DNA of 64,000 bases from Pontiellaceae bacterium B1224 (GTDB taxonomy: Bacteria; Verrucomicrobiota; Kiritimatiellia; Kiritimatiellales; Pontiellaceae): the NCBI GenBank assembly GCA_029432815.1, contig JAROBA010000032.1, positions 1 through 64,000 on the forward strand, written 5' to 3'. Below the pieces are notes generated by a model. That model had not been told where the DNA came from and searched no databases. It was given only the letters and a program-made list of their open reading frames with translations. This document shows, piece after piece, positions 1 to 64,000 of this stretch. Both the position numbers and the translations under genes were made by a program. The first letter of the stretch is position 1. Each line of letters opens with the position of its first letter.

Positions 1-58
1 ATTCATGTCACCCTCGAAGCAACCATTCGGGATGCTCAACCGTCAATTCCTTAAGAAA

Positions 59-1228
59 TCAAACCAATGAGGGTCGTTTTGGTAATGCTACGGACTGCTT
101 TCCGCGCATGACGAGGCCGCCGATGACGGCGGTGAAGGGGGCGACGGTGACGAGGCCGAAACTGCCGACCATGGTGTTGAGCACTTCGGCGGCGACATAG
201 TTCAGGTTGAAAACCTGGATGGCGGGGATGTCCTGACTGATGAACAGCATAAACATGAAGATGTAGGAGCTGGAATAGGCGAGCAGCAGCGTGGTGGTCA
301 TGGTGCCGATTACAGAGCGGCCGACGCGCAGGCCGGAGCGGATGTGTTCCATAAAATGAATTTCGGGATGTTTTAATTTTACCTCTTCCATCGATGCGGC
401 GATGTCCATGGCCAGATCCATCACGGCCCCGGATGCGGCGAGAAAGATGCTGGCAATAAAGATGGGGGTCAGCCGCAGGTGAGCAAACCCGCCGTGCAAT
501 AAATTCTCAGCATAGGGCCGAACCGCTCCGTGGATGTGGAAAAGTTTTCCAAACACGACGGCTAAAACGGCAGTGAGGGCCAGGCCGAGAAATGCGCCGG
601 CAAAGGTGACGAATCCTTTTCGGGTGAGCCCGCCGACCAGAAAGCTGATGGAGGCCGTGAGGCAGGCCACGACGCCGAGCGCAACCCAGATGGGGTCATA
701 GCCTTTGAGGAACAGGGGCAACATAATTTTCCAAATCATCAGCGTGGCGAAGGCAAAGGAGAGGATGGCTTTGAGTCCGGTGAGGCCCGCCACGGCGATT
801 AATGCGAGGGCAAAGAGGGAAATCAGCGCAATTTCGAGATTAATGCGATAGTGGCCGCGCGCTGTGCCTTGGTCCGGCTGGCCGTCGTCGGTGAGGAAAT
901 ACTGCACCAGCAGCTTGTCTCCTTTGCTGTAGACTTCGTCGCGTTCGAGGACGCCGATTAATTGATTTTGAACGGTGAGGGTCTGGCCTTTGAAAGGGCC
1001 TGCAAGCAACTCGACTTCCAACTGTTGGAAGCCGGTCTGGATGAGTCCGAAAACTTCGATATCTGAATCATCGGTTGCCAGCACAGCGCCGCGGTGCCGG
1101 TAAATATCGCGTCTGTTGTTTCCGGTATATTCAAACCCGGTTTTGATCTGCGTGAGAATCAGGCACAGCACTGTGAAAAGGAAAATGATGATGAGGTCTC
1201 TGCGCGTGGATGGATTCTTGAATTTCAT
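59..1228 (-). CDS. YibE/F family membrane protein
   Basis: The 389-residue product has one N-terminal membrane segment (about residues 11-29), a soluble region of about 100 residues containing the FQQLE pentapeptide encoded by a TTCCA palindrome, and then seven or eight hydrophobic segments from about residue 130 to the end. The conserved stretch around GGFAHLRLTPIFIASIFLA and SGAVMDLAMDIAASM is typical of the YibE/F family. Members are polytopic membrane proteins of poorly defined function, sometimes proposed as exporters. The start is the ATG at 1228; a further palindrome copy sits just upstream at 1234-1248. The reading direction is the same as the alkaline phosphatase gene upstream, about 80 bp away, but no functional link is evident. 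Confidence 0.85.
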   Translation of the reverse strand: MKFKNPSTRRDLIIIFLFTVLCLILTQIKTGFEYTGNNRRDIYRHRGAVLATDDSDIEVFGLIQTGFQQLEVELLAGPFKGQTLTVQNQLIGVLERDEVYSKGDKLLVQYFLTDDGQPDQGTARGHYRINLEIALISLFALALIAVAGLTGLKAILSFAFATLMIWKIMLPLFLKGYDPIWVALGVVACLTASISFLVGGLTRKGFVTFAGAFLGLALTAVLAVVFGKLFHIHGAVRPYAENLLHGGFAHLRLTPIFIASIFLAASGAVMDLAMDIAASMEEVKLKHPEIHFMEHIRSGLRVGRSVIGTMTTTLLLAYSSSYIFMFMLFISQDIPAIQVFNLNYVAAEVLNTMVGSFGLVTVAPFTAVIGGLVMRGKQSVALPKRPSLV

Positions 1229-1310
1229 ATTTTTTCCAAGGGTTGGAAATGTAAAAACGGCAGGGAACCGAGGCTCCCTGCCTGTTTAAGTGTAAATCCC
1301 GCAGTGCAGC

Positions 1311-2867
1311 TTAGTAAGGCAGGTTTCCGCCGGTATAATCCTGATCGACAACCGGGAGAGGCGCGGTGCGCATAGCCTGACCCAGGAATTTGGCAATGTC
1401 GGTGTTGTCGTAGAATCCGCCGAAACGGTACGCATCGAACCCAACCGCCATGACGGGAACGGGCACCGCAGTGTGCGAGGTGGAAGCCCAGAACAGGCCG
1501 GATTCCTGGTTCAGGAGATGTGTGCAGGTTACGGCGATGGCGCTGTAGCCGCCATAGATCGTGTAGTCTACATCGGTGTAACCGTCGAGATCATACCCAC
1601 TGGCGCGGCTGTCGGCTTTCACGCCACCGAATTCGCGGTCATAGGCTGCTTCGAGCTGTTCCTGCTGGTATTCCGTTAGATCCGTCCAAACCAAACCGAA
1701 GTTGTTGGAGATGGCGTCAATCATCTCGGCGTCGATGTTGCTGGATGCCGCGTCAACCCACGTGTGGCTGTTCTTATACGCCTTGATCACCTGGCGATTG
1801 AACAGGTCGTAGGAGATGTTCTGGCCATCGAGCGTTTCGAAGGCCGTTTCGTATTTGGTGCCTTTGTAGCCGATGCTCATGCCGCCGGTTTCATGGTCGC
1901 CGGTTACCACGATGAGGGTTTCATTCGGGTGGGCATAGTAGAATTCAAGTGCTTCACCAACCGCATCATCAAATGCAATGGTATCGGTGATGTTTGCTTT
2001 GGCATCGTTGGCATGGCCAGCCCAGTCGATCTTTCCGCCTTCAACCGAAATGAAGAAACCATCGGGGTCATTCTGCAGACGGTTGATCGCCGCTTCAGTG
2101 ATCTCGGCCAGGTTGAAGTTACCTTCCGGTGTATCCATGTGGTACGGCATGGCGTTGGAGTCGTAGGAGGTTGCAACGGAACATACCACTTTGCCGGAAA
2201 TATTTTCCAGATCGGCGATGCTGTTGACGAAGGTGTAGTCGTTGTTAGCGAAGGCGTCGCTCACGGTGATGCCACCTGCGTTATCAGAGCTGGTCAGGTA
2301 ACGGAACTGACCGCCACCGAAAAACTCGAATCCACTCAGAGCGGCCTGATAGCCAATCTCCGTGTAGTTGTTGCGGCTGTTTACTTTGGCATAGTACGAG
2401 GCCGGCGTGGCGTGCGGCAGGGATACGCTGGAGATGATGCCAACGGATTTACCCTGCTCGTGGGCGAGCTCGGCAATGCTTTTGTAGGCCATGTTTTTGT
2501 CGGTATTCAAGCCGATGATTCCGGCGCCGGTTTTGACACCGCAGGCAAAGGCTGTGCCGGCAGCTGCGGAGTCTGTAATCAAACGGGTATCCGAATAGGT
2601 TGTGGACATGCCGGTAATCGGCAGCATGTTCATATTCAGGACGCTGGCCTGCAGATTGATTGGATTATCCTCTCCGCCTGCCATTTGGCTGGCTTTATAG
2701 GCCTCGGCCGCCTGCATCTGAACGCTGGCCATGCCGTCGCCCAGGAAGAAAAATACATATTTTGCTCCGCTGGTTGCGCGGGTCGGACGTGCGTTTGCTA
2801 TATCTGCTGTAAACAGGGATGCGAGGGCGCAGCCCACGGCGGCAGTTTTGGTGAGTGTTGCTTTCAT
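1311..2867 (-). CDS. secreted alkaline phosphatase, PhoA superfamily
   Basis: A 518-residue phosphomonoesterase with an N-terminal signal peptide (residues 1-26, ending near ANA). Active-site elements of the alkaline phosphatase superfamily are visible: FFLGDGM near residue 43 (metal Asp), TDSAAAGTA with the nucleophile Ser at 100, GKIDWAGHAND (metal ligands), VTGDHETGG and a late STSHTAVPVPV with the final metal His. It should hydrolyse phosphate esters in the periplasm or outside the cell to supply phosphate. A good Shine-Dalgarno (AAGGAG on the minus strand) precedes the ATG. I saw no clear pho box. The family assignment is firm; the exact substrate is not known. Confidence 0.93.
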   Translation of the reverse strand: MKATLTKTAAVGCALASLFTADIANARPTRATSGAKYVFFFLGDGMASVQMQAAEAYKASQMAGGEDNPINLQASVLNMNMLPITGMSTTYSDTRLITDSAAAGTAFACGVKTGAGIIGLNTDKNMAYKSIAELAHEQGKSVGIISSVSLPHATPASYYAKVNSRNNYTEIGYQAALSGFEFFGGGQFRYLTSSDNAGGITVSDAFANNDYTFVNSIADLENISGKVVCSVATSYDSNAMPYHMDTPEGNFNLAEITEAAINRLQNDPDGFFISVEGGKIDWAGHANDAKANITDTIAFDDAVGEALEFYYAHPNETLIVVTGDHETGGMSIGYKGTKYETAFETLDGQNISYDLFNRQVIKAYKNSHTWVDAASSNIDAEMIDAISNNFGLVWTDLTEYQQEQLEAAYDREFGGVKADSRASGYDLDGYTDVDYTIYGGYSAIAVTCTHLLNQESGLFWASTSHTAVPVPVMAVGFDAYRFGGFYDNTDIAKFLGQAMRTAPLPVVDQDYTGGNLPY

Positions 2868-2926
2868 TGTCTATCTCCTTGTGTGGTTGGTTGTTGCTTA
2901 CGAACTAACAAAACGGCAGAACCGGA

Positions 2927-3640
2927 TTATCTCCGGAGTCTTCTGCGCGTGAAGGCCAGGATCACCCCGCCGAAAATCATGGTAACGACGGATACGGGTT
3001 CAGGAATCGCGTCGTAGGAAAGGGTGTCGATCGTGACTTCTTCAATTAAGGTCCAGTTATCGACACTGTTTTGATCTACTGAGAAATCCGCGAAGAAACC
3101 GTCTGTACTGCCGCTGACCGTGAGGCCCCAGGCTTCGGTGATCAGCCCGGAATCGGTGTTGTGGTTAATGCCGAATGATTCGGCGATGACGATGTTTCCC
3201 TCGGAGGTATCGGAAAGCTGAGGGAGCAGGCTGAATTCGGCCCGCCAGTCTTCCCATCCTGTATTTGGGTAATCATCCCAATAACTTAACTGAATAACGA
3301 CTTCGGTTGTTTCAAAACCACTGAAAGTCGGCATCCAAAATGAAAGGTCCTCTGTTGCTCCAACTTGAAGCCAATTGTTTCCGGAAAGATCGGATTCGTT
3401 TGATGCGTAATAAGAGAGAAGATCGGGGCTGGATTCTCCGGGAAAATCATAAAACGAACCGTCCTGATCGATGGCGTAAGAGTCGTCGGCCAGCGATACG
3501 TTGCCCGGATTGTAATGTGACCAGTTGCTCCATTCCGCATAAGCTGTCCCATCTTCGCCTACCCAGGAAGGGTCAAAGGGTCCGGCTTGTGTTGAGAGTC
3601 CCGCAGCGAAAAATGCTGTCATCAGTATATATTTTTTCAT
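2927..3640 (-). CDS. PEP-CTERM sorting-domain protein
   Basis: This 237-residue secreted protein has an N-terminal signal peptide (about residues 1-19, MKKYILMTAFFAAG followed by STQA). Its acidic, Trp- and Gly-rich middle matches no family I recognise. The C-terminus is the tripartite PEP-CTERM signal: AIPEP, a hydrophobic helix (VSVVTMIFGGVILAF) and the basic tail TRRRLRR. In other bacteria such proteins are cleaved by exosortase and are often tied to exopolysaccharide or surface matrix. No exosortase is encoded in this window, so processing would depend on a distant locus. It is transcribed in the same direction as the alkaline phosphatase just downstream (60-bp gap) and might be co-expressed with it. 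Confidence 0.88.
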   Translation of the reverse strand: MKKYILMTAFFAAGLSTQAGPFDPSWVGEDGTAYAEWSNWSHYNPGNVSLADDSYAIDQDGSFYDFPGESSPDLLSYYASNESDLSGNNWLQVGATEDLSFWMPTFSGFETTEVVIQLSYWDDYPNTGWEDWRAEFSLLPQLSDTSEGNIVIAESFGINHNTDSGLITEAWGLTVSGSTDGFFADFSVDQNSVDNWTLIEEVTIDTLSYDAIPEPVSVVTMIFGGVILAFTRRRLRR

Positions 3641-3972
3641 TCCATTTCCTTATTTGAATGTTTGTTTTGGCAAAATCTACTAGTGCCTTGAGACGCAGAA
3701 GATGAATGGGCTCTGTTAAATGCATGTAAGCAATACGTGTATTGCCTGCAACGGAATGGTTAGCCCAGTGTCCGGGAGGCTAGGGTTTTGTTTTGCGCAG
3801 AATGCGTATGTTAATGCGCAATTATAAACCCGAGGAATTGTGGGTGTGGCGCTAACATTTCGGCTGTAACAGAGCCTATTGAGACGAAATTCAAATCTGA
3901 TGGAGCTGTTACAATGGTTTTAATCAATAAAGGATTTAAATCATGTAGGGGGCGGCGTACATTCCGCCCCCT
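3641..3972. other. 332-bp intergenic gap with several inverted repeats
   Basis: No convincing ORF lies here. Inverted repeats: GGGCTCTGTTA at 3708-3718 against TAACAGAGCCT at 3867-3877 (10 of 11 pair); TGGGCT near 3707 with AGCCCA near 3762; GCAATAC/GTATTGC near 3730; and TTGCGCA/TGCGCAA near 3795-3820. The 8-mer TTGAGACG is present at 3688-3695 and 3879-3886 in direct orientation. The gap lies between divergent genes (PEP-CTERM leftward, MATE rightward), so promoters and operators must be here. A decayed mobile element is also possible. Confidence 0.5.
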
Positions 3973-3973
3973 A
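3946..3973 (+). promoter_or_regulatory. 10-bp perfect inverted repeat abutting the MATE start codon
   Basis: The arms TAGGGGGCGG (3946-3955) and CCGCCCCCTA (3964-3973) pair perfectly around an 8-nt loop. The last base of the 3-prime arm is the A of the assigned ATG at 3973. No Shine-Dalgarno is visible between hairpin and start. In mRNA this very stable stem would sit on the initiation site. It may control translation, or it may mean that the true start is the internal ATG at 4024. Confidence 0.6.
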
Positions 3974-5409
3974 TGACTTCCCTTGAAACAGATGCGCGAC
4001 CCTTTGGCGGCTGGCGTGAGCTGATGCAGATTGCCTGGCCGTTGATCGTCAACTCCGGGACGTTTGCCGTGCTTAATTTCAGCGACCGCCTTTTTCTTTC
4101 CAATTATGGCGAGGCGGAGTTTCGCGCATCGTTGCCGGCGGGGATTTTGTTTTTCACCTTAGTGTGTGGCTTCATGGCGTTGGCAGGTTTTGTGAATACG
4201 TTTGTGGCCCAGATGTGGGGCGCCGGCGATAAAGAGGGTTGTGCGCGCGCCACAGCGCAGGGTTTTCTCTTTTCGCTGATTTCGATTCCGCTGATCATGC
4301 TGGTGGCTCCCGTAGGAATATGGATGTTGCGGCTGAGTGGGCACGGCCCGGAAATTCTGGCGTTGGAGGAGGAATATTTTAAGATTCTGATGTGGTGCGG
4401 CGGTGGCATGACGATGAGCTCGGCTCTGAGCAGTTTCTTTTCGGGTCGCGGTAAAACATCGGTCATCATGATCTGCAACATATTTGCAAACGGCCTCAAC
4501 GTACTGCTCAACTATCTGCTGATTTTCGGTGTCGGGATTTTTCCAGAGCTTGGAATTGCCGGGGCCGGCTGGGCCACCGTGATCGGTTCTTGGCTGAGCC
4601 CGCTGATTTTTGCACTGCTCTATTTTTCAAAACCGGTAAATGCAGAATTCAAAACCTTTAAAAATCTGCGGTTCGACCCGTGGCTGTTTAAACGTATGCT
4701 GCGCTTCGGCTTCCCTTCCGGTGTGCACTGGTTCCTGGATGTGGCCGCATTTACGGTTTTCGTGCTGCTGGTGGGCCGGCTCGGGCCGGTGGCGCATATT
4801 GCCAGTAATATTGCGCTGAGCATTAATCTCGTGGCCTTCATGCCGATGATCGGGATGGGCATTGCTGCTTCGATTCTGGTAGGGCAATACCTCGGCCGGA
4901 ATCAACCGCACTACGCCGAAAAAGTCGGTTGGCTGGCGATGAAGATCGGAATCGGGTACGTCGTCGTAACTGGTCTGACGTTTGTGCTTTTCCCCGCATT
5001 TTTCACCAATGTGTTCGGCAACGACGGCGGTTCAACAGTTCCTTACGATGAACTGCTGAAGACGGTTCGAGTTCTATTGGTCATGCTGGCGATCTGGGGG
5101 GCGGCCGATGCGATGGCGCTGGTATTGTCCGGCGCATTGAAAGGGGCGGGCGATACCCATTTTGTGATGTATTTTCAGTCGGCCGTTGCCTGGGGCATCC
5201 TGGTGGTTGGTCAATTGATTATTGTGGTGTGGCTTGAGCTGAATGTTTTCATCAGCTGGGCCTGGACCCTGGTCTACATCATTATTCTCGGAATCGGTTT
5301 TTTCCTGCGCTTCCGTTCCGGTCGCTGGAAAAATATCGACCTGCTGGACAAACGGGCCGAGGTTTTACTGGAGCCGGAAAACACCGAAGAGCTCGCCACC
5401 CGACTGTAA
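3973..5409 (+). CDS. MATE family efflux transporter
   Basis: The 478-residue product has about 12 hydrophobic segments in the two-lobed arrangement of MATE (multidrug and toxin extrusion) proteins, with the N-terminal core LMQIAWPLIVNSGTFAVLN and the second-lobe start LRFGFPSGVHWFLD. These transporters exchange drugs or cationic compounds for Na+ or H+ across the inner membrane. The length is normal for the family. The assigned ATG lacks a Shine-Dalgarno and is overlapped by a strong hairpin; the ATG at 4024 is the alternative. A palindrome copy at 4541 is read as FPELG. The gene ends at a palindrome-containing terminator shared with the convergent gene. Confidence 0.9.
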   Translation: MTSLETDARPFGGWRELMQIAWPLIVNSGTFAVLNFSDRLFLSNYGEAEFRASLPAGILFFTLVCGFMALAGFVNTFVAQMWGAGDKEGCARATAQGFLFSLISIPLIMLVAPVGIWMLRLSGHGPEILALEEEYFKILMWCGGGMTMSSALSSFFSGRGKTSVIMICNIFANGLNVLLNYLLIFGVGIFPELGIAGAGWATVIGSWLSPLIFALLYFSKPVNAEFKTFKNLRFDPWLFKRMLRFGFPSGVHWFLDVAAFTVFVLLVGRLGPVAHIASNIALSINLVAFMPMIGMGIAASILVGQYLGRNQPHYAEKVGWLAMKIGIGYVVVTGLTFVLFPAFFTNVFGNDGGSTVPYDELLKTVRVLLVMLAIWGAADAMALVLSGALKGAGDTHFVMYFQSAVAWGILVVGQLIIVVWLELNVFISWAWTLVYIIILGIGFFLRFRSGRWKNIDLLDKRAEVLLEPENTEELATRL

Positions 5410-5410
5410 A

Positions 5411-5443
5411 ATAAAAAAGGCGTTCCAAGGATTGGAACGCCTT
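5411..5443 (-). terminator. terminator whose stem is a TTCCA palindrome
   Basis: A perfect 12-bp stem, AAGGCGTTCCAA (5417-5428) with TTGGAACGCCTT (5432-5443), closes a GGA triloop. On the minus strand the stem runs into six T residues (5413-5418 read in reverse), so it should terminate the leftward transcript of the secreted coiled-coil protein. On the plus strand the T run is poor, giving weaker termination for the MATE gene. The stem centre is palindrome copy 5423-5437. Confidence 0.82.
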
Positions 5444-5466
5444 CTAGTAAGATGCAAGGTCGACTT

Positions 5467-6039
5467 TTAAAGGCCGTAGGCCGAAAGGTCAATTCCCAGA
5501 GAGGCTGGATCCAATCCGAGGCTTTCAAGCTTGTCGAGGTAGAGTGTGCACTGTTCTTTCAGGCCGCTGAACTGCGTGTTATATTGTTTCAATTGCTCTT
5601 TCAGCTCTTTCCCTTTTTTACTCCATTTCTGCGTCCATTTCAGATCTTTTACCTGTTGGGTATAGTCGGCCACCTTTGCTTTGGTATCGGTAAATACGGT
5701 GGTGTACTGGTTCAGATAGGCAGTCAGTTTAACCGGGTCCATCGCGGCAACCTTGGCCTTGATATCATCCATCGATTTGCTGAGGTCGGTAACCACTTCG
5801 TCTTTCGGCACGGTAAATTTCGCGGCCTGTTCCTTAATTTTTTCAATCGCCGCGGAAGAAAGATCGCCCGCCTGTTTAGACAGTTCATCCGCTTTGGCCG
5901 ATGCGACCGCTGCGGCATCAGTTGCTTTTTTTTCAACCGCAGAAGTATCTACCGAATAGCTGCCATCCTCACCTTTCTTAAAAAATCCGCTGCTGCAGAG
6001 AAACGCAGTCATAACAATCGTCAGTCCAATTTTTTTCAT
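5467..6039 (-). CDS. secreted Ala/Lys-rich coiled-coil protein
   Basis: I place the start at the ATG at 6039 because AGGAATGAG lies just upstream and a signal peptide follows at once (MKKIGLTIVMTAFLCSSG); the upstream in-frame ATG at 6123 would add an implausible basic leader overlapping a palindrome. The 190-residue product is rich in Ala, Lys, Asp and Thr and is predicted mostly helical, with heptad-like patterns through residues 35-170 (for example LSKQAGDLSSAAIEKIKEQ). FLCSSG resembles a lipobox only weakly. No known domain was recognised. It is probably periplasmic or envelope-associated. It is monocistronic, between a terminator downstream and a palindrome copy (6118-6132) upstream. Confidence 0.7.
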   Translation of the reverse strand: MKKIGLTIVMTAFLCSSGFFKKGEDGSYSVDTSAVEKKATDAAAVASAKADELSKQAGDLSSAAIEKIKEQAAKFTVPKDEVVTDLSKSMDDIKAKVAAMDPVKLTAYLNQYTTVFTDTKAKVADYTQQVKDLKWTQKWSKKGKELKEQLKQYNTQFSGLKEQCTLYLDKLESLGLDPASLGIDLSAYGL

Positions 6040-6148
6040 AATATTCTCATTCCTGTTTGGTTGTTTTTGAATGAACGGAACTTTATCCGCAGATTTAGCT
6101 GTGTACAGCTTTGATTTTTCCAATGTTTGGAAAGCCTGCGCGAAGTGA

Positions 6149-7465
6149 TCATGGATTGCGGGAGTTCAATTGCGGGTTACGGGCGAAGAAGGAGCCGATA
6201 AACAGAATGGCGGCGATGATCAGGCCAATCAGGTGGGCGGGAATATAGTTGCCCGTCTGGCTGAAGATCCGGCCATACAGCGCCGGGCCGATCGCACTAA
6301 AGATTACGACCAAGCTCATGCTGAGCCCGCTGATGGCGCCGAGATGTTTTCGCCCGAAATAGCGGGGCCAGGTGATGCTCATTAAAAGGCCGAAGAGTCC
6401 GGTGGCGATGCCGCCGCCAAGAATCATGCAGGCGATTGGCCAGCCCGGTTTGAGGAAAATGAGTCCGGTCAGGTTCAGGGCCATGGCGGCCATCATAATG
6501 GTGAAGAGGCGACGAAGTTGTATTCGGTCGCAGAGCCAGCCGGCCAGCAGGGTGGCAATAATGGAGATAATGGAGATGGGTCTGAACAGTTCAAAACCCT
6601 GCGCGCCAAGCATGTCAGCGTTTTCAAAAATGGATTCGATGTGGAATGTGGTGGCGGTCAGGATGAGGGCCTGTAAGGCCATGGCCAGCGCAAAGGCCCA
6701 AAAGCAGAAGGTGCGCCGGGCTTCCGGCAGTGAGAAGGAGCGGTGGGCTTCCGCTTTTTTCCGAGCATTGGAACTTTGCGGTTTGCCGTCGGGTACGAGT
6801 CCGCTGGTTTCCGGCGTGTCCCTGAAAAAGAGGAGTAAAAGCGGGGCGAATATAAAAATGAGCAACAGGCTGAGAAAATACCAGGTACCGGACCAGCCCC
6901 GGACTGTGATCATTTCACTGAATATTGCGGGGGTGCAGGAAAAGCCAAACGAAATGGCCGCGCCGCTGATTCCGCTGATTAGCCCGCGTTTAACGTCGAA
7001 CCACTTCATCATCATATTCCGTGAAGCCATGGTCAGAATACCCTGGCCGCTGAGTCTAAGCAGGAAGAATAGCAGGGCCAGCAGGCCGAATATCGCCTTG
7101 GGATAGGGGATCCATTGGCCCAATGCGGTGGCCATGCGGTCGGTGCAGCTGAGTAGAAAAAGGACGATGCCCAGAAACAGGCAGGCGCCGAATCCCATCC
7201 AGCGCGAGCCAACGCGATCATAAAGTTTGCCGAATGGCGTCAGGAGGAAGGAGCTGCTCAGGGTGCCGATCAGATAGGCATCGCCAAGGGCAGTGCGCGA
7301 AATTCCGAGATCTTTAATAAGCGGCTCGATGAAGGCCGAAACGCCGGTGGTCTGCCCGGGAACGCTGAGCACAAAGCCGACGATGCCCCAGAAAAGGATC
7401 ATCCAGCCGTAGAAAAACGGCCAGCGTGCGGGGTCAAATGGAATCTGTTCAAATGATTTTTTCAT
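6149..7465 (-). CDS. MFS transporter, OFA/monocarboxylate-type
   Basis: This major facilitator protein has 12 predicted membrane helices in two halves. The N-terminal region (PFFYGWMILFWGIVGFVLSVPGQ, partly quoted) resembles the oxalate/formate or monocarboxylate group, as does LGISRTALGDAYLIGTLSSS after helix 1. I chose the ATG at 7465 (MKKSFEQIPF) because this start fits family N-termini; the ATG at 7483 is possible, and the longer frame to 7612 runs through the regulatory gap and is unlikely. The substrate cannot be told from sequence. It is divergent from the toxin-antitoxin pair, with palindrome copy 7510-7524 between them. Confidence 0.82.
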   Translation of the reverse strand: MKKSFEQIPFDPARWPFFYGWMILFWGIVGFVLSVPGQTTGVSAFIEPLIKDLGISRTALGDAYLIGTLSSSFLLTPFGKLYDRVGSRWMGFGACLFLGIVLFLLSCTDRMATALGQWIPYPKAIFGLLALLFFLLRLSGQGILTMASRNMMMKWFDVKRGLISGISGAAISFGFSCTPAIFSEMITVRGWSGTWYFLSLLLIFIFAPLLLLFFRDTPETSGLVPDGKPQSSNARKKAEAHRSFSLPEARRTFCFWAFALAMALQALILTATTFHIESIFENADMLGAQGFELFRPISIISIIATLLAGWLCDRIQLRRLFTIMMAAMALNLTGLIFLKPGWPIACMILGGGIATGLFGLLMSITWPRYFGRKHLGAISGLSMSLVVIFSAIGPALYGRIFSQTGNYIPAHLIGLIIAAILFIGSFFARNPQLNSRNP

Positions 7466-7531
7466 GAAGATGAGGCGAACCATAGTGTGCTGTACGCGGA
7501 AAGCAAACTTTCCAATGGTTGGAAAAAAAGC

Positions 7532-7563
7532 TTGTAAGGCATATGGCAAGATGTATAGTGCCA
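7532..7563 (+). promoter_or_regulatory. putative promoter and operator of the toxin-antitoxin operon
   Basis: A possible -35 TTGTAA (7532-7537) and -10 TATAGT (7554-7559) are 16 bp apart. The arms TGGCA (7544-7548) and TGCCA (7559-7563) overlap the -10 box and could be an operator for the HTH antitoxin, since such operons are generally autorepressed. This is inferred from position only. Confidence 0.4.
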
Positions 7564-7584
7564 AATGACAGGAGAGAGGGCCGG

Positions 7585-8091
7585 ATGAAAACAACCAAAA
7601 CTGAATATACATGGGAAGCGAAGGAGGTGGCCGTGAACGAAGCAGCTCTTAAATATGAGGTGACGCTGAGTACACAGGAGCGGCTCCCTCCCGATCTGAA
7701 AGTGATCGGCTTTAAGTCCGATGATGTTATGGAGCAGGTGGCCGAGCTGAAGGAAGGCCTGCCCGGCGGGATTGTGGATGCGCTGGGGCGGGAGCTGGAA
7801 ATCAGCCGAAAAGAGCTGGCCCGGGTGGCCGGAGTGGCTGAACGTACGCTGATTCGTAAAATCCAGGATGGGCGGCTGTCTGCAGATCAGTCTGAGCGGA
7901 TGGCTCGTGTGGCCCGCTTGCTGGCCAAGGCGATTGAGGTACTGGGTACGAAGGAGCGGGCTTTGCGCTGGTTGAAGAGTCCTCGGGATTATTTTGCAGG
8001 AAAACCTCCTTTGGATATGGCAGACACCGAACTAGGTTGCCGGGAAGTATTCAATCTGCTGGGGCGCATTGAATATGGAGTCTTTTCCTGA
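7585..8091 (+). CDS. Xre/MbcA/ParS-type antitoxin of a RES system
   Basis: The start is the ATG at 7585, preceded by AGGAGAG. The 168-residue product has a central helix-turn-helix-like stretch (LEISRKELARVAGVAERTL, about residues 70-95) and a C-terminal MbcA/ParS/Xre toxin-binding domain recognisable by RLLAKAIEVLGTKERALRWL and the GKPPLDMADTELG segment. This arrangement is that of antitoxins paired with RES-domain toxins. It should neutralise the toxin by binding its active site and repress its own promoter. Its stop overlaps the toxin start (TGATG), so the two are translationally coupled. Confidence 0.92.
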   Translation: MKTTKTEYTWEAKEVAVNEAALKYEVTLSTQERLPPDLKVIGFKSDDVMEQVAELKEGLPGGIVDALGRELEISRKELARVAGVAERTLIRKIQDGRLSADQSERMARVARLLAKAIEVLGTKERALRWLKSPRDYFAGKPPLDMADTELGCREVFNLLGRIEYGVFS

Positions 8092-8558
8092 TGCCGATCG
8101 CCTGGCGTCTCGTGAAACCATACCGGGTGGGGGATGCATTTACGGGAGAAGGGGCCCGGTTGTTCGGTGGCCGGTGGAATTCAGTGGGTACCCCGATGGT
8201 TTATGCTGCAGAAACGAAGTCGTTGGCAGCCCTCGAAATTCTGGTGCATGTGGACGCGGCCGATCTGATGGATGAATACCTGTGTCTTCCGGTCCGGTTC
8301 GATAAGCGCTTGTTGCGGAGGCTGGACTTTTCCTCTTTACCGGTTCAGTGGCGAAATCCGATGCCGCCAGCGGCAACGCAGCATATTGGTGATGCCTGGG
8401 CCGAAGAGTGTGGGTCTGTCGTGCTGGAAGTGCCCAGTGTATTGATTCCCGGTGAAAGTAATTATCTGATCAATCCACGGCATCCAAACATTGGAAAGCT
8501 GAAAACAGGACCGCCGGAGCCGTTTGAATTTGATCCGCGGCTTTTGAAACAGGGCTAA
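8091..8558 (+). CDS. RES-domain toxin (NAD+-consuming family)
   Basis: The 155-residue protein is a full-length RES domain. The conserved Arg (WRLVKPYR), the GARLFGGRWNSVGTPMVY block, the Glu of LAALEILVHV and the late Ser in PGESNYLINPRHP match the Arg-Glu-Ser signature. Characterised members (MbcT, ParT and relatives) deplete NAD+ by phosphorolysis or hydrolysis, or ADP-ribosylate a target. The ATG overlaps the antitoxin stop by one base. The pair lies between the MFS gene and the rpsD promoter. A near-palindrome (one mismatch) at 8482 is inside the gene. I see no inactivating lesion, so it looks functional. Confidence 0.92.
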   Translation: MPIAWRLVKPYRVGDAFTGEGARLFGGRWNSVGTPMVYAAETKSLAALEILVHVDAADLMDEYLCLPVRFDKRLLRRLDFSSLPVQWRNPMPPAATQHIGDAWAEECGSVVLEVPSVLIPGESNYLINPRHPNIGKLKTGPPEPFEFDPRLLKQG

Positions 8559-8578
8559 AACTTTGCGGTTGTAGGGGG

Positions 8579-8606
8579 TTGACTCGTTGGAACGATTCTA
8601 TATAAA
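8579..8606 (+). promoter_or_regulatory. promoter of rpsD
   Basis: The -35 TTGACT (8579-8584) and -10 TATAAA (8601-8606) are separated by 16 bp, a near-consensus sigma-70 promoter just after the toxin stop. It would give a transcript with a leader of about 165 nt. Confidence 0.75.
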
Positions 8607-8778
8607 TGCCCGCTTGTTTTCCCGTAAAACGGAATCCTGACCGAAGGATCTTCGCCAAAAGAAAAAAATACCGCGTGGTGCGGGGCGAGCGCCCGGATTC
8701 GAATTATCCAATCGGGCGGCCGGAACAACCGGCTTAATTTGCAGGGATGCACATGGGAAAAGAAAGGAACCCAAACAT
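8607..8778 (+). other. structured 5-prime leader of rpsD
   Basis: The leader holds three short hairpins in series: CGAAG-GAT-CTTCG near 8643, GGGCG-AG-CGCCC near 8685 and GCCGG-AACAA-CCGGC near 8720. Ribosomal protein S4 represses its own mRNA in several bacteria by binding a leader structure. A similar role here is inference; I did not recognise a known S4-leader fold. The ribosome binding site is the AAAGGAA upstream of 8779. Confidence 0.5.
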
Positions 8779-9381
8779 ATGAAATATAATGGACCGAAAA
8801 TTAAGAAGGCACGTCGTCTGGGCGTTGCGCTTTCTCCAAAATCTGAAAAATTTCTGGAACGTCGCCCGAATCCTCCGGGGCAACACGGCCCGAACCGTCG
8901 TCGTGGTAAACAGTCCGACTACGGCCGCCAGCTGACTGAAAAACAGCGCCTGCGTTATCAGTACAACATGAGTGAAAAACAGCTTCGCGGGGTATTTGCT
9001 AAAGCATCCCGTAAAGCGGGTAACACCGGTGAAGTGATGCTGCAGATGCTCGAAAGCCGTCTCGATGCCGTTGTACTGCGTGCCGGAATGGCCCGTTCGA
9101 TCTACCAGGCTCGTCAGATGGTTTCTCACGCTCACTTCCGTGTAAACGGCAAGAAAGTAAACATTCCTTCTTACTCCCTGCGTATTGGCGACAAAATCAC
9201 TGTCCGTGAAAAATCCAAAGATCTGGACGCCTTTGTGCTCGCACAGCAGGTTGCCAAGACTCCGGATTACATCACCGCCAACGACAAAGAGCTGACCGCA
9301 GAACTCAACCGTCTTCCGAACATGGAAGAAGTTCCGGTTGTCTGCGAAATCTCCAGCGTGGTGGAATACTACGCGCGTTAA
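8779..9381 (+). CDS. rpsD: 30S ribosomal protein S4
   Basis: The 200-residue product matches uS4: the N-terminal helical region beginning MKYNGPKIKKARRLG, the basic GQHGPNRRRGKQSDYG segment, and the S4 RNA-binding domain (about residues 90-155: LESRLDAVVLRAGMA, ARQMVSHAHFRVNGKKVN and the IPSYSLRIGDKI loop). S4 binds 16S rRNA and nucleates 30S assembly. Unlike the usual rpsM-rpsK-rpsD-rpoA cluster, here it stands alone, with its own promoter, long leader and terminator, between a toxin gene and a DUF1223 gene. That separate regulation is the only unusual point. Confidence 0.98.
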   Translation: MKYNGPKIKKARRLGVALSPKSEKFLERRPNPPGQHGPNRRRGKQSDYGRQLTEKQRLRYQYNMSEKQLRGVFAKASRKAGNTGEVMLQMLESRLDAVVLRAGMARSIYQARQMVSHAHFRVNGKKVNIPSYSLRIGDKITVREKSKDLDAFVLAQQVAKTPDYITANDKELTAELNRLPNMEEVPVVCEISSVVEYYAR

Positions 9382-9417
9382 TCCGCCTCCGCCTTCGGGC
9401 TACGGCGTGATACGTCG

Positions 9418-9448
9418 AAACCGCTCCTTCACCGGGGCGGTTTTTTTT
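9418..9448 (+). terminator. rpsD terminator
   Basis: The stem AAACCGCTCC (9418-9427) pairs with GGGGCGGTTT (9434-9443, one mismatch) and is followed by a run of eight T (9441-9448). A copy of the dispersed CGCCTTCGGGCTACGGCG-type repeat precedes it at about 9388-9405. Confidence 0.88.
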
Positions 9449-9462
9449 GTGCTCATCCCGAT

Positions 9463-10179
9463 TTAATCGTTCGCGAGCCAGCCCCCGGTCGCCTGAATGG
9501 GTTCCATGGAGTGGGAGTTGGTGATCCAGATGGCAAGGGCTTTGGGAGTGAGTGTTCCATCGAGTTTAATTTCTGCGGCCATGCCGGTTTCTGCGGGTTG
9601 CAACGTGCTTTGCTTGAGGTCCAACGCAACAAAGCAGTGTTTCAGTGTGCGCCCCCGGTTTTCTCCTGATCTGACTTTGGTCATTTCCATTCCGCTCAGC
9701 GGCGCGATCCAGACCGTCATTTTTCCTGAAGGCTGGAAGTCGGGGGAGAACTGTATATGGACTATGCTTCCGTCAACGGTCGCTTTCAGTTTTCCGGGCT
9801 TTCCATTTCCAGGCTTTGGATGGAGCGAGCGCACGGCCTTTCCGTTGTTCACGAAGCAGGGGGTGTATACGGTGCGGCAGTTCCAATGTTTGGAATAGTT
9901 CTTTTGACGGGTGGTATATGCGGGAACGGCAAATCGGTCCGGCCAGCCGATATAGTCCCAGTAGTCGACATGAAAGGCGATCGGCACAAAATCGGTCCAG
10001 AGGCCGGGATGATTTTCCAATTCATTCAGTCGGCGTTCCGCCGGAGGGCAACTGCTGCATCCTTCCGAAGTGTAGAGCTCAATCAGGCTCGTTTGTTGAA
10101 TCGGGCTGGTGAAGGTTACGGGCGCGGCCACTAAGCCGGACGCAGTGAATAATAAGGGGATCAAACTAAAAGCTTTCAT
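9463..10179 (-). CDS. DUF1223 family secreted thioredoxin-fold protein
   Basis: The 238-residue product carries a signal peptide (MKAFSLIPLLFTASGLVAA) and the DUF1223 core: LIELYTSEGCSSCPPAE with a CxxC-like pair, followed by VPIAFHVDYWDYIGWPDRFA and YTPCFVNNGK. The fold is predicted thioredoxin-like and membership suggests redox activity in the periplasm, but no member's function is well established to my knowledge. A palindrome copy at 9881-9895 is read in the S-x-x-W frame (SKHWN), a near copy at 9807 in the P-x-x-G frame. It is convergent with rpsD and is transcribed away from pheT. Confidence 0.85.
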   Translation of the reverse strand: MKAFSLIPLLFTASGLVAAPVTFTSPIQQTSLIELYTSEGCSSCPPAERRLNELENHPGLWTDFVPIAFHVDYWDYIGWPDRFAVPAYTTRQKNYSKHWNCRTVYTPCFVNNGKAVRSLHPKPGNGKPGKLKATVDGSIVHIQFSPDFQPSGKMTVWIAPLSGMEMTKVRSGENRGRTLKHCFVALDLKQSTLQPAETGMAAEIKLDGTLTPKALAIWITNSHSMEPIQATGGWLAND

Positions 10180-10249
10180 TTTACCTCAACGCTGTTCTCT
10201 TTCTTTTGGATGGAATTCGATCGGAAATGTTCAAAATCAGAGGATAAAC

Positions 10250-10293
10250 GCCCATCCTATGGGCTTGAGCACGCACGCGCCAAACTATATAAA
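10250..10293 (+). promoter_or_regulatory. pheT promoter with adjacent inverted repeat
   Basis: The -35 TTGAGC (10265-10270) and -10 TATAAA (10288-10293) are spaced by 17 bp. Directly upstream, GCCCAT-CCT-ATGGGC (10250-10264) is an inverted repeat touching the -35 box, which could be an operator. GGAG occurs before the ATG at 10326. Confidence 0.7.
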
Positions 10294-10325
10294 CAACGCT
10301 CATTTTTTCCAATCGGAGTAGAGTT

Positions 10326-12728
10326 ATGAAAGTACCAGTCAGTTGGCTGAAAGAATACGTTGATTTTGAAGACACCATTGAAGGCTTGTCCGACAAGCTG
10401 ACCTTTGCCGGTCTTGAGGTGGAGGCCATTGAAAAGATCGGGTCGGATTTCCCGGGCGTGGTCGTGGGCGAAATTCTAGAAATCGAACCGCATCCGGGGG
10501 CTGATAAGCTACGCCTCTGCACGGTGGAATACGGAGCCGAAGAAACCATGCGCGTGGTTTGCGGCGCTCCAAATGTGGAAGTCGGTGGGAAATATCCCTT
10601 TGCTCCGGTCGGCACAACCCTGCCGGGTGGCTTCACGCTGAAGAAAGCGAAGATCCGCGGCGAAGTTTCCATGGGCATGCTTTGCGCGAAAGACGAACTC
10701 GAGCTCGGCGAAGACCATTCCGGCCTGCTGGTGCTCGATGCGGATCTAAAACCGGGAACGCCGTTTGTCGATGTTTGGGGACAACCCGAAACCGTCATTG
10801 AACTCGAAATTACCCCGAATCGACCGGATTGGATTTCCATGATCGGCGTCGCGCGTGAAATGGCGACGCTGTACGGCACCGAGCTGAAGGTTCCAACCAT
10901 TGGAATTTCTGAAACCGAAAATGATGTAAACGAAGAAATCTCCATTCGTATCGACGACGAAGTTAAATGCCCGCGCTACACGGCTCGCATTTTGAAGGGC
11001 GCAAAAATTGGTCCGTCTCCGGAATGGATGCAGCAACGACTGGAAGCGGCAGGCATCCGCCCGATCAGCAACGTCGTGGATATCACGAATTATGTGATGT
11101 TAGAAACCGGACATCCGTTGCACGCGTTTGACGCAGCAACCGTTGCCGGAAAACAGATCATTGTCCGCACGGCCAAGGCGGGCGAAAAAATGAAGACGCT
11201 CGATGGACAGGACCGCGAACTGACGGCCGATATGCTGGTGATTGCCGATGCGGAAAAAGCCTCGGCCATTGGTGGTGTGATGGGCGGTGCCGATTCTGAG
11301 ATTACCGATGCAACGGAAACCATTCTGCTTGAGGCTGCGGCCTTCGAAACCTCGACCATTCGGCATACGGCTAAAAAGCTTGGGTTTCTGACCGACGCGG
11401 CCTACCGATTCCAGCGCGGCATCAACACCGATTCGGTCGAAATGGCCAGTCGTCGCGCGGCATCGCTGATGTGCGAGCTGGCTGGGGCCAAGCTCTGTGC
11501 GGGCGTCGTTGACGTTTATCCGGGCACCAAAGAACAGATCAAAATCCCATTCAGCTATAAACGTATCGAAAACATGATCGGTGCTGAAATTGCCGCCGAT
11601 CGCATGCGCGAAATTTTCCAAACCTTGGAAATCGGTCTCGAAGACGATAACGGCGAGACGGCTGTTGCTGTGGTGCCAAGCTTCCGGCTGGACCTCGAAC
11701 GTGAAGTGGATCTGGTCGAGGAAATCGCCCGTATTCATGGCGTGGACAATATTCCAACCAAAACACCGTTGGCGAAAGTGATTCCAACGGCGGACGATTC
11801 CCGCGTCCGCGCGGTTTCCAACCTTCGGAACCATCTGCAGGGTCTCGGCGTCAGCGAGATTCTGAATTACACGTTGGTCAGCAATCCATTGCTTGATCTT
11901 TTCAATAAAGAGAATAAGGAAGAGCGCGAAGAACTGCCGCACCCCATTTCGGTGGATCAGTCGGTCATGCGTACTTCGCTGATCCCGCAGCTGGTTGAAA
12001 GCCTCGGTCGCAATCATTCGCGTCAGGTGAGCGAAGCCTGCTTCTATGAACTGGGCCGCACATTCAATCGCATTAAGGGTGGAACGGTGCAGACCGAAAT
12101 GGTTTCGCTGGGTATGATGGGCCCGGTCGGCCGTGGGCTGCTCGAAAAACGCGCGGCGGTTTCCGATGAAGAAATGTTTGTCTGGATGAAGGGCCTCGTT
12201 GAAAAGCTCTTTTCCTCTCAGCATATTTTGGCCGAATTCGCGGAACAGGATGCGCCTGAATTTGAAGGCGGGAAAGCGGTTTCCATTCTGCTCGATGGCG
12301 AAGTGGTGGGCTGCATGGGCTTGGTGAATAAAACGGCCCGTGCCGAATGGCGCCTGACCGGTCCGGTGGCTGCGGCGGAAATTAAACTGGAAGCTTTGCT
12401 GAAAAAGGCCTTCGTCATTTCAAAAACCGAAGAGCTCGCAACCTTCCCGTCGATGAGCCGAGATATTGCGCTGGTGCTTGATGAATCGGTGAAGCACGAA
12501 GAGGTGCAGGCGTTGATTCGCAAGGCCAATCCGAAAGACCTTGAATCGTTTGGCCTGTTCGATGTCTATCAGGGCAAAGGCATTGAGAAAGGGAAGAAGA
12601 GTCTGGCTTATACCTTTGTCTATCGCTCGGCGAAACAAACGCTGACGGATAAGAAGGTTAACAAAGCACATCAGAAGCTGAGCGACTTTCTTTGTAAACA
12701 GTTGAGCGCGAGCTTGCGGGATGGTTAA
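10326..12728 (+). CDS. pheT: phenylalanine--tRNA ligase beta subunit
   Basis: The 800-residue protein has the normal bacterial PheT domain order: EMAP/OB-fold tRNA-binding domain (residues 39-150), B3/B4 editing domain (about 210-380, with GGVMGGADSEITD), B5 domain (about 400-475), catalytic-like core, and the C-terminal FDX-ACB anticodon-binding domain (from TFPSMSRDIALVLDE). With PheS it charges tRNA-Phe. pheS is not adjacent, an uncommon split; upstream is an unrelated gene. Palindrome copies at 10891 (VPTIG) and 11616 (FQTLE) lie in poorly conserved parts of the protein. The gene has its own promoter and its end overlaps the longest frame of the following protease gene. Confidence 0.97.
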   Translation: MKVPVSWLKEYVDFEDTIEGLSDKLTFAGLEVEAIEKIGSDFPGVVVGEILEIEPHPGADKLRLCTVEYGAEETMRVVCGAPNVEVGGKYPFAPVGTTLPGGFTLKKAKIRGEVSMGMLCAKDELELGEDHSGLLVLDADLKPGTPFVDVWGQPETVIELEITPNRPDWISMIGVAREMATLYGTELKVPTIGISETENDVNEEISIRIDDEVKCPRYTARILKGAKIGPSPEWMQQRLEAAGIRPISNVVDITNYVMLETGHPLHAFDAATVAGKQIIVRTAKAGEKMKTLDGQDRELTADMLVIADAEKASAIGGVMGGADSEITDATETILLEAAAFETSTIRHTAKKLGFLTDAAYRFQRGINTDSVEMASRRAASLMCELAGAKLCAGVVDVYPGTKEQIKIPFSYKRIENMIGAEIAADRMREIFQTLEIGLEDDNGETAVAVVPSFRLDLEREVDLVEEIARIHGVDNIPTKTPLAKVIPTADDSRVRAVSNLRNHLQGLGVSEILNYTLVSNPLLDLFNKENKEEREELPHPISVDQSVMRTSLIPQLVESLGRNHSRQVSEACFYELGRTFNRIKGGTVQTEMVSLGMMGPVGRGLLEKRAAVSDEEMFVWMKGLVEKLFSSQHILAEFAEQDAPEFEGGKAVSILLDGEVVGCMGLVNKTARAEWRLTGPVAAAEIKLEALLKKAFVISKTEELATFPSMSRDIALVLDESVKHEEVQALIRKANPKDLESFGLFDVYQGKGIEKGKKSLAYTFVYRSAKQTLTDKKVNKAHQKLSDFLCKQLSASLRDG

Positions 12729-12762
12729 AACAGATGGATGGATACGGAAAGTCATTCGAATA

Positions 12763-14700
12763 ATGAAGAGACGTATCTATCGTTTATCTGTGATTGGCGT
12801 TTTATTTGCGGCAGGTATTTTCTTTGGCCTTCGCGAGCGGCCGCTTCCGGCTAACGAGCATGTTACAGTTCCGCCGGAAAGCGGTGAATCTTTCCAGGGT
12901 TTGGAAGAACCGACTCATCAGCGCATCGTTTCCGCTGGGAACGATGTGAACGCGGAGCTTCCGCTTCAACTGTCGGCAATCCCGGCGAGCAGATTACGGG
13001 AGCAACTGCTGAAGCTTTCCGAAAATCTGCAGGAAGAGGCGCTTCAATATCTGGCGGAGCGGCCGGAATTGCTGAACGACCTTACCTCGTTGCGGGTCGG
13101 CCCCTCCGGGAAATTTTATTATGTCTGTATACTGGGGGCTGAGAAGTCTATTCCTCGTAATGACACTGGCCTTCAACCCCGTATTGCCGCAGCAGAAGTT
13201 CTCGGTGCATCAGTTGCAATTTCGAGCCCGCCGGTTCGGCACAGCCGGCCGGGTTGCAGTAATGTTTTGTATCTTGATTTTAACGGAGAGGTTGTCTCCG
13301 GCACGATTTGGAATACGGACTCGGAATATGGATCGGTCGCATCCTGGGATTGCCGTCCTTACGATACCGATGGAAATGAAACGACTTTCAGTTCCTCTGA
13401 GCAGGCTGATATCATTGAAATCTGGGAACGCGTTGCTGAAGATTATGCACCGTTCGATGTGGATGTAACGACGGAAGCTCCTTTGCTCTGGACGGATACT
13501 ACCGGCCATGCGCTGATTACTCCGGATGTCGATAAAAACGGCGTGCATTGTCCTCATTACGGCGCGGGCGGGCTTGCTTATTTGGAGATATTCGGAGAGA
13601 ACGAAAACACGTTTTATTCACCCGCCTGGGTGCTGGATTATGATTATTCGCGGGCTGCGAGTATTGTAGCGGAAGCGGTTTCCCATGAACTCGGTCATAA
13701 TCTGGGATTGCATCATGATGGAACCTCGAGCGATGAATACTACAGCGGACATCCTGGCGTGACCGAACCCAGCTGGGGGCCGATTATGGGAACGGGGTAT
13801 AACCGCAACATTTCCCAGTGGAGCAAAGGCGAGTATTATAATTCTGATGAGGATGAGAATGATCTGGCCATTCTGTCGGATAGGTTAGACTACCGAGAGG
13901 ACGATGCCGGCGACGATAATTCTTCAGCAACGCTGCTCACCATTATCGGCGGAGAAACGGTTTCGCAGAACGGTGTCATCGAACGTACTGACGATCCGGA
14001 CGTGTATCATTTCACGACGTTGGCTGGCGAAATAACCATTTCAGTCGATCCATACCGCTCAGCATCCGGCACCTGGGGTGGCAATCTGGACCTTGAGCTG
14101 CGGCTCTATAATGAAGCCGGTGATTTGCTGGAGAGCGACAATCCCTCCAGCGTGGCTTCCGCTTCGATTGTACGGGTTGTTACGGCCGGGAAATACTACG
14201 TGCACATTATTCCGGTCGGAGCGGGAAGTCCCATGTCGAGTTCACCTACCGGCTACACCTCGTACGGAAGTCTGGGGCAGTATTTCATGAGTGGTACGGT
14301 TTCGGGCGATGGGGATGCGGATAAACTCCCGACCTATTGGGAGGAACTGTATTTCGGCAATGCCGATCTCTATGGCGCATCGGACGATCCTGATCACGAC
14401 GGATCGGATAATTATTCCGAGTTCATCGCCGGCACGCTTCCTGACAGTGCGGCCTCCGTTTTTGCGGTAACCAGCTCCAGTGCCACGCTGACGGACGGAG
14501 TGCTGTATGTCTTAAACTGGTCGACTGTTGAGGGCCGCGTCTATAGCGTGAACTACACTCCGAATCTTCAATATACCGCCTTCACGGGATTCGCGGATGG
14601 CACCAACTTACCGCACACGGTCAACAGTTACACGGATGCGGTGGATCATGCCGAAACGAAGGGCTTCTATCGTGTCGATGTAAGATTGGCTCCTGAGTAG
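12763..14700 (+). CDS. secreted metzincin-type zinc metalloprotease
   Basis: I start at the ATG at 12763 (MKRRIYRLSVIG, a signal-anchor); a longer frame begins at 12721 inside pheT. The protein of 645 residues contains HELGHNLGLHHDG (about residues 308-320), the HExxHxxGxxH zinc site of metzincins, within a catalytic domain that begins near NVLYLDFNGE and includes the helix IIEIWERVAEDYAPFDVDV. Following it are a beta-sandwich pre-peptidase C-terminal-like domain (DDPDVYHFTTLAGEITISVD) and an Asp-rich, calcium-binding type repeat ending in SEFIAGT, a signature common in Kiritimatiellota/Verrucomicrobiota secreted proteins. It probably digests extracellular protein. The palindrome at 12892 gives FQGLE in the linker. 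Confidence 0.88.
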   Translation: MKRRIYRLSVIGVLFAAGIFFGLRERPLPANEHVTVPPESGESFQGLEEPTHQRIVSAGNDVNAELPLQLSAIPASRLREQLLKLSENLQEEALQYLAERPELLNDLTSLRVGPSGKFYYVCILGAEKSIPRNDTGLQPRIAAAEVLGASVAISSPPVRHSRPGCSNVLYLDFNGEVVSGTIWNTDSEYGSVASWDCRPYDTDGNETTFSSSEQADIIEIWERVAEDYAPFDVDVTTEAPLLWTDTTGHALITPDVDKNGVHCPHYGAGGLAYLEIFGENENTFYSPAWVLDYDYSRAASIVAEAVSHELGHNLGLHHDGTSSDEYYSGHPGVTEPSWGPIMGTGYNRNISQWSKGEYYNSDEDENDLAILSDRLDYREDDAGDDNSSATLLTIIGGETVSQNGVIERTDDPDVYHFTTLAGEITISVDPYRSASGTWGGNLDLELRLYNEAGDLLESDNPSSVASASIVRVVTAGKYYVHIIPVGAGSPMSSSPTGYTSYGSLGQYFMSGTVSGDGDADKLPTYWEELYFGNADLYGASDDPDHDGSDNYSEFIAGTLPDSAASVFAVTSSSATLTDGVLYVLNWSTVEGRVYSVNYTPNLQYTAFTGFADGTNLPHTVNSYTDAVDHAETKGFYRVDVRLAPE

Positions 14701-14774
14701 AATCCTTTACATCTGGCATAAAAAAGGCTATCTCTCAGGGTGCGGTTCAGGATTTTCCTGCCGCATACTGACTG

Positions 14775-15143
14775 ATGAAAGCTCTCACCCTAGTATTGAG
14801 CAGTGTTCTGACCGTTTCTGCATTCGGTCTTGTTTTGCTGCGCCGTCCGGCTCCGGTCGTTGCTGAAGCGCAACCGGTTGTTCAGGAAACGGAATTCCAG
14901 GCCTTGGAAAAACCTGTTCCTTCGGTAACTCCCATTGAAGAGGTGGGGGAGACGATTGAAGAGCCCGTAGCGGAACCTGTCGAAGTTTTTGTTGAAGAGG
15001 GTGTGGTTGAGGTAGTGGAGCCTCCGGTTTTTAAGCCGGTGCAAACGCTGGAAGAACGCGGCGATGCCATGCTTTTCGAGGCACAGGCCTTGTTGGATAC
15101 TCCGTTTGATCAGTCCATCACCATGCCGTTTGATAATCTGTAA
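14775..15143 (+). CDS. small Glu/Val/Pro-rich envelope protein, unknown
   Basis: A 122-residue product starting at the ATG at 14775. It has a hydrophobic N-terminus (MKALTLVLSSVLTVSAFGLV) that is a signal peptide or membrane anchor, then a low-complexity region rich in Glu, Val and Pro (residues 28-95), and ends MPFDNL. No domain is recognised. The palindrome at 14895-14909 encodes FQALE within the low-complexity part. The gene follows the protease by 74 bp; a short hairpin (TGCGG/CCGCA around CAGGATTTTCCTG) lies between them. Possibly a spacer-like periplasmic protein; no function proposed. Confidence 0.6.
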   Translation: MKALTLVLSSVLTVSAFGLVLLRRPAPVVAEAQPVVQETEFQALEKPVPSVTPIEEVGETIEEPVAEPVEVFVEEGVVEVVEPPVFKPVQTLEERGDAMLFEAQALLDTPFDQSITMPFDNL

Positions 15144-15168
15144 AATTCTAAAGTGGATTTGGTGTTAT

Positions 15169-15570
15169 TCACGCAAACAGCGTTTTCGATTCTTCTTTTG
15201 TGAGGGCAATCAGGGTGAAGACGCCGAGCACAGTGCCGAGGGGCATGAACATGCATTCAATACCGGCAATGACGAGGCAGTACATCCGGTTTTTCTTTTT
15301 TCGAAGTTTGTTTCCGGCAATGAGGATGGCAATTGAGGACAGCCAGCCAAGCAGAATGGCAATGGAACCCATAATGACGAATATCCAGCCGAACCAGGCA
15401 TCGGGCGGCGTGCTTTGCGAAGTGCCGCTTTCGGCAAATCCGCCGTTGACGATCATCAGCCCCATAAACACATGTATGAACGGCATGCAGGAAAGCAGGG
15501 CCATGATTCCGCCAACGACATAGTGAAAGATGCCAAGCAGGTTGATTTGTTCGGTCAGTTTATCTGTCAT
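15169..15570 (-). CDS. small four-helix membrane protein, unknown
   Basis: The ATG at 15570 (MTDKLTEQINLLG) is preferred over 15582, because the upstream region holds a near-palindrome (15577-15591). About 133 residues contain four hydrophobic segments (LLGIFHYVVGGIMALLS; VFMGLMIVNGG; GWIFVIMGSIAILLGWL; and a C-terminal pair around MYCLVIAGIECMFMPLGTVLG). The pattern, with MPLGTVLGVFTLIAL near the end, recalls small inner-membrane proteins often annotated as hypothetical in Verrucomicrobiota. Convergent with the preceding small gene and downstream of the VIT transporter in the same direction (24-bp gap), so possibly co-transcribed with it. Confidence 0.65.
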   Translation of the reverse strand: MTDKLTEQINLLGIFHYVVGGIMALLSCMPFIHVFMGLMIVNGGFAESGTSQSTPPDAWFGWIFVIMGSIAILLGWLSSIAILIAGNKLRKKKNRMYCLVIAGIECMFMPLGTVLGVFTLIALTKEESKTLFA

Positions 15571-15593
15571 CGTTTTTTCCAATGGTTGGATGG

Positions 15594-16289
15594 TTATAGT
15601 GTAACTTCGAAGAGACGGCCGACGGCAGCCGTCAGGCCCATGGCGATGAGACTCCAGAAGCAGACGCGCAGAGCGCCGCGCAGGGGCGAGGCACCTCCGA
15701 CTTTTGCGGCGGTGGCGCCCAGGGTTCCGAGCAGGAGGATGGAGAGCAGGGGCACGAACCAGAGAAGCGTGGCGGTGGGGGCGAGTGAGGCTCCGAGCAC
15801 CGGGACGGCGGCACCGATGGAAAATGCGATGGCCGACCAGACTGCCGCCTGAATGGGGTGGGCGCTGAGCTCGTCGGTAATTCCGATTTCGTCGCGGGCA
15901 TGGGCTCCGAGCGCGTCATGTTCCATCAGCTGCCGGGCCACTTCGAGGGCGAGTTGCTTTTCGAGTCCGCGGTTTTGATAAATGGCGGCGAGCTCCAGCA
16001 CCTCCTCATCCCGGTAGAGTTCAAGGGCATGCCGTTCGAGTTCGAGATCCGCCTGTTCGGTGTCTTCCTGCGATTTAACGGAAACATATTCCCCGGCGGC
16101 CATCGACATGGCTCCGGCGACCAGACCGGCGGTGCCGGCAAGGAGAATGCTTTCTTTGCCGGCCTGTGCGGCGGCAATCCCGACGATCAGACTGGCGGTG
16201 GAAACGATTCCGTCGTTGGCACCGAGCACCGCAGCACGGAGGCGGCCGGAGCGATGCACCTTATGGTGTTCTTTATGAGCTGAAGACAT
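15594..16289 (-). CDS. VIT1/CCC1 family Fe2+/Mn2+ transporter
   Basis: The 231-residue membrane protein has the VIT1/CCC1 core: LRAAVLGANDGIVSTASLIVG in the first helix, GTAGLVAGAMSMAAGEYVSV in the second, a cytoplasmic metal-binding helical region (about residues 75-145, rich in Glu and containing repeated E-x-x-E) and three more helices. Family members move Fe2+ or Mn2+ out of the cytosol. The acidic YVSVKSQEDTEQADLELE segment matches. It reads away from the NAD kinase gene. Family assignment is firm; metal preference is not determinable here. Confidence 0.92.
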   Translation of the reverse strand: MSSAHKEHHKVHRSGRLRAAVLGANDGIVSTASLIVGIAAAQAGKESILLAGTAGLVAGAMSMAAGEYVSVKSQEDTEQADLELERHALELYRDEEVLELAAIYQNRGLEKQLALEVARQLMEHDALGAHARDEIGITDELSAHPIQAAVWSAIAFSIGAAVPVLGASLAPTATLLWFVPLLSILLLGTLGATAAKVGGASPLRGALRVCFWSLIAMGLTAAVGRLFEVTL

Positions 16290-16403
16290 AGGCTCACGTT
16301 AGCGCTGTTCTGCCATTCATTTCAATCCCGGACGGTGTAATCTTTGCGTAAAAAAGGGTTTCCAGTCCTTGGAAGGTGTGCGGACGGGCGATATAGTGGG
16401 CTG

Positions 16404-17264
16404 ATGAAAAAGATCGGTGTCATTGTAAATACGAAGCGTCCACGCGCGGATCATGTGCTGAGCGAGCTGCGCAAGCTGGCAGAGGGGCACAGCTTTGAGC
16501 TGTATGCTGAAAAGGCGGAGATGGCGCGGGCTTTGGGGGCGCAGCATCTTCCGGTTTCGGAATTTGGTAATAAGGTGGATGTGGCGCTGGCGCTGGGCGG
16601 CGATGGTACGGTGCTTTATACGGCACGTGCGCTGCACGGTTCGGGAGTTCCAATCATGGGAATTAATCTCGGAAGCCTCGGCTTTCTCACCAGTGTGGGC
16701 GATACTAAAATCTTCCAGGCCTTGGAATCGATTGCGCAGGAGACCTTCAAGGTGTCTGAACGAGAGGTGGCTGATTGCCGTATTTTTAAGGACGGGCAAT
16801 TGGTGGGCGAGGAGCATTCCCTGAACGATGTGGTGCTGGGTTGGGGCGCTTCTTCGCGAATTGTGACGCTGCGGCTTTCTGTGGATGGTGAGCTGGTGGG
16901 ATCGTTCATGTGCGATGGCATGATGGTTTCGACCCCGACGGGCAGTACGGGTCATTCGCTTTCTGCCGGCGGGCCGATTCTGCATCCGGGCGTGGGCGGA
17001 TTCTGTATTAATGTCATTTGCCCGCATACCCTGAGCTCGCGGCCACTCATTGTTCCGAATGAAAGCCTGATTGAGATTGAAGTGGTCAATACGGCCAAAG
17101 AATTAATTTTGTCTATCGATGGGCAGGACGAGTTTAAAGTCCTGCGGGGCGAGCAGATTGAAATTCGCCGCAGCCCGCATCGTGTCAAGTTCCTGCAGCT
17201 TCAGGACCATAGCTATTTTTCCGTGCTCGCCCAGAAACTGCACTGGCGCGGTTCTGCGCTTTAG
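16404..17264 (+). CDS. nadK: NAD kinase
   Basis: The product phosphorylates NAD+ to NADP+ with ATP or polyphosphate. I begin at the ATG at 16404 (MKKIGVIVNTKRP), as family proteins start with this strand; the longer frame to 16344 is rejected since it crosses palindrome copy 16360-16374. The 286-residue protein has GGDGT at residues 65-69 and the second signature TPTGSTGHSLSAGGPI (usually TAYS, here TGHS), plus the NESLIEIEV and SIDGQ segments. The palindrome at 16713 is read FQALE. Upstream of cydAB; no shared operon, as an apparent promoter lies between. Confidence 0.95.
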   Translation: MKKIGVIVNTKRPRADHVLSELRKLAEGHSFELYAEKAEMARALGAQHLPVSEFGNKVDVALALGGDGTVLYTARALHGSGVPIMGINLGSLGFLTSVGDTKIFQALESIAQETFKVSEREVADCRIFKDGQLVGEEHSLNDVVLGWGASSRIVTLRLSVDGELVGSFMCDGMMVSTPTGSTGHSLSAGGPILHPGVGGFCINVICPHTLSSRPLIVPNESLIEIEVVNTAKELILSIDGQDEFKVLRGEQIEIRRSPHRVKFLQLQDHSYFSVLAQKLHWRGSAL

Positions 17265-17284
17265 AAAGTAATCGATAATTTGGT

Positions 17285-17355
17285 ATTGAATTGCTCAATT
17301 AACCGTTGTATCCATTTCATGAACAATTGGTGTACAGATTTGTACATGTTTTAAA
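17285..17355 (+). promoter_or_regulatory. cydAB promoter with two inverted-repeat sites
   Basis: A -35 TTGGTG (17327-17332) and -10 TTTAAA (17350-17355) are spaced by 17 bp. Between them lies TGTACA-GATT-TGTACA (17331-17346), a symmetric site in operator position. About 30 bp further upstream is ATTGA-N5-TCAAT (17285-17299), similar to but not identical with an FNR box (TTGAT-N4-ATCAA). In other bacteria cydAB is controlled by oxygen or redox regulators; which regulator acts here is unknown. Confidence 0.6.
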
Positions 17356-17382
17356 ATTTCACTGAAATGGAGTGTTTGGCTC

Positions 17383-18741
17383 ATGGATCCAGTCTTACTC
17401 GCGCGGGTGCAATTCGCGCTGACCATCATGTTTCACTATATCTTCCCGCCGCTGACCATTGGTCTGGGCTGGATGATATTTATGTACAATACGCGCTATC
17501 AGGAAAACGAGAATCTCGTTTTCCGGCAGCTGGCCCAATTTTGGACGAAAGTTTTCGCGATCACATTCGTGATCGGTGTCGCGACGGGCATTACCATGGA
17601 GTTCCAGTTCGGTACGAACTGGGCGGGCTATTCGCGTTTCGTGGGCGATATCTTCGGGGCTCCGCTGGCGGCGGAAGGGGTGTTTGCCTTTTTCCTCGAA
17701 TCGAGCTTCCTCGGGATTCTGCTCTATGGCCGTAAAAAGGTTTCGCAAAAGATGTACTGGTTCTCCAGCCTGATGGTGGCGCTGGGAGCCACGATGTCGG
17801 CCTTCTGGATTGTGGTGGCCAATTCCTGGCAGCAGACTCCGGCCGGCTTTGAAGTCGTTACGGAAATGGTGAATGGCGTTGAGGTTCAGAAAGCGGTGCT
17901 GACGAACTTCTGGGAAGCGGTGTTTAATCCTTCCACGCTGCCGCGCTATTCACATGTGATTACCGGCGCTCTGACCGTGGGCGTTTTCTTTATTCTAGGC
18001 ACCTCGGCCTGGCAGGTTTTGAAAGGACGGAACACCGACTTTTTCCGGTTGTCGATGCGTACGGCGATTGTCCCCTGTTTTGCCGTGATTATGCTGACGA
18101 TGATCGTCGGCCATAAACACGGGCATCAGGTTGCGGAAACACAGCCGGCTAAACTGGCGGCATTTGAGGGTATTTGGGAAACACAGACAAAAGCACCTTT
18201 AATGCTGTTCGGTCTGCCGGATCAGGAAGGGGAGAAGAATCGCTTCGCGATTCAGATTCCCGGAATGGTGAGTCTGATGGTGGGCGGTAAATTTGATACC
18301 GAAATTCAGGGGTTGAAAGATTTTCCGGCGGAAGATCGTCCGCCGGTGGCCATCTCGTTCTGGTCGTTCCATCTGATGTTTTATATGGGCATGTGGATGG
18401 CTTTAATCGCTTTCATCGGGGTTATCTTCTGGCTAAACAAAAAACTGTTGGATCATCGACTTTATCTCACGCTCTGCGCGCTTACGGTTCCGGTCCCGTT
18501 CCTGGCCAACGAGGTCGGCTGGGTGGCCGCTGAGGTTGGGCGTCAGCCGTGGGTTGTTTATAATCTGTTGCGTACGCAGGATGCGATTTCCAAGTCGGTT
18601 CCGGCGGGACAGGTGCTGGCATCGATCATCATGTTTTCTCTGATCTATGCCCTGTTGTTCGGGCTCTGGATTTATCTGTTGAAAAACCAGTTCCATAAGG
18701 GGCCGGACTCCATTGAAGCGCTTGAAGCGGAGGCTAAATAA
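17383..18741 (+). CDS. cydA: cytochrome bd ubiquinol oxidase subunit I
   Basis: The 452-residue CydA carries heme b558, b595 and d and the quinol site of the high-affinity terminal oxidase. Visible landmarks are the N-terminal heme-ligand region (QFALTIMFHYIFPPLTIGLG), the Glu-containing helix around LAAEGVFAFFLESSFLG, the GRQPWVVYNLLRT segment near residue 390 and a His-rich stretch GHKHGHQVAETQP with a short-type Q loop. The start ATG at 17383 follows GGAG. Its stop overlaps the cydB start (TAATG). It implies microaerobic respiration or oxygen detoxification. Confidence 0.98.
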   Translation: MDPVLLARVQFALTIMFHYIFPPLTIGLGWMIFMYNTRYQENENLVFRQLAQFWTKVFAITFVIGVATGITMEFQFGTNWAGYSRFVGDIFGAPLAAEGVFAFFLESSFLGILLYGRKKVSQKMYWFSSLMVALGATMSAFWIVVANSWQQTPAGFEVVTEMVNGVEVQKAVLTNFWEAVFNPSTLPRYSHVITGALTVGVFFILGTSAWQVLKGRNTDFFRLSMRTAIVPCFAVIMLTMIVGHKHGHQVAETQPAKLAAFEGIWETQTKAPLMLFGLPDQEGEKNRFAIQIPGMVSLMVGGKFDTEIQGLKDFPAEDRPPVAISFWSFHLMFYMGMWMALIAFIGVIFWLNKKLLDHRLYLTLCALTVPVPFLANEVGWVAAEVGRQPWVVYNLLRTQDAISKSVPAGQVLASIIMFSLIYALLFGLWIYLLKNQFHKGPDSIEALEAEAK

Positions 18742-19745
18742 TGTTGGAAACTCTACAAATTATCTGGTTCCTGCTCATTGGTATTCTAATCATCGGCTAT
18801 ACCATTCTTGACGGTTTTGATCTCGGGGTAGGATTCTGGCATCTGTTTGCCAAAAAGAAGGGGGAACGCACCGCTTTCATTCATTCCATTGAGCCGTTTT
18901 GGGATGGAAATGAAGTCTGGTTACTGACGGCGGGCGGTGCTTTGTTTGCGGCCTTCCCTCCGGTGTATGCAACGGTGTTCAGTGGTTTCTATCTGGCAAT
19001 GATGCTCGTGCTGCTGGGTTTGATCTTCCGCGCGGTGGGCATTGAATTTCGTAATAAGATTCAGAATGAAAACTGGGTGAAGGCGTGGGATGTTGCATTT
19101 TCGGTGGGCTCGATCCTTCCATCCATTTTGTACGGAGTGGCCATCGGTAATGTGCTCCAGGGATTGGAACTTAATGCCATTGGCGACTATACGGGCGGCT
19201 TCTTTGCGCTGCTGAATCCCTTTGCCATCTTTTGCGGTCTGGTTGGTCTGGCTATGTTTGCGCACCATGGCGCACTCTATCTTTCCATGAAACTGGATGG
19301 CGAGATGGCTGGCACGGCCAGCAAGTGGGCGCAGAAAGCCTGGTATGCCTTTTTATTCACACTTATGCCGACGCTGGCCTACGGCGTGAAGTTCTGCATC
19401 AGCGGCGACTACCGGATTCTTCCGATGATTTTCATTGTGCTGACGCTGGTGGTGAACTCCATTTCCTTTATGTTCAATAAGAAGGGGAAAGCCAAAGGGG
19501 CCTTCATTGCATCGAGCGTAACCATTGCCTGTCTGATGCTGGCAGTGGCAACGGCGCTGTTCCCGAATGTGGTGCCCTGCACAAATAATCCGGAGTGGGG
19601 TTTAACGGTCTTCAATTCCTCCTCTTCGCAGCTCACCTTGCTTTCCATGCTGATCATTGCGGTGATCGGTATGCCGCTGGTGCTGGGCTACACCTGGTTC
19701 ATTCACCGCGTCTTCAAGGATAAGGTGAAAGTTCAGAAAGATTAA
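18741..19745 (+). CDS. cydB: cytochrome bd ubiquinol oxidase subunit II
   Basis: The 334-residue CydB partner has the diagnostic LDGFDLGVGFWHLF near residue 27 and EPFWDGNEVWLLTAGGALFA (about residue 50-70). Eight or nine membrane helices follow, as in the family. It forms the heterodimer with CydA but binds no heme itself in most species. The start overlaps the cydA stop by one base. No cydX-like short ORF or CydDC transporter is downstream. A one-mismatch palindrome at 19155 encodes LQGLE. Confidence 0.98.
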   Translation: MLETLQIIWFLLIGILIIGYTILDGFDLGVGFWHLFAKKKGERTAFIHSIEPFWDGNEVWLLTAGGALFAAFPPVYATVFSGFYLAMMLVLLGLIFRAVGIEFRNKIQNENWVKAWDVAFSVGSILPSILYGVAIGNVLQGLELNAIGDYTGGFFALLNPFAIFCGLVGLAMFAHHGALYLSMKLDGEMAGTASKWAQKAWYAFLFTLMPTLAYGVKFCISGDYRILPMIFIVLTLVVNSISFMFNKKGKAKGAFIASSVTIACLMLAVATALFPNVVPCTNNPEWGLTVFNSSSSQLTLLSMLIIAVIGMPLVLGYTWFIHRVFKDKVKVQKD

Positions 19746-19784
19746 GTTCCGCATTTGCATAGCGGGTGCTATCTTTCCCGCCGC

Positions 19785-20897
19785 ATGACAGAAGTGCTGA
19801 ACAAACTGAAAATGAGGCTGCCGGCGATTTTATTGCTGGCAGCCACATTGCTTTTCTGGTCGAACTACGATCCGTGCAGGCCCTATGGGCCGGTCTTGCT
19901 CGAAACGGCGACGCTGGCCGATGCCGCATACGTGGAAGGTGATTGTCGCGAGACCAACTCGGTCTTCATGCTGACGCGCTCGGAAGGCGGCACCATTCCA
20001 GCCGTTGGATTTAAACTTCCGGATGTTTCCAATTATCGGATGCTGCGTCTGCGCGGGCGTCTGCGCGCCGAATCTGTTGTGCCTGGTGAGTACGAATTCG
20101 ATAGTGCGCGGGTGACGTTGGTCCAACGCGATAAGTCGGGACGTGTGGTTGCAAGATTTGATGAGGATGCTCACGGCAGCGGCACGTTTAAATGGACGAA
20201 ATTCCTGAACGATTATTACGTGCATCGCGGTGTTGAGCAGGTGGAAGTTTTATTGACGCAACAGGGGCAAAGCGGAACGGCTCTGTTTGATTCCGTTGAA
20301 GTTCGACCGGTCCGGTTCAAAGGCCGGACGCACTGGATTAAGTATGCGTTCGCCGCTGCATGGCTCATTCTGGGAATTTTTTATTTTCCGCGTTGCCGTC
20401 TTCATACTCGCAAGCTCCGGCATCTGATTCTGTTGAATGTGATTTTAATTCTTGTGGGTATTCTGCTGCCGACACGTGTCATTCAACGCGGGATTCATGA
20501 AATGAATCAGCTCATTTCATGTGTTCAGGTGAAGGATTTTCCGGCTGGAATGCAGTTTGTCACGGCCGGCCCCGCTTTTGATCTTCCTTTGCATTTCGAG
20601 GATACTGTCGGCCGTTCAAAGGGGCACTTTATCCTGTTCGGTTCGCTCAGTTTTCTCGTATTGCTTTCAGGCGCGTTGGAAGGGCAACCCCGAAGTTACT
20701 ATTTTAAGGTGGCATTTGATGTGCTGTTGTTTGGAGCCATAACCGAAGCGCTGCAGTATCTCACGCCGGATCGAACCGTGGATATGGCCGACATGCTATG
20801 CAATGCCTATGGGATGCTGACCGCGATGGTCTTGTTTATTTTTGTGAAAACCCTTTGGAGGAATTCTGCCCGGTGGAACGTTGGAAAGACAAACTAA
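19785..20897 (+). CDS. VanZ-like membrane protein with extracytoplasmic domain (copy 1)
   Basis: I use the ATG at 19785 (MTEVLNKLKMRLPA). The product has an N-terminal membrane helix (PAILLLAATLLFWS), a beta-rich, probably periplasmic domain of about 150 residues, a helix pair around residues 185-235 (AAWLILGIFYFP, LILLNVILILVGILLP), a loop, then the VanZ-like signature GHFILFGSLSFLVLLSG and ITEALQYLTPDRTVDMADM. VanZ proteins affect glycopeptide tolerance in some Firmicutes, but most relatives are of unknown role. It follows cydB by 39 bp and the next gene is its paralogue, overlapping by 25 bp, so the two are co-translated. Confidence 0.75.
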   Translation: MTEVLNKLKMRLPAILLLAATLLFWSNYDPCRPYGPVLLETATLADAAYVEGDCRETNSVFMLTRSEGGTIPAVGFKLPDVSNYRMLRLRGRLRAESVVPGEYEFDSARVTLVQRDKSGRVVARFDEDAHGSGTFKWTKFLNDYYVHRGVEQVEVLLTQQGQSGTALFDSVEVRPVRFKGRTHWIKYAFAAAWLILGIFYFPRCRLHTRKLRHLILLNVILILVGILLPTRVIQRGIHEMNQLISCVQVKDFPAGMQFVTAGPAFDLPLHFEDTVGRSKGHFILFGSLSFLVLLSGALEGQPRSYYFKVAFDVLLFGAITEALQYLTPDRTVDMADMLCNAYGMLTAMVLFIFVKTLWRNSARWNVGKTN

Positions 20898-22015
20898 AGC
20901 TGCGGGTGCCTGCGATTGGATTGCTGGCCGTTACACTGCTGTTCTGGGGGTTTTACGATCGCTATGAAGCCGTCGGTCCGCCGTTACTTGAATCGCCGGA
21001 GCTCGCCGAGACTCCTCGGATACGCGGCGATGTTTCCGCAACCAACGGCGTTTTCACGCTGATTGTTCCAAAGGGTGGAAAAACGGCCGATCTTCGTTTT
21101 GACCTGCCCGGCGCGGTTGACTTTTCCTGTATTCGTGTCAGCGGAAGTATCCGCACCGAAAATGTAGTCCAGGGTAAATACGCGTGGAGCAGTGCCCGTC
21201 TGCTGCTGATTCAGCGCGATGCCAAAGGGAAGTGGATTCCCGGAACTCATAGTTTGTTGAATGAACAGGGAACGGTGCCGTGGACCTCTCAGGTGCAGGA
21301 GTTCGAGGTTGATCCCGGTGCGGCATCCGCTGAAGTGGTTTTGCAGATGATCGGTGAATCCGGAATGGCGCAATTTAAGGAAATCAGCGCAGTTCCGGTG
21401 CATTTAAAAAGATCGTTTAGAGTACTGCGAATCCTGTTCTGTTTTCTTTGGATCGGTATGGCTGTGCTCTATTTCAAACGCTGCCGATTGGATCGTCGCA
21501 AGTTCCGAATTCTGATTCTGCTGAATGTGATCGTGATTCTTTGCGGAACTCTGATGCCGGGCGAGTGGATTGAGGATGCTTCGGAACAGCTGAAAGAAAA
21601 AGTTTCGAAATCGATCCGCAAACCTGCTGCTCCTAAAACCGAAAACAAGGGGCAGACGATTGTCCCGAAAAAGGCTCCGGATGTTTCGGCAGCGGAATCA
21701 AAACGGATGGATCAGTTCAATGCCGTAGTCGGAGGGGCGCATCGGATGGGGCATTTCACACTTTTCGCCTCGCTTTGTTTTCTGGTCTACTGCTCCGCCT
21801 GGCGGGAAAAACAACACCCGATTTATTATCTGAAAGTGGGGCTCGATATTCTGCTGTTTGCGGCGGTGAGCGAATCGTTGCAATTCTTAACGATGGATCG
21901 CACGCCCGGTATTTCGGATTGGATGATTGATTTGTACGGTATGCTGCTGGCGCTGATTCTCTTTCTGCTGCTTCGCGTTTCCGTGGCTGTGTTTCCAAAG
22001 TTTGGAAAAGCTTAA
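20873..22015 (+). CDS. VanZ-like membrane protein with extracytoplasmic domain (copy 2)
   Basis: The preferred start is GTG at 20873 (VERWKDKLKLRVPA), because GGAGG lies 11 nt upstream and the protein then aligns with the preceding paralogue from its first residues. Organisation is the same: N-terminal helix (AIGLLAVTLLFWGFYDRY), beta-rich outer domain, two helices, a loop here lengthened by a Lys/Pro-rich insert (about residues 230-270), then VanZ-like GHFTLFASLCFLVYC and VSESLQFLTMDRTPGISDW. The longer ATG frame from 20798 would overlap copy 1 by 100 bp and is less likely. Palindromes at 21066 and 21993 are within. Tandem duplication followed by clear divergence; function unknown. Confidence 0.75.
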   Translation: MERWKDKLKLRVPAIGLLAVTLLFWGFYDRYEAVGPPLLESPELAETPRIRGDVSATNGVFTLIVPKGGKTADLRFDLPGAVDFSCIRVSGSIRTENVVQGKYAWSSARLLLIQRDAKGKWIPGTHSLLNEQGTVPWTSQVQEFEVDPGAASAEVVLQMIGESGMAQFKEISAVPVHLKRSFRVLRILFCFLWIGMAVLYFKRCRLDRRKFRILILLNVIVILCGTLMPGEWIEDASEQLKEKVSKSIRKPAAPKTENKGQTIVPKKAPDVSAAESKRMDQFNAVVGGAHRMGHFTLFASLCFLVYCSAWREKQHPIYYLKVGLDILLFAAVSESLQFLTMDRTPGISDWMIDLYGMLLALILFLLLRVSVAVFPKFGKA

Positions 22016-22029
22016 AGCGGTTTCGACGT

Positions 22030-22058
22030 TTGACTTGTTGCGCTGTGATTTCTAGTAT
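22030..22058 (+). promoter_or_regulatory. promoter of the outer-membrane factor gene
   Basis: The -35 TTGACT (22030-22035) and -10 TAGTAT (22053-22058) are 17 bp apart, 40 bp before the ATG at 22098. Confidence 0.65.
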
Positions 22059-22097
22059 CCGCGCTTCAATCAGATGATTCTGAATTAGGGAGTAGAT

Positions 22098-23534
22098 ATG
22101 AAAATGCGTTGGTGTCTAACGCTTCCGGCCGTTTCCGGTCTGTTGCTTTTGAATGGGTGCAGTTCGTTACCTTCGGTCGGTCCGGATTATGAAAAACCGG
22201 AAATGGAATTGCCTGATGCCTGGCACGAAGCCGTGCAGGATGAATTCAAGAACGGTGAACCGAATCTGCAGACCTGGTGGACGGTGTTTAATGATGATAC
22301 GCTTAATGGCCTGATTGCCCGCGCGTCGACCAACAACCTCGATCTTAAAACAGCGGCAGCGCGCGTGGAGCAGGCGGCGGCGATGCGGGGTGTGAGTGCC
22401 AGCCAGTTCTGGCCTGAGATCAGTGCGGGCGCATCCGCAAGCGCGTATCAGATTACGGAAGCCCAGAATTATACGGGTGGAGACCGTGAGGGCGAAATGT
22501 ACGATGCCGGCCTTTCCATGGCATGGGAACTCGATCTGTGGGGACGTGTACGCCGGTCTGTAGAATCGGCCGATGCATCGTTGCAGGCCAGCGTGGAAGA
22601 CTACCGCGATGTACTGGTTGTGCTCTATTCGAATGTAGCTTTCAGTTATATCAATGTGCGTACGTTGCAGGAACGGATTGCCTTTGCGGAAAACAATCTG
22701 ACCGCGCAGCAGAAAACCATGACCCTGACCCAGAACCGGTTCGATTCCGGATTGGTTCCGGCGCTGGATGTTTCGCAGGCGCAGCTCAACCTGTCGCGCA
22801 CAAGCTCAGTGATTCCTCCCTTGAAGCAGAGCCTGATTGAAGCGATCAACCGCCTGAGTGTGCTGATGGGCGAAATGCCCTATGCGCTGTATAAAGAACT
22901 CGAAACGGTTAAGCCGATTCCGGTTGCGGATTCTGTTCTTTCCGTGGGTGTTCCGGCTGAGCTGCTTCGTCAGCGTCCGGACGTGCGTGCAGCCGAGCGC
23001 GAGCTGGCAGCGCAAACCGCGCTGATCGGTTCCGTTCAAGCCGAGCTCTATCCCACACTCACACTGCCGGGTACGCTGGCGGTAGAATCGTATGACGGGG
23101 GTAACCTGTTCAGCAGTGCCAATACGCTCTACAGTTTCGGCCCGCAAATCCGATGGAGTATTTTTAATGGAAAGCGTATCCGCAGTCGGGTGAATGCGGA
23201 AAAGGCCGCCACGAAAGCCGCTCTGAATATGTATGAACAGACCGTGCTGCTGGCCCTTGAGGAAGTTGAAGATCAGATGTCGGCCTATGCCAACGAAAAG
23301 GATCGTATCCAGTCCCTGGAAGTAGCTGCTGAATCGGCCCAGAAATCAGTGAAGCTGGTGACGGAGCTCTACACCTCGGGCTTAACGGATTTCCAGAACG
23401 TACTCAATATGGAGCAGGCCCTGCTGGATCAGCAGGATCAGTTGGCTCAGAGCAAAGGTCTCATCAGTGCCTATCTGGTCGGTGTTTATAAATCGCTCGG
23501 CGGAGGCTGGGAAACAACGGCTGTAAATGAATGA
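22098..23534 (+). CDS. TolC/OprM-like outer-membrane efflux lipoprotein
   Basis: The 478-residue lipoprotein (signal peptide with lipobox LLNGC, Cys at residue 21) belongs to the NodT/OprM family of outer-membrane channels used by RND pumps. Markers are VGPDYEKPEMELPDAW at the N-terminus, the first coiled-coil segment LDLKTAAARVEQAAAMRGV, the RQRPDVRAAERELAAQ motif (about residue 298) and the repeated second half. No RND inner-membrane pump or periplasmic adaptor is encoded nearby, so it must partner with products elsewhere. Its stop overlaps the channel gene start (ATGA), which is unusual company for an efflux channel. Confidence 0.93.
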   Translation: MKMRWCLTLPAVSGLLLLNGCSSLPSVGPDYEKPEMELPDAWHEAVQDEFKNGEPNLQTWWTVFNDDTLNGLIARASTNNLDLKTAAARVEQAAAMRGVSASQFWPEISAGASASAYQITEAQNYTGGDREGEMYDAGLSMAWELDLWGRVRRSVESADASLQASVEDYRDVLVVLYSNVAFSYINVRTLQERIAFAENNLTAQQKTMTLTQNRFDSGLVPALDVSQAQLNLSRTSSVIPPLKQSLIEAINRLSVLMGEMPYALYKELETVKPIPVADSVLSVGVPAELLRQRPDVRAAERELAAQTALIGSVQAELYPTLTLPGTLAVESYDGGNLFSSANTLYSFGPQIRWSIFNGKRIRSRVNAEKAATKAALNMYEQTVLLALEEVEDQMSAYANEKDRIQSLEVAAESAQKSVKLVTELYTSGLTDFQNVLNMEQALLDQQDQLAQSKGLISAYLVGVYKSLGGGWETTAVNE

Positions 23535-24220
23535 GTTCCTCCCGTCCGGTCATAGAAGCGTTTCTTAAGGGCCGCTTCAGCCTGTTGCTGATCAATATGG
23601 TCGGCCTGTTTTTTCTGGTCCCGTTAATCGGGACCTCGCAAAAAGCGATCGATCAGATTTTCGGATGGTTCAGTATTGCTGTGTTGATCAGTTGCCTGCG
23701 AGCCATTGCAAGATCCCGGCACTTTTTTATTTTCATGATTTTCATGACCGTGATCAATGTGATACTGAGCAGCTCTGAATTACTCGTGCACAACGAGGGC
23801 ACACCCTTTCTGATGGTGGTGCTGGGCTTTAAAATTGCCTACTTTATTCTGATCTTTATGAGCATCATGCACTTTGTGCTGAACAATGATGATGTGACGG
23901 GGGATAAAATCTGCGGAGCCATTTCAGCCTATCTTCTGATGGGCGTAATCTGGTCGTTTGTCTACACCGTATTTTATCATATGGATCCGGATAGTTTCTC
24001 GGTTCCGCAGGAATGGCTGAGTACACATACGATCAACAGTTATTGGTCGATCTATTTCAGCTTTACCACCCTCACGACGTTGGGCTATGGGGACATCACG
24101 CCAACAAAACCGCTCACACAGTCCTATGCCGTGATGCAGGCGGCGTTGGGGCAGATTTTCCTCGGAGTCATTGTAGCACGTCTGATTGCACTGCATATCA
24201 GCAAGAAGAAGTCCGTGTAA
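23531..24220 (+). CDS. two-pore-helix potassium channel family protein
   Basis: The 229-residue membrane protein has about six hydrophobic segments. A C-terminal pore region contains TTLTTLGYGDITPTKP, the K+ selectivity filter (TLGYGD), between the last two helices (residues 165-225), the Ion_trans_2 arrangement. The four N-terminal helices have no charged S4-like voltage sensor that I can see. It would conduct K+ across the inner membrane. The ATG overlaps the preceding gene's TGA by 4 bp (ATGA), so both are translated from one mRNA. Convergent with the DA1-like peptidase gene, ending one base before it. Confidence 0.88.
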   Translation: MSSSRPVIEAFLKGRFSLLLINMVGLFFLVPLIGTSQKAIDQIFGWFSIAVLISCLRAIARSRHFFIFMIFMTVINVILSSSELLVHNEGTPFLMVVLGFKIAYFILIFMSIMHFVLNNDDVTGDKICGAISAYLLMGVIWSFVYTVFYHMDPDSFSVPQEWLSTHTINSYWSIYFSFTTLTTLGYGDITPTKPLTQSYAVMQAALGQIFLGVIVARLIALHISKKKSV

Positions 24221-25255
24221 TCAATGCGTTGGAGCTCGTTTCGGCAAGGACTCCACATCCACCGTTTCCATCCAGCGCTTCAGAGCATGCCAGCCTTCAA
24301 ATCCGGTGATGGAGTTGATATATCGATATCCGTCTCCGTAGTCGGGGTCGGTGCAGGTTTCAATGCTGTCGAGCTGGTCGATGTAGTTTCGGCGGCGGCA
24401 GTATTCCGCCGCGGCTTGCTGGCAGATGCCTTCATGTACCCATAGCGGTGCATTTTCCAATCGTTGGAAATGTTCATGAATCAGGTCGTGCATCAATTCA
24501 TGGGTGGCGGCCACACGGAAAGTTTCGTCGTGCAGGTGGTCAATAATGTAAATCGTTTCCGAGCTGTCTTCCGGGCTTTTTTTCCAGGCCCCGAAAATGC
24601 CGCGTTTTACCAAGGTGGTCTGCCGGCTGTAGAGTCCGCGGATGGAAACCGGCGAATCTGTTTTGCGAAGGTCGCCGGAGAGCGCATTCATTTCTTTGCG
24701 GTCCACCAACTTTAATTCGGGGACCGATCCAATCTGCAACTGGGTCCAGGCTTCGAGCTGTCGCCGGGCCCGGTCGTAATGCTTGAGCGCTACTTCCTGG
24801 CTCGAAACCTCCCAGCGCCTGCAGGTGCTGCACAGGATGCGCCCATCGGGCAGTTCGGTTGGGTACGATGCCGGTAAACCGCAGGAAAAGCAGGTGGGGC
24901 TGTTTTTCATACAATGTGCGCAATAATTGTGATGGGAGATCCGATAGCCGTCATGAATGACTCCCTGGCAGATTTCGCAGCGAGGAAGGGTTGAATCGAA
25001 GCATTTCTGCGAACAGTATTTTTTCCCTTCTGATTCAATGTACTGTCCGTCGATCTGCTTACCGCACTTTGAACAGGTGGGTTTCAGCTTATCAGCACAT
25101 TCTGTGGAACAGCAATGCTGGCCGTTATACGTCCAGTATTTATCTTTAAGTACTGCGCCGCAAACGCTGCACTGTTCCGGCTGTGGAAGTGCATAGCCTA
25201 CGGACGCGCAGAAAAGCACGCCGGCGAAAATCCGTCTGGAAAAGTAGAACGACAC
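24221..25255 (-). CDS. secreted LIM-type zinc-finger, DA1-like peptidase
   Basis: The 344-residue product begins with GTG at 25255 and has a signal peptide (RRIFAGVLFCASVGYA). Residues 28-145 hold several tandem C-x-x-C pairs (CSVCG, CSKCG, CEICQG, CAHCM, CFSCG, CSTC) resembling LIM zinc fingers. The C-terminal half has HELMHDLIHEH (HExxH zinc site, about residue 254) and WVHEGICQQAAAEY, which together match the DA1-type peptidase: in plant DA1 the HEMMHAW and EGICQVLA motifs take these positions. DA1 is a ubiquitin-activated cytoplasmic protease; this bacterial relative is exported and so must act differently. The palindrome at 24455 encodes FQRLE just after the HExxH site. Confidence 0.82.
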   Translation of the reverse strand: MSFYFSRRIFAGVLFCASVGYALPQPEQCSVCGAVLKDKYWTYNGQHCCSTECADKLKPTCSKCGKQIDGQYIESEGKKYCSQKCFDSTLPRCEICQGVIHDGYRISHHNYCAHCMKNSPTCFSCGLPASYPTELPDGRILCSTCRRWEVSSQEVALKHYDRARRQLEAWTQLQIGSVPELKLVDRKEMNALSGDLRKTDSPVSIRGLYSRQTTLVKRGIFGAWKKSPEDSSETIYIIDHLHDETFRVAATHELMHDLIHEHFQRLENAPLWVHEGICQQAAAEYCRRRNYIDQLDSIETCTDPDYGDGYRYINSITGFEGWHALKRWMETVDVESLPKRAPTH

Positions 25256-25422
25256 AAGAGAATGCTATGCCATTCGTCCCGAAACGCAATCTCAAATGCC
25301 TCTCTTTTAAACGATCGGTGCGACGAGGTTGGAGATGTTTATCAGATTGTCTGCCGCTTTTTTGTTCCAATGGCTGGAACAACGGGGATACACTCTTTTG
25401 ATCATTGGAGAGGCAGAAACGT

Positions 25423-25962
25423 ATGGCAAATAAACAGATTATGGTAATTTCAGTAATGGACCGCGACCGTCCGGGCATTGTGGCCGAAGTAACCGAAGGC
25501 ATCAGCACGCTGGGCGGCAATCTGGCCGACCTGCGCGAATCCGTCCTGTGCGGTTATTTTACGATGATTCTGGTGGCCAGTTTCCCGGCGGATGTTTCGG
25601 TGGAAACCGTCGAACTGACGCTGGCAAAGGAAACTTCGTCCCGTGTATCGGTTGAACCGGCTCAGGGCTCGTTAACCGAAGCCGCCGGCTCCGAGGAAGT
25701 CTATGTGCTTTCCGCAGTGGGGCGCGACCGCGTTGGACTGGTGGCTCAGGTTTCGCGCTTTTGCTGCAATCGCGGCGTTAATGTGCTCGACCTCGCCTCG
25801 CACGTCGATGCGGACCAGTACACCATGATGCTTCAGCTCGACCTGTCCGGCATCCAATGTCTGGAAGATTTTAAAACCGAACTTTCCACCTTCGGGAAAA
25901 CCACCGGCCTGAACCTCGTGTTGCAGCACAACGACATTTTCCGGGCAACCAACGAGATCTAG
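25423..25962 (+). CDS. ACT-domain regulatory protein, GcvR-like
   Basis: I place the start at the ATG at 25423 (MANKQIMVISVMDRDRPGI), preceded by GAGAGG; an upstream in-frame ATG at 25405 is less likely. The 179-residue product has two ACT domains (about residues 5-75 and 90-165), each with the ligand-loop signature (DRDRPGIVAEVTEGIS and GRDRVGLVAQVSRFC). Such paired ACT proteins resemble the glycine-cleavage repressor GcvR but often accompany UPF0210 proteins, as here. They probably bind an amino acid and modulate the partner. A palindrome copy at 25365 lies in the leader. A 35-bp gap links it to the next gene. Confidence 0.85.
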   Translation: MANKQIMVISVMDRDRPGIVAEVTEGISTLGGNLADLRESVLCGYFTMILVASFPADVSVETVELTLAKETSSRVSVEPAQGSLTEAAGSEEVYVLSAVGRDRVGLVAQVSRFCCNRGVNVLDLASHVDADQYTMMLQLDLSGIQCLEDFKTELSTFGKTTGLNLVLQHNDIFRATNEI

Positions 25963-25997
25963 CTGAAACCTGAAACTTGAAATGTGAAACCTGAATT
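25963..25997. repeat. short degenerate TGAAAC-type repeat between ACT and UPF0210 genes
   Basis: The 35-bp gap is made of near-repeats of TGAAACCTGAAA and TTGAAATGTGAAACC, ending just before the UPF0210 start. No Shine-Dalgarno is evident there. It could be slippage-prone spacer sequence; nothing else is seen. Confidence 0.5.
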
Positions 25998-27377
25998 ATG
26001 ATTCGATCCGACCAGATTCTTAAAACCGTAGAAATGATCCAGAAAGAAAATCTGGATGTTCGCGCTGTGACCATGGGCATTTGCCTGCTTGATTGCCGCA
26101 CCGGCGATGCCGAAAGTACGGCGCAGAACATCGCCAATAAAATTAAACTGCTTGCCGGTAACTTTGTGGAAACCTGCGACCGCATTGGCGGTAAGTATGG
26201 CGTGCCCGTGGTGAATAAGCGCATTTCGGTAACCCCGATTGCCCACGTTGGGGCCGGCTTCTCCCGCGAGGGGTTTGTGCGTCTGGCCAAGGCACTCGAT
26301 CACGCCGCAACCGAAGTTGGCATCGATATCATCGGCGGCTATTCCGCCAATGTGGAAAAAGGCATTAATCAGGGCGACATGAACCTGATCCGCGCCGTGC
26401 CCGAAGCGCTCGCCACCACCAGCAAAGTCTGCTCCTCCATCAATGCCGGTTCCACTCGCCACGGACTCAATATGGATGCTGTGGCCATGCTCGGCGAAAC
26501 CGTCAGAGCCGCTGCACACCAGAGCGCCGACAGCAATGGGTTCGGTGCTGCGAAGTTCGTCATCTTTGCCAATCAGCCGGGCGATAATCCTTTCATGGCC
26601 GGTGCCATTCATGGGCTCGGCGAAGCGGAGGCTGTCATCAACGTTGGTGTCAGCGGGCCGGGTGTTATCGCCCGTGCGCTCGAACGCAAGATTGAAGAAG
26701 AGGGAGCAGAAAACCTAGGTCTTGACGATTTGGCCGAGGAAATTAAGCAGGCCACGTTCCGCGTTACCCGTTGCGGTGAACTGATTGGCCGGCAGGTTGC
26801 GAAAGAGCTGGGTCTTCCGTTCGGGGTGGTGGATCTCTCGCTCGCTCCCACGCCGCTCGTGGGCGATTCGGTGGGCGAGATTCTGAACATTCTCGGCGTC
26901 GATGATATCGGGGCCCCTGGTTCCACCGCCATTGTGGCCATGCTCAACGACGCCGTGAAAAAAGGCGGTTCCTTTGCTTCGCAGAGTGTGGGCGGTTTGA
27001 GCGGTGCATTCATTCCGGTGATGGAGGATTCCGTGCTGGCCGATGCCGCTGAACGCGGTTGCCTGACATTGGAAAAACTGGAGGCCATGACGTGCGTCTG
27101 TTCGGTCGGGCTGGATATGGTGCCGATTCCCGGCGATACCGACCCGGAAACCATAGCTGCCATCATTGCGGATGAACTGATGATCGGTGTCATCAACTCC
27201 AAAACCACCGCGGCCCGACTGATTCCAGTGCCTGGAAAAGCGGCCGGCGACTTTGTCTCTTTTGGCGGCCTGTTCGGCGAAAGTGTAATCCTCCCGATTC
27301 GGAACACCGGAAAGTCTTCCCGCTTCGTGAAATTTGGCGGACGAATTCCGGCCCCGATTCACAGTTTGAAAAACTGA
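25998..27377 (+). CDS. UPF0210 (PFL/DUF711) family protein
   Basis: The 459-residue protein is a full-length UPF0210 member: MIRSDQILKTVEMIQKENLD at the start, VTMGICLLDC, the Gly-rich VGAGFSREGFVRLAKALD and the FANQPGDNPFMAGAIHG segment are family hallmarks. Homologues crystallised from pneumococcus share a fold with glycyl-radical enzymes, but I see no evidence for radical chemistry and biochemical function is unproven. Linkage to an ACT-domain gene, as here, is conserved across many bacteria and suggests amino-acid-responsive control. The palindrome at 27223 is read IPVPG, another lies 18 bp past the stop. Confidence 0.92.
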   Translation: MIRSDQILKTVEMIQKENLDVRAVTMGICLLDCRTGDAESTAQNIANKIKLLAGNFVETCDRIGGKYGVPVVNKRISVTPIAHVGAGFSREGFVRLAKALDHAATEVGIDIIGGYSANVEKGINQGDMNLIRAVPEALATTSKVCSSINAGSTRHGLNMDAVAMLGETVRAAAHQSADSNGFGAAKFVIFANQPGDNPFMAGAIHGLGEAEAVINVGVSGPGVIARALERKIEEEGAENLGLDDLAEEIKQATFRVTRCGELIGRQVAKELGLPFGVVDLSLAPTPLVGDSVGEILNILGVDDIGAPGSTAIVAMLNDAVKKGGSFASQSVGGLSGAFIPVMEDSVLADAAERGCLTLEKLEAMTCVCSVGLDMVPIPGDTDPETIAAIIADELMIGVINSKTTAARLIPVPGKAAGDFVSFGGLFGESVILPIRNTGKSSRFVKFGGRIPAPIHSLKN

Positions 27378-27595
27378 TCGGTTTTCCATGAAGGTTCCAA
27401 TGTTTGGAAAAAACCGCAAGCCGGCCTCGTTATTAACCAAAGTCGTTCGGAGCCACCGGTGCCACGGCTCTTCGCTCGATTATGAATGCATGTGTATGGT
27501 TGCGGGGTTATAAGGCGGTTTTGCGCCTGGCGAATGAGGATGATTGAACGAATTTGTTGATACGGCATCTAAATAAGAATTAACGTGAGGTTCGT

Positions 27596-28141
27596 ATGAA
27601 GAAATTAATCATTTTTGCGCTGTTATCCGTAGTATCGTTCACGATGGCAGTCACGGAGGAGAAAAAGATGGATAAGGCCATATTTGCAGGCGGATGTTTC
27701 TGGGGCGTGGAAGGGCTCTTTGAACAGTTGGACGGGGTGCAGGAAGCAACGTCGGGCTATATCGGCGGGCATACGGATAACCCGACCTATAAGGACATCT
27801 GCTACAAGGATACAGGCCACGCCGAAGCCGTTGAAGTGGTCTACGACCCGGCCACAGTTACCTATGAAGATTTATGTTTATACTTTTGGCGGCTGCACGA
27901 TCCGACAACGGTCAACCGTCAGGGCCCCGATCGCGGCTCCCAGTATCGCTCCGCCATTTTCTATCTCGATGAAGAGCAGAAAGAGACGGCCGAAAAGGTA
28001 AAAACCGAAGCGCAGAAAAAGTGGAAAAAGCCCATCGTCACTGAAATTGTTCCGGCCACCACGTTCTATCGGGCCGAAGAATATCATCAGGATTATTTCA
28101 AGAAGCACGGCGCTCACGGCTGCCACTATCTGCGGGATTAA
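27596..28141 (+). CDS. msrA: periplasmic peptide methionine sulfoxide reductase A
   Basis: The product of 181 residues repairs Met-S-sulfoxide in proteins. It has a signal peptide (MKKLIIFALLSVVSFTMA), then the MsrA catalytic core AIFAGGCFWGVEG with nucleophile Cys 34, the substrate-binding GYIGGHTDNPTY, GHAEAVEVVYDP and DRGSQYRSAIF, and ends in HGAHGCHYLRD with possible resolving Cys. Export indicates a role in the envelope. An alternative internal start (MDKAIFAGG, residue 25) would give the cytoplasmic form; the strong hydrophobic leader argues for export. The 218-bp upstream gap holds palindrome copy 27395 and no other gene. Confidence 0.95.
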   Translation: MKKLIIFALLSVVSFTMAVTEEKKMDKAIFAGGCFWGVEGLFEQLDGVQEATSGYIGGHTDNPTYKDICYKDTGHAEAVEVVYDPATVTYEDLCLYFWRLHDPTTVNRQGPDRGSQYRSAIFYLDEEQKETAEKVKTEAQKKWKKPIVTEIVPATTFYRAEEYHQDYFKKHGAHGCHYLRD

Positions 28142-28170
28142 AAAAGTTTTGGAGTGCGGTGGGAAACGAC

Positions 28171-28249
28171 TCGTCCGCCGTAGCCTTGGCGAAGGAGGAA
28201 GCGCCACACCGCTTTCCCTCCTGCTCGGGTAACGCGACGAGGGCGTCGC
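28171..28249. repeat. dispersed RRSLGEGG-type repeat with two hairpins
   Basis: Just after msrA, TCCGCCGTAGCCTTGGCGAA (28174 onward) can fold on itself and reads RRSLGEGG in one frame, a peptide string frequent in false ORFs of PVC genomes. It is followed by GCGACG-AGGG-CGTCGC (28234-28249). A related sequence in the opposite sense lies at about 9383-9410. It resembles REP/MITE-like interspersed elements; no transposase is adjacent. Confidence 0.6.
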
Positions 28250-28289
28250 GTCTACGTTTAACGGCACCGCCGAAGCCTTTCAGTTGATA

Positions 28290-28559
28290 CTAATAATCTT
28301 CCATCAACAAGGCCACGGTCATTGCGGAGCATGTCACAATTAGAGACGCAATGGATGTAATCAGTTTTGCATTGGCCTTCTGAGAATCGGTAATCATCAG
28401 AATGAATATCACATACATTATGATGCCGATAATCGGGAACAGGGGGGCCATCGCAGGCGAACTGCCCATTCCAATACCTTTCATGCAGGTTACATAAATA
28501 CATGCACCCAGTTGCACTCCGGATATCGTGAATAAAGCGGACGATATAATTCTTTTCAT
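28290..28559 (-). CDS. small membrane protein, unknown
   Basis: The start at 28559 (MKRIISSALFTISGVQLGAC) is supported by a classic signal/anchor sequence; the frame extends to 28616 but that part is Lys-rich and lacks hydrophobicity. The 89-residue product has three hydrophobic segments: residues 4-24, PLFPIIGIIMYVIFILMIT and ITSIASLIVTCSAMTVALLM, ending MEDY. No domain recognised. It sits between a dispersed repeat and the transglutaminase-like gene, in the same direction as the latter but with an intervening gap of about 150 bp. Confidence 0.6.
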   Translation of the reverse strand: MKRIISSALFTISGVQLGACIYVTCMKGIGMGSSPAMAPLFPIIGIIMYVIFILMITDSQKANAKLITSIASLIVTCSAMTVALLMEDY

Positions 28560-28713
28560 GCAATCGGCTTTAGTCGCGGATTTATCTTTTTTTAGGAATA
28601 GTGGATGTTTGAACATATCAGGCTGATAATGTGGATTTTACTTTCGGGGATTTTTATTCTTTTCCGTGATGAGTGCCATGGCCTTTCAGTTCCCGGCGCA
28701 CTCCGGACCTTTA

Positions 28714-29319
28714 TTACTCTTCAGATTCCAGTTGAAGACGAATGAATTCCTTGAATCCGCCATATCGATAGGTGTTCAAGTCGGTGTCTACAGAAAGTGC
28801 GGGACAGTAATTGCGCCTTACCTCATCAAGAGGAAATGTCATCTGATGCATCGAGTCGGCAACCGTTTCCATCAGATATTGTTTTCCACTGAGTTCCAAA
28901 TGAATCCAGGCATGAGCATGGTTCCCTTTGGCTAAAGCAGGCCCGCTCCGTCCGCAGACAAACTCCGCCGGGATGCCGAGTTCTTTGAGTTTTCTCCATG
29001 CCCATAAAGCGTGGTCTTCACAATCGCCCTTGCGCATGTTTTCGAATGTCACAGGATGTTGCCAGAAATCTTCTTCCTGAAACAGGAGGCTGTCTCCGAC
29101 ATACTTGCAACCCCGCAACCAATCTACGATTTCCTTGGCGGATTTGACATCAACGGTACTCCGCCCCTCAAGGTACCAATTCCAGTCATGCAGGTTTGCT
29201 TTGCCGAATGCCTCTTTGGGTAATGCCAGTTTTGTCTTACTCCAAATGTCTTCGTCCGTGAGATGTTTTGTCGCATGACGGAGGAGGGGCTTAAGTATGC
29301 TTTTGAATGCCTTATTCAT
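28714..29319 (-). CDS. transglutaminase-like cysteine protease-fold protein
   Basis: A 201-residue cytoplasmic-looking protein with no signal peptide. The centre carries MRKGDCEDHALWAWRKLKEL with the presumed nucleophile Cys, followed by HAHAWIHLE (His) and YLMETVADS (acidic third residue), the Cys-His-Asp/Glu order of transglutaminase-like/NlpC-related peptidases. The N-terminal 70 residues form helices. Substrate unknown. It shares orientation with the PrsW-type protease gene upstream (42-bp gap), so these two protease-fold genes may form an operon. Confidence 0.78.
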   Translation of the reverse strand: MNKAFKSILKPLLRHATKHLTDEDIWSKTKLALPKEAFGKANLHDWNWYLEGRSTVDVKSAKEIVDWLRGCKYVGDSLLFQEEDFWQHPVTFENMRKGDCEDHALWAWRKLKELGIPAEFVCGRSGPALAKGNHAHAWIHLELSGKQYLMETVADSMHQMTFPLDEVRRNYCPALSVDTDLNTYRYGGFKEFIRLQLESEE

Positions 29320-29361
29320 ATTATTTTGAATCTCCTGTAACTACGAATTACCCGTTACGCA

Positions 29362-30429
29362 TTAAGACGTACACTTCCAGACGCACCACCACTTTTTCTC
29401 GGTTCGAGTGATGACGCTGCGGTTCATTTCTTCGAGTGCATCGTTAAATGTGCTGAGGTCGAAGCAGGCGACCTTTTTACGGCGATCAAATTTGTTGCCC
29501 TTGATCAGTACATAGAGATTTTTCCGAAGTTTGGAAACGGGCTTTGCCTGCTTTTTCAGTTTCCCGAAGATAGAGCCGTAGTGATGTACCAGCTGATACA
29601 GGGTTTTGGAGGTGCAGGCAAAGGCACCGCACTCCTCGCATTTCTGGATGCGGATGCGCCCCCGTTCATAGGTTGGTTTAGGAGCCGGATTGCCGCAGTC
29701 GAGGCATTCAAGACCCGGTTCTGTTTCCGGGGATTGGAAACTGTACACAAAATCTGAGAGCGAGGTGCGGAAGGGTGACTGCGCGGTGGTATAACCCAGC
29801 AGCTGGTGCATCCATCGGTAGGCACCCTTGATGATCAGATAAAGGCCGGGCAGCAGATACCAGTAGCTGACAAAAATATCGTAGAGCGCGTGATAGATCC
29901 CCGCAACGATGTAGGCACCGAGCAGCACGCCCCAGCCTCCTTTAAATTTGGTGGCCCAGAAAAAGGCCAGCCCCATCATCATGCTGAAGGCAATGTGCAT
30001 GGGCGTGCAGATGATTAGTCGGACGGCAATCAGCGGCGAACTCATGGGCGTGGCAGCTGCGTAGAAATAGTTTTCGATCAGCGAAAACCCAAGAGCCACA
30101 CAGGCCATGTAGATGGGGCCATCGGTTGGTTCATCCATTTCATTGCGGATGATCGGCCAGCAAATAAAGAGAGCCGCCAGTTTGCCCAGCTCTTCAATGA
30201 AGCCGACAAAGAAATAGGAGAAGGGGGCTCCGTCGTGAATCGACACATCTTGAGAGCTGAGTACGCTGTAAAGGAAGAGGGAGATGACAATTGAGACCAA
30301 TCCACCCCAGATCGTGACAGCCACCATTTTCCAGAAGGGTTCGGCTTCATGCACATCATATTTTCTAAGTTTCCGGATGCTTAGAATTCCGAAAAGGAAG
30401 GATAATGCAATGAGTATTAGCTTCAGCAT
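29362..30429 (-). CDS. PrsW-family intramembrane protease with C-terminal zinc ribbon
   Basis: The 355-residue protein has about eight hydrophobic segments. PrsW motifs are present: FFVGFIEELGKLAALF (Glu-Glu pair), SLIENYFYA and CTPMHIAFSMMMG (His), a set thought to form the active site of this intramembrane metalloprotease or glutamic-type group. After the last helix comes a soluble tail with CLDCGNPAPKP and CEECGAFAC, a four-Cys zinc ribbon not present in the short PrsW proteins. PrsW starts regulated proteolysis of anti-sigma factors in Bacillus; no sigma/anti-sigma pair is near here. Two one-mismatch palindromes lie at 29522 and 29725. Confidence 0.85.
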   Translation of the reverse strand: MLKLILIALSFLFGILSIRKLRKYDVHEAEPFWKMVAVTIWGGLVSIVISLFLYSVLSSQDVSIHDGAPFSYFFVGFIEELGKLAALFICWPIIRNEMDEPTDGPIYMACVALGFSLIENYFYAAATPMSSPLIAVRLIICTPMHIAFSMMMGLAFFWATKFKGGWGVLLGAYIVAGIYHALYDIFVSYWYLLPGLYLIIKGAYRWMHQLLGYTTAQSPFRTSLSDFVYSFQSPETEPGLECLDCGNPAPKPTYERGRIRIQKCEECGAFACTSKTLYQLVHHYGSIFGKLKKQAKPVSKLRKNLYVLIKGNKFDRRKKVACFDLSTFNDALEEMNRSVITRTEKKWWCVWKCTS

Positions 30430-30623
30430 GTTTTATTTCCCTGATCCAATCTGAAAATCAGCATGCCGAACTTGAACAAAAAAAGCGCATACAAAGAGTT
30501 CTGTTTTTTGTAACGACTCCACCACGTGTTTGCGTTATGAAAGATGTTGCAGTGAATATGATCCTTCTGTTCTTTTATCCAGTCGTTGGACAAAATGACG
30601 AAGGTTTGAAATGCTGGAATAAA

Positions 30624-31265
30624 ATGTCCGAGTCTGAAGCTTATAGTCCGAGTGAAGAACTGGCCAATTCCATTACTCATGGAATCGGATTTCTGATCGG
30701 TATTGCCGTATTGGTGATTCTGGTTGTTTTTACCAGCCTTCGGAAAGGGGCTTGGGAAATTGTGAGTTGCGCGATTTACGGAACCACGTTCATCCTGCTC
30801 TATCTGGGGTCGACGCTTTACCACTCCGCTCGAAAGCCGAAAGTCCGGAGACTCTTTAAAATAATCGATCACTCCGCAATTTATCTGTTGATTGCCGGAA
30901 CCTATACCCCCTTTGCATTGTGCCCGCTGCGCGGCGCACTCGGATGGAGTATCTTCGGCGCAATTTGGGGTGCGGCGTTGCTCGGGATACTCTTCAAGGC
31001 ATTTTTTACCGGTCGCTTCAAGTGGGTTTCGCTGGCCAGTTATCTTTTTATGGGGTGGTTCTGTGTGATTGCGGTTAAGCCGCTTTATCGGGACCTGACC
31101 ACCGCCGGATTCGTTTTCTTTGTGGCCGGAGGACTTTGCTATTCCGTGGGAGCGATTTTCTATGCATGGAAATCGCTGAAATGGTCGCACGCCGTCTGGC
31201 ATCTATTTGTGCTTGCCGGCAGCCTCTGCCACTTTTTCAGCATTCTATTCGGGATTGCTCTCTAA
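30624..31265 (+). CDS. hemolysin III / TrhA (PAQR) family membrane protein
   Basis: I start at the ATG at 30624 (MSESEAYSPSEELANSITHG); the longer frame from 30537 adds an unlikely leader. The 213-residue protein has seven membrane helices and the PAQR/hemolysin III signatures: the first His in NSITHGIGFLIG, the LGSTLYHSARKPKVRRLFKIIDHSAIYLLIAGTYTPF region (quoted in part), and HAVWHLFVLAGSLCHFFS near the C-terminus. These His, Asp and Ser residues bind a metal in relatives. Bacterial members are linked to membrane fluidity control rather than true haemolysis. Divergent from PrsW. Confidence 0.9.
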   Translation: MSESEAYSPSEELANSITHGIGFLIGIAVLVILVVFTSLRKGAWEIVSCAIYGTTFILLYLGSTLYHSARKPKVRRLFKIIDHSAIYLLIAGTYTPFALCPLRGALGWSIFGAIWGAALLGILFKAFFTGRFKWVSLASYLFMGWFCVIAVKPLYRDLTTAGFVFFVAGGLCYSVGAIFYAWKSLKWSHAVWHLFVLAGSLCHFFSILFGIAL

Positions 31266-31306
31266 GCCTGATTCGGGAATGGCCAAGTTTACTGCAACCA
31301 CAAGAT

Positions 31307-31347
31307 TTTAAACCCGCAGATGTAGTTGCCTACCTCTAGGGTTTAAA
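31307..31347. repeat. inverted repeat TTTAAACCC / GGGTTTAAA
   Basis: Nine-bp perfect arms (31307-31315 and 31339-31347) around a 23-nt loop, 40 bp beyond the hemolysin III stop. There is no T-run on the plus strand, so it is not a classic terminator. Confidence 0.7.
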
Positions 31348-31384
31348 CGCGCGGTGGATGTGGTGAAATCGGCCACCCGAAGGG

Positions 31385-31484
31385 TGAAAATGAAGGAAAC
31401 AAAAAGGCGAACCCTGTGGGTGTGAAGAGTGATTGGGGTTTGATGCCGGTATCATTGGATAAAACACCGTTTCCTTCATTTTCA
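31385..31484. repeat. 100-bp unit bounded by 16-bp inverted repeats
   Basis: TGAAAATGAAGGAAAC (31385-31400) and GTTTCCTTCATTTTCA (31469-31484) pair perfectly around 68 nt. The size and terminal repeats resemble a MITE or a small structured RNA. No target-site duplication is evident. Confidence 0.7.
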
Positions 31485-31552
31485 TTCCCGGATCTAGGCT
31501 AAGCTTTTCTCCTCTGCGGCTTCGCCCAATCTAATAAATGAAGCTCTCAAAA

Positions 31553-31596
31553 GTATATCATCTAACTGCTACGATCGGGGTAGTTAGATGATATAC
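31553..31596. repeat. 15-bp perfect inverted repeat upstream of purH
   Basis: GTATATCATCTAACT (31553-31567) pairs with AGTTAGATGATATAC (31582-31596), loop of 14 nt. It is 100 bp upstream of the purH start and could be an operator or an attenuator stem. Confidence 0.75.
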
Positions 31597-31695
31597 ATGT
31601 AGTAAAAGTTCCAGACATTGGAAAATGTTAGTGCAATCGGTGGGGGGGGTAGGTAAAAACAGGTTTTCGATTTCAATATAAGGGAGTAGTTATAA

Positions 31696-33312
31696 ATGAA
31701 CGTAAAGATTGAACGCGCGCTTTTGAGCGTATCCGACAAAGCGGGAATTTTGGATTTTGCCCGCCATCTGCATGATATGGATGTGGAACTGCTTTCCACC
31801 GGAGGAACGGCGAAAGCCCTCCGCGAAGCCGGCATTCCGGTGAAAGATGTGTCCGAATTCACGGGATTTCCCGAGATGCTGGACGGTCGGGTGAAAACAT
31901 TAACCCCGCAAGTTCACGCCGGAATTCTCTATGTGCGCGATAATGAAGAGCACGTGCAGACTATGGTGGATCATGGACTGGGTCAGATTGATCTGGTTTG
32001 CGTGAATCTCTATCCCTTTGAAGAAACCATCGCCAAAGAGGGCGTCACCCTCGACGAGGCGATCGAGCAGATCGATATCGGCGGGCCGACCATGATCCGT
32101 TCGGCCGCGAAGAACATGAAGTTTGTCACAGTTGTAACGGATCCGGCAGATTACGCGCAGGTCATCGACGAAATGAAAGCCAACGACGGTGCAACCACCG
32201 AAGGCTTCCGTTTTGTGCTCGGGCAGAAAGTGTACGCCCGCGCGGCGGAATACAATGCGGCCATCGCGACCTATCTGGCAGAACAGGTGGCCGAACAGAA
32301 ACTTTCCAAGCCGTTTGTGAAGGCCTACTCCGATGGCACTGAACTTCGCTATGGCGAAAACTCCCATCAGAAAGCCTGGCTCTATAAAGATTCCGAATCC
32401 CGCGAATCCACCATTGCGCAGACCGAAGTGCTGCACGGCAAGGAAATGAGCTACAATAACTATGTCGATGGCGACGGTGCCCTCGAAGCCGTGAAAGACC
32501 TTTCAGGCAAGCCCGGTGTTTCCGTTATCAAGCACACCAACCCCTGCGGCTATGCCACCGGCGAAACCCTCGCCGAAGCCTTCGAAGCCGCCTGGTCCGG
32601 CGATCCGATCTCCGCCTTCGGTTCCGTGATTGCGGTTACCCAGCAGGTGGATATGGAAACCGCCAAGTGTCTCGATGGCCGCTTCATTGAAGCCATCATT
32701 GCTCCCGGCTATGCGGAAGATGCACTTGATCATTTGATGAAGAAAAAGAACCTGCGCATCCTGAAGCTGAAAAAGCCGATGGGTAAAGCCCTGCCGCAGC
32801 GCATGGTAAAACAGATCAACGGCGGTCTGCTGGTGCAGGATCTGGATACCGAGATTCTTGAAAGCTGGACGGTTCCAACCAAAGCCCCGTTTGCTGAAAA
32901 CAAAAAAGAGCTCGCGCTCTTCGGCATTGCGGCCGCGAAGCACACCAAGTCCAACGCGATCGTGTTGGTGCAGGAATACAAGCCCGGTCAGTTCCGCGTA
33001 CTCGGAATGGGCGCCGGCCAGCCGAATCGCGTGGATGCGCTGAAGAAGCTCTCCGTATCCAAAGCTGTTGAAAACCTGAAGACCGAAAATCCGGAAATCA
33101 CGGATGAAGAAATTCAGGCGGTCATCGGTGAATGCGTCTTTGTTTCCGAAGCCTTCTTCCCGTTTGCCGACAGCATTGATGCCGCCAGCGAAATGGGTGC
33201 GAAGTTTATCGTGCAGCCGGGCGGTTCCATTCGTGACGAAGAAGTGGTCGACGCCTGCAACAAGCACGGCATTGCTATGGCGATGACGGCGATGAGACAT
33301 TTCAAGCACTAG
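31696..33312 (+). CDS. purH: bifunctional AICAR transformylase / IMP cyclohydrolase
   Basis: The 538-residue protein catalyses the last two steps of IMP synthesis. The N-terminal IMP cyclohydrolase domain (residues 1-200) begins VKIERALLSVSDKAGILDFA and includes LLSTGGTAKALREAGI and FPEMLDGRVKTLTPQVHAGI. The transformylase domain follows, with LRYGENSHQKAWLY, the catalytic VIKHTNPCGYA, SDPI-type GDPISAFGSVIA and the C-terminal PGGSIRDEEVVDACNKHGIA. Length is standard. The start follows GGGAG. It has no palindrome within. purL is 17 kb away in the same direction and other pur genes are absent from the window. Confidence 0.98.
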   Translation: MNVKIERALLSVSDKAGILDFARHLHDMDVELLSTGGTAKALREAGIPVKDVSEFTGFPEMLDGRVKTLTPQVHAGILYVRDNEEHVQTMVDHGLGQIDLVCVNLYPFEETIAKEGVTLDEAIEQIDIGGPTMIRSAAKNMKFVTVVTDPADYAQVIDEMKANDGATTEGFRFVLGQKVYARAAEYNAAIATYLAEQVAEQKLSKPFVKAYSDGTELRYGENSHQKAWLYKDSESRESTIAQTEVLHGKEMSYNNYVDGDGALEAVKDLSGKPGVSVIKHTNPCGYATGETLAEAFEAAWSGDPISAFGSVIAVTQQVDMETAKCLDGRFIEAIIAPGYAEDALDHLMKKKNLRILKLKKPMGKALPQRMVKQINGGLLVQDLDTEILESWTVPTKAPFAENKKELALFGIAAAKHTKSNAIVLVQEYKPGQFRVLGMGAGQPNRVDALKKLSVSKAVENLKTENPEITDEEIQAVIGECVFVSEAFFPFADSIDAASEMGAKFIVQPGGSIRDEEVVDACNKHGIAMAMTAMRHFKH

Positions 33313-33348
33313 AATGTAGACGCGTGCTTCCGGCCGCGTTGCGTTTGC

Positions 33349-33375
33349 AAAGCCCGTTCAAAAGAGCGGGCTTTT
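33349..33375 (+). terminator. purH terminator
   Basis: AAAGCCCG (33349-33356) pairs with CGGGCTTT (33367-33374) around a 10-nt loop, followed by a short T run. Confidence 0.85.
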
Positions 33376-33430
33376 CATTTATCGGCGTCTATCTGCGTGA
33401 TCTGTGGAAGAATTCTTTTTTATTAACGGG

Positions 33431-33458
33431 TTGCATTGGTTTTAGATGTGCGTATAAA
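33431..33458 (+). promoter_or_regulatory. promoter of the DEAD-box helicase gene
   Basis: -35 TTGCAT (33431-33436) and -10 TATAAA (33453-33458), 16 bp apart. The resulting leader is about 165 nt. Long leaders are typical of cold-shock RNA helicase genes; cold control here is inferred. Confidence 0.55.
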
Positions 33459-33628
33459 CGCGCCTTCGTTTTGCGAAACCAACTTGATTGCGTTTCGTTG
33501 ATTCGGGGTTTAACTCTTGCGATGGGCGCGGGGGAACGACGCCCCGCTAACTGGAGAGAACCGGACCATACAGGGTTCCGGTGTGTAGACGATTGGTTAA
33601 TCGTTGCTCCGCATTGTGAGAGGAAATT

Positions 33629-35353
33629 ATGAAATTCACCGAATTAGGCCTTAGCGCCGACACCCTTAAGTCCATTGAAATGCTGGGCTTCGAAACCCCG
33701 ACTCCGATTCAGGAACAGGCGATTCCGATTCTACTGGAAGGCACCAAGGACTTTGTGGGCCTCGCTTCGACCGGTACCGGTAAAACAGCCGCGTTTGGTC
33801 TCCCGCTGCTGGAACGTGTCGACCCGAATAATATGATGCCGCAGGGCATCATTCTTTCGCCGACCCGCGAGCTTTGTCTGCAGATTGCCGACGACCTGAA
33901 AAAATTCGCGCGCCATCAGAATATTAAAATCACAGCCGTTTACGGAGGATCCAACATCTCCACTCAGATCCGCGATCTGAAGCGCGGCACGCAGATTATT
34001 GTAGCCACTCCCGGTCGTCTGCTCGACCTGATTGAACGCCGGGCCGCGAAGCTCGATGATATTTCCGTCGTTGTGCTCGATGAAGCCGACGAAATGCTCA
34101 ACATGGGCTTTAAGGATGAGCTGGATGCCATTCTTTCGAAGGCACCGGAAAGTCGGGTAACCTGGCTTTTTTCGGCCACCATGGCAAAGGGTGTGGCCCG
34201 CATTGCCCAGAACTATCAGACCGATCCGGTTGAAGTTTCCGTAGGAGGACGTAACGAATCGGCCGCGAACATTGAGCACTTCTGTTTTATGGTTCACGAG
34301 AAGGATCGCTATCCGGCCGTGAAGCGTATTCTCGACTATCTTCCTGAAATCTACGGACTGATTTTCTGCCGGACCCGTGCGGAAACCCAGACCGTTGCCG
34401 ACAAACTGATGGCCGACGGCTATTCTGCCGAAGCCCTGCACGGCGAACTCTCTCAGGCGCAGCGCGACTCCGTCATGCGTAAATTCCGACAGAAAAATGT
34501 GCAGGTGCTGGTGGCGACCGACGTGGCCGCACGCGGCATCGACGTAAACGACATCACGCACGTGATTCATTATAAACTGTCCGACGAAGTTGCTGCCTAC
34601 ACGCATCGCAGCGGCCGTACCGCCCGCGCCGGCAAGTCCGGTGTTTCGATTGCGCTGATCAATATGCACGAGCGCCGCCGCATTGCGGAACTGGAGCGTC
34701 GCAACAACATTCAGATCAAGCTGGAAAAAATTCCGGATGCCAAAGCCATCTGCGAAAATCAGTTGCTGGCCCTGATTCACCGCGTGGTGGAAGTGGACGT
34801 GAAAGAGGACGAAATTGCGGATTATCTGCCACCGGCCTATGAAGCACTTTGCCACCTCGACAAAAAAGAAATCATCAAGCGATTTATTGCGATTGAGTTC
34901 AACCACTTCCTGGATTACTACCGCAATGCGGAAGATCTGAACTCGAAGCCGGCCCCGCGCCGCGAGCGTCAGGCCGGACAGCAGCGTTCGGATAATCAGA
35001 AGCGCAATCGCCGTATGGAAGCCTACGACACCAAGCGTTTTTCCATCAACGTCGGCCGGGTGCACAATGTGAACGCCGGTGCGATTGTTCGTCTGGTTTG
35101 TGAAAACAGCGGCATCAAATCCAGCGCCATCGGTGCCATCGACCTTGGAAAAGACACCTCCTTCTTCGAAGTTTCAAAAGAAGCCGCAAACAACATACGT
35201 AAGGGCATGGAAAACCTCGATCTCGATGGCCGCAAAGTCAGTGTTCGATCGGCCACCGGTCAAGGTGGTGGTGGTCAGCATCGTGGCGGCCCCCGCGGCG
35301 GACCTCGTGGCGGTGGTCAGCGTGGCGGAAAACCGCAGCGTCGCCGCGACTAA
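33629..35353 (+). CDS. DEAD-box RNA helicase, DeaD/CsdA type
   Basis: The 574-residue protein has all DEAD-box motifs: Q motif (GFETPTPIQEQAIP), motif I ASTGTGKT, Ia PTRELCLQ, Ib TPGRLLD, motif II DEAD (DEADEMLNMGF), motif III SAT, then VLVATDVAARGIDV and HRSGRTARAGKSG of the second RecA domain. After a connecting helical region (residues 375-470) is a DbpA-type RNA-binding domain (SINVGRVHNVNAGAIVRLVC) and a Gly/Arg-rich tail with RGG repeats. This order is that of DeaD/CsdA helicases acting in ribosome assembly and RNA decay. The leader is long and structured. It ends at a strong terminator that intrudes into the opposing gene. Confidence 0.95.
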   Translation: MKFTELGLSADTLKSIEMLGFETPTPIQEQAIPILLEGTKDFVGLASTGTGKTAAFGLPLLERVDPNNMMPQGIILSPTRELCLQIADDLKKFARHQNIKITAVYGGSNISTQIRDLKRGTQIIVATPGRLLDLIERRAAKLDDISVVVLDEADEMLNMGFKDELDAILSKAPESRVTWLFSATMAKGVARIAQNYQTDPVEVSVGGRNESAANIEHFCFMVHEKDRYPAVKRILDYLPEIYGLIFCRTRAETQTVADKLMADGYSAEALHGELSQAQRDSVMRKFRQKNVQVLVATDVAARGIDVNDITHVIHYKLSDEVAAYTHRSGRTARAGKSGVSIALINMHERRRIAELERRNNIQIKLEKIPDAKAICENQLLALIHRVVEVDVKEDEIADYLPPAYEALCHLDKKEIIKRFIAIEFNHFLDYYRNAEDLNSKPAPRRERQAGQQRSDNQKRNRRMEAYDTKRFSINVGRVHNVNAGAIVRLVCENSGIKSSAIGAIDLGKDTSFFEVSKEAANNIRKGMENLDLDGRKVSVRSATGQGGGGQHRGGPRGGPRGGGQRGGKPQRRRD

Positions 35354-35374
35354 CAGCTCACGCTGAAAGTGCCG

Positions 35375-35941
35375 CTACGGGCTATCCCGTAGATCAAGAT
35401 CCCGATTCCCGTCGGGATCTTTTTTTGTCTTCGCCTGTTGCTTTCGAAAACGCGGATCGGTCAGCCACATGAATACCAGCCAGAGCGCCAGAAACAGGAG
35501 CGTTCCCTGGATCAAATGGATGTTGAATAACTCATTTGGTTTGAACATATTTTGTTGTTCTAAGTGTTTGAGAGACGTCACGCGAATCGCCGTACAGATC
35601 GCTCCGGCCGGAAGCAGCAACAGTACGACGCGGTAGAACTTGGGTTGCAGGTAGCAATAGGCGTAGACCGGGATGAAGATTGCGCAATTTATCAGTGTAT
35701 TGCGGTCATTAATGAGAGGGGATTTCGGAGACATAACGAACAGGAGAAGCCCCAGAACAATCCCCGGCAAAAGTTTGCTCAGACTCCACCCTTTTTTCTG
35801 GACCCAGAACGCAGTGAGCGAAAGGCATAATCCAAACAACGCACCACGCACGCCAAAAACTTTGGGGGCACGCAGGCCGCTAAGAAATCCTGCGAGGGCT
35901 CCCGCTAAAAGCATGAGGGCGGGGTGGCGAAGAACGTTCAT
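35375..35941 (-). CDS. membrane protein, paralogue A of a tandem pair
   Basis: The 188-residue product has about six hydrophobic segments. Its N-terminus (LLAGALAGFLSGLRAPKVFG followed by GALFGLCLSLTAF) and its end (MWLTDPRFRKQQ) align by eye with the neighbour at 35938-36483, showing a tandem duplication. No characterised family is recognised. It is the last gene of a leftward operon whose junctions overlap by 4 bp. The final 17 codons (from about DPDGNRDLDL) are written in the helicase terminator, so the tail may be recent or the stop displaced by drift. Confidence 0.72.
   Translation of the reverse strand: MNVLRHPALMLLAGALAGFLSGLRAPKVFGVRGALFGLCLSLTAFWVQKKGWSLSKLLPGIVLGLLLFVMSPKSPLINDRNTLINCAIFIPVYAYCYLQPKFYRVVLLLLPAGAICTAIRVTSLKHLEQQNMFKPNELFNIHLIQGTLLFLALWLVFMWLTDPRFRKQQAKTKKDPDGNRDLDLRDSP
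35396..35426 (+). terminator. helicase terminator inside the opposing gene's 3-prime end
   Basis: AAGATCCCGA (35396-35405) and TCGGGATCTT (35412-35421) form a 10-bp perfect stem with a 6-nt loop and a T run to 35426, acting on the rightward helicase transcript. It overlaps the coding end of the leftward gene 35375-35941. Confidence 0.85.
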
Positions 35942-36483
35942 GATGGTTTATCTTCCTGATTATCAGTCGGTTTGCGGTTGAAGCGCGGATCGGAGACCCG
36001 CATGGCCAGCATCCACAGGAGCAGGAACGGGAGCATGCCGATGGGAAAGTTATAAATAATAAAGGCGGCCGCTCTCCAATCCAATTCAAATGACCATGAT
36101 CTCAGTAGACTGCTCAATAATCCAAAGAGAAGCAGGAACCCAATCCGCTTTTTTATCGAATTTTTAAGATAGGCGAACGCCAGCAGGGGAATACAGATGC
36201 TGCTGTTGAGTACGGTAAGATAGTCGTAGGTTCTTGGTTCAGGTTCGTAGGTCAGATCCAGTTCAAATGGGAAGAAACCCAGCACGATTCCGAGTATGAT
36301 CGCAGGCAGGTAGGTGATGATGTTTTTCCATCCCAATCGGTGAACCAGAATGACCGTCAGTGATAGACAAAAGCCGAAGGCGGCTGCGCGTAATCCGAAT
36401 TCAGCGGGGGCCATCAGTCCGCTCAGGAACCCTGCAATGGTTCCGGTGATGAGCATGGCCATTGGATTAATATTTTTATTCAT
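35938..36483 (-). CDS. membrane protein, paralogue B of a tandem pair
   Basis: This 181-residue protein has about six hydrophobic segments. The start MNKNINPMAMLITGTIAGFL and the GLMAPAEFGLRAAAFGFCLS block match paralogue A, as does the C-terminal MRVSDPRFNRKP. Both stop/start junctions are 4-bp ATGA overlaps (36480-36483 with the radical SAM gene, 35938-35941 with paralogue A), a sign of tight translational coupling. The DPRF/DPRY string also appears at the N-terminus of the small membrane protein at 43772-44038, in the other radical SAM operon. Function unknown; a membrane platform for the co-encoded enzymes is one possibility. Confidence 0.75.
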   Translation of the reverse strand: MNKNINPMAMLITGTIAGFLSGLMAPAEFGLRAAAFGFCLSLTVILVHRLGWKNIITYLPAIILGIVLGFFPFELDLTYEPEPRTYDYLTVLNSSICIPLLAFAYLKNSIKKRIGFLLLFGLLSSLLRSWSFELDWRAAAFIIYNFPIGMLPFLLLWMLAMRVSDPRFNRKPTDNQEDKPS

Positions 36484-37784
36484 TCGGTCTTCTCCTGCGG
36501 TTGGCCGGTGACCATGGCGAAATAGCCGGGCATGGGTTCGGGGCCGGCTTCGGCGCAGATGGCTTCGCTGATGTCCGGCGGAAGCGGGAAGCCTTCATCG
36601 GCGTGGCGATTGACGAGCTCGTGGTGTTTCTGGATGAAGCAGTGGCTTCGGGGATTGTCGCCCATGGCGAGGTTCATGCGTTTCCAAACCTTGGAAAGCG
36701 GATCGGTTTTCATGTTGCCGAATCCGAGCGGGGTGAAGTCGCAAGGGCAGACGGTGCCGTCGGGCTGGATGTAGAGATGCTGGGTTCCGGCACCACAGCC
36801 GAAGATTTCGGGGCTTTCGATTTGGTTGAACGCGCAGACTTTCGGGTGTTTTTGTTTGCGGTTCGTCTGCACATGAAAGTCGCGAAGCGTTTGAATGTGT
36901 TCGGGGGTGAGCAGTAGATCGTCGTCGGCCCCGGAAAGCGCGCCGCAGGGCATCGGTTCGACGATGCGGTATTCGTGAACACCGTGGGTTTTGTTCAGCC
37001 CGTGAATGCGTTCGAACATGCGGCTTTCAATAAAGGAGCGGGTGGCCACACTGCTGACCATCGTGTAGATGCCGGCCTCTTTGGAAAGTCGGATCGTTTC
37101 GAGCACTTCCTCGAAAATGCCGGGGCGCTCGCGCATGCGGTCGTGTTCTTCAGCGGAGTCGAAATCGAGACTGGCGCAGCAGGCCCAGAGTCCAGATTTT
37201 TCCAATGATTGGAACTTTGCTGCGGTTACGCCCGCGCCGGAGGTGAAGAGAATGGAGGACATGCCGAGCCGGGTGCATTCAGCGATGAGTTCCGGTAGAT
37301 CGGGGTGCTCAAGCGGTTCGCCGCCGGTAAAACCGACGACGCTATTGCCGAGCTGCTGGAGCTGCCGCAACGTATCTTTCCATTGGGCGGTCGAAAGTTC
37401 ATCGTCCATTTTACGCCGGGCACTGCAGTGAAAGCAGTTGCACGGGCAGGCGGAAGTGATGGCGAGAAAGGCGGAGACCGGGCTGAGATGGCGACCGGAA
37501 AAAAGGTTTTCAAACATGCGGTCGTAGGCCGGACCGGGGAAGGGTGGCATGAAGGAGTTGAGCACCCATTGGCCGTTGTGGCGGGTGAACAGTTCGCCGT
37601 CGAGCCAATGTCGGACAAACTTGAGCGCGCTGCCTCGTCCGCCTTTTTTACGCAGGTCTTCATAGACGGTATCGGGAATTCTTCGGATGCCTTTGGCGCG
37701 CAGCTTGGCGAGCGCCCACAGCGGCTTGGCCGTGATCCGCGGATCGAGCATCATTTGTATCAACTGGAATGTCTGTTTGTTCAT
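36480..37784 (-). CDS. radical SAM protein with SPASM-like C-terminus
   Basis: The start is the ATG at 37784 (MNKQTFQLIQMMLDPRITAK), overlapping the methyltransferase stop by 4 bp. The 434-residue protein binds the radical SAM [4Fe-4S] cluster through CPCNCFHC (C-x3-C-x2-C) near residue 115, followed by FTGGEPLEHPDLPEL. The C-terminal third has extra Cys (VCAFNQ, GCGAGTQ, TVCPCDF, SHC) as in SPASM/twitch domains that hold auxiliary Fe-S clusters. An N-terminal 90-residue helical extension (GRGSALKFVRHWLDG) precedes the barrel. SPASM enzymes often modify peptides, but no precursor peptide is obvious apart from the tiny lipoprotein upstream. Palindromes at 36682 (SKVWK) and 37200 (FQSLE). Confidence 0.88.
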   Translation of the reverse strand: MNKQTFQLIQMMLDPRITAKPLWALAKLRAKGIRRIPDTVYEDLRKKGGRGSALKFVRHWLDGELFTRHNGQWVLNSFMPPFPGPAYDRMFENLFSGRHLSPVSAFLAITSACPCNCFHCSARRKMDDELSTAQWKDTLRQLQQLGNSVVGFTGGEPLEHPDLPELIAECTRLGMSSILFTSGAGVTAAKFQSLEKSGLWACCASLDFDSAEEHDRMRERPGIFEEVLETIRLSKEAGIYTMVSSVATRSFIESRMFERIHGLNKTHGVHEYRIVEPMPCGALSGADDDLLLTPEHIQTLRDFHVQTNRKQKHPKVCAFNQIESPEIFGCGAGTQHLYIQPDGTVCPCDFTPLGFGNMKTDPLSKVWKRMNLAMGDNPRSHCFIQKHHELVNRHADEGFPLPPDISEAICAEAGPEPMPGYFAMVTGQPQEKTE

Positions 37785-38641
37785 GGTTTTTGAAGGACGG
37801 CCATAATGTAGTGGTGTTCGAGTGGCTCGGTTTGCTGTTTTAAGCACTGCTCGAAATATTCAGAAAGTTGTGGGTCGTCGGTGAGCGGCAGCATGGCGTC
37901 GAATCCGGCGAGGATGCCGGTTTTCAACAGCCAGTCGAGCGAGGCCTCGCCGGCGGCGCGTACTTCGAATTGGCCGGATGCGTTGTCGATGGTTTCGAAC
38001 CCGATAGCGTTGGCCTGCTTTTCGATGGCGGCCCACGAGGCGGGGAAGCGCGGCCAGGTGAGGGCGCTGAGTTTTTCGGGGTAGCGCTGCATGGTTTTAC
38101 GGAAGGCGATGTAGACAGGGCGGAGCGTCTGCATAATGTTGACAACGAACGCAAAAGTTCCGCCGGACTCCAACACGCGGAAAGATTCCTTCAGAATTTT
38201 CCGAGGATTGGAATAGCCGATGGCCCAGGCGGAAACCACGAGGCCGGCACTTTCCGACGGTTGTCTGGAAATGAAGGCCAGCATGTCGGAGCAGTTGAAG
38301 GTGATGTTTTCGGAGGGGTTGTTTTCTTTGGCCACGGCGAGCATGCCGGCGGAAATATCCTGCGCCCGAATGTCGGCCGTCGGGAAGCGTTGGTTCAGTT
38401 GGCCGGCCGTGAAGCCCGTGCCGCAGCCGAGGTCGAGGATCGGAATGTTTCCAATGTCTGGAACTTTATTCAGCAGCTCCTGCGTCACCGGGCGAAGATG
38501 GGCGAGCCAGTTTTCTTCGTAGCCCGGTGCCAGCGCATCATAGCTGGCCGCCACTTCATTGGGCCCGATCCAGTTTCCGGAAAGGGCCAGTGCGGCCAGT
38601 TTACCGTTGAGGCGCAGGCAGTCTCGAAAGCGTCGGTCCAT
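37781..38641 (-). CDS. class I SAM-dependent methyltransferase
   Basis: The 286-residue enzyme has the methyltransferase fold: DLGCGTGFTAGQLNQ (motif I, about residue 70), an acidic end of beta2 (ADIRAQDISAGML), the ITFNCSDMLAF segment and VLESGGTFAFVVN (post-I and III region). N-terminal SYDALAPGYEENWLAHL resembles UbiE/type-11 methyltransferases. It might methylate a small lipid, quinone or peptide; the substrate is unknown. It lies 6 bp after the tiny lipoprotein gene and overlaps the radical SAM gene by 4 bp, so it is the first full enzyme of the operon. Palindrome 38449 is read VPDIG. Confidence 0.88.
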   Translation of the reverse strand: MDRRFRDCLRLNGKLAALALSGNWIGPNEVAASYDALAPGYEENWLAHLRPVTQELLNKVPDIGNIPILDLGCGTGFTAGQLNQRFPTADIRAQDISAGMLAVAKENNPSENITFNCSDMLAFISRQPSESAGLVVSAWAIGYSNPRKILKESFRVLESGGTFAFVVNIMQTLRPVYIAFRKTMQRYPEKLSALTWPRFPASWAAIEKQANAIGFETIDNASGQFEVRAAGEASLDWLLKTGILAGFDAMLPLTDDPQLSEYFEQCLKQQTEPLEHHYIMAVLQKP

Positions 38642-38647
38642 TTGATG

Positions 38648-38713
38648 TTAAATAGGGCCGCATCCACTGAGCAGCGCGGTGATTACGAAGGTGGCAATGA
38701 TGAGGACTCTCAT
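38648..38713 (-). CDS. tiny lipoprotein (21 residues) heading the radical SAM operon
   Basis: An ORF too short for normal callers: ATG at 38713, preceded by AAGGAG at 38722-38727 (8-nt spacing), with stop TAA at 38648-38650. The product begins MRVLIIATFVITALLSGC and ends GPI, so it is a signal peptide with lipobox LLSGC followed by only three residues after the lipidated Cys. It resembles entericidin-like or lysis-type micro-lipoproteins in layout. It starts the operon of methyltransferase, radical SAM and two membrane proteins. It could be a substrate, a leader or a lipid-anchored helper; this is inference. The strong ribosome site supports translation. Confidence 0.65.
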   Translation of the reverse strand: MRVLIIATFVITALLSGCGPI

Positions 38714-38762
38714 TTCGTGGGCTCCTTGTTGTTTGTGGTTATGCTTTTTATAGGCGTACACA

Positions 38763-38790
38763 AACATAGGGGTTTGATTGTAAAACTCAA
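38763..38790 (-). promoter_or_regulatory. putative promoter of the leftward radical SAM operon
   Basis: On the minus strand, -35 TTGAGT (38785-38790) and -10 TATGTT (38763-38768) are 16 bp apart. The predicted start is about 42 nt upstream of the tiny lipoprotein ATG. Confidence 0.4.
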
Positions 38791-38874
38791 GGCGCGGCAA
38801 CCAATTCTTGCTTTTCATTTGCAACCTGTTTTCTACAGGCTCATGCTCTCCATTTTAGAACAGTTTGGGAGATC

Positions 38875-39924
38875 ATGATGAATTGGAAAATGATTTTAAA
38901 ATGGACGGGCTTCTGTTGTGCAGCCCTTTTGCTGGCGGCCTGTCAGAGCGCGCCGAAGAATTCGGACACCGTGAAAAATTTATACGTCGGCCCGGCGATG
39001 GCGGACGGCACGGGAGTCGGGCCGATGACCTGCCTGATGGTCAAAGATTCGCCGGATGGAAAATACGGTCTGTTTTACAGTCCGATTGCCGGTTTTGATT
39101 ATGTCCCCGGCTTTGAATATTACCTGCAGGTGAATGTGACGGAGCGGGACCCGGTTCCTGCTGATGCGTCGAAAAAGGTCTACACCCTGATGAATGTTGT
39201 TTTCAAAGCGCCGGCGGGGCCGGCGATCGACAGTACAGCGTGGGAGCTGACGAGCTATGAATCGGTCAGCGGAACGATGGAGCCGTCGGTGCAGAATTCG
39301 ATGGTGAATCTACGGATCAGTGCGAAGGGCGTGAGCGGAAATGCGGGGGCGAACCGGTTCTTTGGCGACTGCACGCTGGACGGAACGAAGCTTTCGATTA
39401 AGACGGTCGGCTCATCAATGATGATAGGGACGCCGGAGCTGATGGCGCAGGAAGACCAGTTTCTTAAACTGCTGGGGGAATCGGTGGATTATCAGATCGT
39501 CGGAAAAGAACTCCGTTTGCGTAATGCTGACGGAAAAGTGGTGCTCACCTTCAAACCGCTGGCTGAACCGACGCTGACTTCCAATGTCTGGAAAGCCACG
39601 GGAATTAATAATGGTAAGGGCGGGGTGACTTCGCTCGTTCAGGGTTCGGAAATTACGATTCATTTTGAAGATCAGGGCATCGTAGCCGGGTCGGCCGGTT
39701 GCAATGCCTATTCCGGAGGATATGAGTCCGAAGGCAATGAGATCAGTTTAAGTCCAATGAGCTCAACCCGTAAAATCTGCAGTGAGCCTGAAGGCATCAT
39801 GGAGCAGGAAGCACAATTTTTCCAGGCTTTGGAAGAAGTCTGCACCTATTCGATTAACGAAGGCAGACTGGAGCTGCGGGATGCGAATGGATCGCTGCAG
39901 GCAGGATTTGTTAAGAAGGACTAA
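38875..39924 (+). CDS. lipoprotein with DUF4377-like and two META (HslJ-like) domains, copy 1
   Basis: The 349-residue lipoprotein (lipobox LLAAC; Cys about 23) begins with a DUF4377-like segment (LYVGPAMADGTGVGPMTCLMV to FEYYLQVNVTERDPVPADA), then two META domains: STAWELTSYESVSGT-GNAGANRFFGDC and NVWKATGINNGKGGV-GSAGCNAYSGGY, each with the paired-Cys/Gly-Cys-Asn core typical of HslJ. META proteins are secreted and in E. coli HslJ affects novobiocin tolerance; most roles are unknown. It is the first of a tandem pair. Palindromes at 39579 (SNVWK) and 39820 (FQALE) recur at equivalent positions or nearby in copy 2. Confidence 0.85.
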   Translation: MMNWKMILKWTGFCCAALLLAACQSAPKNSDTVKNLYVGPAMADGTGVGPMTCLMVKDSPDGKYGLFYSPIAGFDYVPGFEYYLQVNVTERDPVPADASKKVYTLMNVVFKAPAGPAIDSTAWELTSYESVSGTMEPSVQNSMVNLRISAKGVSGNAGANRFFGDCTLDGTKLSIKTVGSSMMIGTPELMAQEDQFLKLLGESVDYQIVGKELRLRNADGKVVLTFKPLAEPTLTSNVWKATGINNGKGGVTSLVQGSEITIHFEDQGIVAGSAGCNAYSGGYESEGNEISLSPMSSTRKICSEPEGIMEQEAQFFQALEEVCTYSINEGRLELRDANGSLQAGFVKKD

Positions 39925-39962
39925 TGCCGTTTATTAATGATCACTAAAAAGGAGAGAAAAGT

Positions 39963-41006
39963 ATGAGTCTGAAGAAATATATCGGGATGGCCGGGTTCGG
40001 TTGCCTGTTGCTGCTGCTCGCGGGATGCCTGACTGCACCGGGCAGCATGAGCGAAGTGCAAACCTACTATGTTGCTCCGCAAATGGCCGACGATGTCGGG
40101 CCGGAGAAAACGTCCTGCCTCCTGGTTAAACAATCCACCAATGCGACATACCGGCTGATGTATGGTTCAATTGACGGCTTTAAATACGATCCCGGTTTTG
40201 AATATGAACTGCAGGTGGAAGTGACGGAGCATAATGACGTTTCGGCTGGCGATTCCGGATACACCTATACGCTGGTAAAAATGGTTTCCAAAAAACCGGC
40301 ATCGCTGAACATTGAAAGTACGGTGTGGGAGCTGACGGCTTATCAATCGGCAGGCGGCAAAATGGAGGCACCCATTCAAAAATCCGGCATAATGCTGAAA
40401 GTTGCCGATGGAAATATTACGGGGCATGCCGGGGTGAATCAGTTTTTCGGGAAATGCGATCTGAAAGAGTCAACGCTGCAGATCAGCGACATCGGATCGA
40501 CCAGAATGACGGGCTCGCCGGAACTCATCGTGCAGGAAAGCCAGTTCCTCGGTCTGCTGAAGCGTGCTGTGAATTATCAGATCGTTGGGAACGAGCTGCG
40601 GTTGCGCAATGCTGACGGCACGGTAGTGCTTAAATTCAAACCGCTTTCGGAACCGTCGCTCACGGCCGGAGCTTGGAAAGCCATCGGCATTAACAATGGC
40701 CTGGACGGGGTGGTCTCGATTATGCACTTCACAGAAATTACGATAGACTTCAGTGACGCGGGTAAGGTGTCCGGTTCATCCGGCTGCAATACCTTTTCAG
40801 GTCAGTATAAAACGGAGGGCCATCTGATTTCCTTTAGCCCGATGTCGAAAACAGGCCGTTATTGCGCCGAACCGGAAGGTATTATGCAGCAGGAAATGCA
40901 GTTTTTCCAGGCATTGGAAAACGTCTCGATGTACTCCCTTAATAAAAACACGCTTGAGCTGCTGGATAAAAACGGTTCAGTTCAGGTGTTGTTTTATGCA
41001 CGGTAA
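39963..41006 (+). CDS. lipoprotein with DUF4377-like and two META domains, copy 2
   Basis: A 347-residue paralogue of the preceding protein, clearly homologous along its whole length: lipobox LLAGC, TYYVAPQMADDVGPEKTSCL, FEYELQVEVTEHNDVSAGD, META 1 STVWELTAYQSAGGK and META 2 AGAWKAIGINNGLDGV. The start follows AAAGGAGAG. A 38-bp gap links it to copy 1, so both are likely on one mRNA. The palindrome at 40905 encodes FQALE at the same site as copy 1 (FFQALEE and FFQALEN), but the SNVWK copy of gene 1 is replaced here by GAWK without a palindrome. The site was therefore conserved in one place and lost or gained in another since duplication. Confidence 0.87.
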   Translation: MSLKKYIGMAGFGCLLLLLAGCLTAPGSMSEVQTYYVAPQMADDVGPEKTSCLLVKQSTNATYRLMYGSIDGFKYDPGFEYELQVEVTEHNDVSAGDSGYTYTLVKMVSKKPASLNIESTVWELTAYQSAGGKMEAPIQKSGIMLKVADGNITGHAGVNQFFGKCDLKESTLQISDIGSTRMTGSPELIVQESQFLGLLKRAVNYQIVGNELRLRNADGTVVLKFKPLSEPSLTAGAWKAIGINNGLDGVVSIMHFTEITIDFSDAGKVSGSSGCNTFSGQYKTEGHLISFSPMSKTGRYCAEPEGIMQQEMQFFQALENVSMYSLNKNTLELLDKNGSVQVLFYAR

Positions 41007-41159
41007 TGCCGCTTTTAATGTCTTTTAGATTTCCGGAAGTTCATGTAGAAATTCATTCCGAAACGGATCGATTAGAACGCCTTACAAACACGGCACTTCT
41101 TTGTAATCGTTTCGGGGGATTAGATCGTTAAAGTTGCTTTCAACCAAAAGGAGAATAAA

Positions 41160-42860
41160 ATGAATTGGATTAAAATCACCACGGTGGCCGTCGTTGTTGC
41201 GGTTGCGCCGGCAGTCACCCGGGCTGCTGTTGAAAAACCACAGATCATGGAAGAAGCCATGATCTCGATCACGGTTTCTGATTTGCACGGATTCCTCGAT
41301 GAAGTCGGCAATGTTGCTGCTCAGATCTCACCGATGATGAATGGCCCCATGATAAAAAATATGGTGGGCATGCAACTGGGCGATCCCGGTTTGGCTGGCA
41401 TCCCGACCGGAAGTGGTTTGTCCATTGTTGCGATGGATCCAACCAATATCTTTGCCGTCATCGAAGTGGCGGAAGCGCAGTCAGCAGGCTACATCAGTGT
41501 GGCTCAGTCGGTGATGCTTCAGGCCAAATATGCAAACGGGGTTCTGGTCCTTGCGGGAACACCGGAAGCTCTGGCCATGGGCGCGGAAAAAAGCGGCAAG
41601 GTTAAAAGCGCTCTTCTGACCAAACGCTCGCCGGAACTGTGTCTGGCCATGCAGCCCGCAGCCATGATTGAACGCAATCAAGAGGCCATCGACGGCTTTA
41701 TGCAGATGATGCCCGCCATGCTCGGACAGAGTATGATGAGTGCACCGGGTGCAACGCTGGAGTCGACCCAGGCCACGACGGAAATTATGGAAGGTGAAAT
41801 GATTGTTGGCATGTCGCTCGCGAAACAGTGTGCAACAGCAGAGATCAAACTGACGCCTAAGGGCGGATCGGTTCAACTGAGCAAGACCATTGTTCCAAAG
41901 GCCGGAACGGCGTTGGCTAAACTGGTAAATGCTCCGGTAGTGAACAAAGAAAATCCTAAAATCCATTCAGGCCTGCTGGATAAGGGAACCATTCTGATGG
42001 ACTTCTATTTTGCGAATCCTGAGGCGTTGGGTGAATTTGTGGCTACCGAAGTGGAACAGCTCATGAAAGAGCTCCAGTTGGAAGATGTTGATGCCGATGC
42101 GTTGACGGCCAATTTGAAAAAATGGTTCGAGCTGTATGGCATAGGAACCGGCAGTGAAATGGTGAGTTTCGGCGGTGCGGATGGACAGATGAGCATCCAA
42201 TACGTCACGGAAGTGTCAGATCCGGCCGCTTCATTGAATCTGCTGAAAAACATGGATAAGGATATGGCTCCGTTTTTCAAAATGTATGAAAGCTTCGGCA
42301 TGCCGATCACGACGGCCTTTAAAGAAAATGTGCGCGAATCAGACGGCATCAAGGTGAATGAGCTCAGCATGAGCTTTGATTTTTCAGGCATGGCACCCGA
42401 GCAGCGCCAGCAGATGGAATTGATGGGGCTCAGCAATATTGTCTATGAAGTGGCAGTGGATAACAACCTGATGCTCTATTCCGGCAAGGGCGAAATGGAA
42501 GCACTCATTAAGCGCGTGAAAAGCGGCGCTTCAACTCAATCGCCACTGAAAGCCCGTGCGGTTTATCCGAAGGGCGGCTTCTATTATTTCGATCTCGATA
42601 TGGGCGATTATATGACGCTGGTTTCCCGCATGCTGCCCGCCTCTCCCGAAACCGCCATGATGAAGCAGCAGATGAGTACACTGTTCGAGGGCGTGGATCC
42701 GCTCACATCAGCCGGCTTCAAGCAGAATGGCTGTGTGATGTGGAGCGTCAATATTCCCAGCGACCTGCTCGCAAAATACGGTCAGATGATCATGATGGCA
42801 CAGATGCAGCAAATGCAGCAGCAACCGGGAATGGCACCGCAAGGCATGCCGGTCCAGTAA
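41160..42860 (+). CDS. Met-rich exported protein, unknown
   Basis: The 566-residue protein begins with a signal peptide (MNWIKITTVAVVVAVAPAVTRA, given as positions 1-22). Met is unusually frequent throughout: SPMMNGPMIKNMVGMQLG, FMQMMPAMLGQSMMS and a C-terminal tail of MMAQMQQMQQQPG-type repeats. The remainder alternates helices and strands, without a domain I recognise. Met clusters can bind Cu(I) or soften oxidation damage, and an MsrA gene is in the window, but this is only suggestive. A large secreted protein of this kind may be an envelope or surface component. It lies 150 bp past the META pair and is followed at 20 bp by the AIM24-like gene. Confidence 0.7.
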   Translation: MNWIKITTVAVVVAVAPAVTRAAVEKPQIMEEAMISITVSDLHGFLDEVGNVAAQISPMMNGPMIKNMVGMQLGDPGLAGIPTGSGLSIVAMDPTNIFAVIEVAEAQSAGYISVAQSVMLQAKYANGVLVLAGTPEALAMGAEKSGKVKSALLTKRSPELCLAMQPAAMIERNQEAIDGFMQMMPAMLGQSMMSAPGATLESTQATTEIMEGEMIVGMSLAKQCATAEIKLTPKGGSVQLSKTIVPKAGTALAKLVNAPVVNKENPKIHSGLLDKGTILMDFYFANPEALGEFVATEVEQLMKELQLEDVDADALTANLKKWFELYGIGTGSEMVSFGGADGQMSIQYVTEVSDPAASLNLLKNMDKDMAPFFKMYESFGMPITTAFKENVRESDGIKVNELSMSFDFSGMAPEQRQQMELMGLSNIVYEVAVDNNLMLYSGKGEMEALIKRVKSGASTQSPLKARAVYPKGGFYYFDLDMGDYMTLVSRMLPASPETAMMKQQMSTLFEGVDPLTSAGFKQNGCVMWSVNIPSDLLAKYGQMIMMAQMQQMQQQPGMAPQGMPVQ

Positions 42861-42880
42861 TGTAAAAGGGGATACGAGCG

Positions 42881-43666
42881 ATGAAATGTCATGAAGTAGA
42901 CTACACGATTATCGGGGACGACCTGCAGACGGTCGAAGTGGAACTTGATCCCGCTGAAACTGTAATTGCCGAAGCCGGTGCCATGAACTGGATGGACGAT
43001 GGAATTTCGTTCGAAGCCAAAATGGGCGACGGTTCACAGGCCAACGAAAGTATGTTCGGGAAACTGCTGGGCGCCGGCAAACGCGCGCTCACAGGCGAAA
43101 GCCTGTTCATGACACACTTCACGAATGTGGGGCAGGGCAAAAAATGCGTCACCTTCGGCGCGCCCTATCCCGGAAAGATAGTCGCCCTCAATATGGCTGA
43201 TTGCGGCGGAGATATTCTCTGTCAGAAAGATGCCTTTCTCTGCGCCGCGATGGGAACCAAAATTGATATTGCCTTCACGAAAAAGTTCGGTGCGGGCTTA
43301 TTCGGTGGAGAAGGGTTTATTCTTCAGCGACTGCTCGGCGATGGCATGGCCTTTATGCATGCCGGCGGAACGGTGGTGAAAAAGGAGCTGAACAACGAAG
43401 TGATCCGGGTCGACACCGGTTGCATCGTGGCCTTCGATCCGGGCATCGACTACAGCATTGAACGCGTCGGACTCAAGTCGGCCTTCTTTGGCGGGGAGGG
43501 CTTATTCCTTGCCACCTTGCGCGGAACCGGGACGGTCTACCTCCAGAGCCTGCCGTTCTCGCGCCTGGCCGACCGCATCATTGAGCACGCCCCGAAAACA
43601 GGCGGAGACCACCAGGGCGAAGGCTCTGTGCTCGGCGGCCTTGGTGACCTGATTGGTGGTCGTTAA
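42881..43666 (+). CDS. AIM24 / TIGR00266 family protein
   Basis: The 261-residue protein matches the TIGR00266/AIM24 family: the start [48 protein letters not shown], and late [22 protein letters not shown]. The fold is a double-stranded beta-helix, tryptophan-RNA-attenuator-like trimer in related structures; yeast AIM24 helps mitochondrial membrane organisation and bacterial roles are uncertain. The C-terminal tail is Gly-rich ([15 protein letters not shown]). It is closely downstream of the Met-rich exported protein but itself has no signal peptide. A dispersed hairpin repeat and a terminator follow. Confidence 0.9.
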
Positions 43667-43671
43667 AAGTA

Positions 43672-43740
43672 GAACGGGCATCTTGCCCGTTACGGCTGGC
43701 AATGTGCTGTGCGGAACCATGGGCGGGACGCCCATGCCAC
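43672..43740. repeat. dispersed TGKMPV-type hairpin repeat, copy 1
   Basis: AACGGGCA-TCT-TGCCCGTT (43673-43691) is followed by GGGCGGGACGCCCATGCCAC. On the reverse strand it reads TGKMPVLL, a string familiar from false ORFs in PVC genomes. A second copy is at 51670-51715. REP-like element; no transposase nearby. Confidence 0.75.
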
Positions 43741-43744
43741 AATG

Positions 43745-43773
43745 AATCCCGTCGATTCCGGCGGGATTTTTTT
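43745..43773 (+). terminator. terminator of the AIM24-like gene
   Basis: AATCCCG (43745-43751) with CGGGATT (43762-43768) followed by T7. The same stem with nearly the same loop recurs at 48411-48436 and 48577-48607. Confidence 0.8.
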
Positions 43774-44038
43774 AGTTATATGAGACGAGAGCGAAGCAGG
43801 AGCCGATCAGTAGCAGCGGCGTCGCGATGAGAACCGTAAGAATGCCCAGTGCGATGTAGGGGCGTAGTTTAATGAATGCCACGAGGGTCGCCACAAGGAG
43901 TGCAGCGCCGGCCAAGAGCAATGGAATGAACATCTCATTCGTGAACATCAATATAACGGCTATGACTGCGGGAATCAGGCTGGGGATTAATCCTTTGAGG
44001 AAATCTTTTCCTCGGTAGCGTGGATCGAGTTGCGTCAT
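43772..44038 (-). CDS. small membrane protein ending the lipid-type radical SAM operon
   Basis: The 88-residue protein begins MTQLDPRYRGKDFLKG and has three hydrophobic segments (LIPAVIAVILMF, FIPLLLAGAALLVATLVAF, IALGILTVLIATPLLLIG). Its ATG overlaps the Lgt-like stop by 4 bp, so it is translationally coupled. The LDPRYRGKDF opening resembles the DPRF strings in the C-termini of paralogues A and B of the other radical SAM operon; whether this reflects homology is unclear. No family recognised. Confidence 0.65.
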   Translation of the reverse strand: MTQLDPRYRGKDFLKGLIPSLIPAVIAVILMFTNEMFIPLLLAGAALLVATLVAFIKLRPYIALGILTVLIATPLLLIGSCFALVSYN

Positions 44039-44760
44039 GGTGTGTCCTCCTTGGGTTTCATCAGTTGGCTCTTAGCGAAAAGGATCAGTATTCCGGCGAT
44101 GCAGATCCATTGGTACGTGGTCAGCCCGAATTGAACCGGATGCGGGCGGATAAATTCTTCCAGAAAACGGAATGCAAAGTAGGCCATGAAAAAGCGGCTG
44201 AGCAGGGTGCCGGGCGGTGCCGTATTCCGGGCGCGCTGGATCAGGAAAAAAGCGGTCAGGCAAAAGAGTCCTTCATAAAGCTGGGTAGGGTGTCGGGCAA
44301 TGCCGTCACCGAAATCGACGCCGCAGGCAAACGGCTTCCCGTAGCAGCATCCGTTCAGCAGACAGCCCAGACGGCCGATCGCCATGCCGAGCGCAATCGG
44401 TGCGGCCAGCAGGTTTCCGTAGCGTCCACGGATGCCGAGTTTCCTTTTAATGAAAAGCACACCAAGCGTTCCGCCAACCAAGCCGCCGACAATGGTGCGT
44501 CCAGTGAGCAGCGCCTCTAAACTGAAGCCATAGCGCAGGTTCAACAGAATCACCGGTAGCTTCGCGCCGATCAGTCCGCCGAAGAACGCCGCCAGTGCAA
44601 TCGGGAGCAGATGTTCGGACGACTGCCCGCTCTTTTTTGCATTATAGCGATACACCGCAAACGCCGCCGCAAAAGCGAGCAGCATACAAATCGGATAAAT
44701 AGGAATGCTTTGCGGGCAGAGTCCCCAACCTTCCGGTACGCTGTGCGTTCGCTCTAGCAC
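44035..44760 (-). CDS. Lgt-like (prolipoprotein diacylglyceryl transferase family) membrane protein
   Basis: The start is GTG at 44760, eight nt after AGGAAA. The 241-residue product has about seven membrane helices and Lgt-family marks: FFGGLIGAKLPVILLNL, GRTIVGGLVGGTLGVLF, PIALGMAIGRLGCLLNGCCY and RHPTQLYEGLFCL (Lgt itself has RxGNFINxE and HPxxLYE). The Asn-Gly-Cys-Cys-Tyr variant marks a divergent branch, so diacylglyceryl transfer to lipoproteins is not assured. It belongs to an operon with radical SAM and ICMT-like enzymes. An unusual strong inverted repeat (44797-44860) separates it from the ICMT-like gene. Confidence 0.83.
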   Translation of the reverse strand: MLERTHSVPEGWGLCPQSIPIYPICMLLAFAAAFAVYRYNAKKSGQSSEHLLPIALAAFFGGLIGAKLPVILLNLRYGFSLEALLTGRTIVGGLVGGTLGVLFIKRKLGIRGRYGNLLAAPIALGMAIGRLGCLLNGCCYGKPFACGVDFGDGIARHPTQLYEGLFCLTAFFLIQRARNTAPPGTLLSRFFMAYFAFRFLEEFIRPHPVQFGLTTYQWICIAGILILFAKSQLMKPKEDTP

Positions 44761-44796
44761 TGATTGTTTCCTTTCATACTGGGTCTCTTATATTTC

Positions 44797-44860
44797 ACAG
44801 AATAATTAGGACAAAATAATTCCTGTCAGCCGGGTAATCATTCTGTCCTAATTATTCTGT
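44797..44860. repeat. element with 17-bp inverted repeats, ACARAATRATT family, copy 1
   Basis: ACAGAATAATTAGGACA (44797-44813) pairs perfectly with TGTCCTAATTATTCTGT (44844-44860) around 30 nt. Each arm is a pair of near-repeats ACARAATAATT. The right arm includes the stop codon of the ICMT-like gene. A related element occurs at 46859-46915. Confidence 0.8.
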
Positions 44861-45454
44861 ATAAACTTCCTTCTCACTGTTCTTTCTTCCAATCATTGGA
44901 AAAAAGCGGCCGGTCATTTTCCGATAGTCGGAATAAGTATCACCGAAGGTTTTGATGAGCGCCTGTTCTTCCAGGTTCGAGCGGTAGACCATGGCCGGAA
45001 TAAAAATGACGGTGTTCTCAATTGCGGCCAGCGGATTGAGGTAGGCGAGCGCCGCGCCGTAAAACATCCAGATGATCGAGGCATAGAGCGGGTGGCGGAC
45101 GATCCGGTACGGGCCGCCCGTAACCAGTTGCTGATCGTCGTAGATGCGCACGTGATCCGCCCAGTTGGTTTTCAGGAAAACGCGTCCCCAGATATTAAAG
45201 CCCGCACCGAAGATCATCAGCACCAGCCCGAAAGAGCGAAACACGATGAAGCCTTCCGGCTCCAGCGCACTCCATCGAAGGCGGATCGTGATATAAAGCA
45301 GAATGAAAAAGGCGGCCATGCTGGCGGTGGCCACCGGACTGCGCCGCTCGCGGAAGGTGCGGTCCTTTTCGGTGTTCAAAAAGTTAAACGCAATCGCGGC
45401 CAGCATGGCCAGTACGCACAAGGCTGTGACGCCATCTGCAATTCCGTTAAACAC
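44852..45454 (-). CDS. isoprenylcysteine carboxyl methyltransferase-like membrane enzyme
   Basis: The 200-residue protein (GTG start at 45454, 8-bp overlap with the radical SAM gene) has four or five membrane helices. Its C-terminal half shows the phospholipid-methyltransferase/ICMT signature: LVTGGPYRIVRHPLYASII, NTVIFIPAMVYRSNLEEQAL and FGDTYSDYRKMTGRFFP, with the SAM-binding RHP and the EE pair. Relatives methylate isoprenylated proteins, phosphatidylethanolamine or other membrane lipids. Its coupling to a Tes-like radical SAM and an Lgt-like protein suggests methylation of a lipid or head group. Palindrome 44887 is read FPMIG. Confidence 0.86.
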   Translation of the reverse strand: MFNGIADGVTALCVLAMLAAIAFNFLNTEKDRTFRERRSPVATASMAAFFILLYITIRLRWSALEPEGFIVFRSFGLVLMIFGAGFNIWGRVFLKTNWADHVRIYDDQQLVTGGPYRIVRHPLYASIIWMFYGAALAYLNPLAAIENTVIFIPAMVYRSNLEEQALIKTFGDTYSDYRKMTGRFFPMIGRKNSEKEVYTE

Positions 45455-46778
45455 GCTGCCCCCGGTAGATCGTATTAAATGCGGAGAACGGAATCTTGGT
45501 TCCGTCCGGCTGCAGAATATGCGCGCACTCGCGGCTGGCTCGATTCAGGTCGAAGTTCCAGCCATCGAGGAAACTTGCCACGGTAATGTGGAAGAATCGC
45601 TCGTGCACCAGGCGGGACCGCTCCTCCACCGACAGATTCAGCAGATTGGGCGGAAGCCGTTTGGTCAGTTCCTTCAGAATGGCATCGCCTTTACACAGGC
45701 AGGCTCCGGCGGCGGCTTCGAAAAGATCCTCCACCGAGGTGGTCAGCGGGTTGCCGTTCCAGACATCGGAAAGTACGCGCGGGATCGGTTTCCAATCATT
45801 GGAAACCTTTTCCAGATAAACCATGCTTGCCAGTCCGCAGGAGAGCGGGATGAAATTTTCGGTGTCGAGCAGCTCGGCGGCGGTGCGGCTGAGCACATTC
45901 ACCACTTCGGTCTGTGTGACCCGTTCGGTCGGCGCGGCAAGTTCCGGGTTGCGGCCGAAATAGGCCTCGCACTGAAAGTTGATGCCGCGCACGGTCGGGT
46001 GTTCAAGCGCATAGCGCAGCAGATCGCCTGCCTGTTCCAAATTCAGCCCGCGCCGCAGCGTGGCCACCAGCGTGGCGGGAATTCCGTGTTGAGCGAGGGC
46101 TGATAGCGCCGCCTCTTTTTCGGCCAGCAAGGGCCGACCGCGCAATTCCTGATAGATGCCGTCATTGAGCCCGTCGAACTGGAGATAGACTTCAAAGCCA
46201 TTGCCCAGTTTTGCGAGTTCGGCCACGTCGATCCCGCCTTTCTGTAGCGAAAGCCCGTTGGTGTTGAGCATCACATATTTGAACGGTCGGGCCATCGCCG
46301 CGCGCAGAATCTCCAGTATCTGCGGGTGGCAGGTCGGTTCGCCGCCGCTGATCTGCAAAACTTCCGGTTTGCCGTTGGCCGATTCAACCGCCGCGTCGAG
46401 CATGCGTCCGATGGTTTCCAATGATTGGAAATCGCCGGGGCCGGAATCCGCATAACAGACCGGGCAGCCCAGATCGCAGGCATCGGTGACTTCAATCAGG
46501 GCAATGCAGCTCTTTTGATGGTGATTCGGGCAGAGGCCGCAGTCGAACGGGCATCCGCGGTTTTCCAAGGTCTGGAATTTTTCGGGCGGGCGATTCGGAC
46601 GACGGGCGGCGGACCAGCGTTTGTAAAGTGCGGCGTCGTGCTCAACGATCGAGCTGCGGGGTCCGCAGTTCGGGCAGTCGGACTCCAAAAACAAGTGGCC
46701 GTCCTTTTCCGCGATTTGCGCCGGAACCACAGCGGCGCAGGGCACGCAGTACGACTCAGTCTGCTCGGGATTGCTCAT
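45447..46778 (-). CDS. radical SAM protein resembling tetraether synthase (Tes/MJ0619) family
   Basis: The 443-residue protein has an N-terminal Cys pair (YCVPCAAVVPAQI) and CPNCG, then RGCPFDCGLCPNHHQKSC and the radical SAM cluster motif CDLGCPVCYADSG (C-x3-C-x2-C, about residue 95-105), SGGEPTCHP and a C-terminal CLCKG. The CPYDCGLC-type segment followed by VTDACDLGCPVC is the pattern of the MJ0619/Tes group, which joins lipid tails in archaeal tetraethers. Bacterial homologues exist but not all have that activity. The co-encoded ICMT- and Lgt-like membrane enzymes fit lipid chemistry. Palindromes at 45790, 46416 (FQSLE) and 46563 (FQTLE): three within one gene. Confidence 0.82.
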   Translation of the reverse strand: MSNPEQTESYCVPCAAVVPAQIAEKDGHLFLESDCPNCGPRSSIVEHDAALYKRWSAARRPNRPPEKFQTLENRGCPFDCGLCPNHHQKSCIALIEVTDACDLGCPVCYADSGPGDFQSLETIGRMLDAAVESANGKPEVLQISGGEPTCHPQILEILRAAMARPFKYVMLNTNGLSLQKGGIDVAELAKLGNGFEVYLQFDGLNDGIYQELRGRPLLAEKEAALSALAQHGIPATLVATLRRGLNLEQAGDLLRYALEHPTVRGINFQCEAYFGRNPELAAPTERVTQTEVVNVLSRTAAELLDTENFIPLSCGLASMVYLEKVSNDWKPIPRVLSDVWNGNPLTTSVEDLFEAAAGACLCKGDAILKELTKRLPPNLLNLSVEERSRLVHERFFHITVASFLDGWNFDLNRASRECAHILQPDGTKIPFSAFNTIYRGQRV

Positions 46779-47121
46779 AGGTACTCCCCATTCTATCTTC
46801 TTCCGATTTTTATGTTCCTTAGCGCATTTCCCTAAATCAGCTCCATAAAAAGATGTTTGACAAAATAATTACGGACAAAATGATTTTTTTTCTTACCTGC
46901 AAGGAATTATTTTGTAAAAATTTCTGCTGCGTAGCCGCGTTAGTTTATTCCAGATTAAAACCCGTATTGTCGCATCCGGAATTTGGCCCGCAAGGCATTT
47001 TCCCGGTTTTCTTCCGGGTTATCTGTCATCAGGTAGTATTATTGGATTTATATGAGGAATTATTTAAATATTTTTGGAACAACTGATTGATTATTCTATG
47101 TATATTTGGAATTAATGCCAT
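46779..47121. other. 343-bp gap upstream of the radical SAM operon and DUF4143 gene
   Basis: The divergent promoters of both neighbours must lie here. It contains the AT-rich repeat at 46859-46915 and a CCCGG-N7-CCGGG hairpin (47002-47018). A 77-codon frame at 46853-47086 runs through the repeat and is judged spurious. Base composition is more AT-rich than the genes on either side. Confidence 0.6.
46859..46915. repeat. ACARAATRATT-family element, copy 2
   Basis: GACAAAATAATT (46859-46870) and GACAAAATGATT (46874-46885) are direct near-repeats; AATTATTTTGT (46905-46915) is inverted relative to the first. It is related to the element at 44797-44860; the two bracket the radical SAM and ICMT-like genes. 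Confidence 0.7.
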
Positions 47122-48336
47122 GTGAAGAGGTTCATATATAGCGATTTAATTAAGCATTTGCCGAAAAAACAGGTGACGCTTTTGGTCGGAGCGCGGCAGG
47201 TGGGGAAAACCACATTGCTGAAGCAAGTGAACGATCATCTGAAGGCGTCCGGAAAACCGTCCTTTTTCTTATCTTTGGAAAATAGGCAGACGCTTCAGTT
47301 ATTGAACGAGAGCCCGCAAAACCTTTTTCAGCTGATTCCTGCACCGATGGATGGAGCTCGGATGACGCTGCTGATCGATGAAATTCAATATCTGGATGAT
47401 CCGTCAAACTTCCTGAAGTTCCATTATGACGTTTCGGGAGAGCAACTGAAGTTTGTCGTCACCGGCTCCTCTCATTTTTACATCGATCGAAAATTCAAAG
47501 ATTCGATGGCCGGGCGCAAGCGAATCTTTGAACTCCCCTCGCTGGGGCTCGATGAAGTGCTTCATTTTCGGGGACGGGACGATTTGGTCCCGTATGTGGG
47601 CTCTGGACAGATTCCTTTGCTGTACAAAGATGAAATTATGCAGCACTTCTACGACTATCTGGTCTATGGCGGCTATCCGGACGTGGTGCTGGCTACGGAT
47701 TTATCCGAGCGCCGGGAAATTCTGAAAGAGTTGCGCAACTCCTATGCGAAAAAGGATGTGCAGGAAGCCGGACTTCAGCATCCTGATCTCTATCTTCGCC
47801 TGATGAAAATCACGGCCGACCAGATCAGCTCCCTGTTTAACGTCAACGCACTCGCCTCCGAGCTTTCAGCCGACAACAAAACGCTCAAAAACTATCTATG
47901 GGTCATGCAGAAATCTTTTCACGTCCACTGCGTATCGCCGTTTCATAAACGAGTTGCCAGTGAATTGAGAAAAATGCCCAAGGTCTTCTTTGCCGATCTC
48001 GGACTGCGCAATAGCCTGCTCAACAACTTCTCGCCCATCGGTGCACGAGAAGATCGAGGAGAATTGCTCGAAAATTATGTCTACCTGCGCCTGAAACAGG
48101 CCGCTGAAGAAGAGCGCGTCAAATATTGGCGTACCCAGAACAAGCAGGAGGTCGACTTTGTCGTCCAGCATGACGACGGAATGGCCGCCGCCTTTGAAGT
48201 CAAATGGAATGAAAAATCATTCCGCGACTCAAAATTCGCCTACTTCCGCAAAACCTACCCCGAAATTCCGCTTCAATGCATCTCCCTCGCCAACGCCTTT
48301 GAAGCCGACTTTTCCGCGGGAGGAATCGCTGAATGA
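47122..48336 (+). CDS. AAA-type ATPase with DUF4143 domain
   Basis: Starts with GTG at 47122. The 404-residue protein has Walker A GARQVGKTTLL (about residue 23-33), Walker B MTLLIDEIQYL and a Sensor-like VVTGSSHF in the N-terminal AAA domain, then the winged-helix and C-terminal DUF4143 nuclease-like domain with TQNKQEVDFVVQ and AAFEVKWNEK (Glu-Val-Lys of the restriction-endonuclease-like fold). Proteins of this family are numerous and patchily distributed in bacteria; functions are unclear, and many are considered part of horizontally moving gene pools. No palindrome is inside, and codon use does not look very different. Confidence 0.9.
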   Translation: MKRFIYSDLIKHLPKKQVTLLVGARQVGKTTLLKQVNDHLKASGKPSFFLSLENRQTLQLLNESPQNLFQLIPAPMDGARMTLLIDEIQYLDDPSNFLKFHYDVSGEQLKFVVTGSSHFYIDRKFKDSMAGRKRIFELPSLGLDEVLHFRGRDDLVPYVGSGQIPLLYKDEIMQHFYDYLVYGGYPDVVLATDLSERREILKELRNSYAKKDVQEAGLQHPDLYLRLMKITADQISSLFNVNALASELSADNKTLKNYLWVMQKSFHVHCVSPFHKRVASELRKMPKVFFADLGLRNSLLNNFSPIGAREDRGELLENYVYLRLKQAAEEERVKYWRTQNKQEVDFVVQHDDGMAAAFEVKWNEKSFRDSKFAYFRKTYPEIPLQCISLANAFEADFSAGGIAE

Positions 48337-48410
48337 AACTGCTCGCTGCCTTCTGACGCGGTAACGTCCGCCTGCTCTGACGCAATCTTTCCAATCCTTG
48401 GAAGAATGTA

Positions 48411-48436
48411 AATCCCGTCGGATTCGGCGGGATTTG
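48411..48436 (+). terminator. repeat-type stem-loop after the DUF4143 gene
   Basis: AATCCCG pairs with CGGGATT, followed by TTGTTATT. It is nearly identical in stem and loop to 43745-43768 and 48577-48607, which suggests a mobile or frequently copied terminator. Confidence 0.6.
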
Positions 48437-48483
48437 TTATTGCGCAGCGTGGGGCTAATATCCCGATGCTTGCAGTGTGTAAT

Positions 48484-48568
48484 TTGTAGGGCTGAAATGG
48501 CTGAGGCACGACGCCTTTCAGCCGAACTGGAGGGAAGGTCTCCTTCGTCAACCGTTCCCTCCCTACAA
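48484..48568. repeat. 85-bp cruciform element
   Basis: Terminal inverted repeats TTGTAGGG (48484-48491) and CCCTACAA (48561-48568) enclose two hairpins: one with arms near GGCTGAAA and TTTCAGCC, and one with arms near GGAGGGAA and TTCCCTCC. This is the layout of a REP/MITE-like folded element. Confidence 0.7.
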
Positions 48569-48576
48569 TAAACAGG

Positions 48577-48607
48577 TATCCCGTCGGATTCGGCGGGGTT
48601 TGTTATT
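48577..48607 (+). terminator. third copy of the ATCCCG stem-loop
   Basis: ATCCCG pairs with CGGGGT in an otherwise identical context to 48411-48436, 90 bp upstream of the purL start. Confidence 0.5.
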
Positions 48608-48696
48608 TTCCCGCTGTTCTTGGTTTAACCCGCCCGTCTTTATAGCTATGGTCCCCGTTTTACTTGAAAAAGAACCTCATCGGGTGGAGCAGGACT

Positions 48697-51666
48697 ATGA
48701 TTTATCGCATTGAAATCGGATTAAAAGACGGTGTGCCGGACGCACGCGGTCGCGGCGTAATTGATCGGGCGCAGGGTGCCCTGAAAATGAGCATCGGCGA
48801 ATGCCGTACGCGCGACGTGTATAAAGTCGTTGCGAACATCGATGCCGACAAAGCCGCTGAAGTGCAGCAGACTTTTGCTGATCCGGTGGTGGCGGAATCC
48901 GCATTGGACCGACTTCCAGCCCCTGGAAATTTTGACTGGATGCTCGAAATCGGCTTTAAACCGGGCGTTACCGATAACGTGGGACGCACCGCCCGCGGCG
49001 CACTGAAAGATGTCGTCGGCCGCGAACTCGATTGGGAAGAACAGGTTTATACCTGCATTCAGTATTTCCTCTCCGGCGATCTGAGCCGCGAGGATGTCGA
49101 GCACCTCGGCAAAGACCTGCTGGCCAATACCCTGATTCAGACGATCTCTGTTTTCTCGAAAGACGAATGGCTGGCCGCCGCGCCCGATATTTCCGCCCCG
49201 ATTTTCGACGATCATCCCGAAATCAAGGTTAACGTGATTGAGTTGCCCGATGATGACGCGGCGCTGATGAAGATTTCCTCCGAGGGCATTCTGTCGCTCT
49301 CACTCGAGGAAATGCACACTATCCGCGACCACTACCTGCGTGATGACGTGAAAGCGCACCGCGCCGAGTTGGATCTGCCGGAATGGCCGACCGATATCGA
49401 ACTCGAATGCATTGCCCAGACCTGGTCGGAGCACTGTTCGCATAAGGTATTTTCCGGAACGATCAATTATAAGGATGAAGAAACCGGCGAAGCAGAGACG
49501 ATTCACTCGCTCTACAAAACCTACGTGAAGGCCTCCACCAAAAAGATTGAAGAGTCGATCGATTGGCTAATCTCGGTTTTCACCGACAACGCCGGCATCG
49601 TGAAATTCAATGAAGACATCCATCTGGTTTATAAAGTGGAAACTCACAACTCGCCGTCGGCGCTCGATCCGTTTGGCGGATCGATGACCGGGATCGTCGG
49701 CGTGAACCGCGACCCGCTCGGCACGGGCATGGGCGCGGCGTTGGTTTCCAATGTCTGGGGCTACTGTCTCGGTTCGCCGTTCTACGACAAAGCGATGCCG
49801 GAAGGCCTGATGCATCCGCGCCGTATTCGTGACGGTGTGCACGAAGGTGTGATTGCCGGCGGCAACGAGTCAGGGATTCCGTACAGCCGCGGCTTTGAAT
49901 GTTTCGACGAACGCTTCCTCGGAAAGCCGCTGGTCTATTGCGGCACGATGGGCACCATTCCGGTTACGGTTACCGGCGGCCCGTCCGAGCGCAAAGAAAT
50001 TGAGATTGGCGACTGGACCGTGATGTGCGGCGGACGCATTGGTAAAGACGGTATCCATGGTGCAACCTTCTCTTCGGAAGAACTCCGCACTGAATCGCCG
50101 GCGCAGGCGGTGCAGATCGGCGATCCGCTGACCCAGCGCAAACTCTACGAATTTATTCTCGAAGCCCGCGACCTCGGCCTGTTCCGCTGCATCACCGATA
50201 ACGGAGCGGGCGGCATTTCCTGTTCGTTCGGTGAGATGGGCAAATATTCCGGCGGCTGCGAATGCGACCTCGCCGGCGCTCCGCTGAAATACGAAGGTCT
50301 CCAGCCTTGGGAAGTGTTGGTTTCCGAAGCGCAGGAGCGCATGACGCTCGCCGTTCAGCCTGAATGCCGCGAGCAGTTTGAAGCACTCGCCAAACAGCGC
50401 GACGTCGAAGTCGCCTTTATGGGTAAGTACAACGATTCCGGCTACTTCACCGTCAAGCAGGACGGCAAAGTGATCGCCAGCCTCGACATGGATTTCCTTT
50501 ACGAAACCGGTTGCCCGACGCTCGTGATGCCCGGCACCTGGAAAAAGCCGGTGGTGGAAGCGCCGAAGGTTGAAGCGCAGACGGACTATTCCGATACGCT
50601 TGTGAAACTGATGGGCGATCTGAACCTCTGTTCCCGCGAATACAAGAGCCGCATCTATGACGGCGAGGTGAAAGGCCTCTCCGTTGTGAAGCCTTACGTT
50701 GGTGTGAATGCCGACGTTCCGTCCGATGCCACGGTGATGCGCGTTGAATATAACAACGACCGCGGCGCGGTGCTGGCCGAAGGCATCAACCCCTGGTATT
50801 CTGATATCGATACGTACGACATGACCACATCGGTCATCGACGAAGCGGTTCGCCGCGTGATCGCCGTGGGTGGCGACATGAATCGCATTGCGATTCTCGA
50901 CAACTATTGCTGGCCGGATCCGGTCGAGTCGGACAAAACGCCCGACGGAGCATATAAAATGGCGCAGCTTGTTCGTTCGAACAAAGCGCTGTATGACTTA
51001 ACAACTGCGTATAAAACGCCAGCAGTCTCAGGTAAAGACTCCTGTAAGAACGACTCCACACGGGGTGGAAAGAAAATATCAATACCGCCGACGCTGCTTG
51101 TCTCCTCTATTGGGCAGATCGACGATGTGAAAAAAGCGGTTACCATGCCGCTGAAGAAAGCCGGCGACGTACTTTACGTTATCGGTGAAACGAAAGAGGA
51201 ACTCGGGGCTTCTGCTTACTTCCGCCTTTTGGCGGAGGAGCAGGGTGCCCCGATGAATTACGGAGGAACCGTTCCGGCGGTGGATGCGGACAAAGCTCTC
51301 GAAATCTATGCGGCCATGAACAAGGCCACGGATGCCGGACTGCTGAAATCTGCAACAACGCCTTCGAAGGGCGGGCTGGCGATTGCGCTTTCGCTGATCA
51401 CCATCGGTGGTCAGCTGGGAGCAACGGTTGATCTGTCCGGTTTGGCAGCGGATGCCGCCACGGCCCTCTTCTCCGAATCCAACAGCCGCTTCATTGTTTC
51501 AGTGGCCCCTGAAAAGGCAGCCGAACTCGAAGCCCTCTTCGCTGGACTTCCGATCACGAAGATCGGAGTCGTGACCGAAGAGAAGGTTTTGAAGGTTGAG
51601 GGTGCAGTTGAAGTTGTGCTCGAAGATTTGGTTCAGCCCTTCAAAGCAACACTTCACGGCGTGTAG
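48697..51666 (+). CDS. purL: phosphoribosylformylglycinamidine synthase, PurS-PurL fusion
   Basis: The start is the ATG at 48697; a longer TTG frame from 48664 is unlikely. The 989-residue enzyme makes FGAM in purine synthesis. Residues 1-180 contain two PurS-like repeats: MIYRIEIGLKDGVPDARG and FDWMLEIGFKPGVTDNVG, the second ending DLLANTLIQTISVF (PurS: LLANTVIE). Then come the two PurM-like halves: TWSEHCSHKVFSGTI, VETHNSPSALDPFGGSMTGI, NRDPLGTGMGA, GGRIGKDGIHGATFSS, GAGGISCSFGEMG. No glutaminase domain follows (it ends VQPFKATLHGV), so a separate PurQ is needed. Palindrome 48914 is read LPAPG between the two repeats. Confidence 0.95.
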   Translation: MIYRIEIGLKDGVPDARGRGVIDRAQGALKMSIGECRTRDVYKVVANIDADKAAEVQQTFADPVVAESALDRLPAPGNFDWMLEIGFKPGVTDNVGRTARGALKDVVGRELDWEEQVYTCIQYFLSGDLSREDVEHLGKDLLANTLIQTISVFSKDEWLAAAPDISAPIFDDHPEIKVNVIELPDDDAALMKISSEGILSLSLEEMHTIRDHYLRDDVKAHRAELDLPEWPTDIELECIAQTWSEHCSHKVFSGTINYKDEETGEAETIHSLYKTYVKASTKKIEESIDWLISVFTDNAGIVKFNEDIHLVYKVETHNSPSALDPFGGSMTGIVGVNRDPLGTGMGAALVSNVWGYCLGSPFYDKAMPEGLMHPRRIRDGVHEGVIAGGNESGIPYSRGFECFDERFLGKPLVYCGTMGTIPVTVTGGPSERKEIEIGDWTVMCGGRIGKDGIHGATFSSEELRTESPAQAVQIGDPLTQRKLYEFILEARDLGLFRCITDNGAGGISCSFGEMGKYSGGCECDLAGAPLKYEGLQPWEVLVSEAQERMTLAVQPECREQFEALAKQRDVEVAFMGKYNDSGYFTVKQDGKVIASLDMDFLYETGCPTLVMPGTWKKPVVEAPKVEAQTDYSDTLVKLMGDLNLCSREYKSRIYDGEVKGLSVVKPYVGVNADVPSDATVMRVEYNNDRGAVLAEGINPWYSDIDTYDMTTSVIDEAVRRVIAVGGDMNRIAILDNYCWPDPVESDKTPDGAYKMAQLVRSNKALYDLTTAYKTPAVSGKDSCKNDSTRGGKKISIPPTLLVSSIGQIDDVKKAVTMPLKKAGDVLYVIGETKEELGASAYFRLLAEEQGAPMNYGGTVPAVDADKALEIYAAMNKATDAGLLKSATTPSKGGLAIALSLITIGGQLGATVDLSGLAADAATALFSESNSRFIVSVAPEKAAELEALFAGLPITKIGVVTEEKVLKVEGAVEVVLEDLVQPFKATLHGV

Positions 51667-51669
51667 TGG

Positions 51670-51717
51670 AACGGGCATCTTGCCCGTTTGAGCAAGCGGG
51701 ACGCGTGCTCTACTTTC
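51670..51717. repeat. dispersed TGKMPV-type hairpin repeat, copy 2
   Basis: AACGGGCA-TCT-TGCCCGTT (51670-51688) and GCGGGACGCGTGCTCTAC fill the purL-SNF2 gap. The first hairpin is identical to the copy at 43673-43691. Confidence 0.75.
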
Positions 51718-51727
51718 AAGGAGATGG

Positions 51728-54001
51728 ATGGACGCCGACTTTTCTTTAGAGACCCAAATAGAAAAGCAGGGCACTCCGGTTGGGGTGCTTTCGCTTTTGT
51801 CGCTGTCGCCGGCGCGGTTTGCAAAAAACTATTTCTATGCCGGGACGACCGATCCGGTGCATTGCCTGCGGGTGGAGCTTGAATATGGCGGTGCGCGGAT
51901 TCTGCCCGGCCACCGTTCGCTCTTTGTTGGTGAAGGTGCGCGGAAGGTGCGGCGCGACCGCGATGCAGAGAAGACGCTGCTTGCACTGCTCGACCTTCCT
52001 CAATTACAAAAACTGACAAAAGTCTACCATTGGATCGATGCGTCCGATCCGCGCAGTCACTGGAAAACATGTGCTTCGCAGCAGGAGTGGCTGACGTTTG
52101 TTGAGCAGATGCCGATCCTGCTGGAACCGCAGGGCTGGCGGATCGAAATGGATCCGTCGTTTGAGCTTGCGGTCCATTCGCCGGATAGCTGGTATGTCGA
52201 TCTGGAGGAAACGGCGGGAGGAACCTTTGCGGCGAAGGTCGGCTTCGAGCTGTCGAACCGGCGCATCAATATTCTGCCGTTCCTGCTGGAGCGGCTGCGC
52301 GGTGGAAAGCCCCTGGATTTTCTGTTGCTTGATGATGGCCGCAGGGTGGTCATTCCACGAGAACGCATCGAACTGCTGACGGCTTCGTTGCTGGAGCTGT
52401 TCGATAAAGAGGCGGTGACGGGCGACGGCGGATCGATTGAAATTCCATGGGTGCGTGCGATGGAGCTGGCAAAGTTCCAGGCCTTGGAAGATTTTAAGTC
52501 GAAGCTGCCGGTTGCACTGAAGGAAAAGGCAGAGCGACTTGCGTTGGTAACGGCGGCGCCGAAAGTCCGCAAACCGCGGACCCTGAAGGCCGAGTTGCGC
52601 GACTATCAGCGGGAGGGCCTGAATTGGCTGCAGCTGCTGCGTGAGGCCGGATTCGGTGCGGTGCTGGCTGATGACATGGGGCTGGGTAAAACGGTTCAGG
52701 CGCTGGCGCATATTCTGGTGGAAAAGAGTGCGGGGCGGGTGGATGCGCCGTGCCTGATTGTGGCACCGACGAGTGTGCTCTACAACTGGGAGGCGGAAAC
52801 CAAAAAGTTTGCGCCGTCGCTGAACATCCTCGTTTCCCATGGCTCTGACCGCGCCGACCATTTCGAGGACTTTGCGAAGTATGACCTGATCGTCACGTCC
52901 TATCCGCTGCTGGCGCGCGACGGCGAGGAATTGCTGAAGCATCGCTTTCATCTGCTGATTCTCGACGAGGCGCAGTTTATCCGCAACCACAGGACGATCG
53001 CCGCGCGCGTTGTCCGCCTGTTCGATGCACACCAGCGCATTGCGCTTACCGGCACGCCGCTGGAAAATAATCTCGATGAACTGTGGTCGCTCTTTTCTTT
53101 TGTGATGCCCGGCCTGCTTGGCAGTCACGGCGTCTTTCGGAAATTATTCCGCGTGCCGATCGAGAAGGCGGGACATCCGGTTGCTCGCCGCGTACTGGCC
53201 CGTCGGATTGCGCCCTTTGTGTTGCGCCGTACCAAAGATGAAGTGGCCACGGAACTGCCGCCTAAAACGGAAATGATACAGCGGATCGAACTGACGGTTG
53301 CACAGAAGGAACTTTACGAAACGGTCCGCGCCGCTTCCGAAGACCAGGTGCGCGAAGCTGTGAAAATCAAGGGGCTGGCCCGTTCGCACATCATCGTGCT
53401 CGACGCCCTGTTGAAGATGCGGCAAGTCTGCTGCCATCCGCAGCTGCTGAAATTGGAGGCGGCAAAGGGCGTGGTCGAATCCGCTAAGCTCGATGCGCTC
53501 CGTGAAATGCTGAATGAAATGATTCCTGAAGGTCGCCGGGTGCTGATCTTTTCCCAGTTCACCAGCATGCTTAAGCTGATTGAGGCGATGCTGAACGAGC
53601 AGGGTGTGGATTTTGTGAAGATCACCGGAAGTACGAAGGATCGCAAAACGCCTGTTGCCGATTTCCAGGCGAGCAAGATTCCCGTTTTTCTCATCAGTCT
53701 CAAAGCGGGGGGTACGGGGCTGAATCTCACCGCTGCTGATACGGTTATTCATTTTGATCCGTGGTGGAATCCCGCTGCTGAGAGCCAGGCCACCGACCGC
53801 GCCTATCGCATCGGGCAGGATAAGCCCGTCTTTGTCTACAAGTTCATCGCTTCCGGCACGGTTGAAGAAACCATTCTCGCTATGCAGGAAAAGAAAAAGG
53901 ATCTGATCGGCGGCCTGCTTGATGACCAGAAGGAGGCCCTCTCCAAATGGGGCGAAGAGGATTTGATGGATCTCTTTAAACCGCTGGGCCAAGGAGCGTA
54001 G
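51728..54001 (+). CDS. SNF2-family ATPase/helicase
   Basis: The 757-residue protein is a bacterial SNF2 helicase-like DNA translocase. An N-terminal region of about 280 residues lacks a SWIM finger in this window's reading. The ATPase core has DDMGLGKT (residues 315-322), APTSVLYNWEAE, DEAQ (413-416, IIRNHRTIAA-like context), ALTGTPLENNLDELWSLF, and the second half FSQFTSMLKLIEAML, SLKAGGTGLNLTAADTVI, and ATDRAYRIGQDKPV. Such proteins remodel protein-DNA complexes or aid repair. The start at 51728 follows AAGGAG closely. The palindrome at 52475 gives FQALE upstream of the ATPase. Short frames follow immediately. Confidence 0.93.
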   Translation: MDADFSLETQIEKQGTPVGVLSLLSLSPARFAKNYFYAGTTDPVHCLRVELEYGGARILPGHRSLFVGEGARKVRRDRDAEKTLLALLDLPQLQKLTKVYHWIDASDPRSHWKTCASQQEWLTFVEQMPILLEPQGWRIEMDPSFELAVHSPDSWYVDLEETAGGTFAAKVGFELSNRRINILPFLLERLRGGKPLDFLLLDDGRRVVIPRERIELLTASLLELFDKEAVTGDGGSIEIPWVRAMELAKFQALEDFKSKLPVALKEKAERLALVTAAPKVRKPRTLKAELRDYQREGLNWLQLLREAGFGAVLADDMGLGKTVQALAHILVEKSAGRVDAPCLIVAPTSVLYNWEAETKKFAPSLNILVSHGSDRADHFEDFAKYDLIVTSYPLLARDGEELLKHRFHLLILDEAQFIRNHRTIAARVVRLFDAHQRIALTGTPLENNLDELWSLFSFVMPGLLGSHGVFRKLFRVPIEKAGHPVARRVLARRIAPFVLRRTKDEVATELPPKTEMIQRIELTVAQKELYETVRAASEDQVREAVKIKGLARSHIIVLDALLKMRQVCCHPQLLKLEAAKGVVESAKLDALREMLNEMIPEGRRVLIFSQFTSMLKLIEAMLNEQGVDFVKITGSTKDRKTPVADFQASKIPVFLISLKAGGTGLNLTAADTVIHFDPWWNPAAESQATDRAYRIGQDKPVFVYKFIASGTVEETILAMQEKKKDLIGGLLDDQKEALSKWGEEDLMDLFKPLGQGA

Positions 54002-54015
54002 GCAATGGGACATTG

Positions 54016-54135
54016 GTGTTCAATTTGCGGGAAGCACTGGGCTTGCGTTGCCTGGAAATCGACACGGAACTGCGCTTCCAGTCCGAATTGATTGCCGCTT
54101 ATGAGACCGATGTGCTGGGAGGTGTTCTGGGATGA
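54016..54135 (+). CDS. possible 39-residue ORF coupled to the next gene
   Basis: A GTG-initiated frame reads FNLREALGLRCLEIDTELR after the start and its TGA overlaps the following ATG (ATGA). It lies 14 bp past the SNF2 stop, and the AAGGAG at 53991 is rather far. A competing frame starts at the better-placed ATG at 54005 and encodes 28 residues with HWCSICGKHWAC, a zinc-knuckle-like string, ending at 54091. Only one, or neither, may be real; it could also be a remnant frameshifted tail. Confidence 0.3.
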   Translation: MFNLREALGLRCLEIDTELRFQSELIAAYETDVLGGVLG

Positions 54136-54452
54136 AAGAAAACGACGATCAGCTGGGTTTTGATTTTTCGGCGGACAGCCTGCTTGAATTTCCGCTGAAT
54201 CGGGAAGAAAAGGGGTGGTCGGTCTTTGAGTCAGACCAGAAACAGGCGATCCAGCGATTGGAAGAACGTTTTGGCATTGCCCTCAACCGCCGCGTGCAGC
54301 TTCGTCTGAACGGCTGGCCGCAGGAGTTTAACGGCAAGCTGATGCTGGAAGGTCTGCTACTGCCGACGGGCCATGAGAAAACGGTGCGCCTGCGCCTCGG
54401 AAAGCTTACATTCGACAATACGGATATCGAGTATTGCCGAACGCTCGATTGA
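54132..54452 (+). CDS. small unknown protein after SNF2
   Basis: The 106-residue protein begins MKENDDQLGFDFSADSLLEF, is acidic at the N-terminus and has a beta-rich C-terminal half (RRVQLRLNGWPQEFNGKLML, HEKTVRLRLGKLTFDNTDIE). No domain or signal peptide recognised. The ATG follows GGGAGGTG. Its position just after the SNF2 gene suggests co-transcription. A one-mismatch palindrome is at 54249 and read IQRLE. The rest of the gap to 54592 shows no ORF. Confidence 0.6.
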   Translation: MKENDDQLGFDFSADSLLEFPLNREEKGWSVFESDQKQAIQRLEERFGIALNRRVQLRLNGWPQEFNGKLMLEGLLLPTGHEKTVRLRLGKLTFDNTDIEYCRTLD

Positions 54453-54592
54453 AATCACTTTTCGCCGGGCCCACGGGCGTTCCGCCCTGAGTCCTGGCGG
54501 TACACAACTCTGTCGCCGGAACGCATTCGGGTTCATAGAAAATCTTGTTTGGGCTTGTTGTATATTTCCTTAACCAATATTACTAGAGCACT

Positions 54593-57500
54593 ATGAAAAT
54601 TACTCTTATGTGCCGGACCCGTCTTGTGTTGTGCTTCCTCTTTTTGACCGTTTGGAGCGTGTTTGGGGATGAAGTTAACCGCATTCCTCCCGAAATCTTT
54701 GAGAAGGAGCTGCGACCGGAGTTGTCTGATATTCGCGTGCTGATGGATGAGGTTGACTATTTTTCTCCGGAAAAAAGCAACCATGGAAGAATCATCCAGG
54801 AAAATATTATCTATGTTGACGAGTCGGGGCGTAGTTATGAGGTGATTCACTTTGCCCACAAAGCGTTGAGCAATGGTGATTTGGATGATGTGGGGATGGA
54901 TACCTACTTTTTCCGCCCTGAAAAAGAGAAAATCTATCTGATCGCGGCTGAAACGATTCTGCCTGATGGAAGCGTTTGCGAAGTGCCGAATGAAGGGATC
55001 ATGATTCAGACACCTGAAAAGGAACGCTCTTCGATGATCTTTACCGGGCGAAAGCAGATTCGACTGATTTATCCGCAGGTGACCGCCGGTTCCGTGATGC
55101 GTTATGTTCTGCTGATTGAGCGGGACAGTTTCAGAATCCCCGGCGAATATACGGATCGGTATACCTGGGAGCGGAATTGGCAAACCCATGTGAAGCGGGT
55201 TGTTTTGAATCTTCCGGCATCCTATCAGCAGAAACTTCAGGTCGTGACGTACGGCGATGGCGTTCCGGAGCCTGAAATGAAGGAGCTTGAAAATGATCGC
55301 ACCCGCTATGAATGGGTGCGGGAAAAGCTGCCGATTCGCAGCAATGAAAAGCTGGATGGACCTATGATGCAGACCGGACCGACGCTGTTATTGAGTACGA
55401 TGCAAAACTGGGATGAACTGGCCGCGTGGTATACCGAGCGAATCAACGAATCTTCGGACGTCACTGACGAGGTTAAAGCGGTGGCACAGGAATGGGCCGA
55501 GGGGGCGGAAACGGAGGATGAAATTATCCGTAATCTGGCGTTTCGCGTTTCGAAGGATATTCGCTATGTGAGTCTTGAATTCGGTATTGGGGGATTGCAG
55601 CCGCAGCCAGCGTCGTATGTTTTGGAAAACGGATTCGGGGATTGTAAGGATAAGGCGAATTTTCTGCGTGTGCTGCTACAGGAACATGGAATTGAGTCCT
55701 ATTTTGTTCTGATCAATACCGATCATGCCGGATTGGTAGAAAAGCGATGTGTGGACTATGGCTATTTTGACCACGCCATTCTGATGATCAAAAAATCGAA
55801 CGGGGAAGTGATTTTTTGCGATCCGACCATTAAGTATGGGTCGGTCGGGCTGCTTTATCCGACTATTTCAGATCGTGAGGCGCTGGTGGTGGATCATACC
55901 AGTTCCAGTGCGAAGTGGGTAAAGACTCCGAAGAGCAATGCCGGCCGCGTTCAATACGAAATGGATCTGAAGCTGGCGAATAACGGGGAGTTGTCCGGAT
56001 GGTTCACTGCTGAAGCAGAGGGCTATTATGCCGCCTCCCTGTCCCGGCGTTTTCAGGATACTGAGCGGGAAGCCCTTAAGCAGGATATTGAAAAGTTTAT
56101 CGGGTATTTCTATGATTCATCTTCCGTGATTGATTACGAAGTGGTTCTTTCCGATCCTCAGGAAGCGACCTTCAAACTCAAGGCCTATTTTATTCGACCG
56201 GACATCGGGCAGGGCGACCGATCGGTATCCTGGCCTGACATTAAGTGGCTGCTTCCGGGACTTGGAGACAATCAGGATGTTAAACGTGATGCATTTCTCT
56301 GGGACAAAGAGTATGCGGTCCGTTTGAAAATTGTGCTCCCGAAGGGGAGCGCAGCTTCCAGTCTGCCGGCAGACTGGAGCGTGAAGGCCGGAGGTTTTTC
56401 TGCGAATGCTTCCTGGAAGAGCGATGAAAATATTCTGTCGGCAACCTGGGATTCCACCATTACCGAAACTATTTTCAACCCATCAGATTTCAGGAAGCTT
56501 TATGCAGCAGTTGATGCCACGAAACATTGGATGGAAAAACTGGTGTTGCTCGGCTCGTCCGGGGAACCGGTGGTTAAGGCGAACGAAGGTGCGGGGGAGG
56601 CTTTGCTCAACACTGAGTTTGTATTAATGAGCACGGGAGAAGGGCAGCTTACGCTGGTGGATCATTTGTATCCAGCCAACACCAAAGCTGAACAGAGGAA
56701 GCTGGCACTGGAAAAAACGAAATCCTGGTTCCCGAAAGATCTCCAGACTCAGTTTGAATGTGATATCCGTCTTGGATGGTTGGCCTATTATGCAAAGGAT
56801 TATGAACAGGCTATTGAGATCGTTGATGCAGGCTACAGTGAATATGCGGGCGATGCTGAGGCCACTGTATGCGGTTGGGCGCTATATCTGAAAGCGTTGG
56901 CGCTGGAGGCATCAGGACGCGTTGATGAAAGTAAGGAACTCTACATCGAGCTGGAATCTGATCCGGACCAGAATGAATTCAGAAAAGGGTATGCTGCCTA
57001 TCAGTATGCCCGGTTAATGCGTGAAGAGAATCCGGAGACGGCCGTTACCTATTATTTCAAAGCGCTGGATTATGAAACGTCTGATGTCGAGTGGATGCTT
57101 CAGCAGGCCTACCGCTTTCTGCTCGCACATGCAGCGCCCCAGGCGGTCGTTACTTTTTTTGATGAGCTGCATGAACGGAAACCGGAAAAAGCAGAAGGGT
57201 TGGCGCAAAGCCTGATAGCTGAAGGGGTGAAAAATTCAAAGCAATTAGAAGGGCTTCGGCAGGCGCGCGAAATCCAGCAGATACTGGTCGGCTTAAGCTT
57301 TGCAGAATGTTTCAACTCTCCGGAGTATGAACAGCTGACCCTGCTGTCCGATGACTACCGAAATTATGAAATATGCCGGAAGGTGCTGCAGGAGCATCTG
57401 GATGGCTGCGGGTATTCATTCTGGATTGCTGAGCCGGACCGCGCGCGTACGTTTGATGAATATGAAAAAGCGATTTCAGCTAAAATCAGTCAGGATGCAA

Positions 57501-60500
57501 TTGAAGAGGCGGCGCGGCTCTGTTTCTGGCGTTTCTTTAATCTGGATCCGGAGATTGAGTTTCCTGAATGGGTGTGGAATTCCTCTCGCATGATCGACTA
57601 TCTCTACAGAAACGGGCAGGAGGAACTGGAGCCGTTTCGCGATCTCCTGTTTGCGCAGTCACCTTTGCTTCCGGTTCAATCCGAAGGAGGCATCGATTTA
57701 ATGTTCCTTAAGGCGGAAGCGTTTGAACGTGAACAAAAGGATGTTGAAGCGCTGGCAGTTTATGAACAGCTCTTTGAGCAGGGACTGGAAGAGCATTGGC
57801 AGAAGTCGCTATACACGCGATGGGCATCACTGCTGAATTCAAATGGGCAGCGGGAAAAAGCTCTGGAAGTGTATGCCGCAGCACGTAAAAGGCTGAAGGA
57901 CGACCCGGAGTTCCTGCCGCTTAGCGTAATGGGTGTTTATGCGTTGTTAGACGCCGGCCGGATGGATGAAGCCACCCAGTTGATTCAGGAACTGTATGCT
58001 ACGTGCCAGATTTTGGATATTGACGATGATTTCACTGCTGTGCTGGAGGGATGGGTTGAATTGATTGAATCGGAGACCCTGGCAGATTTCTTTGAGTTTC
58101 GAAATGAATGGTGGCCGCAATGGAGCGCGGCCGCAAAGGCGATCGGCCTGCCGGATGGGGATGCTCCCTGTTTCGGTATCACGGATATGGAAGCGGGCGG
58201 AGAGGAATTGGCTGCCGCCATCGCAGAGAGCGACTTCGATGAAATCGCTCTTATCCTGGGGCAGTTTATGAATGCAGCTCAATGGCATCCGCTGATGTGT
58301 CGTGAGGCTCAATCGATCATGAAAATTCTGGTTAACTACTATGAGGATGCCTGCGTTCCAATTTATGAATGTGTGATTGCGATGAATGGTGAGCAATTTC
58401 AGGGAAGCGATGATGCCATCTATGCCGGAAGAAGTGATGTGCTCGATTCCTATCTGAATATGGAGCGCTATGAACAGTTGGAGGAGGATGCAGACCGCTA
58501 TTGGGCAGATACCGAAAATGAAGCGTATCGGAGCATGTACAGCCGCTATGGTGCTTTGGCCGTTTTGAACCTCGGAACAGTCGATACTGTCTGGAGTGAA
58601 CGAATGGAGCAGAATCTGACGCGGCCTGAAGAGCAAAAGGACCCGTATGCTGTAAATATTATGAGCCAGCTTTATCAGCAGGATGGAAAGCTGATCGAAG
58701 CGCGCGAGCTGCTGGAAACCTACTTTGCGGTAACCGATTCGGATAACGAACAAATGAATAAGCGGCTGAAAGGCAGACTCAACGATATACAGGAGCTGAT
58801 GGGAGGAAATGCGAAGCTGACCGAGGGTGTGATGCAGTGGCTGGATCAGTTTAAGCCATCCTGGACTCAGATTTTCCCCGATCCGGCACTGGATAAGGAA
58901 CCCGTTGCCGAAGTCAGTCGGAAAGTCGAAAAACTGCTCGACCAGAGCAACAGTGAAACAACGCTGTCAGAAAGCAACTATCTCCTGTGCGCCGCCCTGG
59001 ATGAGCGATTGAGTTCAGCAATGCGTGAATACGCTTTTTATAGTTTTCTTTCAAAAGCCATCCTGCCGGTATGGGATCGTGAACGCATGATGAATATGTT
59101 TGATGCCGTTATACAAAATGACAGTTTTTCAAACAGACTCCGGAATCAGTGCGTAAGCTTTTCGGAAAATATGGCCTACATGCTCTCATCACCCGGTTAC
59201 ATGAAAGAGAAATATATTCCTTACACGAAGCTGCTGAGCTTGGAGGCCGAATCTGATGAGGTTACCGCTCTGATGACAAGCTTCTGTAATAGAGATGCTT
59301 TTTCAGAGAAACAGATCTCAGACTGGATGAATTCTGTAAAGGAAACCATGCAGCCGTTCAGCGGTCATACTGCGTATCTTTTAAATCTGGCCTATGGCGA
59401 TCTGCAAAGACTGGGCGCAGCGGACGCAATGAAGGAACAGATTCAGAGTGCAAAAGAGTTCACATTTAAGACCGATGCGGGGAGCTCCAGTTTTTCAGTG
59501 CAACTGGCCTGGCAACAGGAGCTCGGAAGGCTGGAGGACATGAATTTAATTCATGGGGTTTTGGAACAGTTCTTTATGGATCTGCTTAAGCCGGACGAAG
59601 CGCGCCCGGACCATGCTGAGTTCCTTTTGTTACCAAGAAAAAGCCTTTCCGAGCAACGGGCAATCATCCGGGGCCTCTTAAAGTATGGTATATATGATCA
59701 TACTTCCTTCGGATTCTGGATCGACTTAAATGATCTCGAATACATGAACGGTTTGATATGCATCGATGAGGACAACCTTGGGCCACTGCTGGATCAACTG
59801 CTGGCGGTGTGCAAAACGGATAATCAATATAATCTGGCAATTGATCTGATTGCCCGATTATTCGATTCCGACAATGCCGCCTGTCTGGAAATTCTTTCAG
59901 CGAAAACCAAGGAACTGACCCTGCGCACTGTGGGAGAGCAAACCAAACAAACGCTTCTTTCCATGCAATATCGAGTTCGAATTCGGACTGGTGATCAGGC
60001 CGGTGCACTCCAGGATCTGAAAGATGAACGGAATCTTCCCAAGCAGGATCGGCATCGTTCTATGATGGTTGCGCTAATTTCAGCACGCGATACGGATGCC
60101 TTGAATGTCTATTTGAATACGGCGGATACGGATCTGCTGCTGGATGATTCCATGATTTCTATGACACTGGATGCCTACAGGCTTTGCGGGCGTGATGCAG
60201 AATATGCGCTGGTGAAAGAAAAGGGCGAAGAAGTGTTGTTCGAAAATATGGCGGAAGCCGTATTGCAGGGTGAACGTTATCCAATTTATTACGCCTCTGA
60301 GATGGCAGAGCAGTTGAATCAGGAAGACGCGCTGACCGATGAATGGCTTGCATTGGTCGAGCAGGTTGCGAGGGTGGATGATATTTATTATCTGCAAATG
60401 CGTATCAGTTATTTCAGACAGGATTGGGCCGCGATGGAAGAAGCCGCGAGTAAACTGAGTTCCTTAAGGCCCACCCATTACGATACCTACTTTTACCTGG

Positions 60501-60637
60501 GAAAAGCGAAGATCCAGCAAGGGGAGTATCAAGAAGGCCTAAAGGCGCTCGAGCCGTTTCTTACCTATTGTAAAGATAACCCGCTGTACGCAGAAGCAAT
60601 ACAGCTGCAGAATGAGGCCCGTTCTCAACAGGGGTAA
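54593..60637 (+). CDS. 2014-residue secreted protein: DUF3857, transglutaminase-like, TPR-like array
   Basis: A very long gene. After a signal peptide (residues 1-25, CFLFLTVWSVFG) comes a DUF3857-type domain (about 60-210) and a transglutaminase-like core with GFGDCKDKANFLRVLLQ (Cys 351), YFDHAILMI (His 394) and FCDPT (Asp 410), the complete catalytic triad. A beta-rich middle follows. From about residue 700 to the end is a helical solenoid with TPR-like 34-residue units (for example WLAYYAKDYEQAIEIVDAGY, YFYLGKAKIQQGEYQEGLKAL). The full-size protein is far longer than the usual 600-700-residue DUF3857 proteins. It has none of the TTCCA palindromes although it spans 6 kb. Probably exported; function unknown. 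Confidence 0.85.
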   Translation: MKITLMCRTRLVLCFLFLTVWSVFGDEVNRIPPEIFEKELRPELSDIRVLMDEVDYFSPEKSNHGRIIQENIIYVDESGRSYEVIHFAHKALSNGDLDDVGMDTYFFRPEKEKIYLIAAETILPDGSVCEVPNEGIMIQTPEKERSSMIFTGRKQIRLIYPQVTAGSVMRYVLLIERDSFRIPGEYTDRYTWERNWQTHVKRVVLNLPASYQQKLQVVTYGDGVPEPEMKELENDRTRYEWVREKLPIRSNEKLDGPMMQTGPTLLLSTMQNWDELAAWYTERINESSDVTDEVKAVAQEWAEGAETEDEIIRNLAFRVSKDIRYVSLEFGIGGLQPQPASYVLENGFGDCKDKANFLRVLLQEHGIESYFVLINTDHAGLVEKRCVDYGYFDHAILMIKKSNGEVIFCDPTIKYGSVGLLYPTISDREALVVDHTSSSAKWVKTPKSNAGRVQYEMDLKLANNGELSGWFTAEAEGYYAASLSRRFQDTEREALKQDIEKFIGYFYDSSSVIDYEVVLSDPQEATFKLKAYFIRPDIGQGDRSVSWPDIKWLLPGLGDNQDVKRDAFLWDKEYAVRLKIVLPKGSAASSLPADWSVKAGGFSANASWKSDENILSATWDSTITETIFNPSDFRKLYAAVDATKHWMEKLVLLGSSGEPVVKANEGAGEALLNTEFVLMSTGEGQLTLVDHLYPANTKAEQRKLALEKTKSWFPKDLQTQFECDIRLGWLAYYAKDYEQAIEIVDAGYSEYAGDAEATVCGWALYLKALALEASGRVDESKELYIELESDPDQNEFRKGYAAYQYARLMREENPETAVTYYFKALDYETSDVEWMLQQAYRFLLAHAAPQAVVTFFDELHERKPEKAEGLAQSLIAEGVKNSKQLEGLRQAREIQQILVGLSFAECFNSPEYEQLTLLSDDYRNYEICRKVLQEHLDGCGYSFWIAEPDRARTFDEYEKAISAKISQDAIEEAARLCFWRFFNLDPEIEFPEWVWNSSRMIDYLYRNGQEELEPFRDLLFAQSPLLPVQSEGGIDLMFLKAEAFEREQKDVEALAVYEQLFEQGLEEHWQKSLYTRWASLLNSNGQREKALEVYAAARKRLKDDPEFLPLSVMGVYALLDAGRMDEATQLIQELYATCQILDIDDDFTAVLEGWVELIESETLADFFEFRNEWWPQWSAAAKAIGLPDGDAPCFGITDMEAGGEELAAAIAESDFDEIALILGQFMNAAQWHPLMCREAQSIMKILVNYYEDACVPIYECVIAMNGEQFQGSDDAIYAGRSDVLDSYLNMERYEQLEEDADRYWADTENEAYRSMYSRYGALAVLNLGTVDTVWSERMEQNLTRPEEQKDPYAVNIMSQLYQQDGKLIEARELLETYFAVTDSDNEQMNKRLKGRLNDIQELMGGNAKLTEGVMQWLDQFKPSWTQIFPDPALDKEPVAEVSRKVEKLLDQSNSETTLSESNYLLCAALDERLSSAMREYAFYSFLSKAILPVWDRERMMNMFDAVIQNDSFSNRLRNQCVSFSENMAYMLSSPGYMKEKYIPYTKLLSLEAESDEVTALMTSFCNRDAFSEKQISDWMNSVKETMQPFSGHTAYLLNLAYGDLQRLGAADAMKEQIQSAKEFTFKTDAGSSSFSVQLAWQQELGRLEDMNLIHGVLEQFFMDLLKPDEARPDHAEFLLLPRKSLSEQRAIIRGLLKYGIYDHTSFGFWIDLNDLEYMNGLICIDEDNLGPLLDQLLAVCKTDNQYNLAIDLIARLFDSDNAACLEILSAKTKELTLRTVGEQTKQTLLSMQYRVRIRTGDQAGALQDLKDERNLPKQDRHRSMMVALISARDTDALNVYLNTADTDLLLDDSMISMTLDAYRLCGRDAEYALVKEKGEEVLFENMAEAVLQGERYPIYYASEMAEQLNQEDALTDEWLALVEQVARVDDIYYLQMRISYFRQDWAAMEEAASKLSSLRPTHYDTYFYLGKAKIQQGEYQEGLKALEPFLTYCKDNPLYAEAIQLQNEARSQQG

Positions 60638-60658
60638 AGCCGCGTTTGCTTCAACATG

Positions 60659-60696
60659 AAAAAAGCCCGCCCGAAACTTCGGGACGGGCTTTTTCA
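60659..60696. terminator. bidirectional terminator between the giant gene and htpG
   Basis: AAAAAGCCCG and CGGGCTTTTT enclose an inner CCGAA/TTCGG-like stem, with A-runs and T-runs on both sides so that it can stop transcripts from either direction. Palindrome copy 60699-60713 lies right against it. Confidence 0.85.
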
Positions 60697-60717
60697 TCTT
60701 CCAATCATTGGAAAAAT

Positions 60718-62577
60718 TTAGTCGGCCAGGAACGCGTTCATGCGGGCGGCGAAGCCGGCCGGATCGCTGAGCTTGGCTCCGGAGGCGATGACGGCCTGAT
60801 CGTGCAGCAGCTTGGTCAGACTTCCAACCTTTGGATCATTGGCGTCGGCTTCGTAGAGCGCCTGTACCTTTTTTACCACGGGGTTTTCGGGGTTGAGTTC
60901 GAGCACACTTTCGCGCGGCGGAACTTCCTGGCCCATGCGGCGCATCATTTCTTCAATGTGCGGGCTCATGGACATTTCGTCGCCAACGAGTACGGCCGCG
61001 GAATCTTTGAGACGTGAAGTCAGCTTAACCTCTTTCACGCCATCGAGCAGATCCTTGGCATAGCCAATGTAGCCTTCGAAGGTTTTAGTTTCTTCTTCCA
61101 GCGCTTCCTTGTCGCCGATGCCGCCCTTGTTGACGGCTTTGAGTTTCTTGCCTTTGTATTCCATCAGCTGCGGAATCACAAAGTCGTCGATCGGGTCGAT
61201 CATCAGCAGCACTTCTTTTCCGTCGGCCTTGAAGGCTTCGAGGTAAGGCGAGTTTTCGATGGAGCTGCGGTTTTCGCCGGCGAGGTAGAGAATCTCTTCC
61301 TGATCGTCGGCCATGTTTTCCACATAGTCCGCAAAGCAGGTTTTTTCACCCGCCGCTTTGTTGGTGGATTCGAACAGCAGGAGATCGGCAATCTTTTCTT
61401 TGTTTTCCCAATCGCTCTGCAGGCCTTCTTTCAGGATGGCACTGAAGTTTTCGTGGAAGATTTCAAATTCCTTGTAATCCTTCTTCTTCATCTGCGCCAG
61501 CGTTTTGAGGACGCGGGACGTCAGGTTTTTGCGGATCGTATCAAGCATCGGGTTTTCCTGCAGAATTTCGCGGGAAACGTTCAGCGGAAGATCGGAGGAA
61601 TCGACGACGCCCTTCACAAAACGCAGGTAGCTTGGCAGCAGGTTGTCGAATTCATTGCTGATGAAGACGCGCTGCACATAGAGGTTCAGGTGCGCTTTCG
61701 GGTCGTTGTTCATCATCATATCGAACGGTTTGTGTTCGGGGATGAAGAGCAGTGCTTTGAATTCAATCGCCCCTTCGGCGTTGTAGTGAATGGTTTCTGC
61801 CGGACTGTTGGTGTCGTGCGAAATATGTTTATAGAACTCGCCGTATTCTTCGTCGGTGATTTCGCTCTTATTGCGGAGCCAGATCGCTTTCTGGGTATTG
61901 ATCTGCTCTTCCTTTTCCTCTTCAATATCGGTTTCTTCGTCCTTCTCTTTCGTGAGCAGAACAACCGGATGTTCGAGGAAGTCGGAAAACTTTTTAACGG
62001 TGGAACGGATGGTCCATTCGTTCAGGTATTCCGCCGCATCGTCTTTCAGGTGCAGGGTGATCTCGGTGCCGCGCTCGGTTTTGTCGGCATCGCCAAGTGT
62101 GAATTCGCCGGTCCCTTTGGATTCCCATTTAACGGCATCTTCGCCGTGCGCTTTAGTGACCACGGTTACATCGTCGGCCACCATGAAGGAGGCATAGAAT
62201 CCGACACCGAACTGACCGATCAGATCCGGGTTGTTTTCCAGGTCCGCTTCCTTGGCTTTAGCCAGAAATGCTTTGGTGCCGGAATGGGCAATAGTACCGA
62301 GGTTTTCAATCACCTGTTCGCGGGACATGCCGATGCCGTTATCGGAAATGGTCAGCGTCTTGGCTTCTTCATCGGCTTTCAGTGTGATTTTCCAGTCGGA
62401 ATGCCCTTCGAGAATTTCCTCGTTGTTCAGGCCTTCGAAGCGGACTTTATCAATTGCATCGCAGGCATTGGAAATGAGCTCGCGCAGGAATACTTCGCGG
62501 TGCGAGTAAAGTGAGTGGGTGATGAGGTGAAGCAGTTGCTCCAGCTCGGTCTTAAATTGCATGGTTTCTTCAGCCAT
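60718..62577 (-). CDS. htpG: molecular chaperone HtpG (Hsp90)
   Basis: Starts at the ATG at 62577 (MAEETMQFKTELEQLLHLI) with TAGGAGA before it; the longer frame to 62652 is unlikely. The 619-residue Hsp90 has the GHKL ATPase N-domain: ELISNACDAIDKVRFEGL, DNGIGMSREQVIENLGTIA, GQFGVGFYASFMVAD and TEITLHL. The middle domain has PLNVSREILQENPML and the C-domain ends ARMNAFLAD. It folds and remodels client proteins under stress. The upstream region contains a promoter with a CTTGAAC -35. There is no palindrome with all ten arm bases in it. Confidence 0.98.
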   Translation of the reverse strand: MAEETMQFKTELEQLLHLITHSLYSHREVFLRELISNACDAIDKVRFEGLNNEEILEGHSDWKITLKADEEAKTLTISDNGIGMSREQVIENLGTIAHSGTKAFLAKAKEADLENNPDLIGQFGVGFYASFMVADDVTVVTKAHGEDAVKWESKGTGEFTLGDADKTERGTEITLHLKDDAAEYLNEWTIRSTVKKFSDFLEHPVVLLTKEKDEETDIEEEKEEQINTQKAIWLRNKSEITDEEYGEFYKHISHDTNSPAETIHYNAEGAIEFKALLFIPEHKPFDMMMNNDPKAHLNLYVQRVFISNEFDNLLPSYLRFVKGVVDSSDLPLNVSREILQENPMLDTIRKNLTSRVLKTLAQMKKKDYKEFEIFHENFSAILKEGLQSDWENKEKIADLLLFESTNKAAGEKTCFADYVENMADDQEEILYLAGENRSSIENSPYLEAFKADGKEVLLMIDPIDDFVIPQLMEYKGKKLKAVNKGGIGDKEALEEETKTFEGYIGYAKDLLDGVKEVKLTSRLKDSAAVLVGDEMSMSPHIEEMMRRMGQEVPPRESVLELNPENPVVKKVQALYEADANDPKVGSLTKLLHDQAVIASGAKLSDPAGFAARMNAFLAD

Positions 62578-62619
62578 TGTTATATCTCCTATGTTACGAT
62601 TATTACAAAAACAGGCGAA

Positions 62620-62648
62620 AAAATACGAAAGGAGGCGGGGCGGTTCAA
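62620..62648 (-). promoter_or_regulatory. promoter of htpG
   Basis: On the minus strand, -35 TTGAAC (62643-62648) and -10 TATTTT (62620-62625) are 17 bp apart. The preceding C gives CTTGAA, the -35 of heat-shock sigma-32 promoters, and CCCC lies within the spacer, so heat control is possible but unproven. Confidence 0.5.
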
Positions 62649-62679
62649 GCACTAATATAGCTGTAGGGCTCCCGTCGCT

Positions 62680-63495
62680 CTATTCGCCGCTTGGGGGCAT
62701 GGCGTGGAAATGGTGCACGGGGCCGTGGCCCGCGCCGATTTCGTAGTCCGCGCCCGCCGCAATGGCCCGGCTGATGTACGCTTTGGCCTGAGAAGTCGCC
62801 TCCTGCAGATCAAAGTCGCGGGCGAGGAAGGCCGCCAGCGATGAAGAGAGGGTGCAGCCAGTGCCGTGGGTGTTCCGGGTGTCGATGCGTTTCGATTGGA
62901 GCAACAGGGTTTCTTTCTTTTCAAAATCGTACAGCACATCGGTCAGTTGATCGCCGTCGAGATGCCCGGCTTTGAGCAGGACGGAAACCTGATAGCGGTC
63001 CGCCAGCTTGGCGGCATAGCGAGGGAGGTCATCCCCGTTGGAGATCGATTCATCGAGCAGGATTTCGGCCTCCGGAATATTCGGCGTAATGACGCGGGCT
63101 TTCGGAATCAGCTGTTCCCGCAGTGCGGTGAGGGCTTCCTGCTGCAGCAGGATATCGCCGGAAGTTGCGGTGATGACCGGGTCGAGTACCACGTTTTTGA
63201 TGGCATACCGGTCCAGTGCACGGCAGACCACTTCGATGATGTTCGCCGAATGCAGCATACCGATTTTGATGGCGTCCGCGCCGATATCGCTCAGCACCGC
63301 GTCGATCTGCTCTGCAAGAATCTGCGGGGGGACGGGGTGCACATTGGTCACGCCGACGGTGTTCTGAACCGTGATGGCGGTGATGGCCGTGGCGGCATAG
63401 GCACCGCAGGCCGAGATGGATTTGATGTCGGCCTGGATGCCGGCGCCGCCGCCGGAATCGCTGCCGGCGATACTCAGTACAGTGTTGTATTTCAT
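62680..63495 (-). CDS. thiD: hydroxymethylpyrimidine/phosphomethylpyrimidine kinase
   Basis: The 271-residue ThiD phosphorylates HMP and then HMP-P in thiamine synthesis. Signatures: [20 protein letters not shown] at the start (Gly-rich), [35 protein letters not shown], and [15 protein letters not shown] with the catalytic Cys/Thr loop ([10 protein letters not shown]). Starts at the ATG at 63495, overlapping the Nudix gene stop by 4 bp (ATGA), so the two are coupled. The downstream gap to htpG (about 100 bp) holds the htpG promoter. No other thiamine genes are in the window. Confidence 0.96.
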
Positions 63496-64000
63496 CGTGT
63501 TGCTCCAGCGTGTGGATGTTGGCTAGAAAGAAAATGATCAATCAGTTTGCGGGCAATGGTTGCTTTGGAGGGAATTTTTTCCGGTAGATTGTTCGCGGTG
63601 TACCAGCCGGCATCTGCGATTTCTTTTGGATCAATCCGGATTTCGCCACCGACATAATCGGCGGTGAAGCCGACCATCAGCGAATGGGGGAACGGCCAAG
63701 GCTGGCTGGAATGGTATTTAATGTTCGTGATTTCCAGCCCCGTCTCTTCCATCACTTCGCGGGCGACACACTGCTCCAGGTTTTCACCCGGTTCCACGAA
63801 CCCGGCCACGACGCTGTAGAGCCCTTCCGGAAAATGATGCCCGCGCGCCATCAAGAGTTCATTGCCGCGGGTGACCGCCACGATCATGCTCGGCGAAATC
63901 CGCGGGTAATTCATCAGTCCACACGCCGGACAAACCATGGCCCGTTCTTGTTCGGAGGCTTCCGCTTTGGTGCCGCACCGCGAACAGAACTGATGGTTTT
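63492..64000 (-). CDS. nudC: NudC-like NADH pyrophosphatase, 5-prime end outside the window
   Basis: The frame stays open to the window edge, so the gene is partial at its N-terminus; the ATG at 63938 is internal. Upstream of it, [13 protein letters not shown] and then [14 protein letters not shown] form the four-Cys zinc ribbon of NudC (two CxxC pairs). The Nudix box follows: [21 protein letters not shown]-x5-E-x7-REV-x-EE-x-GLE. The [14 protein letters not shown] motif is the NudC-specific SQPWPFPxS. It hydrolyses NADH and deNADs RNA caps in E. coli. 4-bp overlap with thiD. Confidence 0.92.

What the first reader, a model, noticed from the sequence alone, without database searches (positions are those of the whole stretch)
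1016..60713. A 15-bp interrupted palindrome, TTCCA-RNNNY-TGGAA, saturates the region
Seen in sequence: 34 copies with all ten arm bases perfect, 10 intergenic and 24 inside unrelated genes on both strands; about one per 1.9 kb against a chance expectation near 0.06 in 64 kb. R at position 6 holds in all 34 and Y at position 10 in 33. The site is palindromic, so orientation is undefined. About 17 one-mismatch relatives also occur. It contains CCA-N5-TGG, which is the recognition sequence of PflMI, but the flanking TT/AA and R/Y preferences exceed that. Hypotheses: HIP1-like marker, DNA-uptake-like sequence, site for a nucleoid or segregation protein, or target of an orphan methylase. Which, if any, is unknown.
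Basis: partly seen in the sequence, partly recalled or inferred. Interest (0 to 1): 0.93.

Follow-up and report, generated by a model that had tools for sequence, protein, structure and literature searches.

The report
Genome-wide palindromic protein-docking sites in Kiritimatiellia
Thousands of copies of one 15-letter mirror-image DNA word, in many relatives set an exact number of helix turns apart, look like docking sites for an unknown DNA-packaging or regulatory protein in a little-studied group of bacteria.

Summary
The window has 34 exact TTCCA-N5-TGGAA sites (shuffles: mean 0.09), the genome 2,237 against 3 for the reversed pattern, and only the 5-bp spacer is enriched. The fuller motif is t-TTCCA-R-N-S-N-Y-TGGAA-a with a G/C centre. 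Among 155 sampled genomes of the phylum, 20 of 51 in the window's class (which includes Pontiella) are enriched and 0 of 104 outside it. Own-genome sites are kept in two motif-rich relatives (10/20 and 8/16, against 12-14% for matched random positions) and in 0 of 18 covered in a motif-poor one. The decisive new fact is helical phasing: in other lineages the sites form arrays spaced by whole helix turns (21-22, 30-32, 42 bp) with differing sequence between; in one genome six of eight clusters read 22-(30/31)n-22. A site stands upstream of pheS in 10 of 10 motif-rich genomes and 0 of 17 motif-poor ones. This points to a dimeric, often cooperatively assembling DNA-binding protein rather than a methylase mark or uptake sequence. 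In the window's own clade no phasing is seen and sites are dispersed singly. The protein was not found; the Lrp, ParB and N6/N4-methylase families searched do not clearly track the motif.

The parts
1016..1030 (.). site TTCCAACTGTTGGAA
   Evidence: inside ORF; centre T, the one non-G/C centre of 34
1234..1248 (.). site TTCCAAGGGTTGGAA
   Evidence: between ORFs
4541..4555 (.). site TTCCAGAGCTTGGAA
   Evidence: in MATE transporter ORF; kept in G016
5423..5437 (.). site TTCCAAGGATTGGAA
   Evidence: between ORFs; 9/10 arm bases in G016
6118..6132 (.). site TTCCAATGTTTGGAA
   Evidence: between convergent ORFs
7510..7524 (.). site TTCCAATGGTTGGAA
   Evidence: 9/10 arm bases in G016
9881..9895 (.). 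site TTCCAATGTTTGGAA
   Evidence: kept in G016 and G008
10891..10905 (.). site TTCCAACCATTGGAA in pheT
   Evidence: kept in G016 and G008 with changed spacer, no site in G003, G004, G013
11616..11630 (.). site TTCCAAACCTTGGAA in pheT
   Evidence: kept in G016 and G008, no site in G003, G004, G013
12892..12906 (.). site TTCCAGGGTTTGGAA
14895..14909 (.). site TTCCAGGCCTTGGAA
16360..16374 (.). site TTCCAGTCCTTGGAA
16713..16727 (.). site TTCCAGGCCTTGGAA
21066..21080 (.). site TTCCAAAGGGTGGAA
   Evidence: the one site of 34 without Y at position 10
21993..22007 (.). site TTCCAAAGTTTGGAA
   Evidence: not kept in G016 or G027
24455..24469 (.). site TTCCAATCGTTGGAA
   Evidence: 9/10 arm bases in G016, 6/10 in G027
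25365..25379 (.). site TTCCAATGGCTGGAA
   Evidence: between divergent ORFs; kept in G016
27223..27237 (.). site TTCCAGTGCCTGGAA
   Evidence: 9/10 arm bases in G027, 8/10 in G016, 7/10 in G003
27395..27409 (.). site TTCCAATGTTTGGAA
   Evidence: between ORFs
31609..31623 (.). site TTCCAGACATTGGAA
   Evidence: between ORFs; 9/10 arm bases in G027
36682..36696 (.). site TTCCAAACCTTGGAA
   Evidence: no site in G003
37200..37214 (.). site TTCCAATGATTGGAA
   Evidence: no site in G003
38449..38463 (.). site TTCCAATGTCTGGAA
39579..39593 (.). site TTCCAATGTCTGGAA
   Evidence: kept in G008, 9/10 arm bases in G027
39820..39834 (.). site TTCCAGGCTTTGGAA
   Evidence: 8/10 arm bases in G008
40905..40919 (.). 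site TTCCAGGCATTGGAA
   Evidence: kept in G008
44887..44901 (.). site TTCCAATCATTGGAA
45790..45804 (.). site TTCCAATCATTGGAA
   Evidence: no site in G003
46416..46430 (.). site TTCCAATGATTGGAA
   Evidence: no site in G003
46563..46577 (.). site TTCCAAGGTCTGGAA
   Evidence: no site in G003
48389..48403 (.). site TTCCAATCCTTGGAA
   Evidence: between ORFs
48914..48928 (.). site TTCCAGCCCCTGGAA
   Evidence: not kept in G016, G008, G027, G021, G003
52475..52489 (.). site TTCCAGGCCTTGGAA
   Evidence: in SNF2-type helicase ORF
60699..60713 (.). site TTCCAATCATTGGAA
   Evidence: between convergent ORFs beside htpG

Best explanation
Each 15-bp palindrome (about 19 bp with its T/A flanks) is the binding site of one dimer of a sequence-specific DNA-binding protein of this bacterial class. 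Shown: the site, its enrichment, its maintenance between species, its limits among the genomes sampled, and, in other lineages, arrays whose members lie on one face of the helix. Inferred: dimers bound at adjacent sites touch each other or a shared core and bend or wrap the DNA, as Lrp-type proteins do; the protein acts as a global, nucleoid-type organiser or regulator, with the pheS upstream region as a conserved anchor target. In the window's own lineage the sites are spread singly through genes and gaps between genes, without detectable phasing, so there each dimer probably acts alone. The protein itself is not identified.
For: Helical phasing in stretches not chosen for arrays: matches with at least 8/10 arm bases within 130 bp of an exact site (each close pair of exact sites counts from both ends) are in phase in 74/75 (G048), 18/18 (G028), 32/39 (G032), 40/52 (G037) cases, where 38 of 116 positions count as in phase. 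Adjacent spacings up to 130 bp give Rayleigh R 0.83-0.95 at 10.5 bp in five genomes with 5, 7, 12, 17 and 30 spacings. In 117 stretches fetched for a 31/32-bp pair, the 35 other adjacent spacings fit a period of 10.37 bp, R 0.80. Sequence between sites differs, so these are not tandem duplications. G134: six of eight clusters read 22-(30/31)n-22. Arms kept in relatives while the spacer changes within its rules. Graded tolerance: in 197,842 own bases near-misses are mainly position 1/15 (T to A or C) and 5/11 (A to G). pheS: 10/10 against 0/17. Only spacer 5 is enriched. One class among 155 genomes sampled.
Against: No protein was identified. In the window's own genome and five relatives of its clade no phasing is seen (R 0.32 and 0.11, 14 spacings each; 19/59, 6/17, 8/18, 1/3), so the array argument rests on other lineages. 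In G134 taken alone a period of 9.0 bp fits its spacings better (R 0.95) than 10.5 (R 0.83), because they are 21-22 and 30-31. Sites are not specific to promoters in the own genome: 1.92, 1.81 and 1.34 per kb in tandem, divergent and convergent gaps. No site of 9/10 or better lies within 600 bp upstream of the 16S copies examined, three of which had under 300 bp of upstream sequence. Methylation was not measured. Conservation samples are small (20, 16, 15, 6 and 18 sites), and half the sites are not kept exactly even in the nearest relatives.
Confidence: 0.62

Rival explanations
1. Highly iterated palindrome driven by an orphan DNA methylase, as proposed for cyanobacterial HIP1: methylation (and possibly methyl-directed repair) creates and keeps the sites. 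The core CCA-N5-TGG is a known restriction sequence (PflMI, recalled).
For: Genome-wide density of 0.42 per kb, sites in genes, sharp differences in count between genomes of one genus, maintenance between species: much as for HIP1 in PMC4390886. The window's clade shows no phasing. PF01555 is somewhat commoner in motif-rich genomes (over cut-off in 13 of 18) than in motif-poor ones (5 of 10).
Against: Methylation gives no reason for spacings of whole helix turns in the other lineages, for a G/C centre or for the pheS anchor. PF01555 has no match in motif-rich G031, G104 and G191 (98, 94 and 91% complete) and only sub-cut-off matches in G008 and G030. C5, D12, type I and Eco57I-type methylases were not searched.
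Confidence: 0.15
2. Operators of an ordinary transcription factor with a large regulon; the sites inside genes are weak or non-functional by-products.
For: Conserved placement upstream of pheS. In G016, G048, G032 and G052 divergent gaps are 1.4-2.3 times richer than convergent ones, on small counts. Many arrays lie shortly before a possible start codon, by a heuristic that looked only 220 bp ahead and whose output was cut. Phased multi-site operators are typical of Lrp-type factors (PMC2995911).
Against: 2,237 sites in one genome; 92 of 130 lie inside ORFs in the own sample; sites in genes are among those kept between species; convergent gaps of the own genome also carry them (1.34 per kb).
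Confidence: 0.15
3. DNA-uptake or other recombination-bias sequence spread by molecular drive.
For: High copy number, sites in genes and gaps, sharp differences between relatives; two arrays flank a foreign-looking defence island in motif-poor G054.
Against: The classical uptake sequences are not palindromic (recalled); phased arrays have no role in that model. Competence genes were not searched.
Confidence: 0.04
4. RNA hairpins or mobile palindromic repeats (REP-like) rather than protein sites.
For: The site is self-complementary over 6-7 bp; several contigs end at arrays, as repeats cause.
Against: Spacing by about 10.4-10.5 bp is a B-DNA property; sites also lie in convergent gaps; sites mostly align without a gap against relatives that lack them, so they arose by substitution; no Rfam match in 5 loci.
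Confidence: 0.04

Closest known systems
HIP1 and alternate HIPs of cyanobacteria (PMC4390886)
   Same: Palindrome in very high copy number, in genes and gaps, kept within a clade and nearly absent from some of its genomes.
   Different: Longer, gapped 10-base recognition, lower density (416 per Mb here against about 1000-2000 per Mb), G/C centre rule, and helically phased arrays in other lineages; no linked methylase found (one family searched).
Lrp/AsnC (feast/famine) regulators, e.g. Ss-LrpB (PMC2995911, PMC4046817)
   Same: Dimers on 13-17 bp imperfect palindromes, clusters of sites at two or three helical turns centre to centre, about 100 bp wrapped round three dimers: the same spacing rule as here.
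   Different: Lrp sites have an AT-rich centre and are degenerate; here the centre is G/C and the arms strict. The Lrp found in these genomes occurs with and without the motif and its recognition helix is not constant.
Nucleoid proteins with phased sites: Fis (recalled), H-NS (PMC5418058)
   Same: Many sites chromosome-wide, cooperative binding at helically phased sites.
   Different: Fis and H-NS sites are degenerate and AT-rich; here a strict 10-base palindrome seen in one class; no site close to the 16S copies examined.
ParB/Noc/KorB-type site-specific proteins (recalled)
   Same: Palindromic chromosome sites; KorB has a G/C centre (recalled).
   Different: Tens, not thousands, of sites (recalled); no extra ParB gene tracks the motif.

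Membership tests
HIP (highly iterated palindrome) | Palindrome far above chance genome-wide, in genes and gaps | tested here: met
HIP (highly iterated palindrome) | GC-rich sequence at about 1000-2000 per Mb (PMC4390886 section 3.1) | tested here: not met
   arms are 4 G/C of 10; 416 per Mb
HIP (highly iterated palindrome) | Cognate orphan methylase present when the palindrome is frequent | tested here: inconclusive
   PF01555 over cut-off in 13 of 18 motif-rich and 5 of 10 motif-poor genomes, no match in 3 motif-rich ones; other methylase families not searched
Lrp/AsnC binding sites | 13-17 bp palindromes at two or three helical turns centre to centre | tested here: met
   outside the window's clade only
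Lrp/AsnC binding sites | AT-rich centre | tested here: not met
   centre C/G in 102 of 108 own sites
Lrp/AsnC binding sites | An Lrp protein that is present with the motif and has a constant recognition helix | tested here: not met
   PF01037 in 15 of 15 motif-rich and 11 of 13 motif-poor genomes; helix differs among motif-rich genomes and is as close to them in motif-poor G003 and G018. Presence alone is thus compatible; the helix is not
ParB/Noc-type | ParB paralogue tracking the motif | tested here: not met
   28 of 28 genomes have ParB_N, 21 of them one copy; the 7 with more are of both kinds
Orphan methylase target | Methylated base in the site | not testable with these tools
   needs long-read signal data
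DNA-uptake sequence | Preferential uptake, competence genes | not tested
   no search for competence genes made
Known structured RNA | Rfam match at gathering score | tested here: not met
   0 matches in 5 loci, 60,662 bases

The most novel reading that the evidence does not exclude
This bacterial class has an undescribed, strictly sequence-specific chromatin protein whose dimers assemble on arrays with a fixed helical grammar (22-bp caps, 30-32 bp body), wrapping up to about 150-180 bp in a nucleosome-like unit; in Pontiella the array code decayed into thousands of single sites written into protein genes, while phages of the group carry the same arrays before their packaging genes.
Probability: 0.35. 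Interest if true: 0.93.

Novelty: new variant of a known kind. Interest (0 to 1): 0.8.

Why it matters
If right, a whole bacterial class marks its chromosome with a strict, readable code for a DNA-organising protein, so that wrapped units could be mapped from sequence alone. The contrast between phased arrays and unphased single sites in sister lineages makes it possible to ask how a nucleoid system changes its mode of assembly.

Tried and rejected
Lrp/AsnC as the binding protein: attractive for its spacing rule. PF01037 is in 15 of 15 motif-rich and 11 of 13 motif-poor genomes (the two without it, G013 and G043, are motif-poor, and the G045 protein is a distant one). The recognition helix varies among motif-rich genomes while the motif does not, and motif-poor G003 and G018 have nearly the same protein as the window's genus.

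ParB paralogue: no association. N6/N4 methylase PF01555: 13 of 18 against 5 of 10, no consistent association.

Fis-like rRNA control: no site of 9/10 or better within 600 bp upstream of 12 16S copies in motif-rich genomes, three of which had only 201-287 bp of upstream sequence; further out G030 has a 9/10 site at 699 bp and G031 an exact one at 836 bp.

Alternate palindrome: none at the strength of the motif in 80 kb each of motif-poor G003 and of G004, which is itself moderately motif-rich.

Autoregulated gene beside arrays: clustering of ORFs from arrays of several genomes gave pheS as the best recurring target and no recurring DNA-binding protein (part of the output was cut). The top cluster (9 sources) is inflated by translated array sequence and was not counted.

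Local search of 2.16 Mb, mostly from motif-rich genomes, with home-made DNA-binding seeds gave 43 ORFs and no clear candidate.

Viral contigs: phased pairs gave 12 (31/32 bp) and 6 (21/22 bp) stretches, L205 and L206 among both; the out-of-phase control (35-40 bp, six spacings instead of two) gave 7, of which only 1 fits the R-S-Y rule. Some phased hits do not fit it either (L414, L415). So only L205 and L206, with PHROG-supported terminase and portal genes, are used as phage evidence.

One search was a wasted PHROGs search. The first pheS script missed most starts and was redone. Literature: no paper in the held library holds the literal motif strings; none holds both Kiritimatiellota and palindrom-; one search was too broad, and of its 15 listed papers only PMC4046817 was of use.

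Full report
WHAT IS THERE. The window holds 34 exact TTCCANNNNNTGGAA sites; 100 dinucleotide shuffles give a mean of 0.09 and at most 2. Allowing one mismatch gives 56 in all, against 2.91 expected. The genome has 2,237 sites in 5,377,058 bases against 3 for the pattern read backwards. In 197,842 bases of this genome the spacer of 5 gives 110 sites and every other spacer from 0 to 12 gives 0-2. From 108 sites the motif is T-rich, then TTCCA, R, N, C/G (102 of 108), N, Y, TGGAA, then A-rich. Near-misses cluster at positions 1/15 (T to A or C) and 5/11 (A to G), while positions 2-4 and 12-14 hardly vary: a graded tolerance as for a protein dimer with half-sites one helix turn apart (inference).

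WHO HAS IT. By the tool's labels the window's genome shares its genus with G027, whose contig C12 (1,265,434 bases) has exactly the N50 reported for Pontiella agarivorans NLcol2 (PMC10880615, passages). The name Kiritimatiellia for the class follows from these matches; NCBI taxonomy puts Tichowtungiia in a class of its own within Kiritimatiellota, the tool puts G032 in the window's order. Of 155 genomes of the phylum drawn by the tool, 20 of 51 in the class have 17 or more strict sites (TTCCARNSNYTGGAA), the other 31 have 0-9, and 104 outside the class have 0-4. The weakest of the 20, G054, has 17. Within the window's genus counts of the looser pattern run from 5 to 2,297, in drafts of 1.1 to 8.7 Mb and 59 to 97% completeness, so gain or loss seems fast.

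IS IT KEPT BETWEEN SPECIES. I aligned 67.5 kb of contig C130 (window and its end) and a 10-kb stretch of C142 to held stretches of relatives. Sites kept: G016 10 of 20 (window part 5 of 11), G008 8 of 16 (window part 5 of 7), G027 3 of 15, G021 1 of 6; the same ten-base geometry at random positions is wholly identical in 12.3%, 14.4%, 8.8% and 9.8%. Not kept: G003 0 of 18 (control 7.5%), G018 0 of 7 (4.6%), G004 0 of 3 (8.6%), G013 0 of 2 (3.3%). G004 is itself moderately motif-rich (670 sites in 8.7 Mb). In G016 and G008 the arms are better kept than the flanks (0.865 and 0.912 against 0.769 and 0.729); in G003 they are worse (0.578 against 0.676). The spacer changes within its rules, for example AACCA to GCCTT at 10891. 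Most alignments to relatives without the site have no gap there (15 of 18 in G003), so sites arise or vanish by substitution, not insertion. Sites were chosen by their presence in the window's genome, which favours apparent loss in the others; G021 and G027 do little better than control.

HELICAL PHASING. In other lineages the sites stand in arrays. In stretches not chosen for arrays, matches with at least 8 of 10 arm bases near an exact site lie in phase with 10.5 bp in 74 of 75 (G048), 18 of 18 (G028), 40 of 52 (G037) and 32 of 39 (G032) cases, pairs of exact sites being counted from both ends; one third is expected. The own clade shows none: 19 of 59 (own), 6 of 17 (G016), 8 of 18 (G008), 1 of 3 (G027). 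Adjacent exact spacings up to 130 bp: Rayleigh R at 10.5 bp is 0.95 (n=5), 0.95 (7), 0.88 (12), 0.95 (17) and 0.83 (30) in G028, G032, G037, G048 and G134, against 0.32 (own) and 0.11 (five relatives of its clade), 14 spacings each. Pooled spacings of the five phased genomes are 31 (26), 22 (14), 30 (9), 32 (8), 42 (5), 21 (4) and five others between 61 and 84; the best common period is 10.31. For G134 alone 9.0 fits better (R 0.95), its spacings being nearly all 22 and 30-31. Spacings within one array are not independent. The sequence between sites differs from unit to unit, with A/T-rich edges. In 242,190 bases of G134, counting matches of 9/10 or better, six of eight clusters read 22 (once 21), then 30-31 once to four times, then 22; the other two have two and three sites. 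I read this as a rule for assembling a nucleoprotein body with ends.

WHERE THE SITES LIE. In 227,843 bases of the own genome, 92 of 130 sites lie inside mechanical ORFs; density is 0.45 per kb of coding sequence and 1.92, 1.81 and 1.34 per kb in tandem, divergent and convergent gaps. An earlier ORF call gave 93 of 130 inside, 116 expected if uniform, p about 2e-8. So gaps are richer than genes, with little promoter preference in the own genome; in G016, G048, G032 and G052 divergent gaps are 1.4-2.3 times richer than convergent ones on small counts (the G052 stretches were chosen for arrays). Distances between sites fit a random (exponential) spread. Frames inside ORFs are 38, 37 and 18.

A CONSERVED TARGET. 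Cross-comparison of array neighbours picked out pheS in G049, G052, G057 and two named loci. I then looked for pheS in 29 genomes and found it in 27: of 10 motif-rich genomes, 10 have a site with at least 9 of 10 arm bases within 130 bp of the start (own genome at 14, 43 and 86 bp; G050 five sites 21 bp apart; G048 only one, 9/10); of 17 motif-poor genomes (41 sites or fewer) none does, though G047 and G055 have an 8/10 match. The 10 genomes are not independent: five are of one genus and three of one order. This lies outside the window (G000 contig C149). No comparable array stands close to the 16S copies examined.

PHAGES. Two IMG/VR contigs, L205 and L206, have phased arrays (4 and 6 exact sites) 0.6-0.8 kb upstream of the terminase large-subunit gene, with one short ORF between, and a portal gene behind it. 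I infer that phages of these hosts use the same protein.

MECHANISM. I conclude that the site binds a protein dimer and that, outside the window's clade, dimers assemble side by side on one helix face. Lrp-type regulators show the same centre-to-centre rule, two or three helical turns, with DNA wrapped round (PMC2995911, section 5 read). That is what it works like. It is not shown to be Lrp: the Lrp of these genomes is present in rich genomes (15 of 15) and in most poor ones (11 of 13), its recognition helix varies among rich ones, and the centre here is G/C, not AT-rich. A ParB paralogue does not track the motif, nor consistently does the N6/N4-methylase family (13 of 18 rich, 5 of 10 poor). 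The protein remains to be found. In the window's clade no phasing is seen and sites are single; I infer that the protein there acts without assembly, or that the sites have a changed role.

WHAT IS KNOWN. HIP1 of cyanobacteria is the closest published kind of genome-wide palindrome that I found (PMC4390886: abstract, section 3.1 and the first part of 3.4 read). H-NS assembly at helically phased sites is another parallel (PMC5418058, passages); Ss-LrpB binds single or regularly spaced multiple sites (PMC4046817, passages). No paper in the held library contains the literal motif strings searched or both Kiritimatiellota and palindrom-; the library lacks most subscription journals. Fis, Noc, KorB, PflMI and uptake sequences are recalled, not looked up.

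Noticed in passing
L373 (G054:C28:1-20000), arrays at 1332-1378 and 12182-12228: In a genome with few sites two phased arrays flank an 11-kb island that by eye (no family search) holds type III restriction-modification genes, a ParB-like protein, a D12-type adenine methylase and a HARE-HTH protein; the island may have come from a motif-rich donor with its bordering arrays.
   Followed up: partly
L205:3034-3164 and L206:2786-2946: Phased arrays 0.6-0.8 kb upstream of the terminase large-subunit gene in two phage contigs; in L206 degenerate sites continue the 31/21-bp rhythm beyond the exact ones (read by eye).
   Followed up: partly
G049 contigs C43, C44, C45, C68 (L314, L315, L316, L320): These contigs end within about 400 bp of an array, so arrays may break assemblies and be undercounted in draft genomes.
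   Followed up: no
G108 (another family of the phylum): The control pattern (the strict motif read backwards) has 52 copies in this one genome against 0-2 in the others listed, so a different iterated palindrome may exist there.
   Followed up: no
L422 (viral contig) 7607-7846: Six sites with spacers AACTT or AAGTT, 36-60 bp apart and not in phase, in a viral contig.
   Followed up: no
G000:C142:17155-17379 and relatives (L232-L256): 26 of 28 genomes have an Lrp/AsnC-family protein, 23 of them exactly one, most with a very conserved C-terminal tail; its role is unknown.
   Followed up: partly
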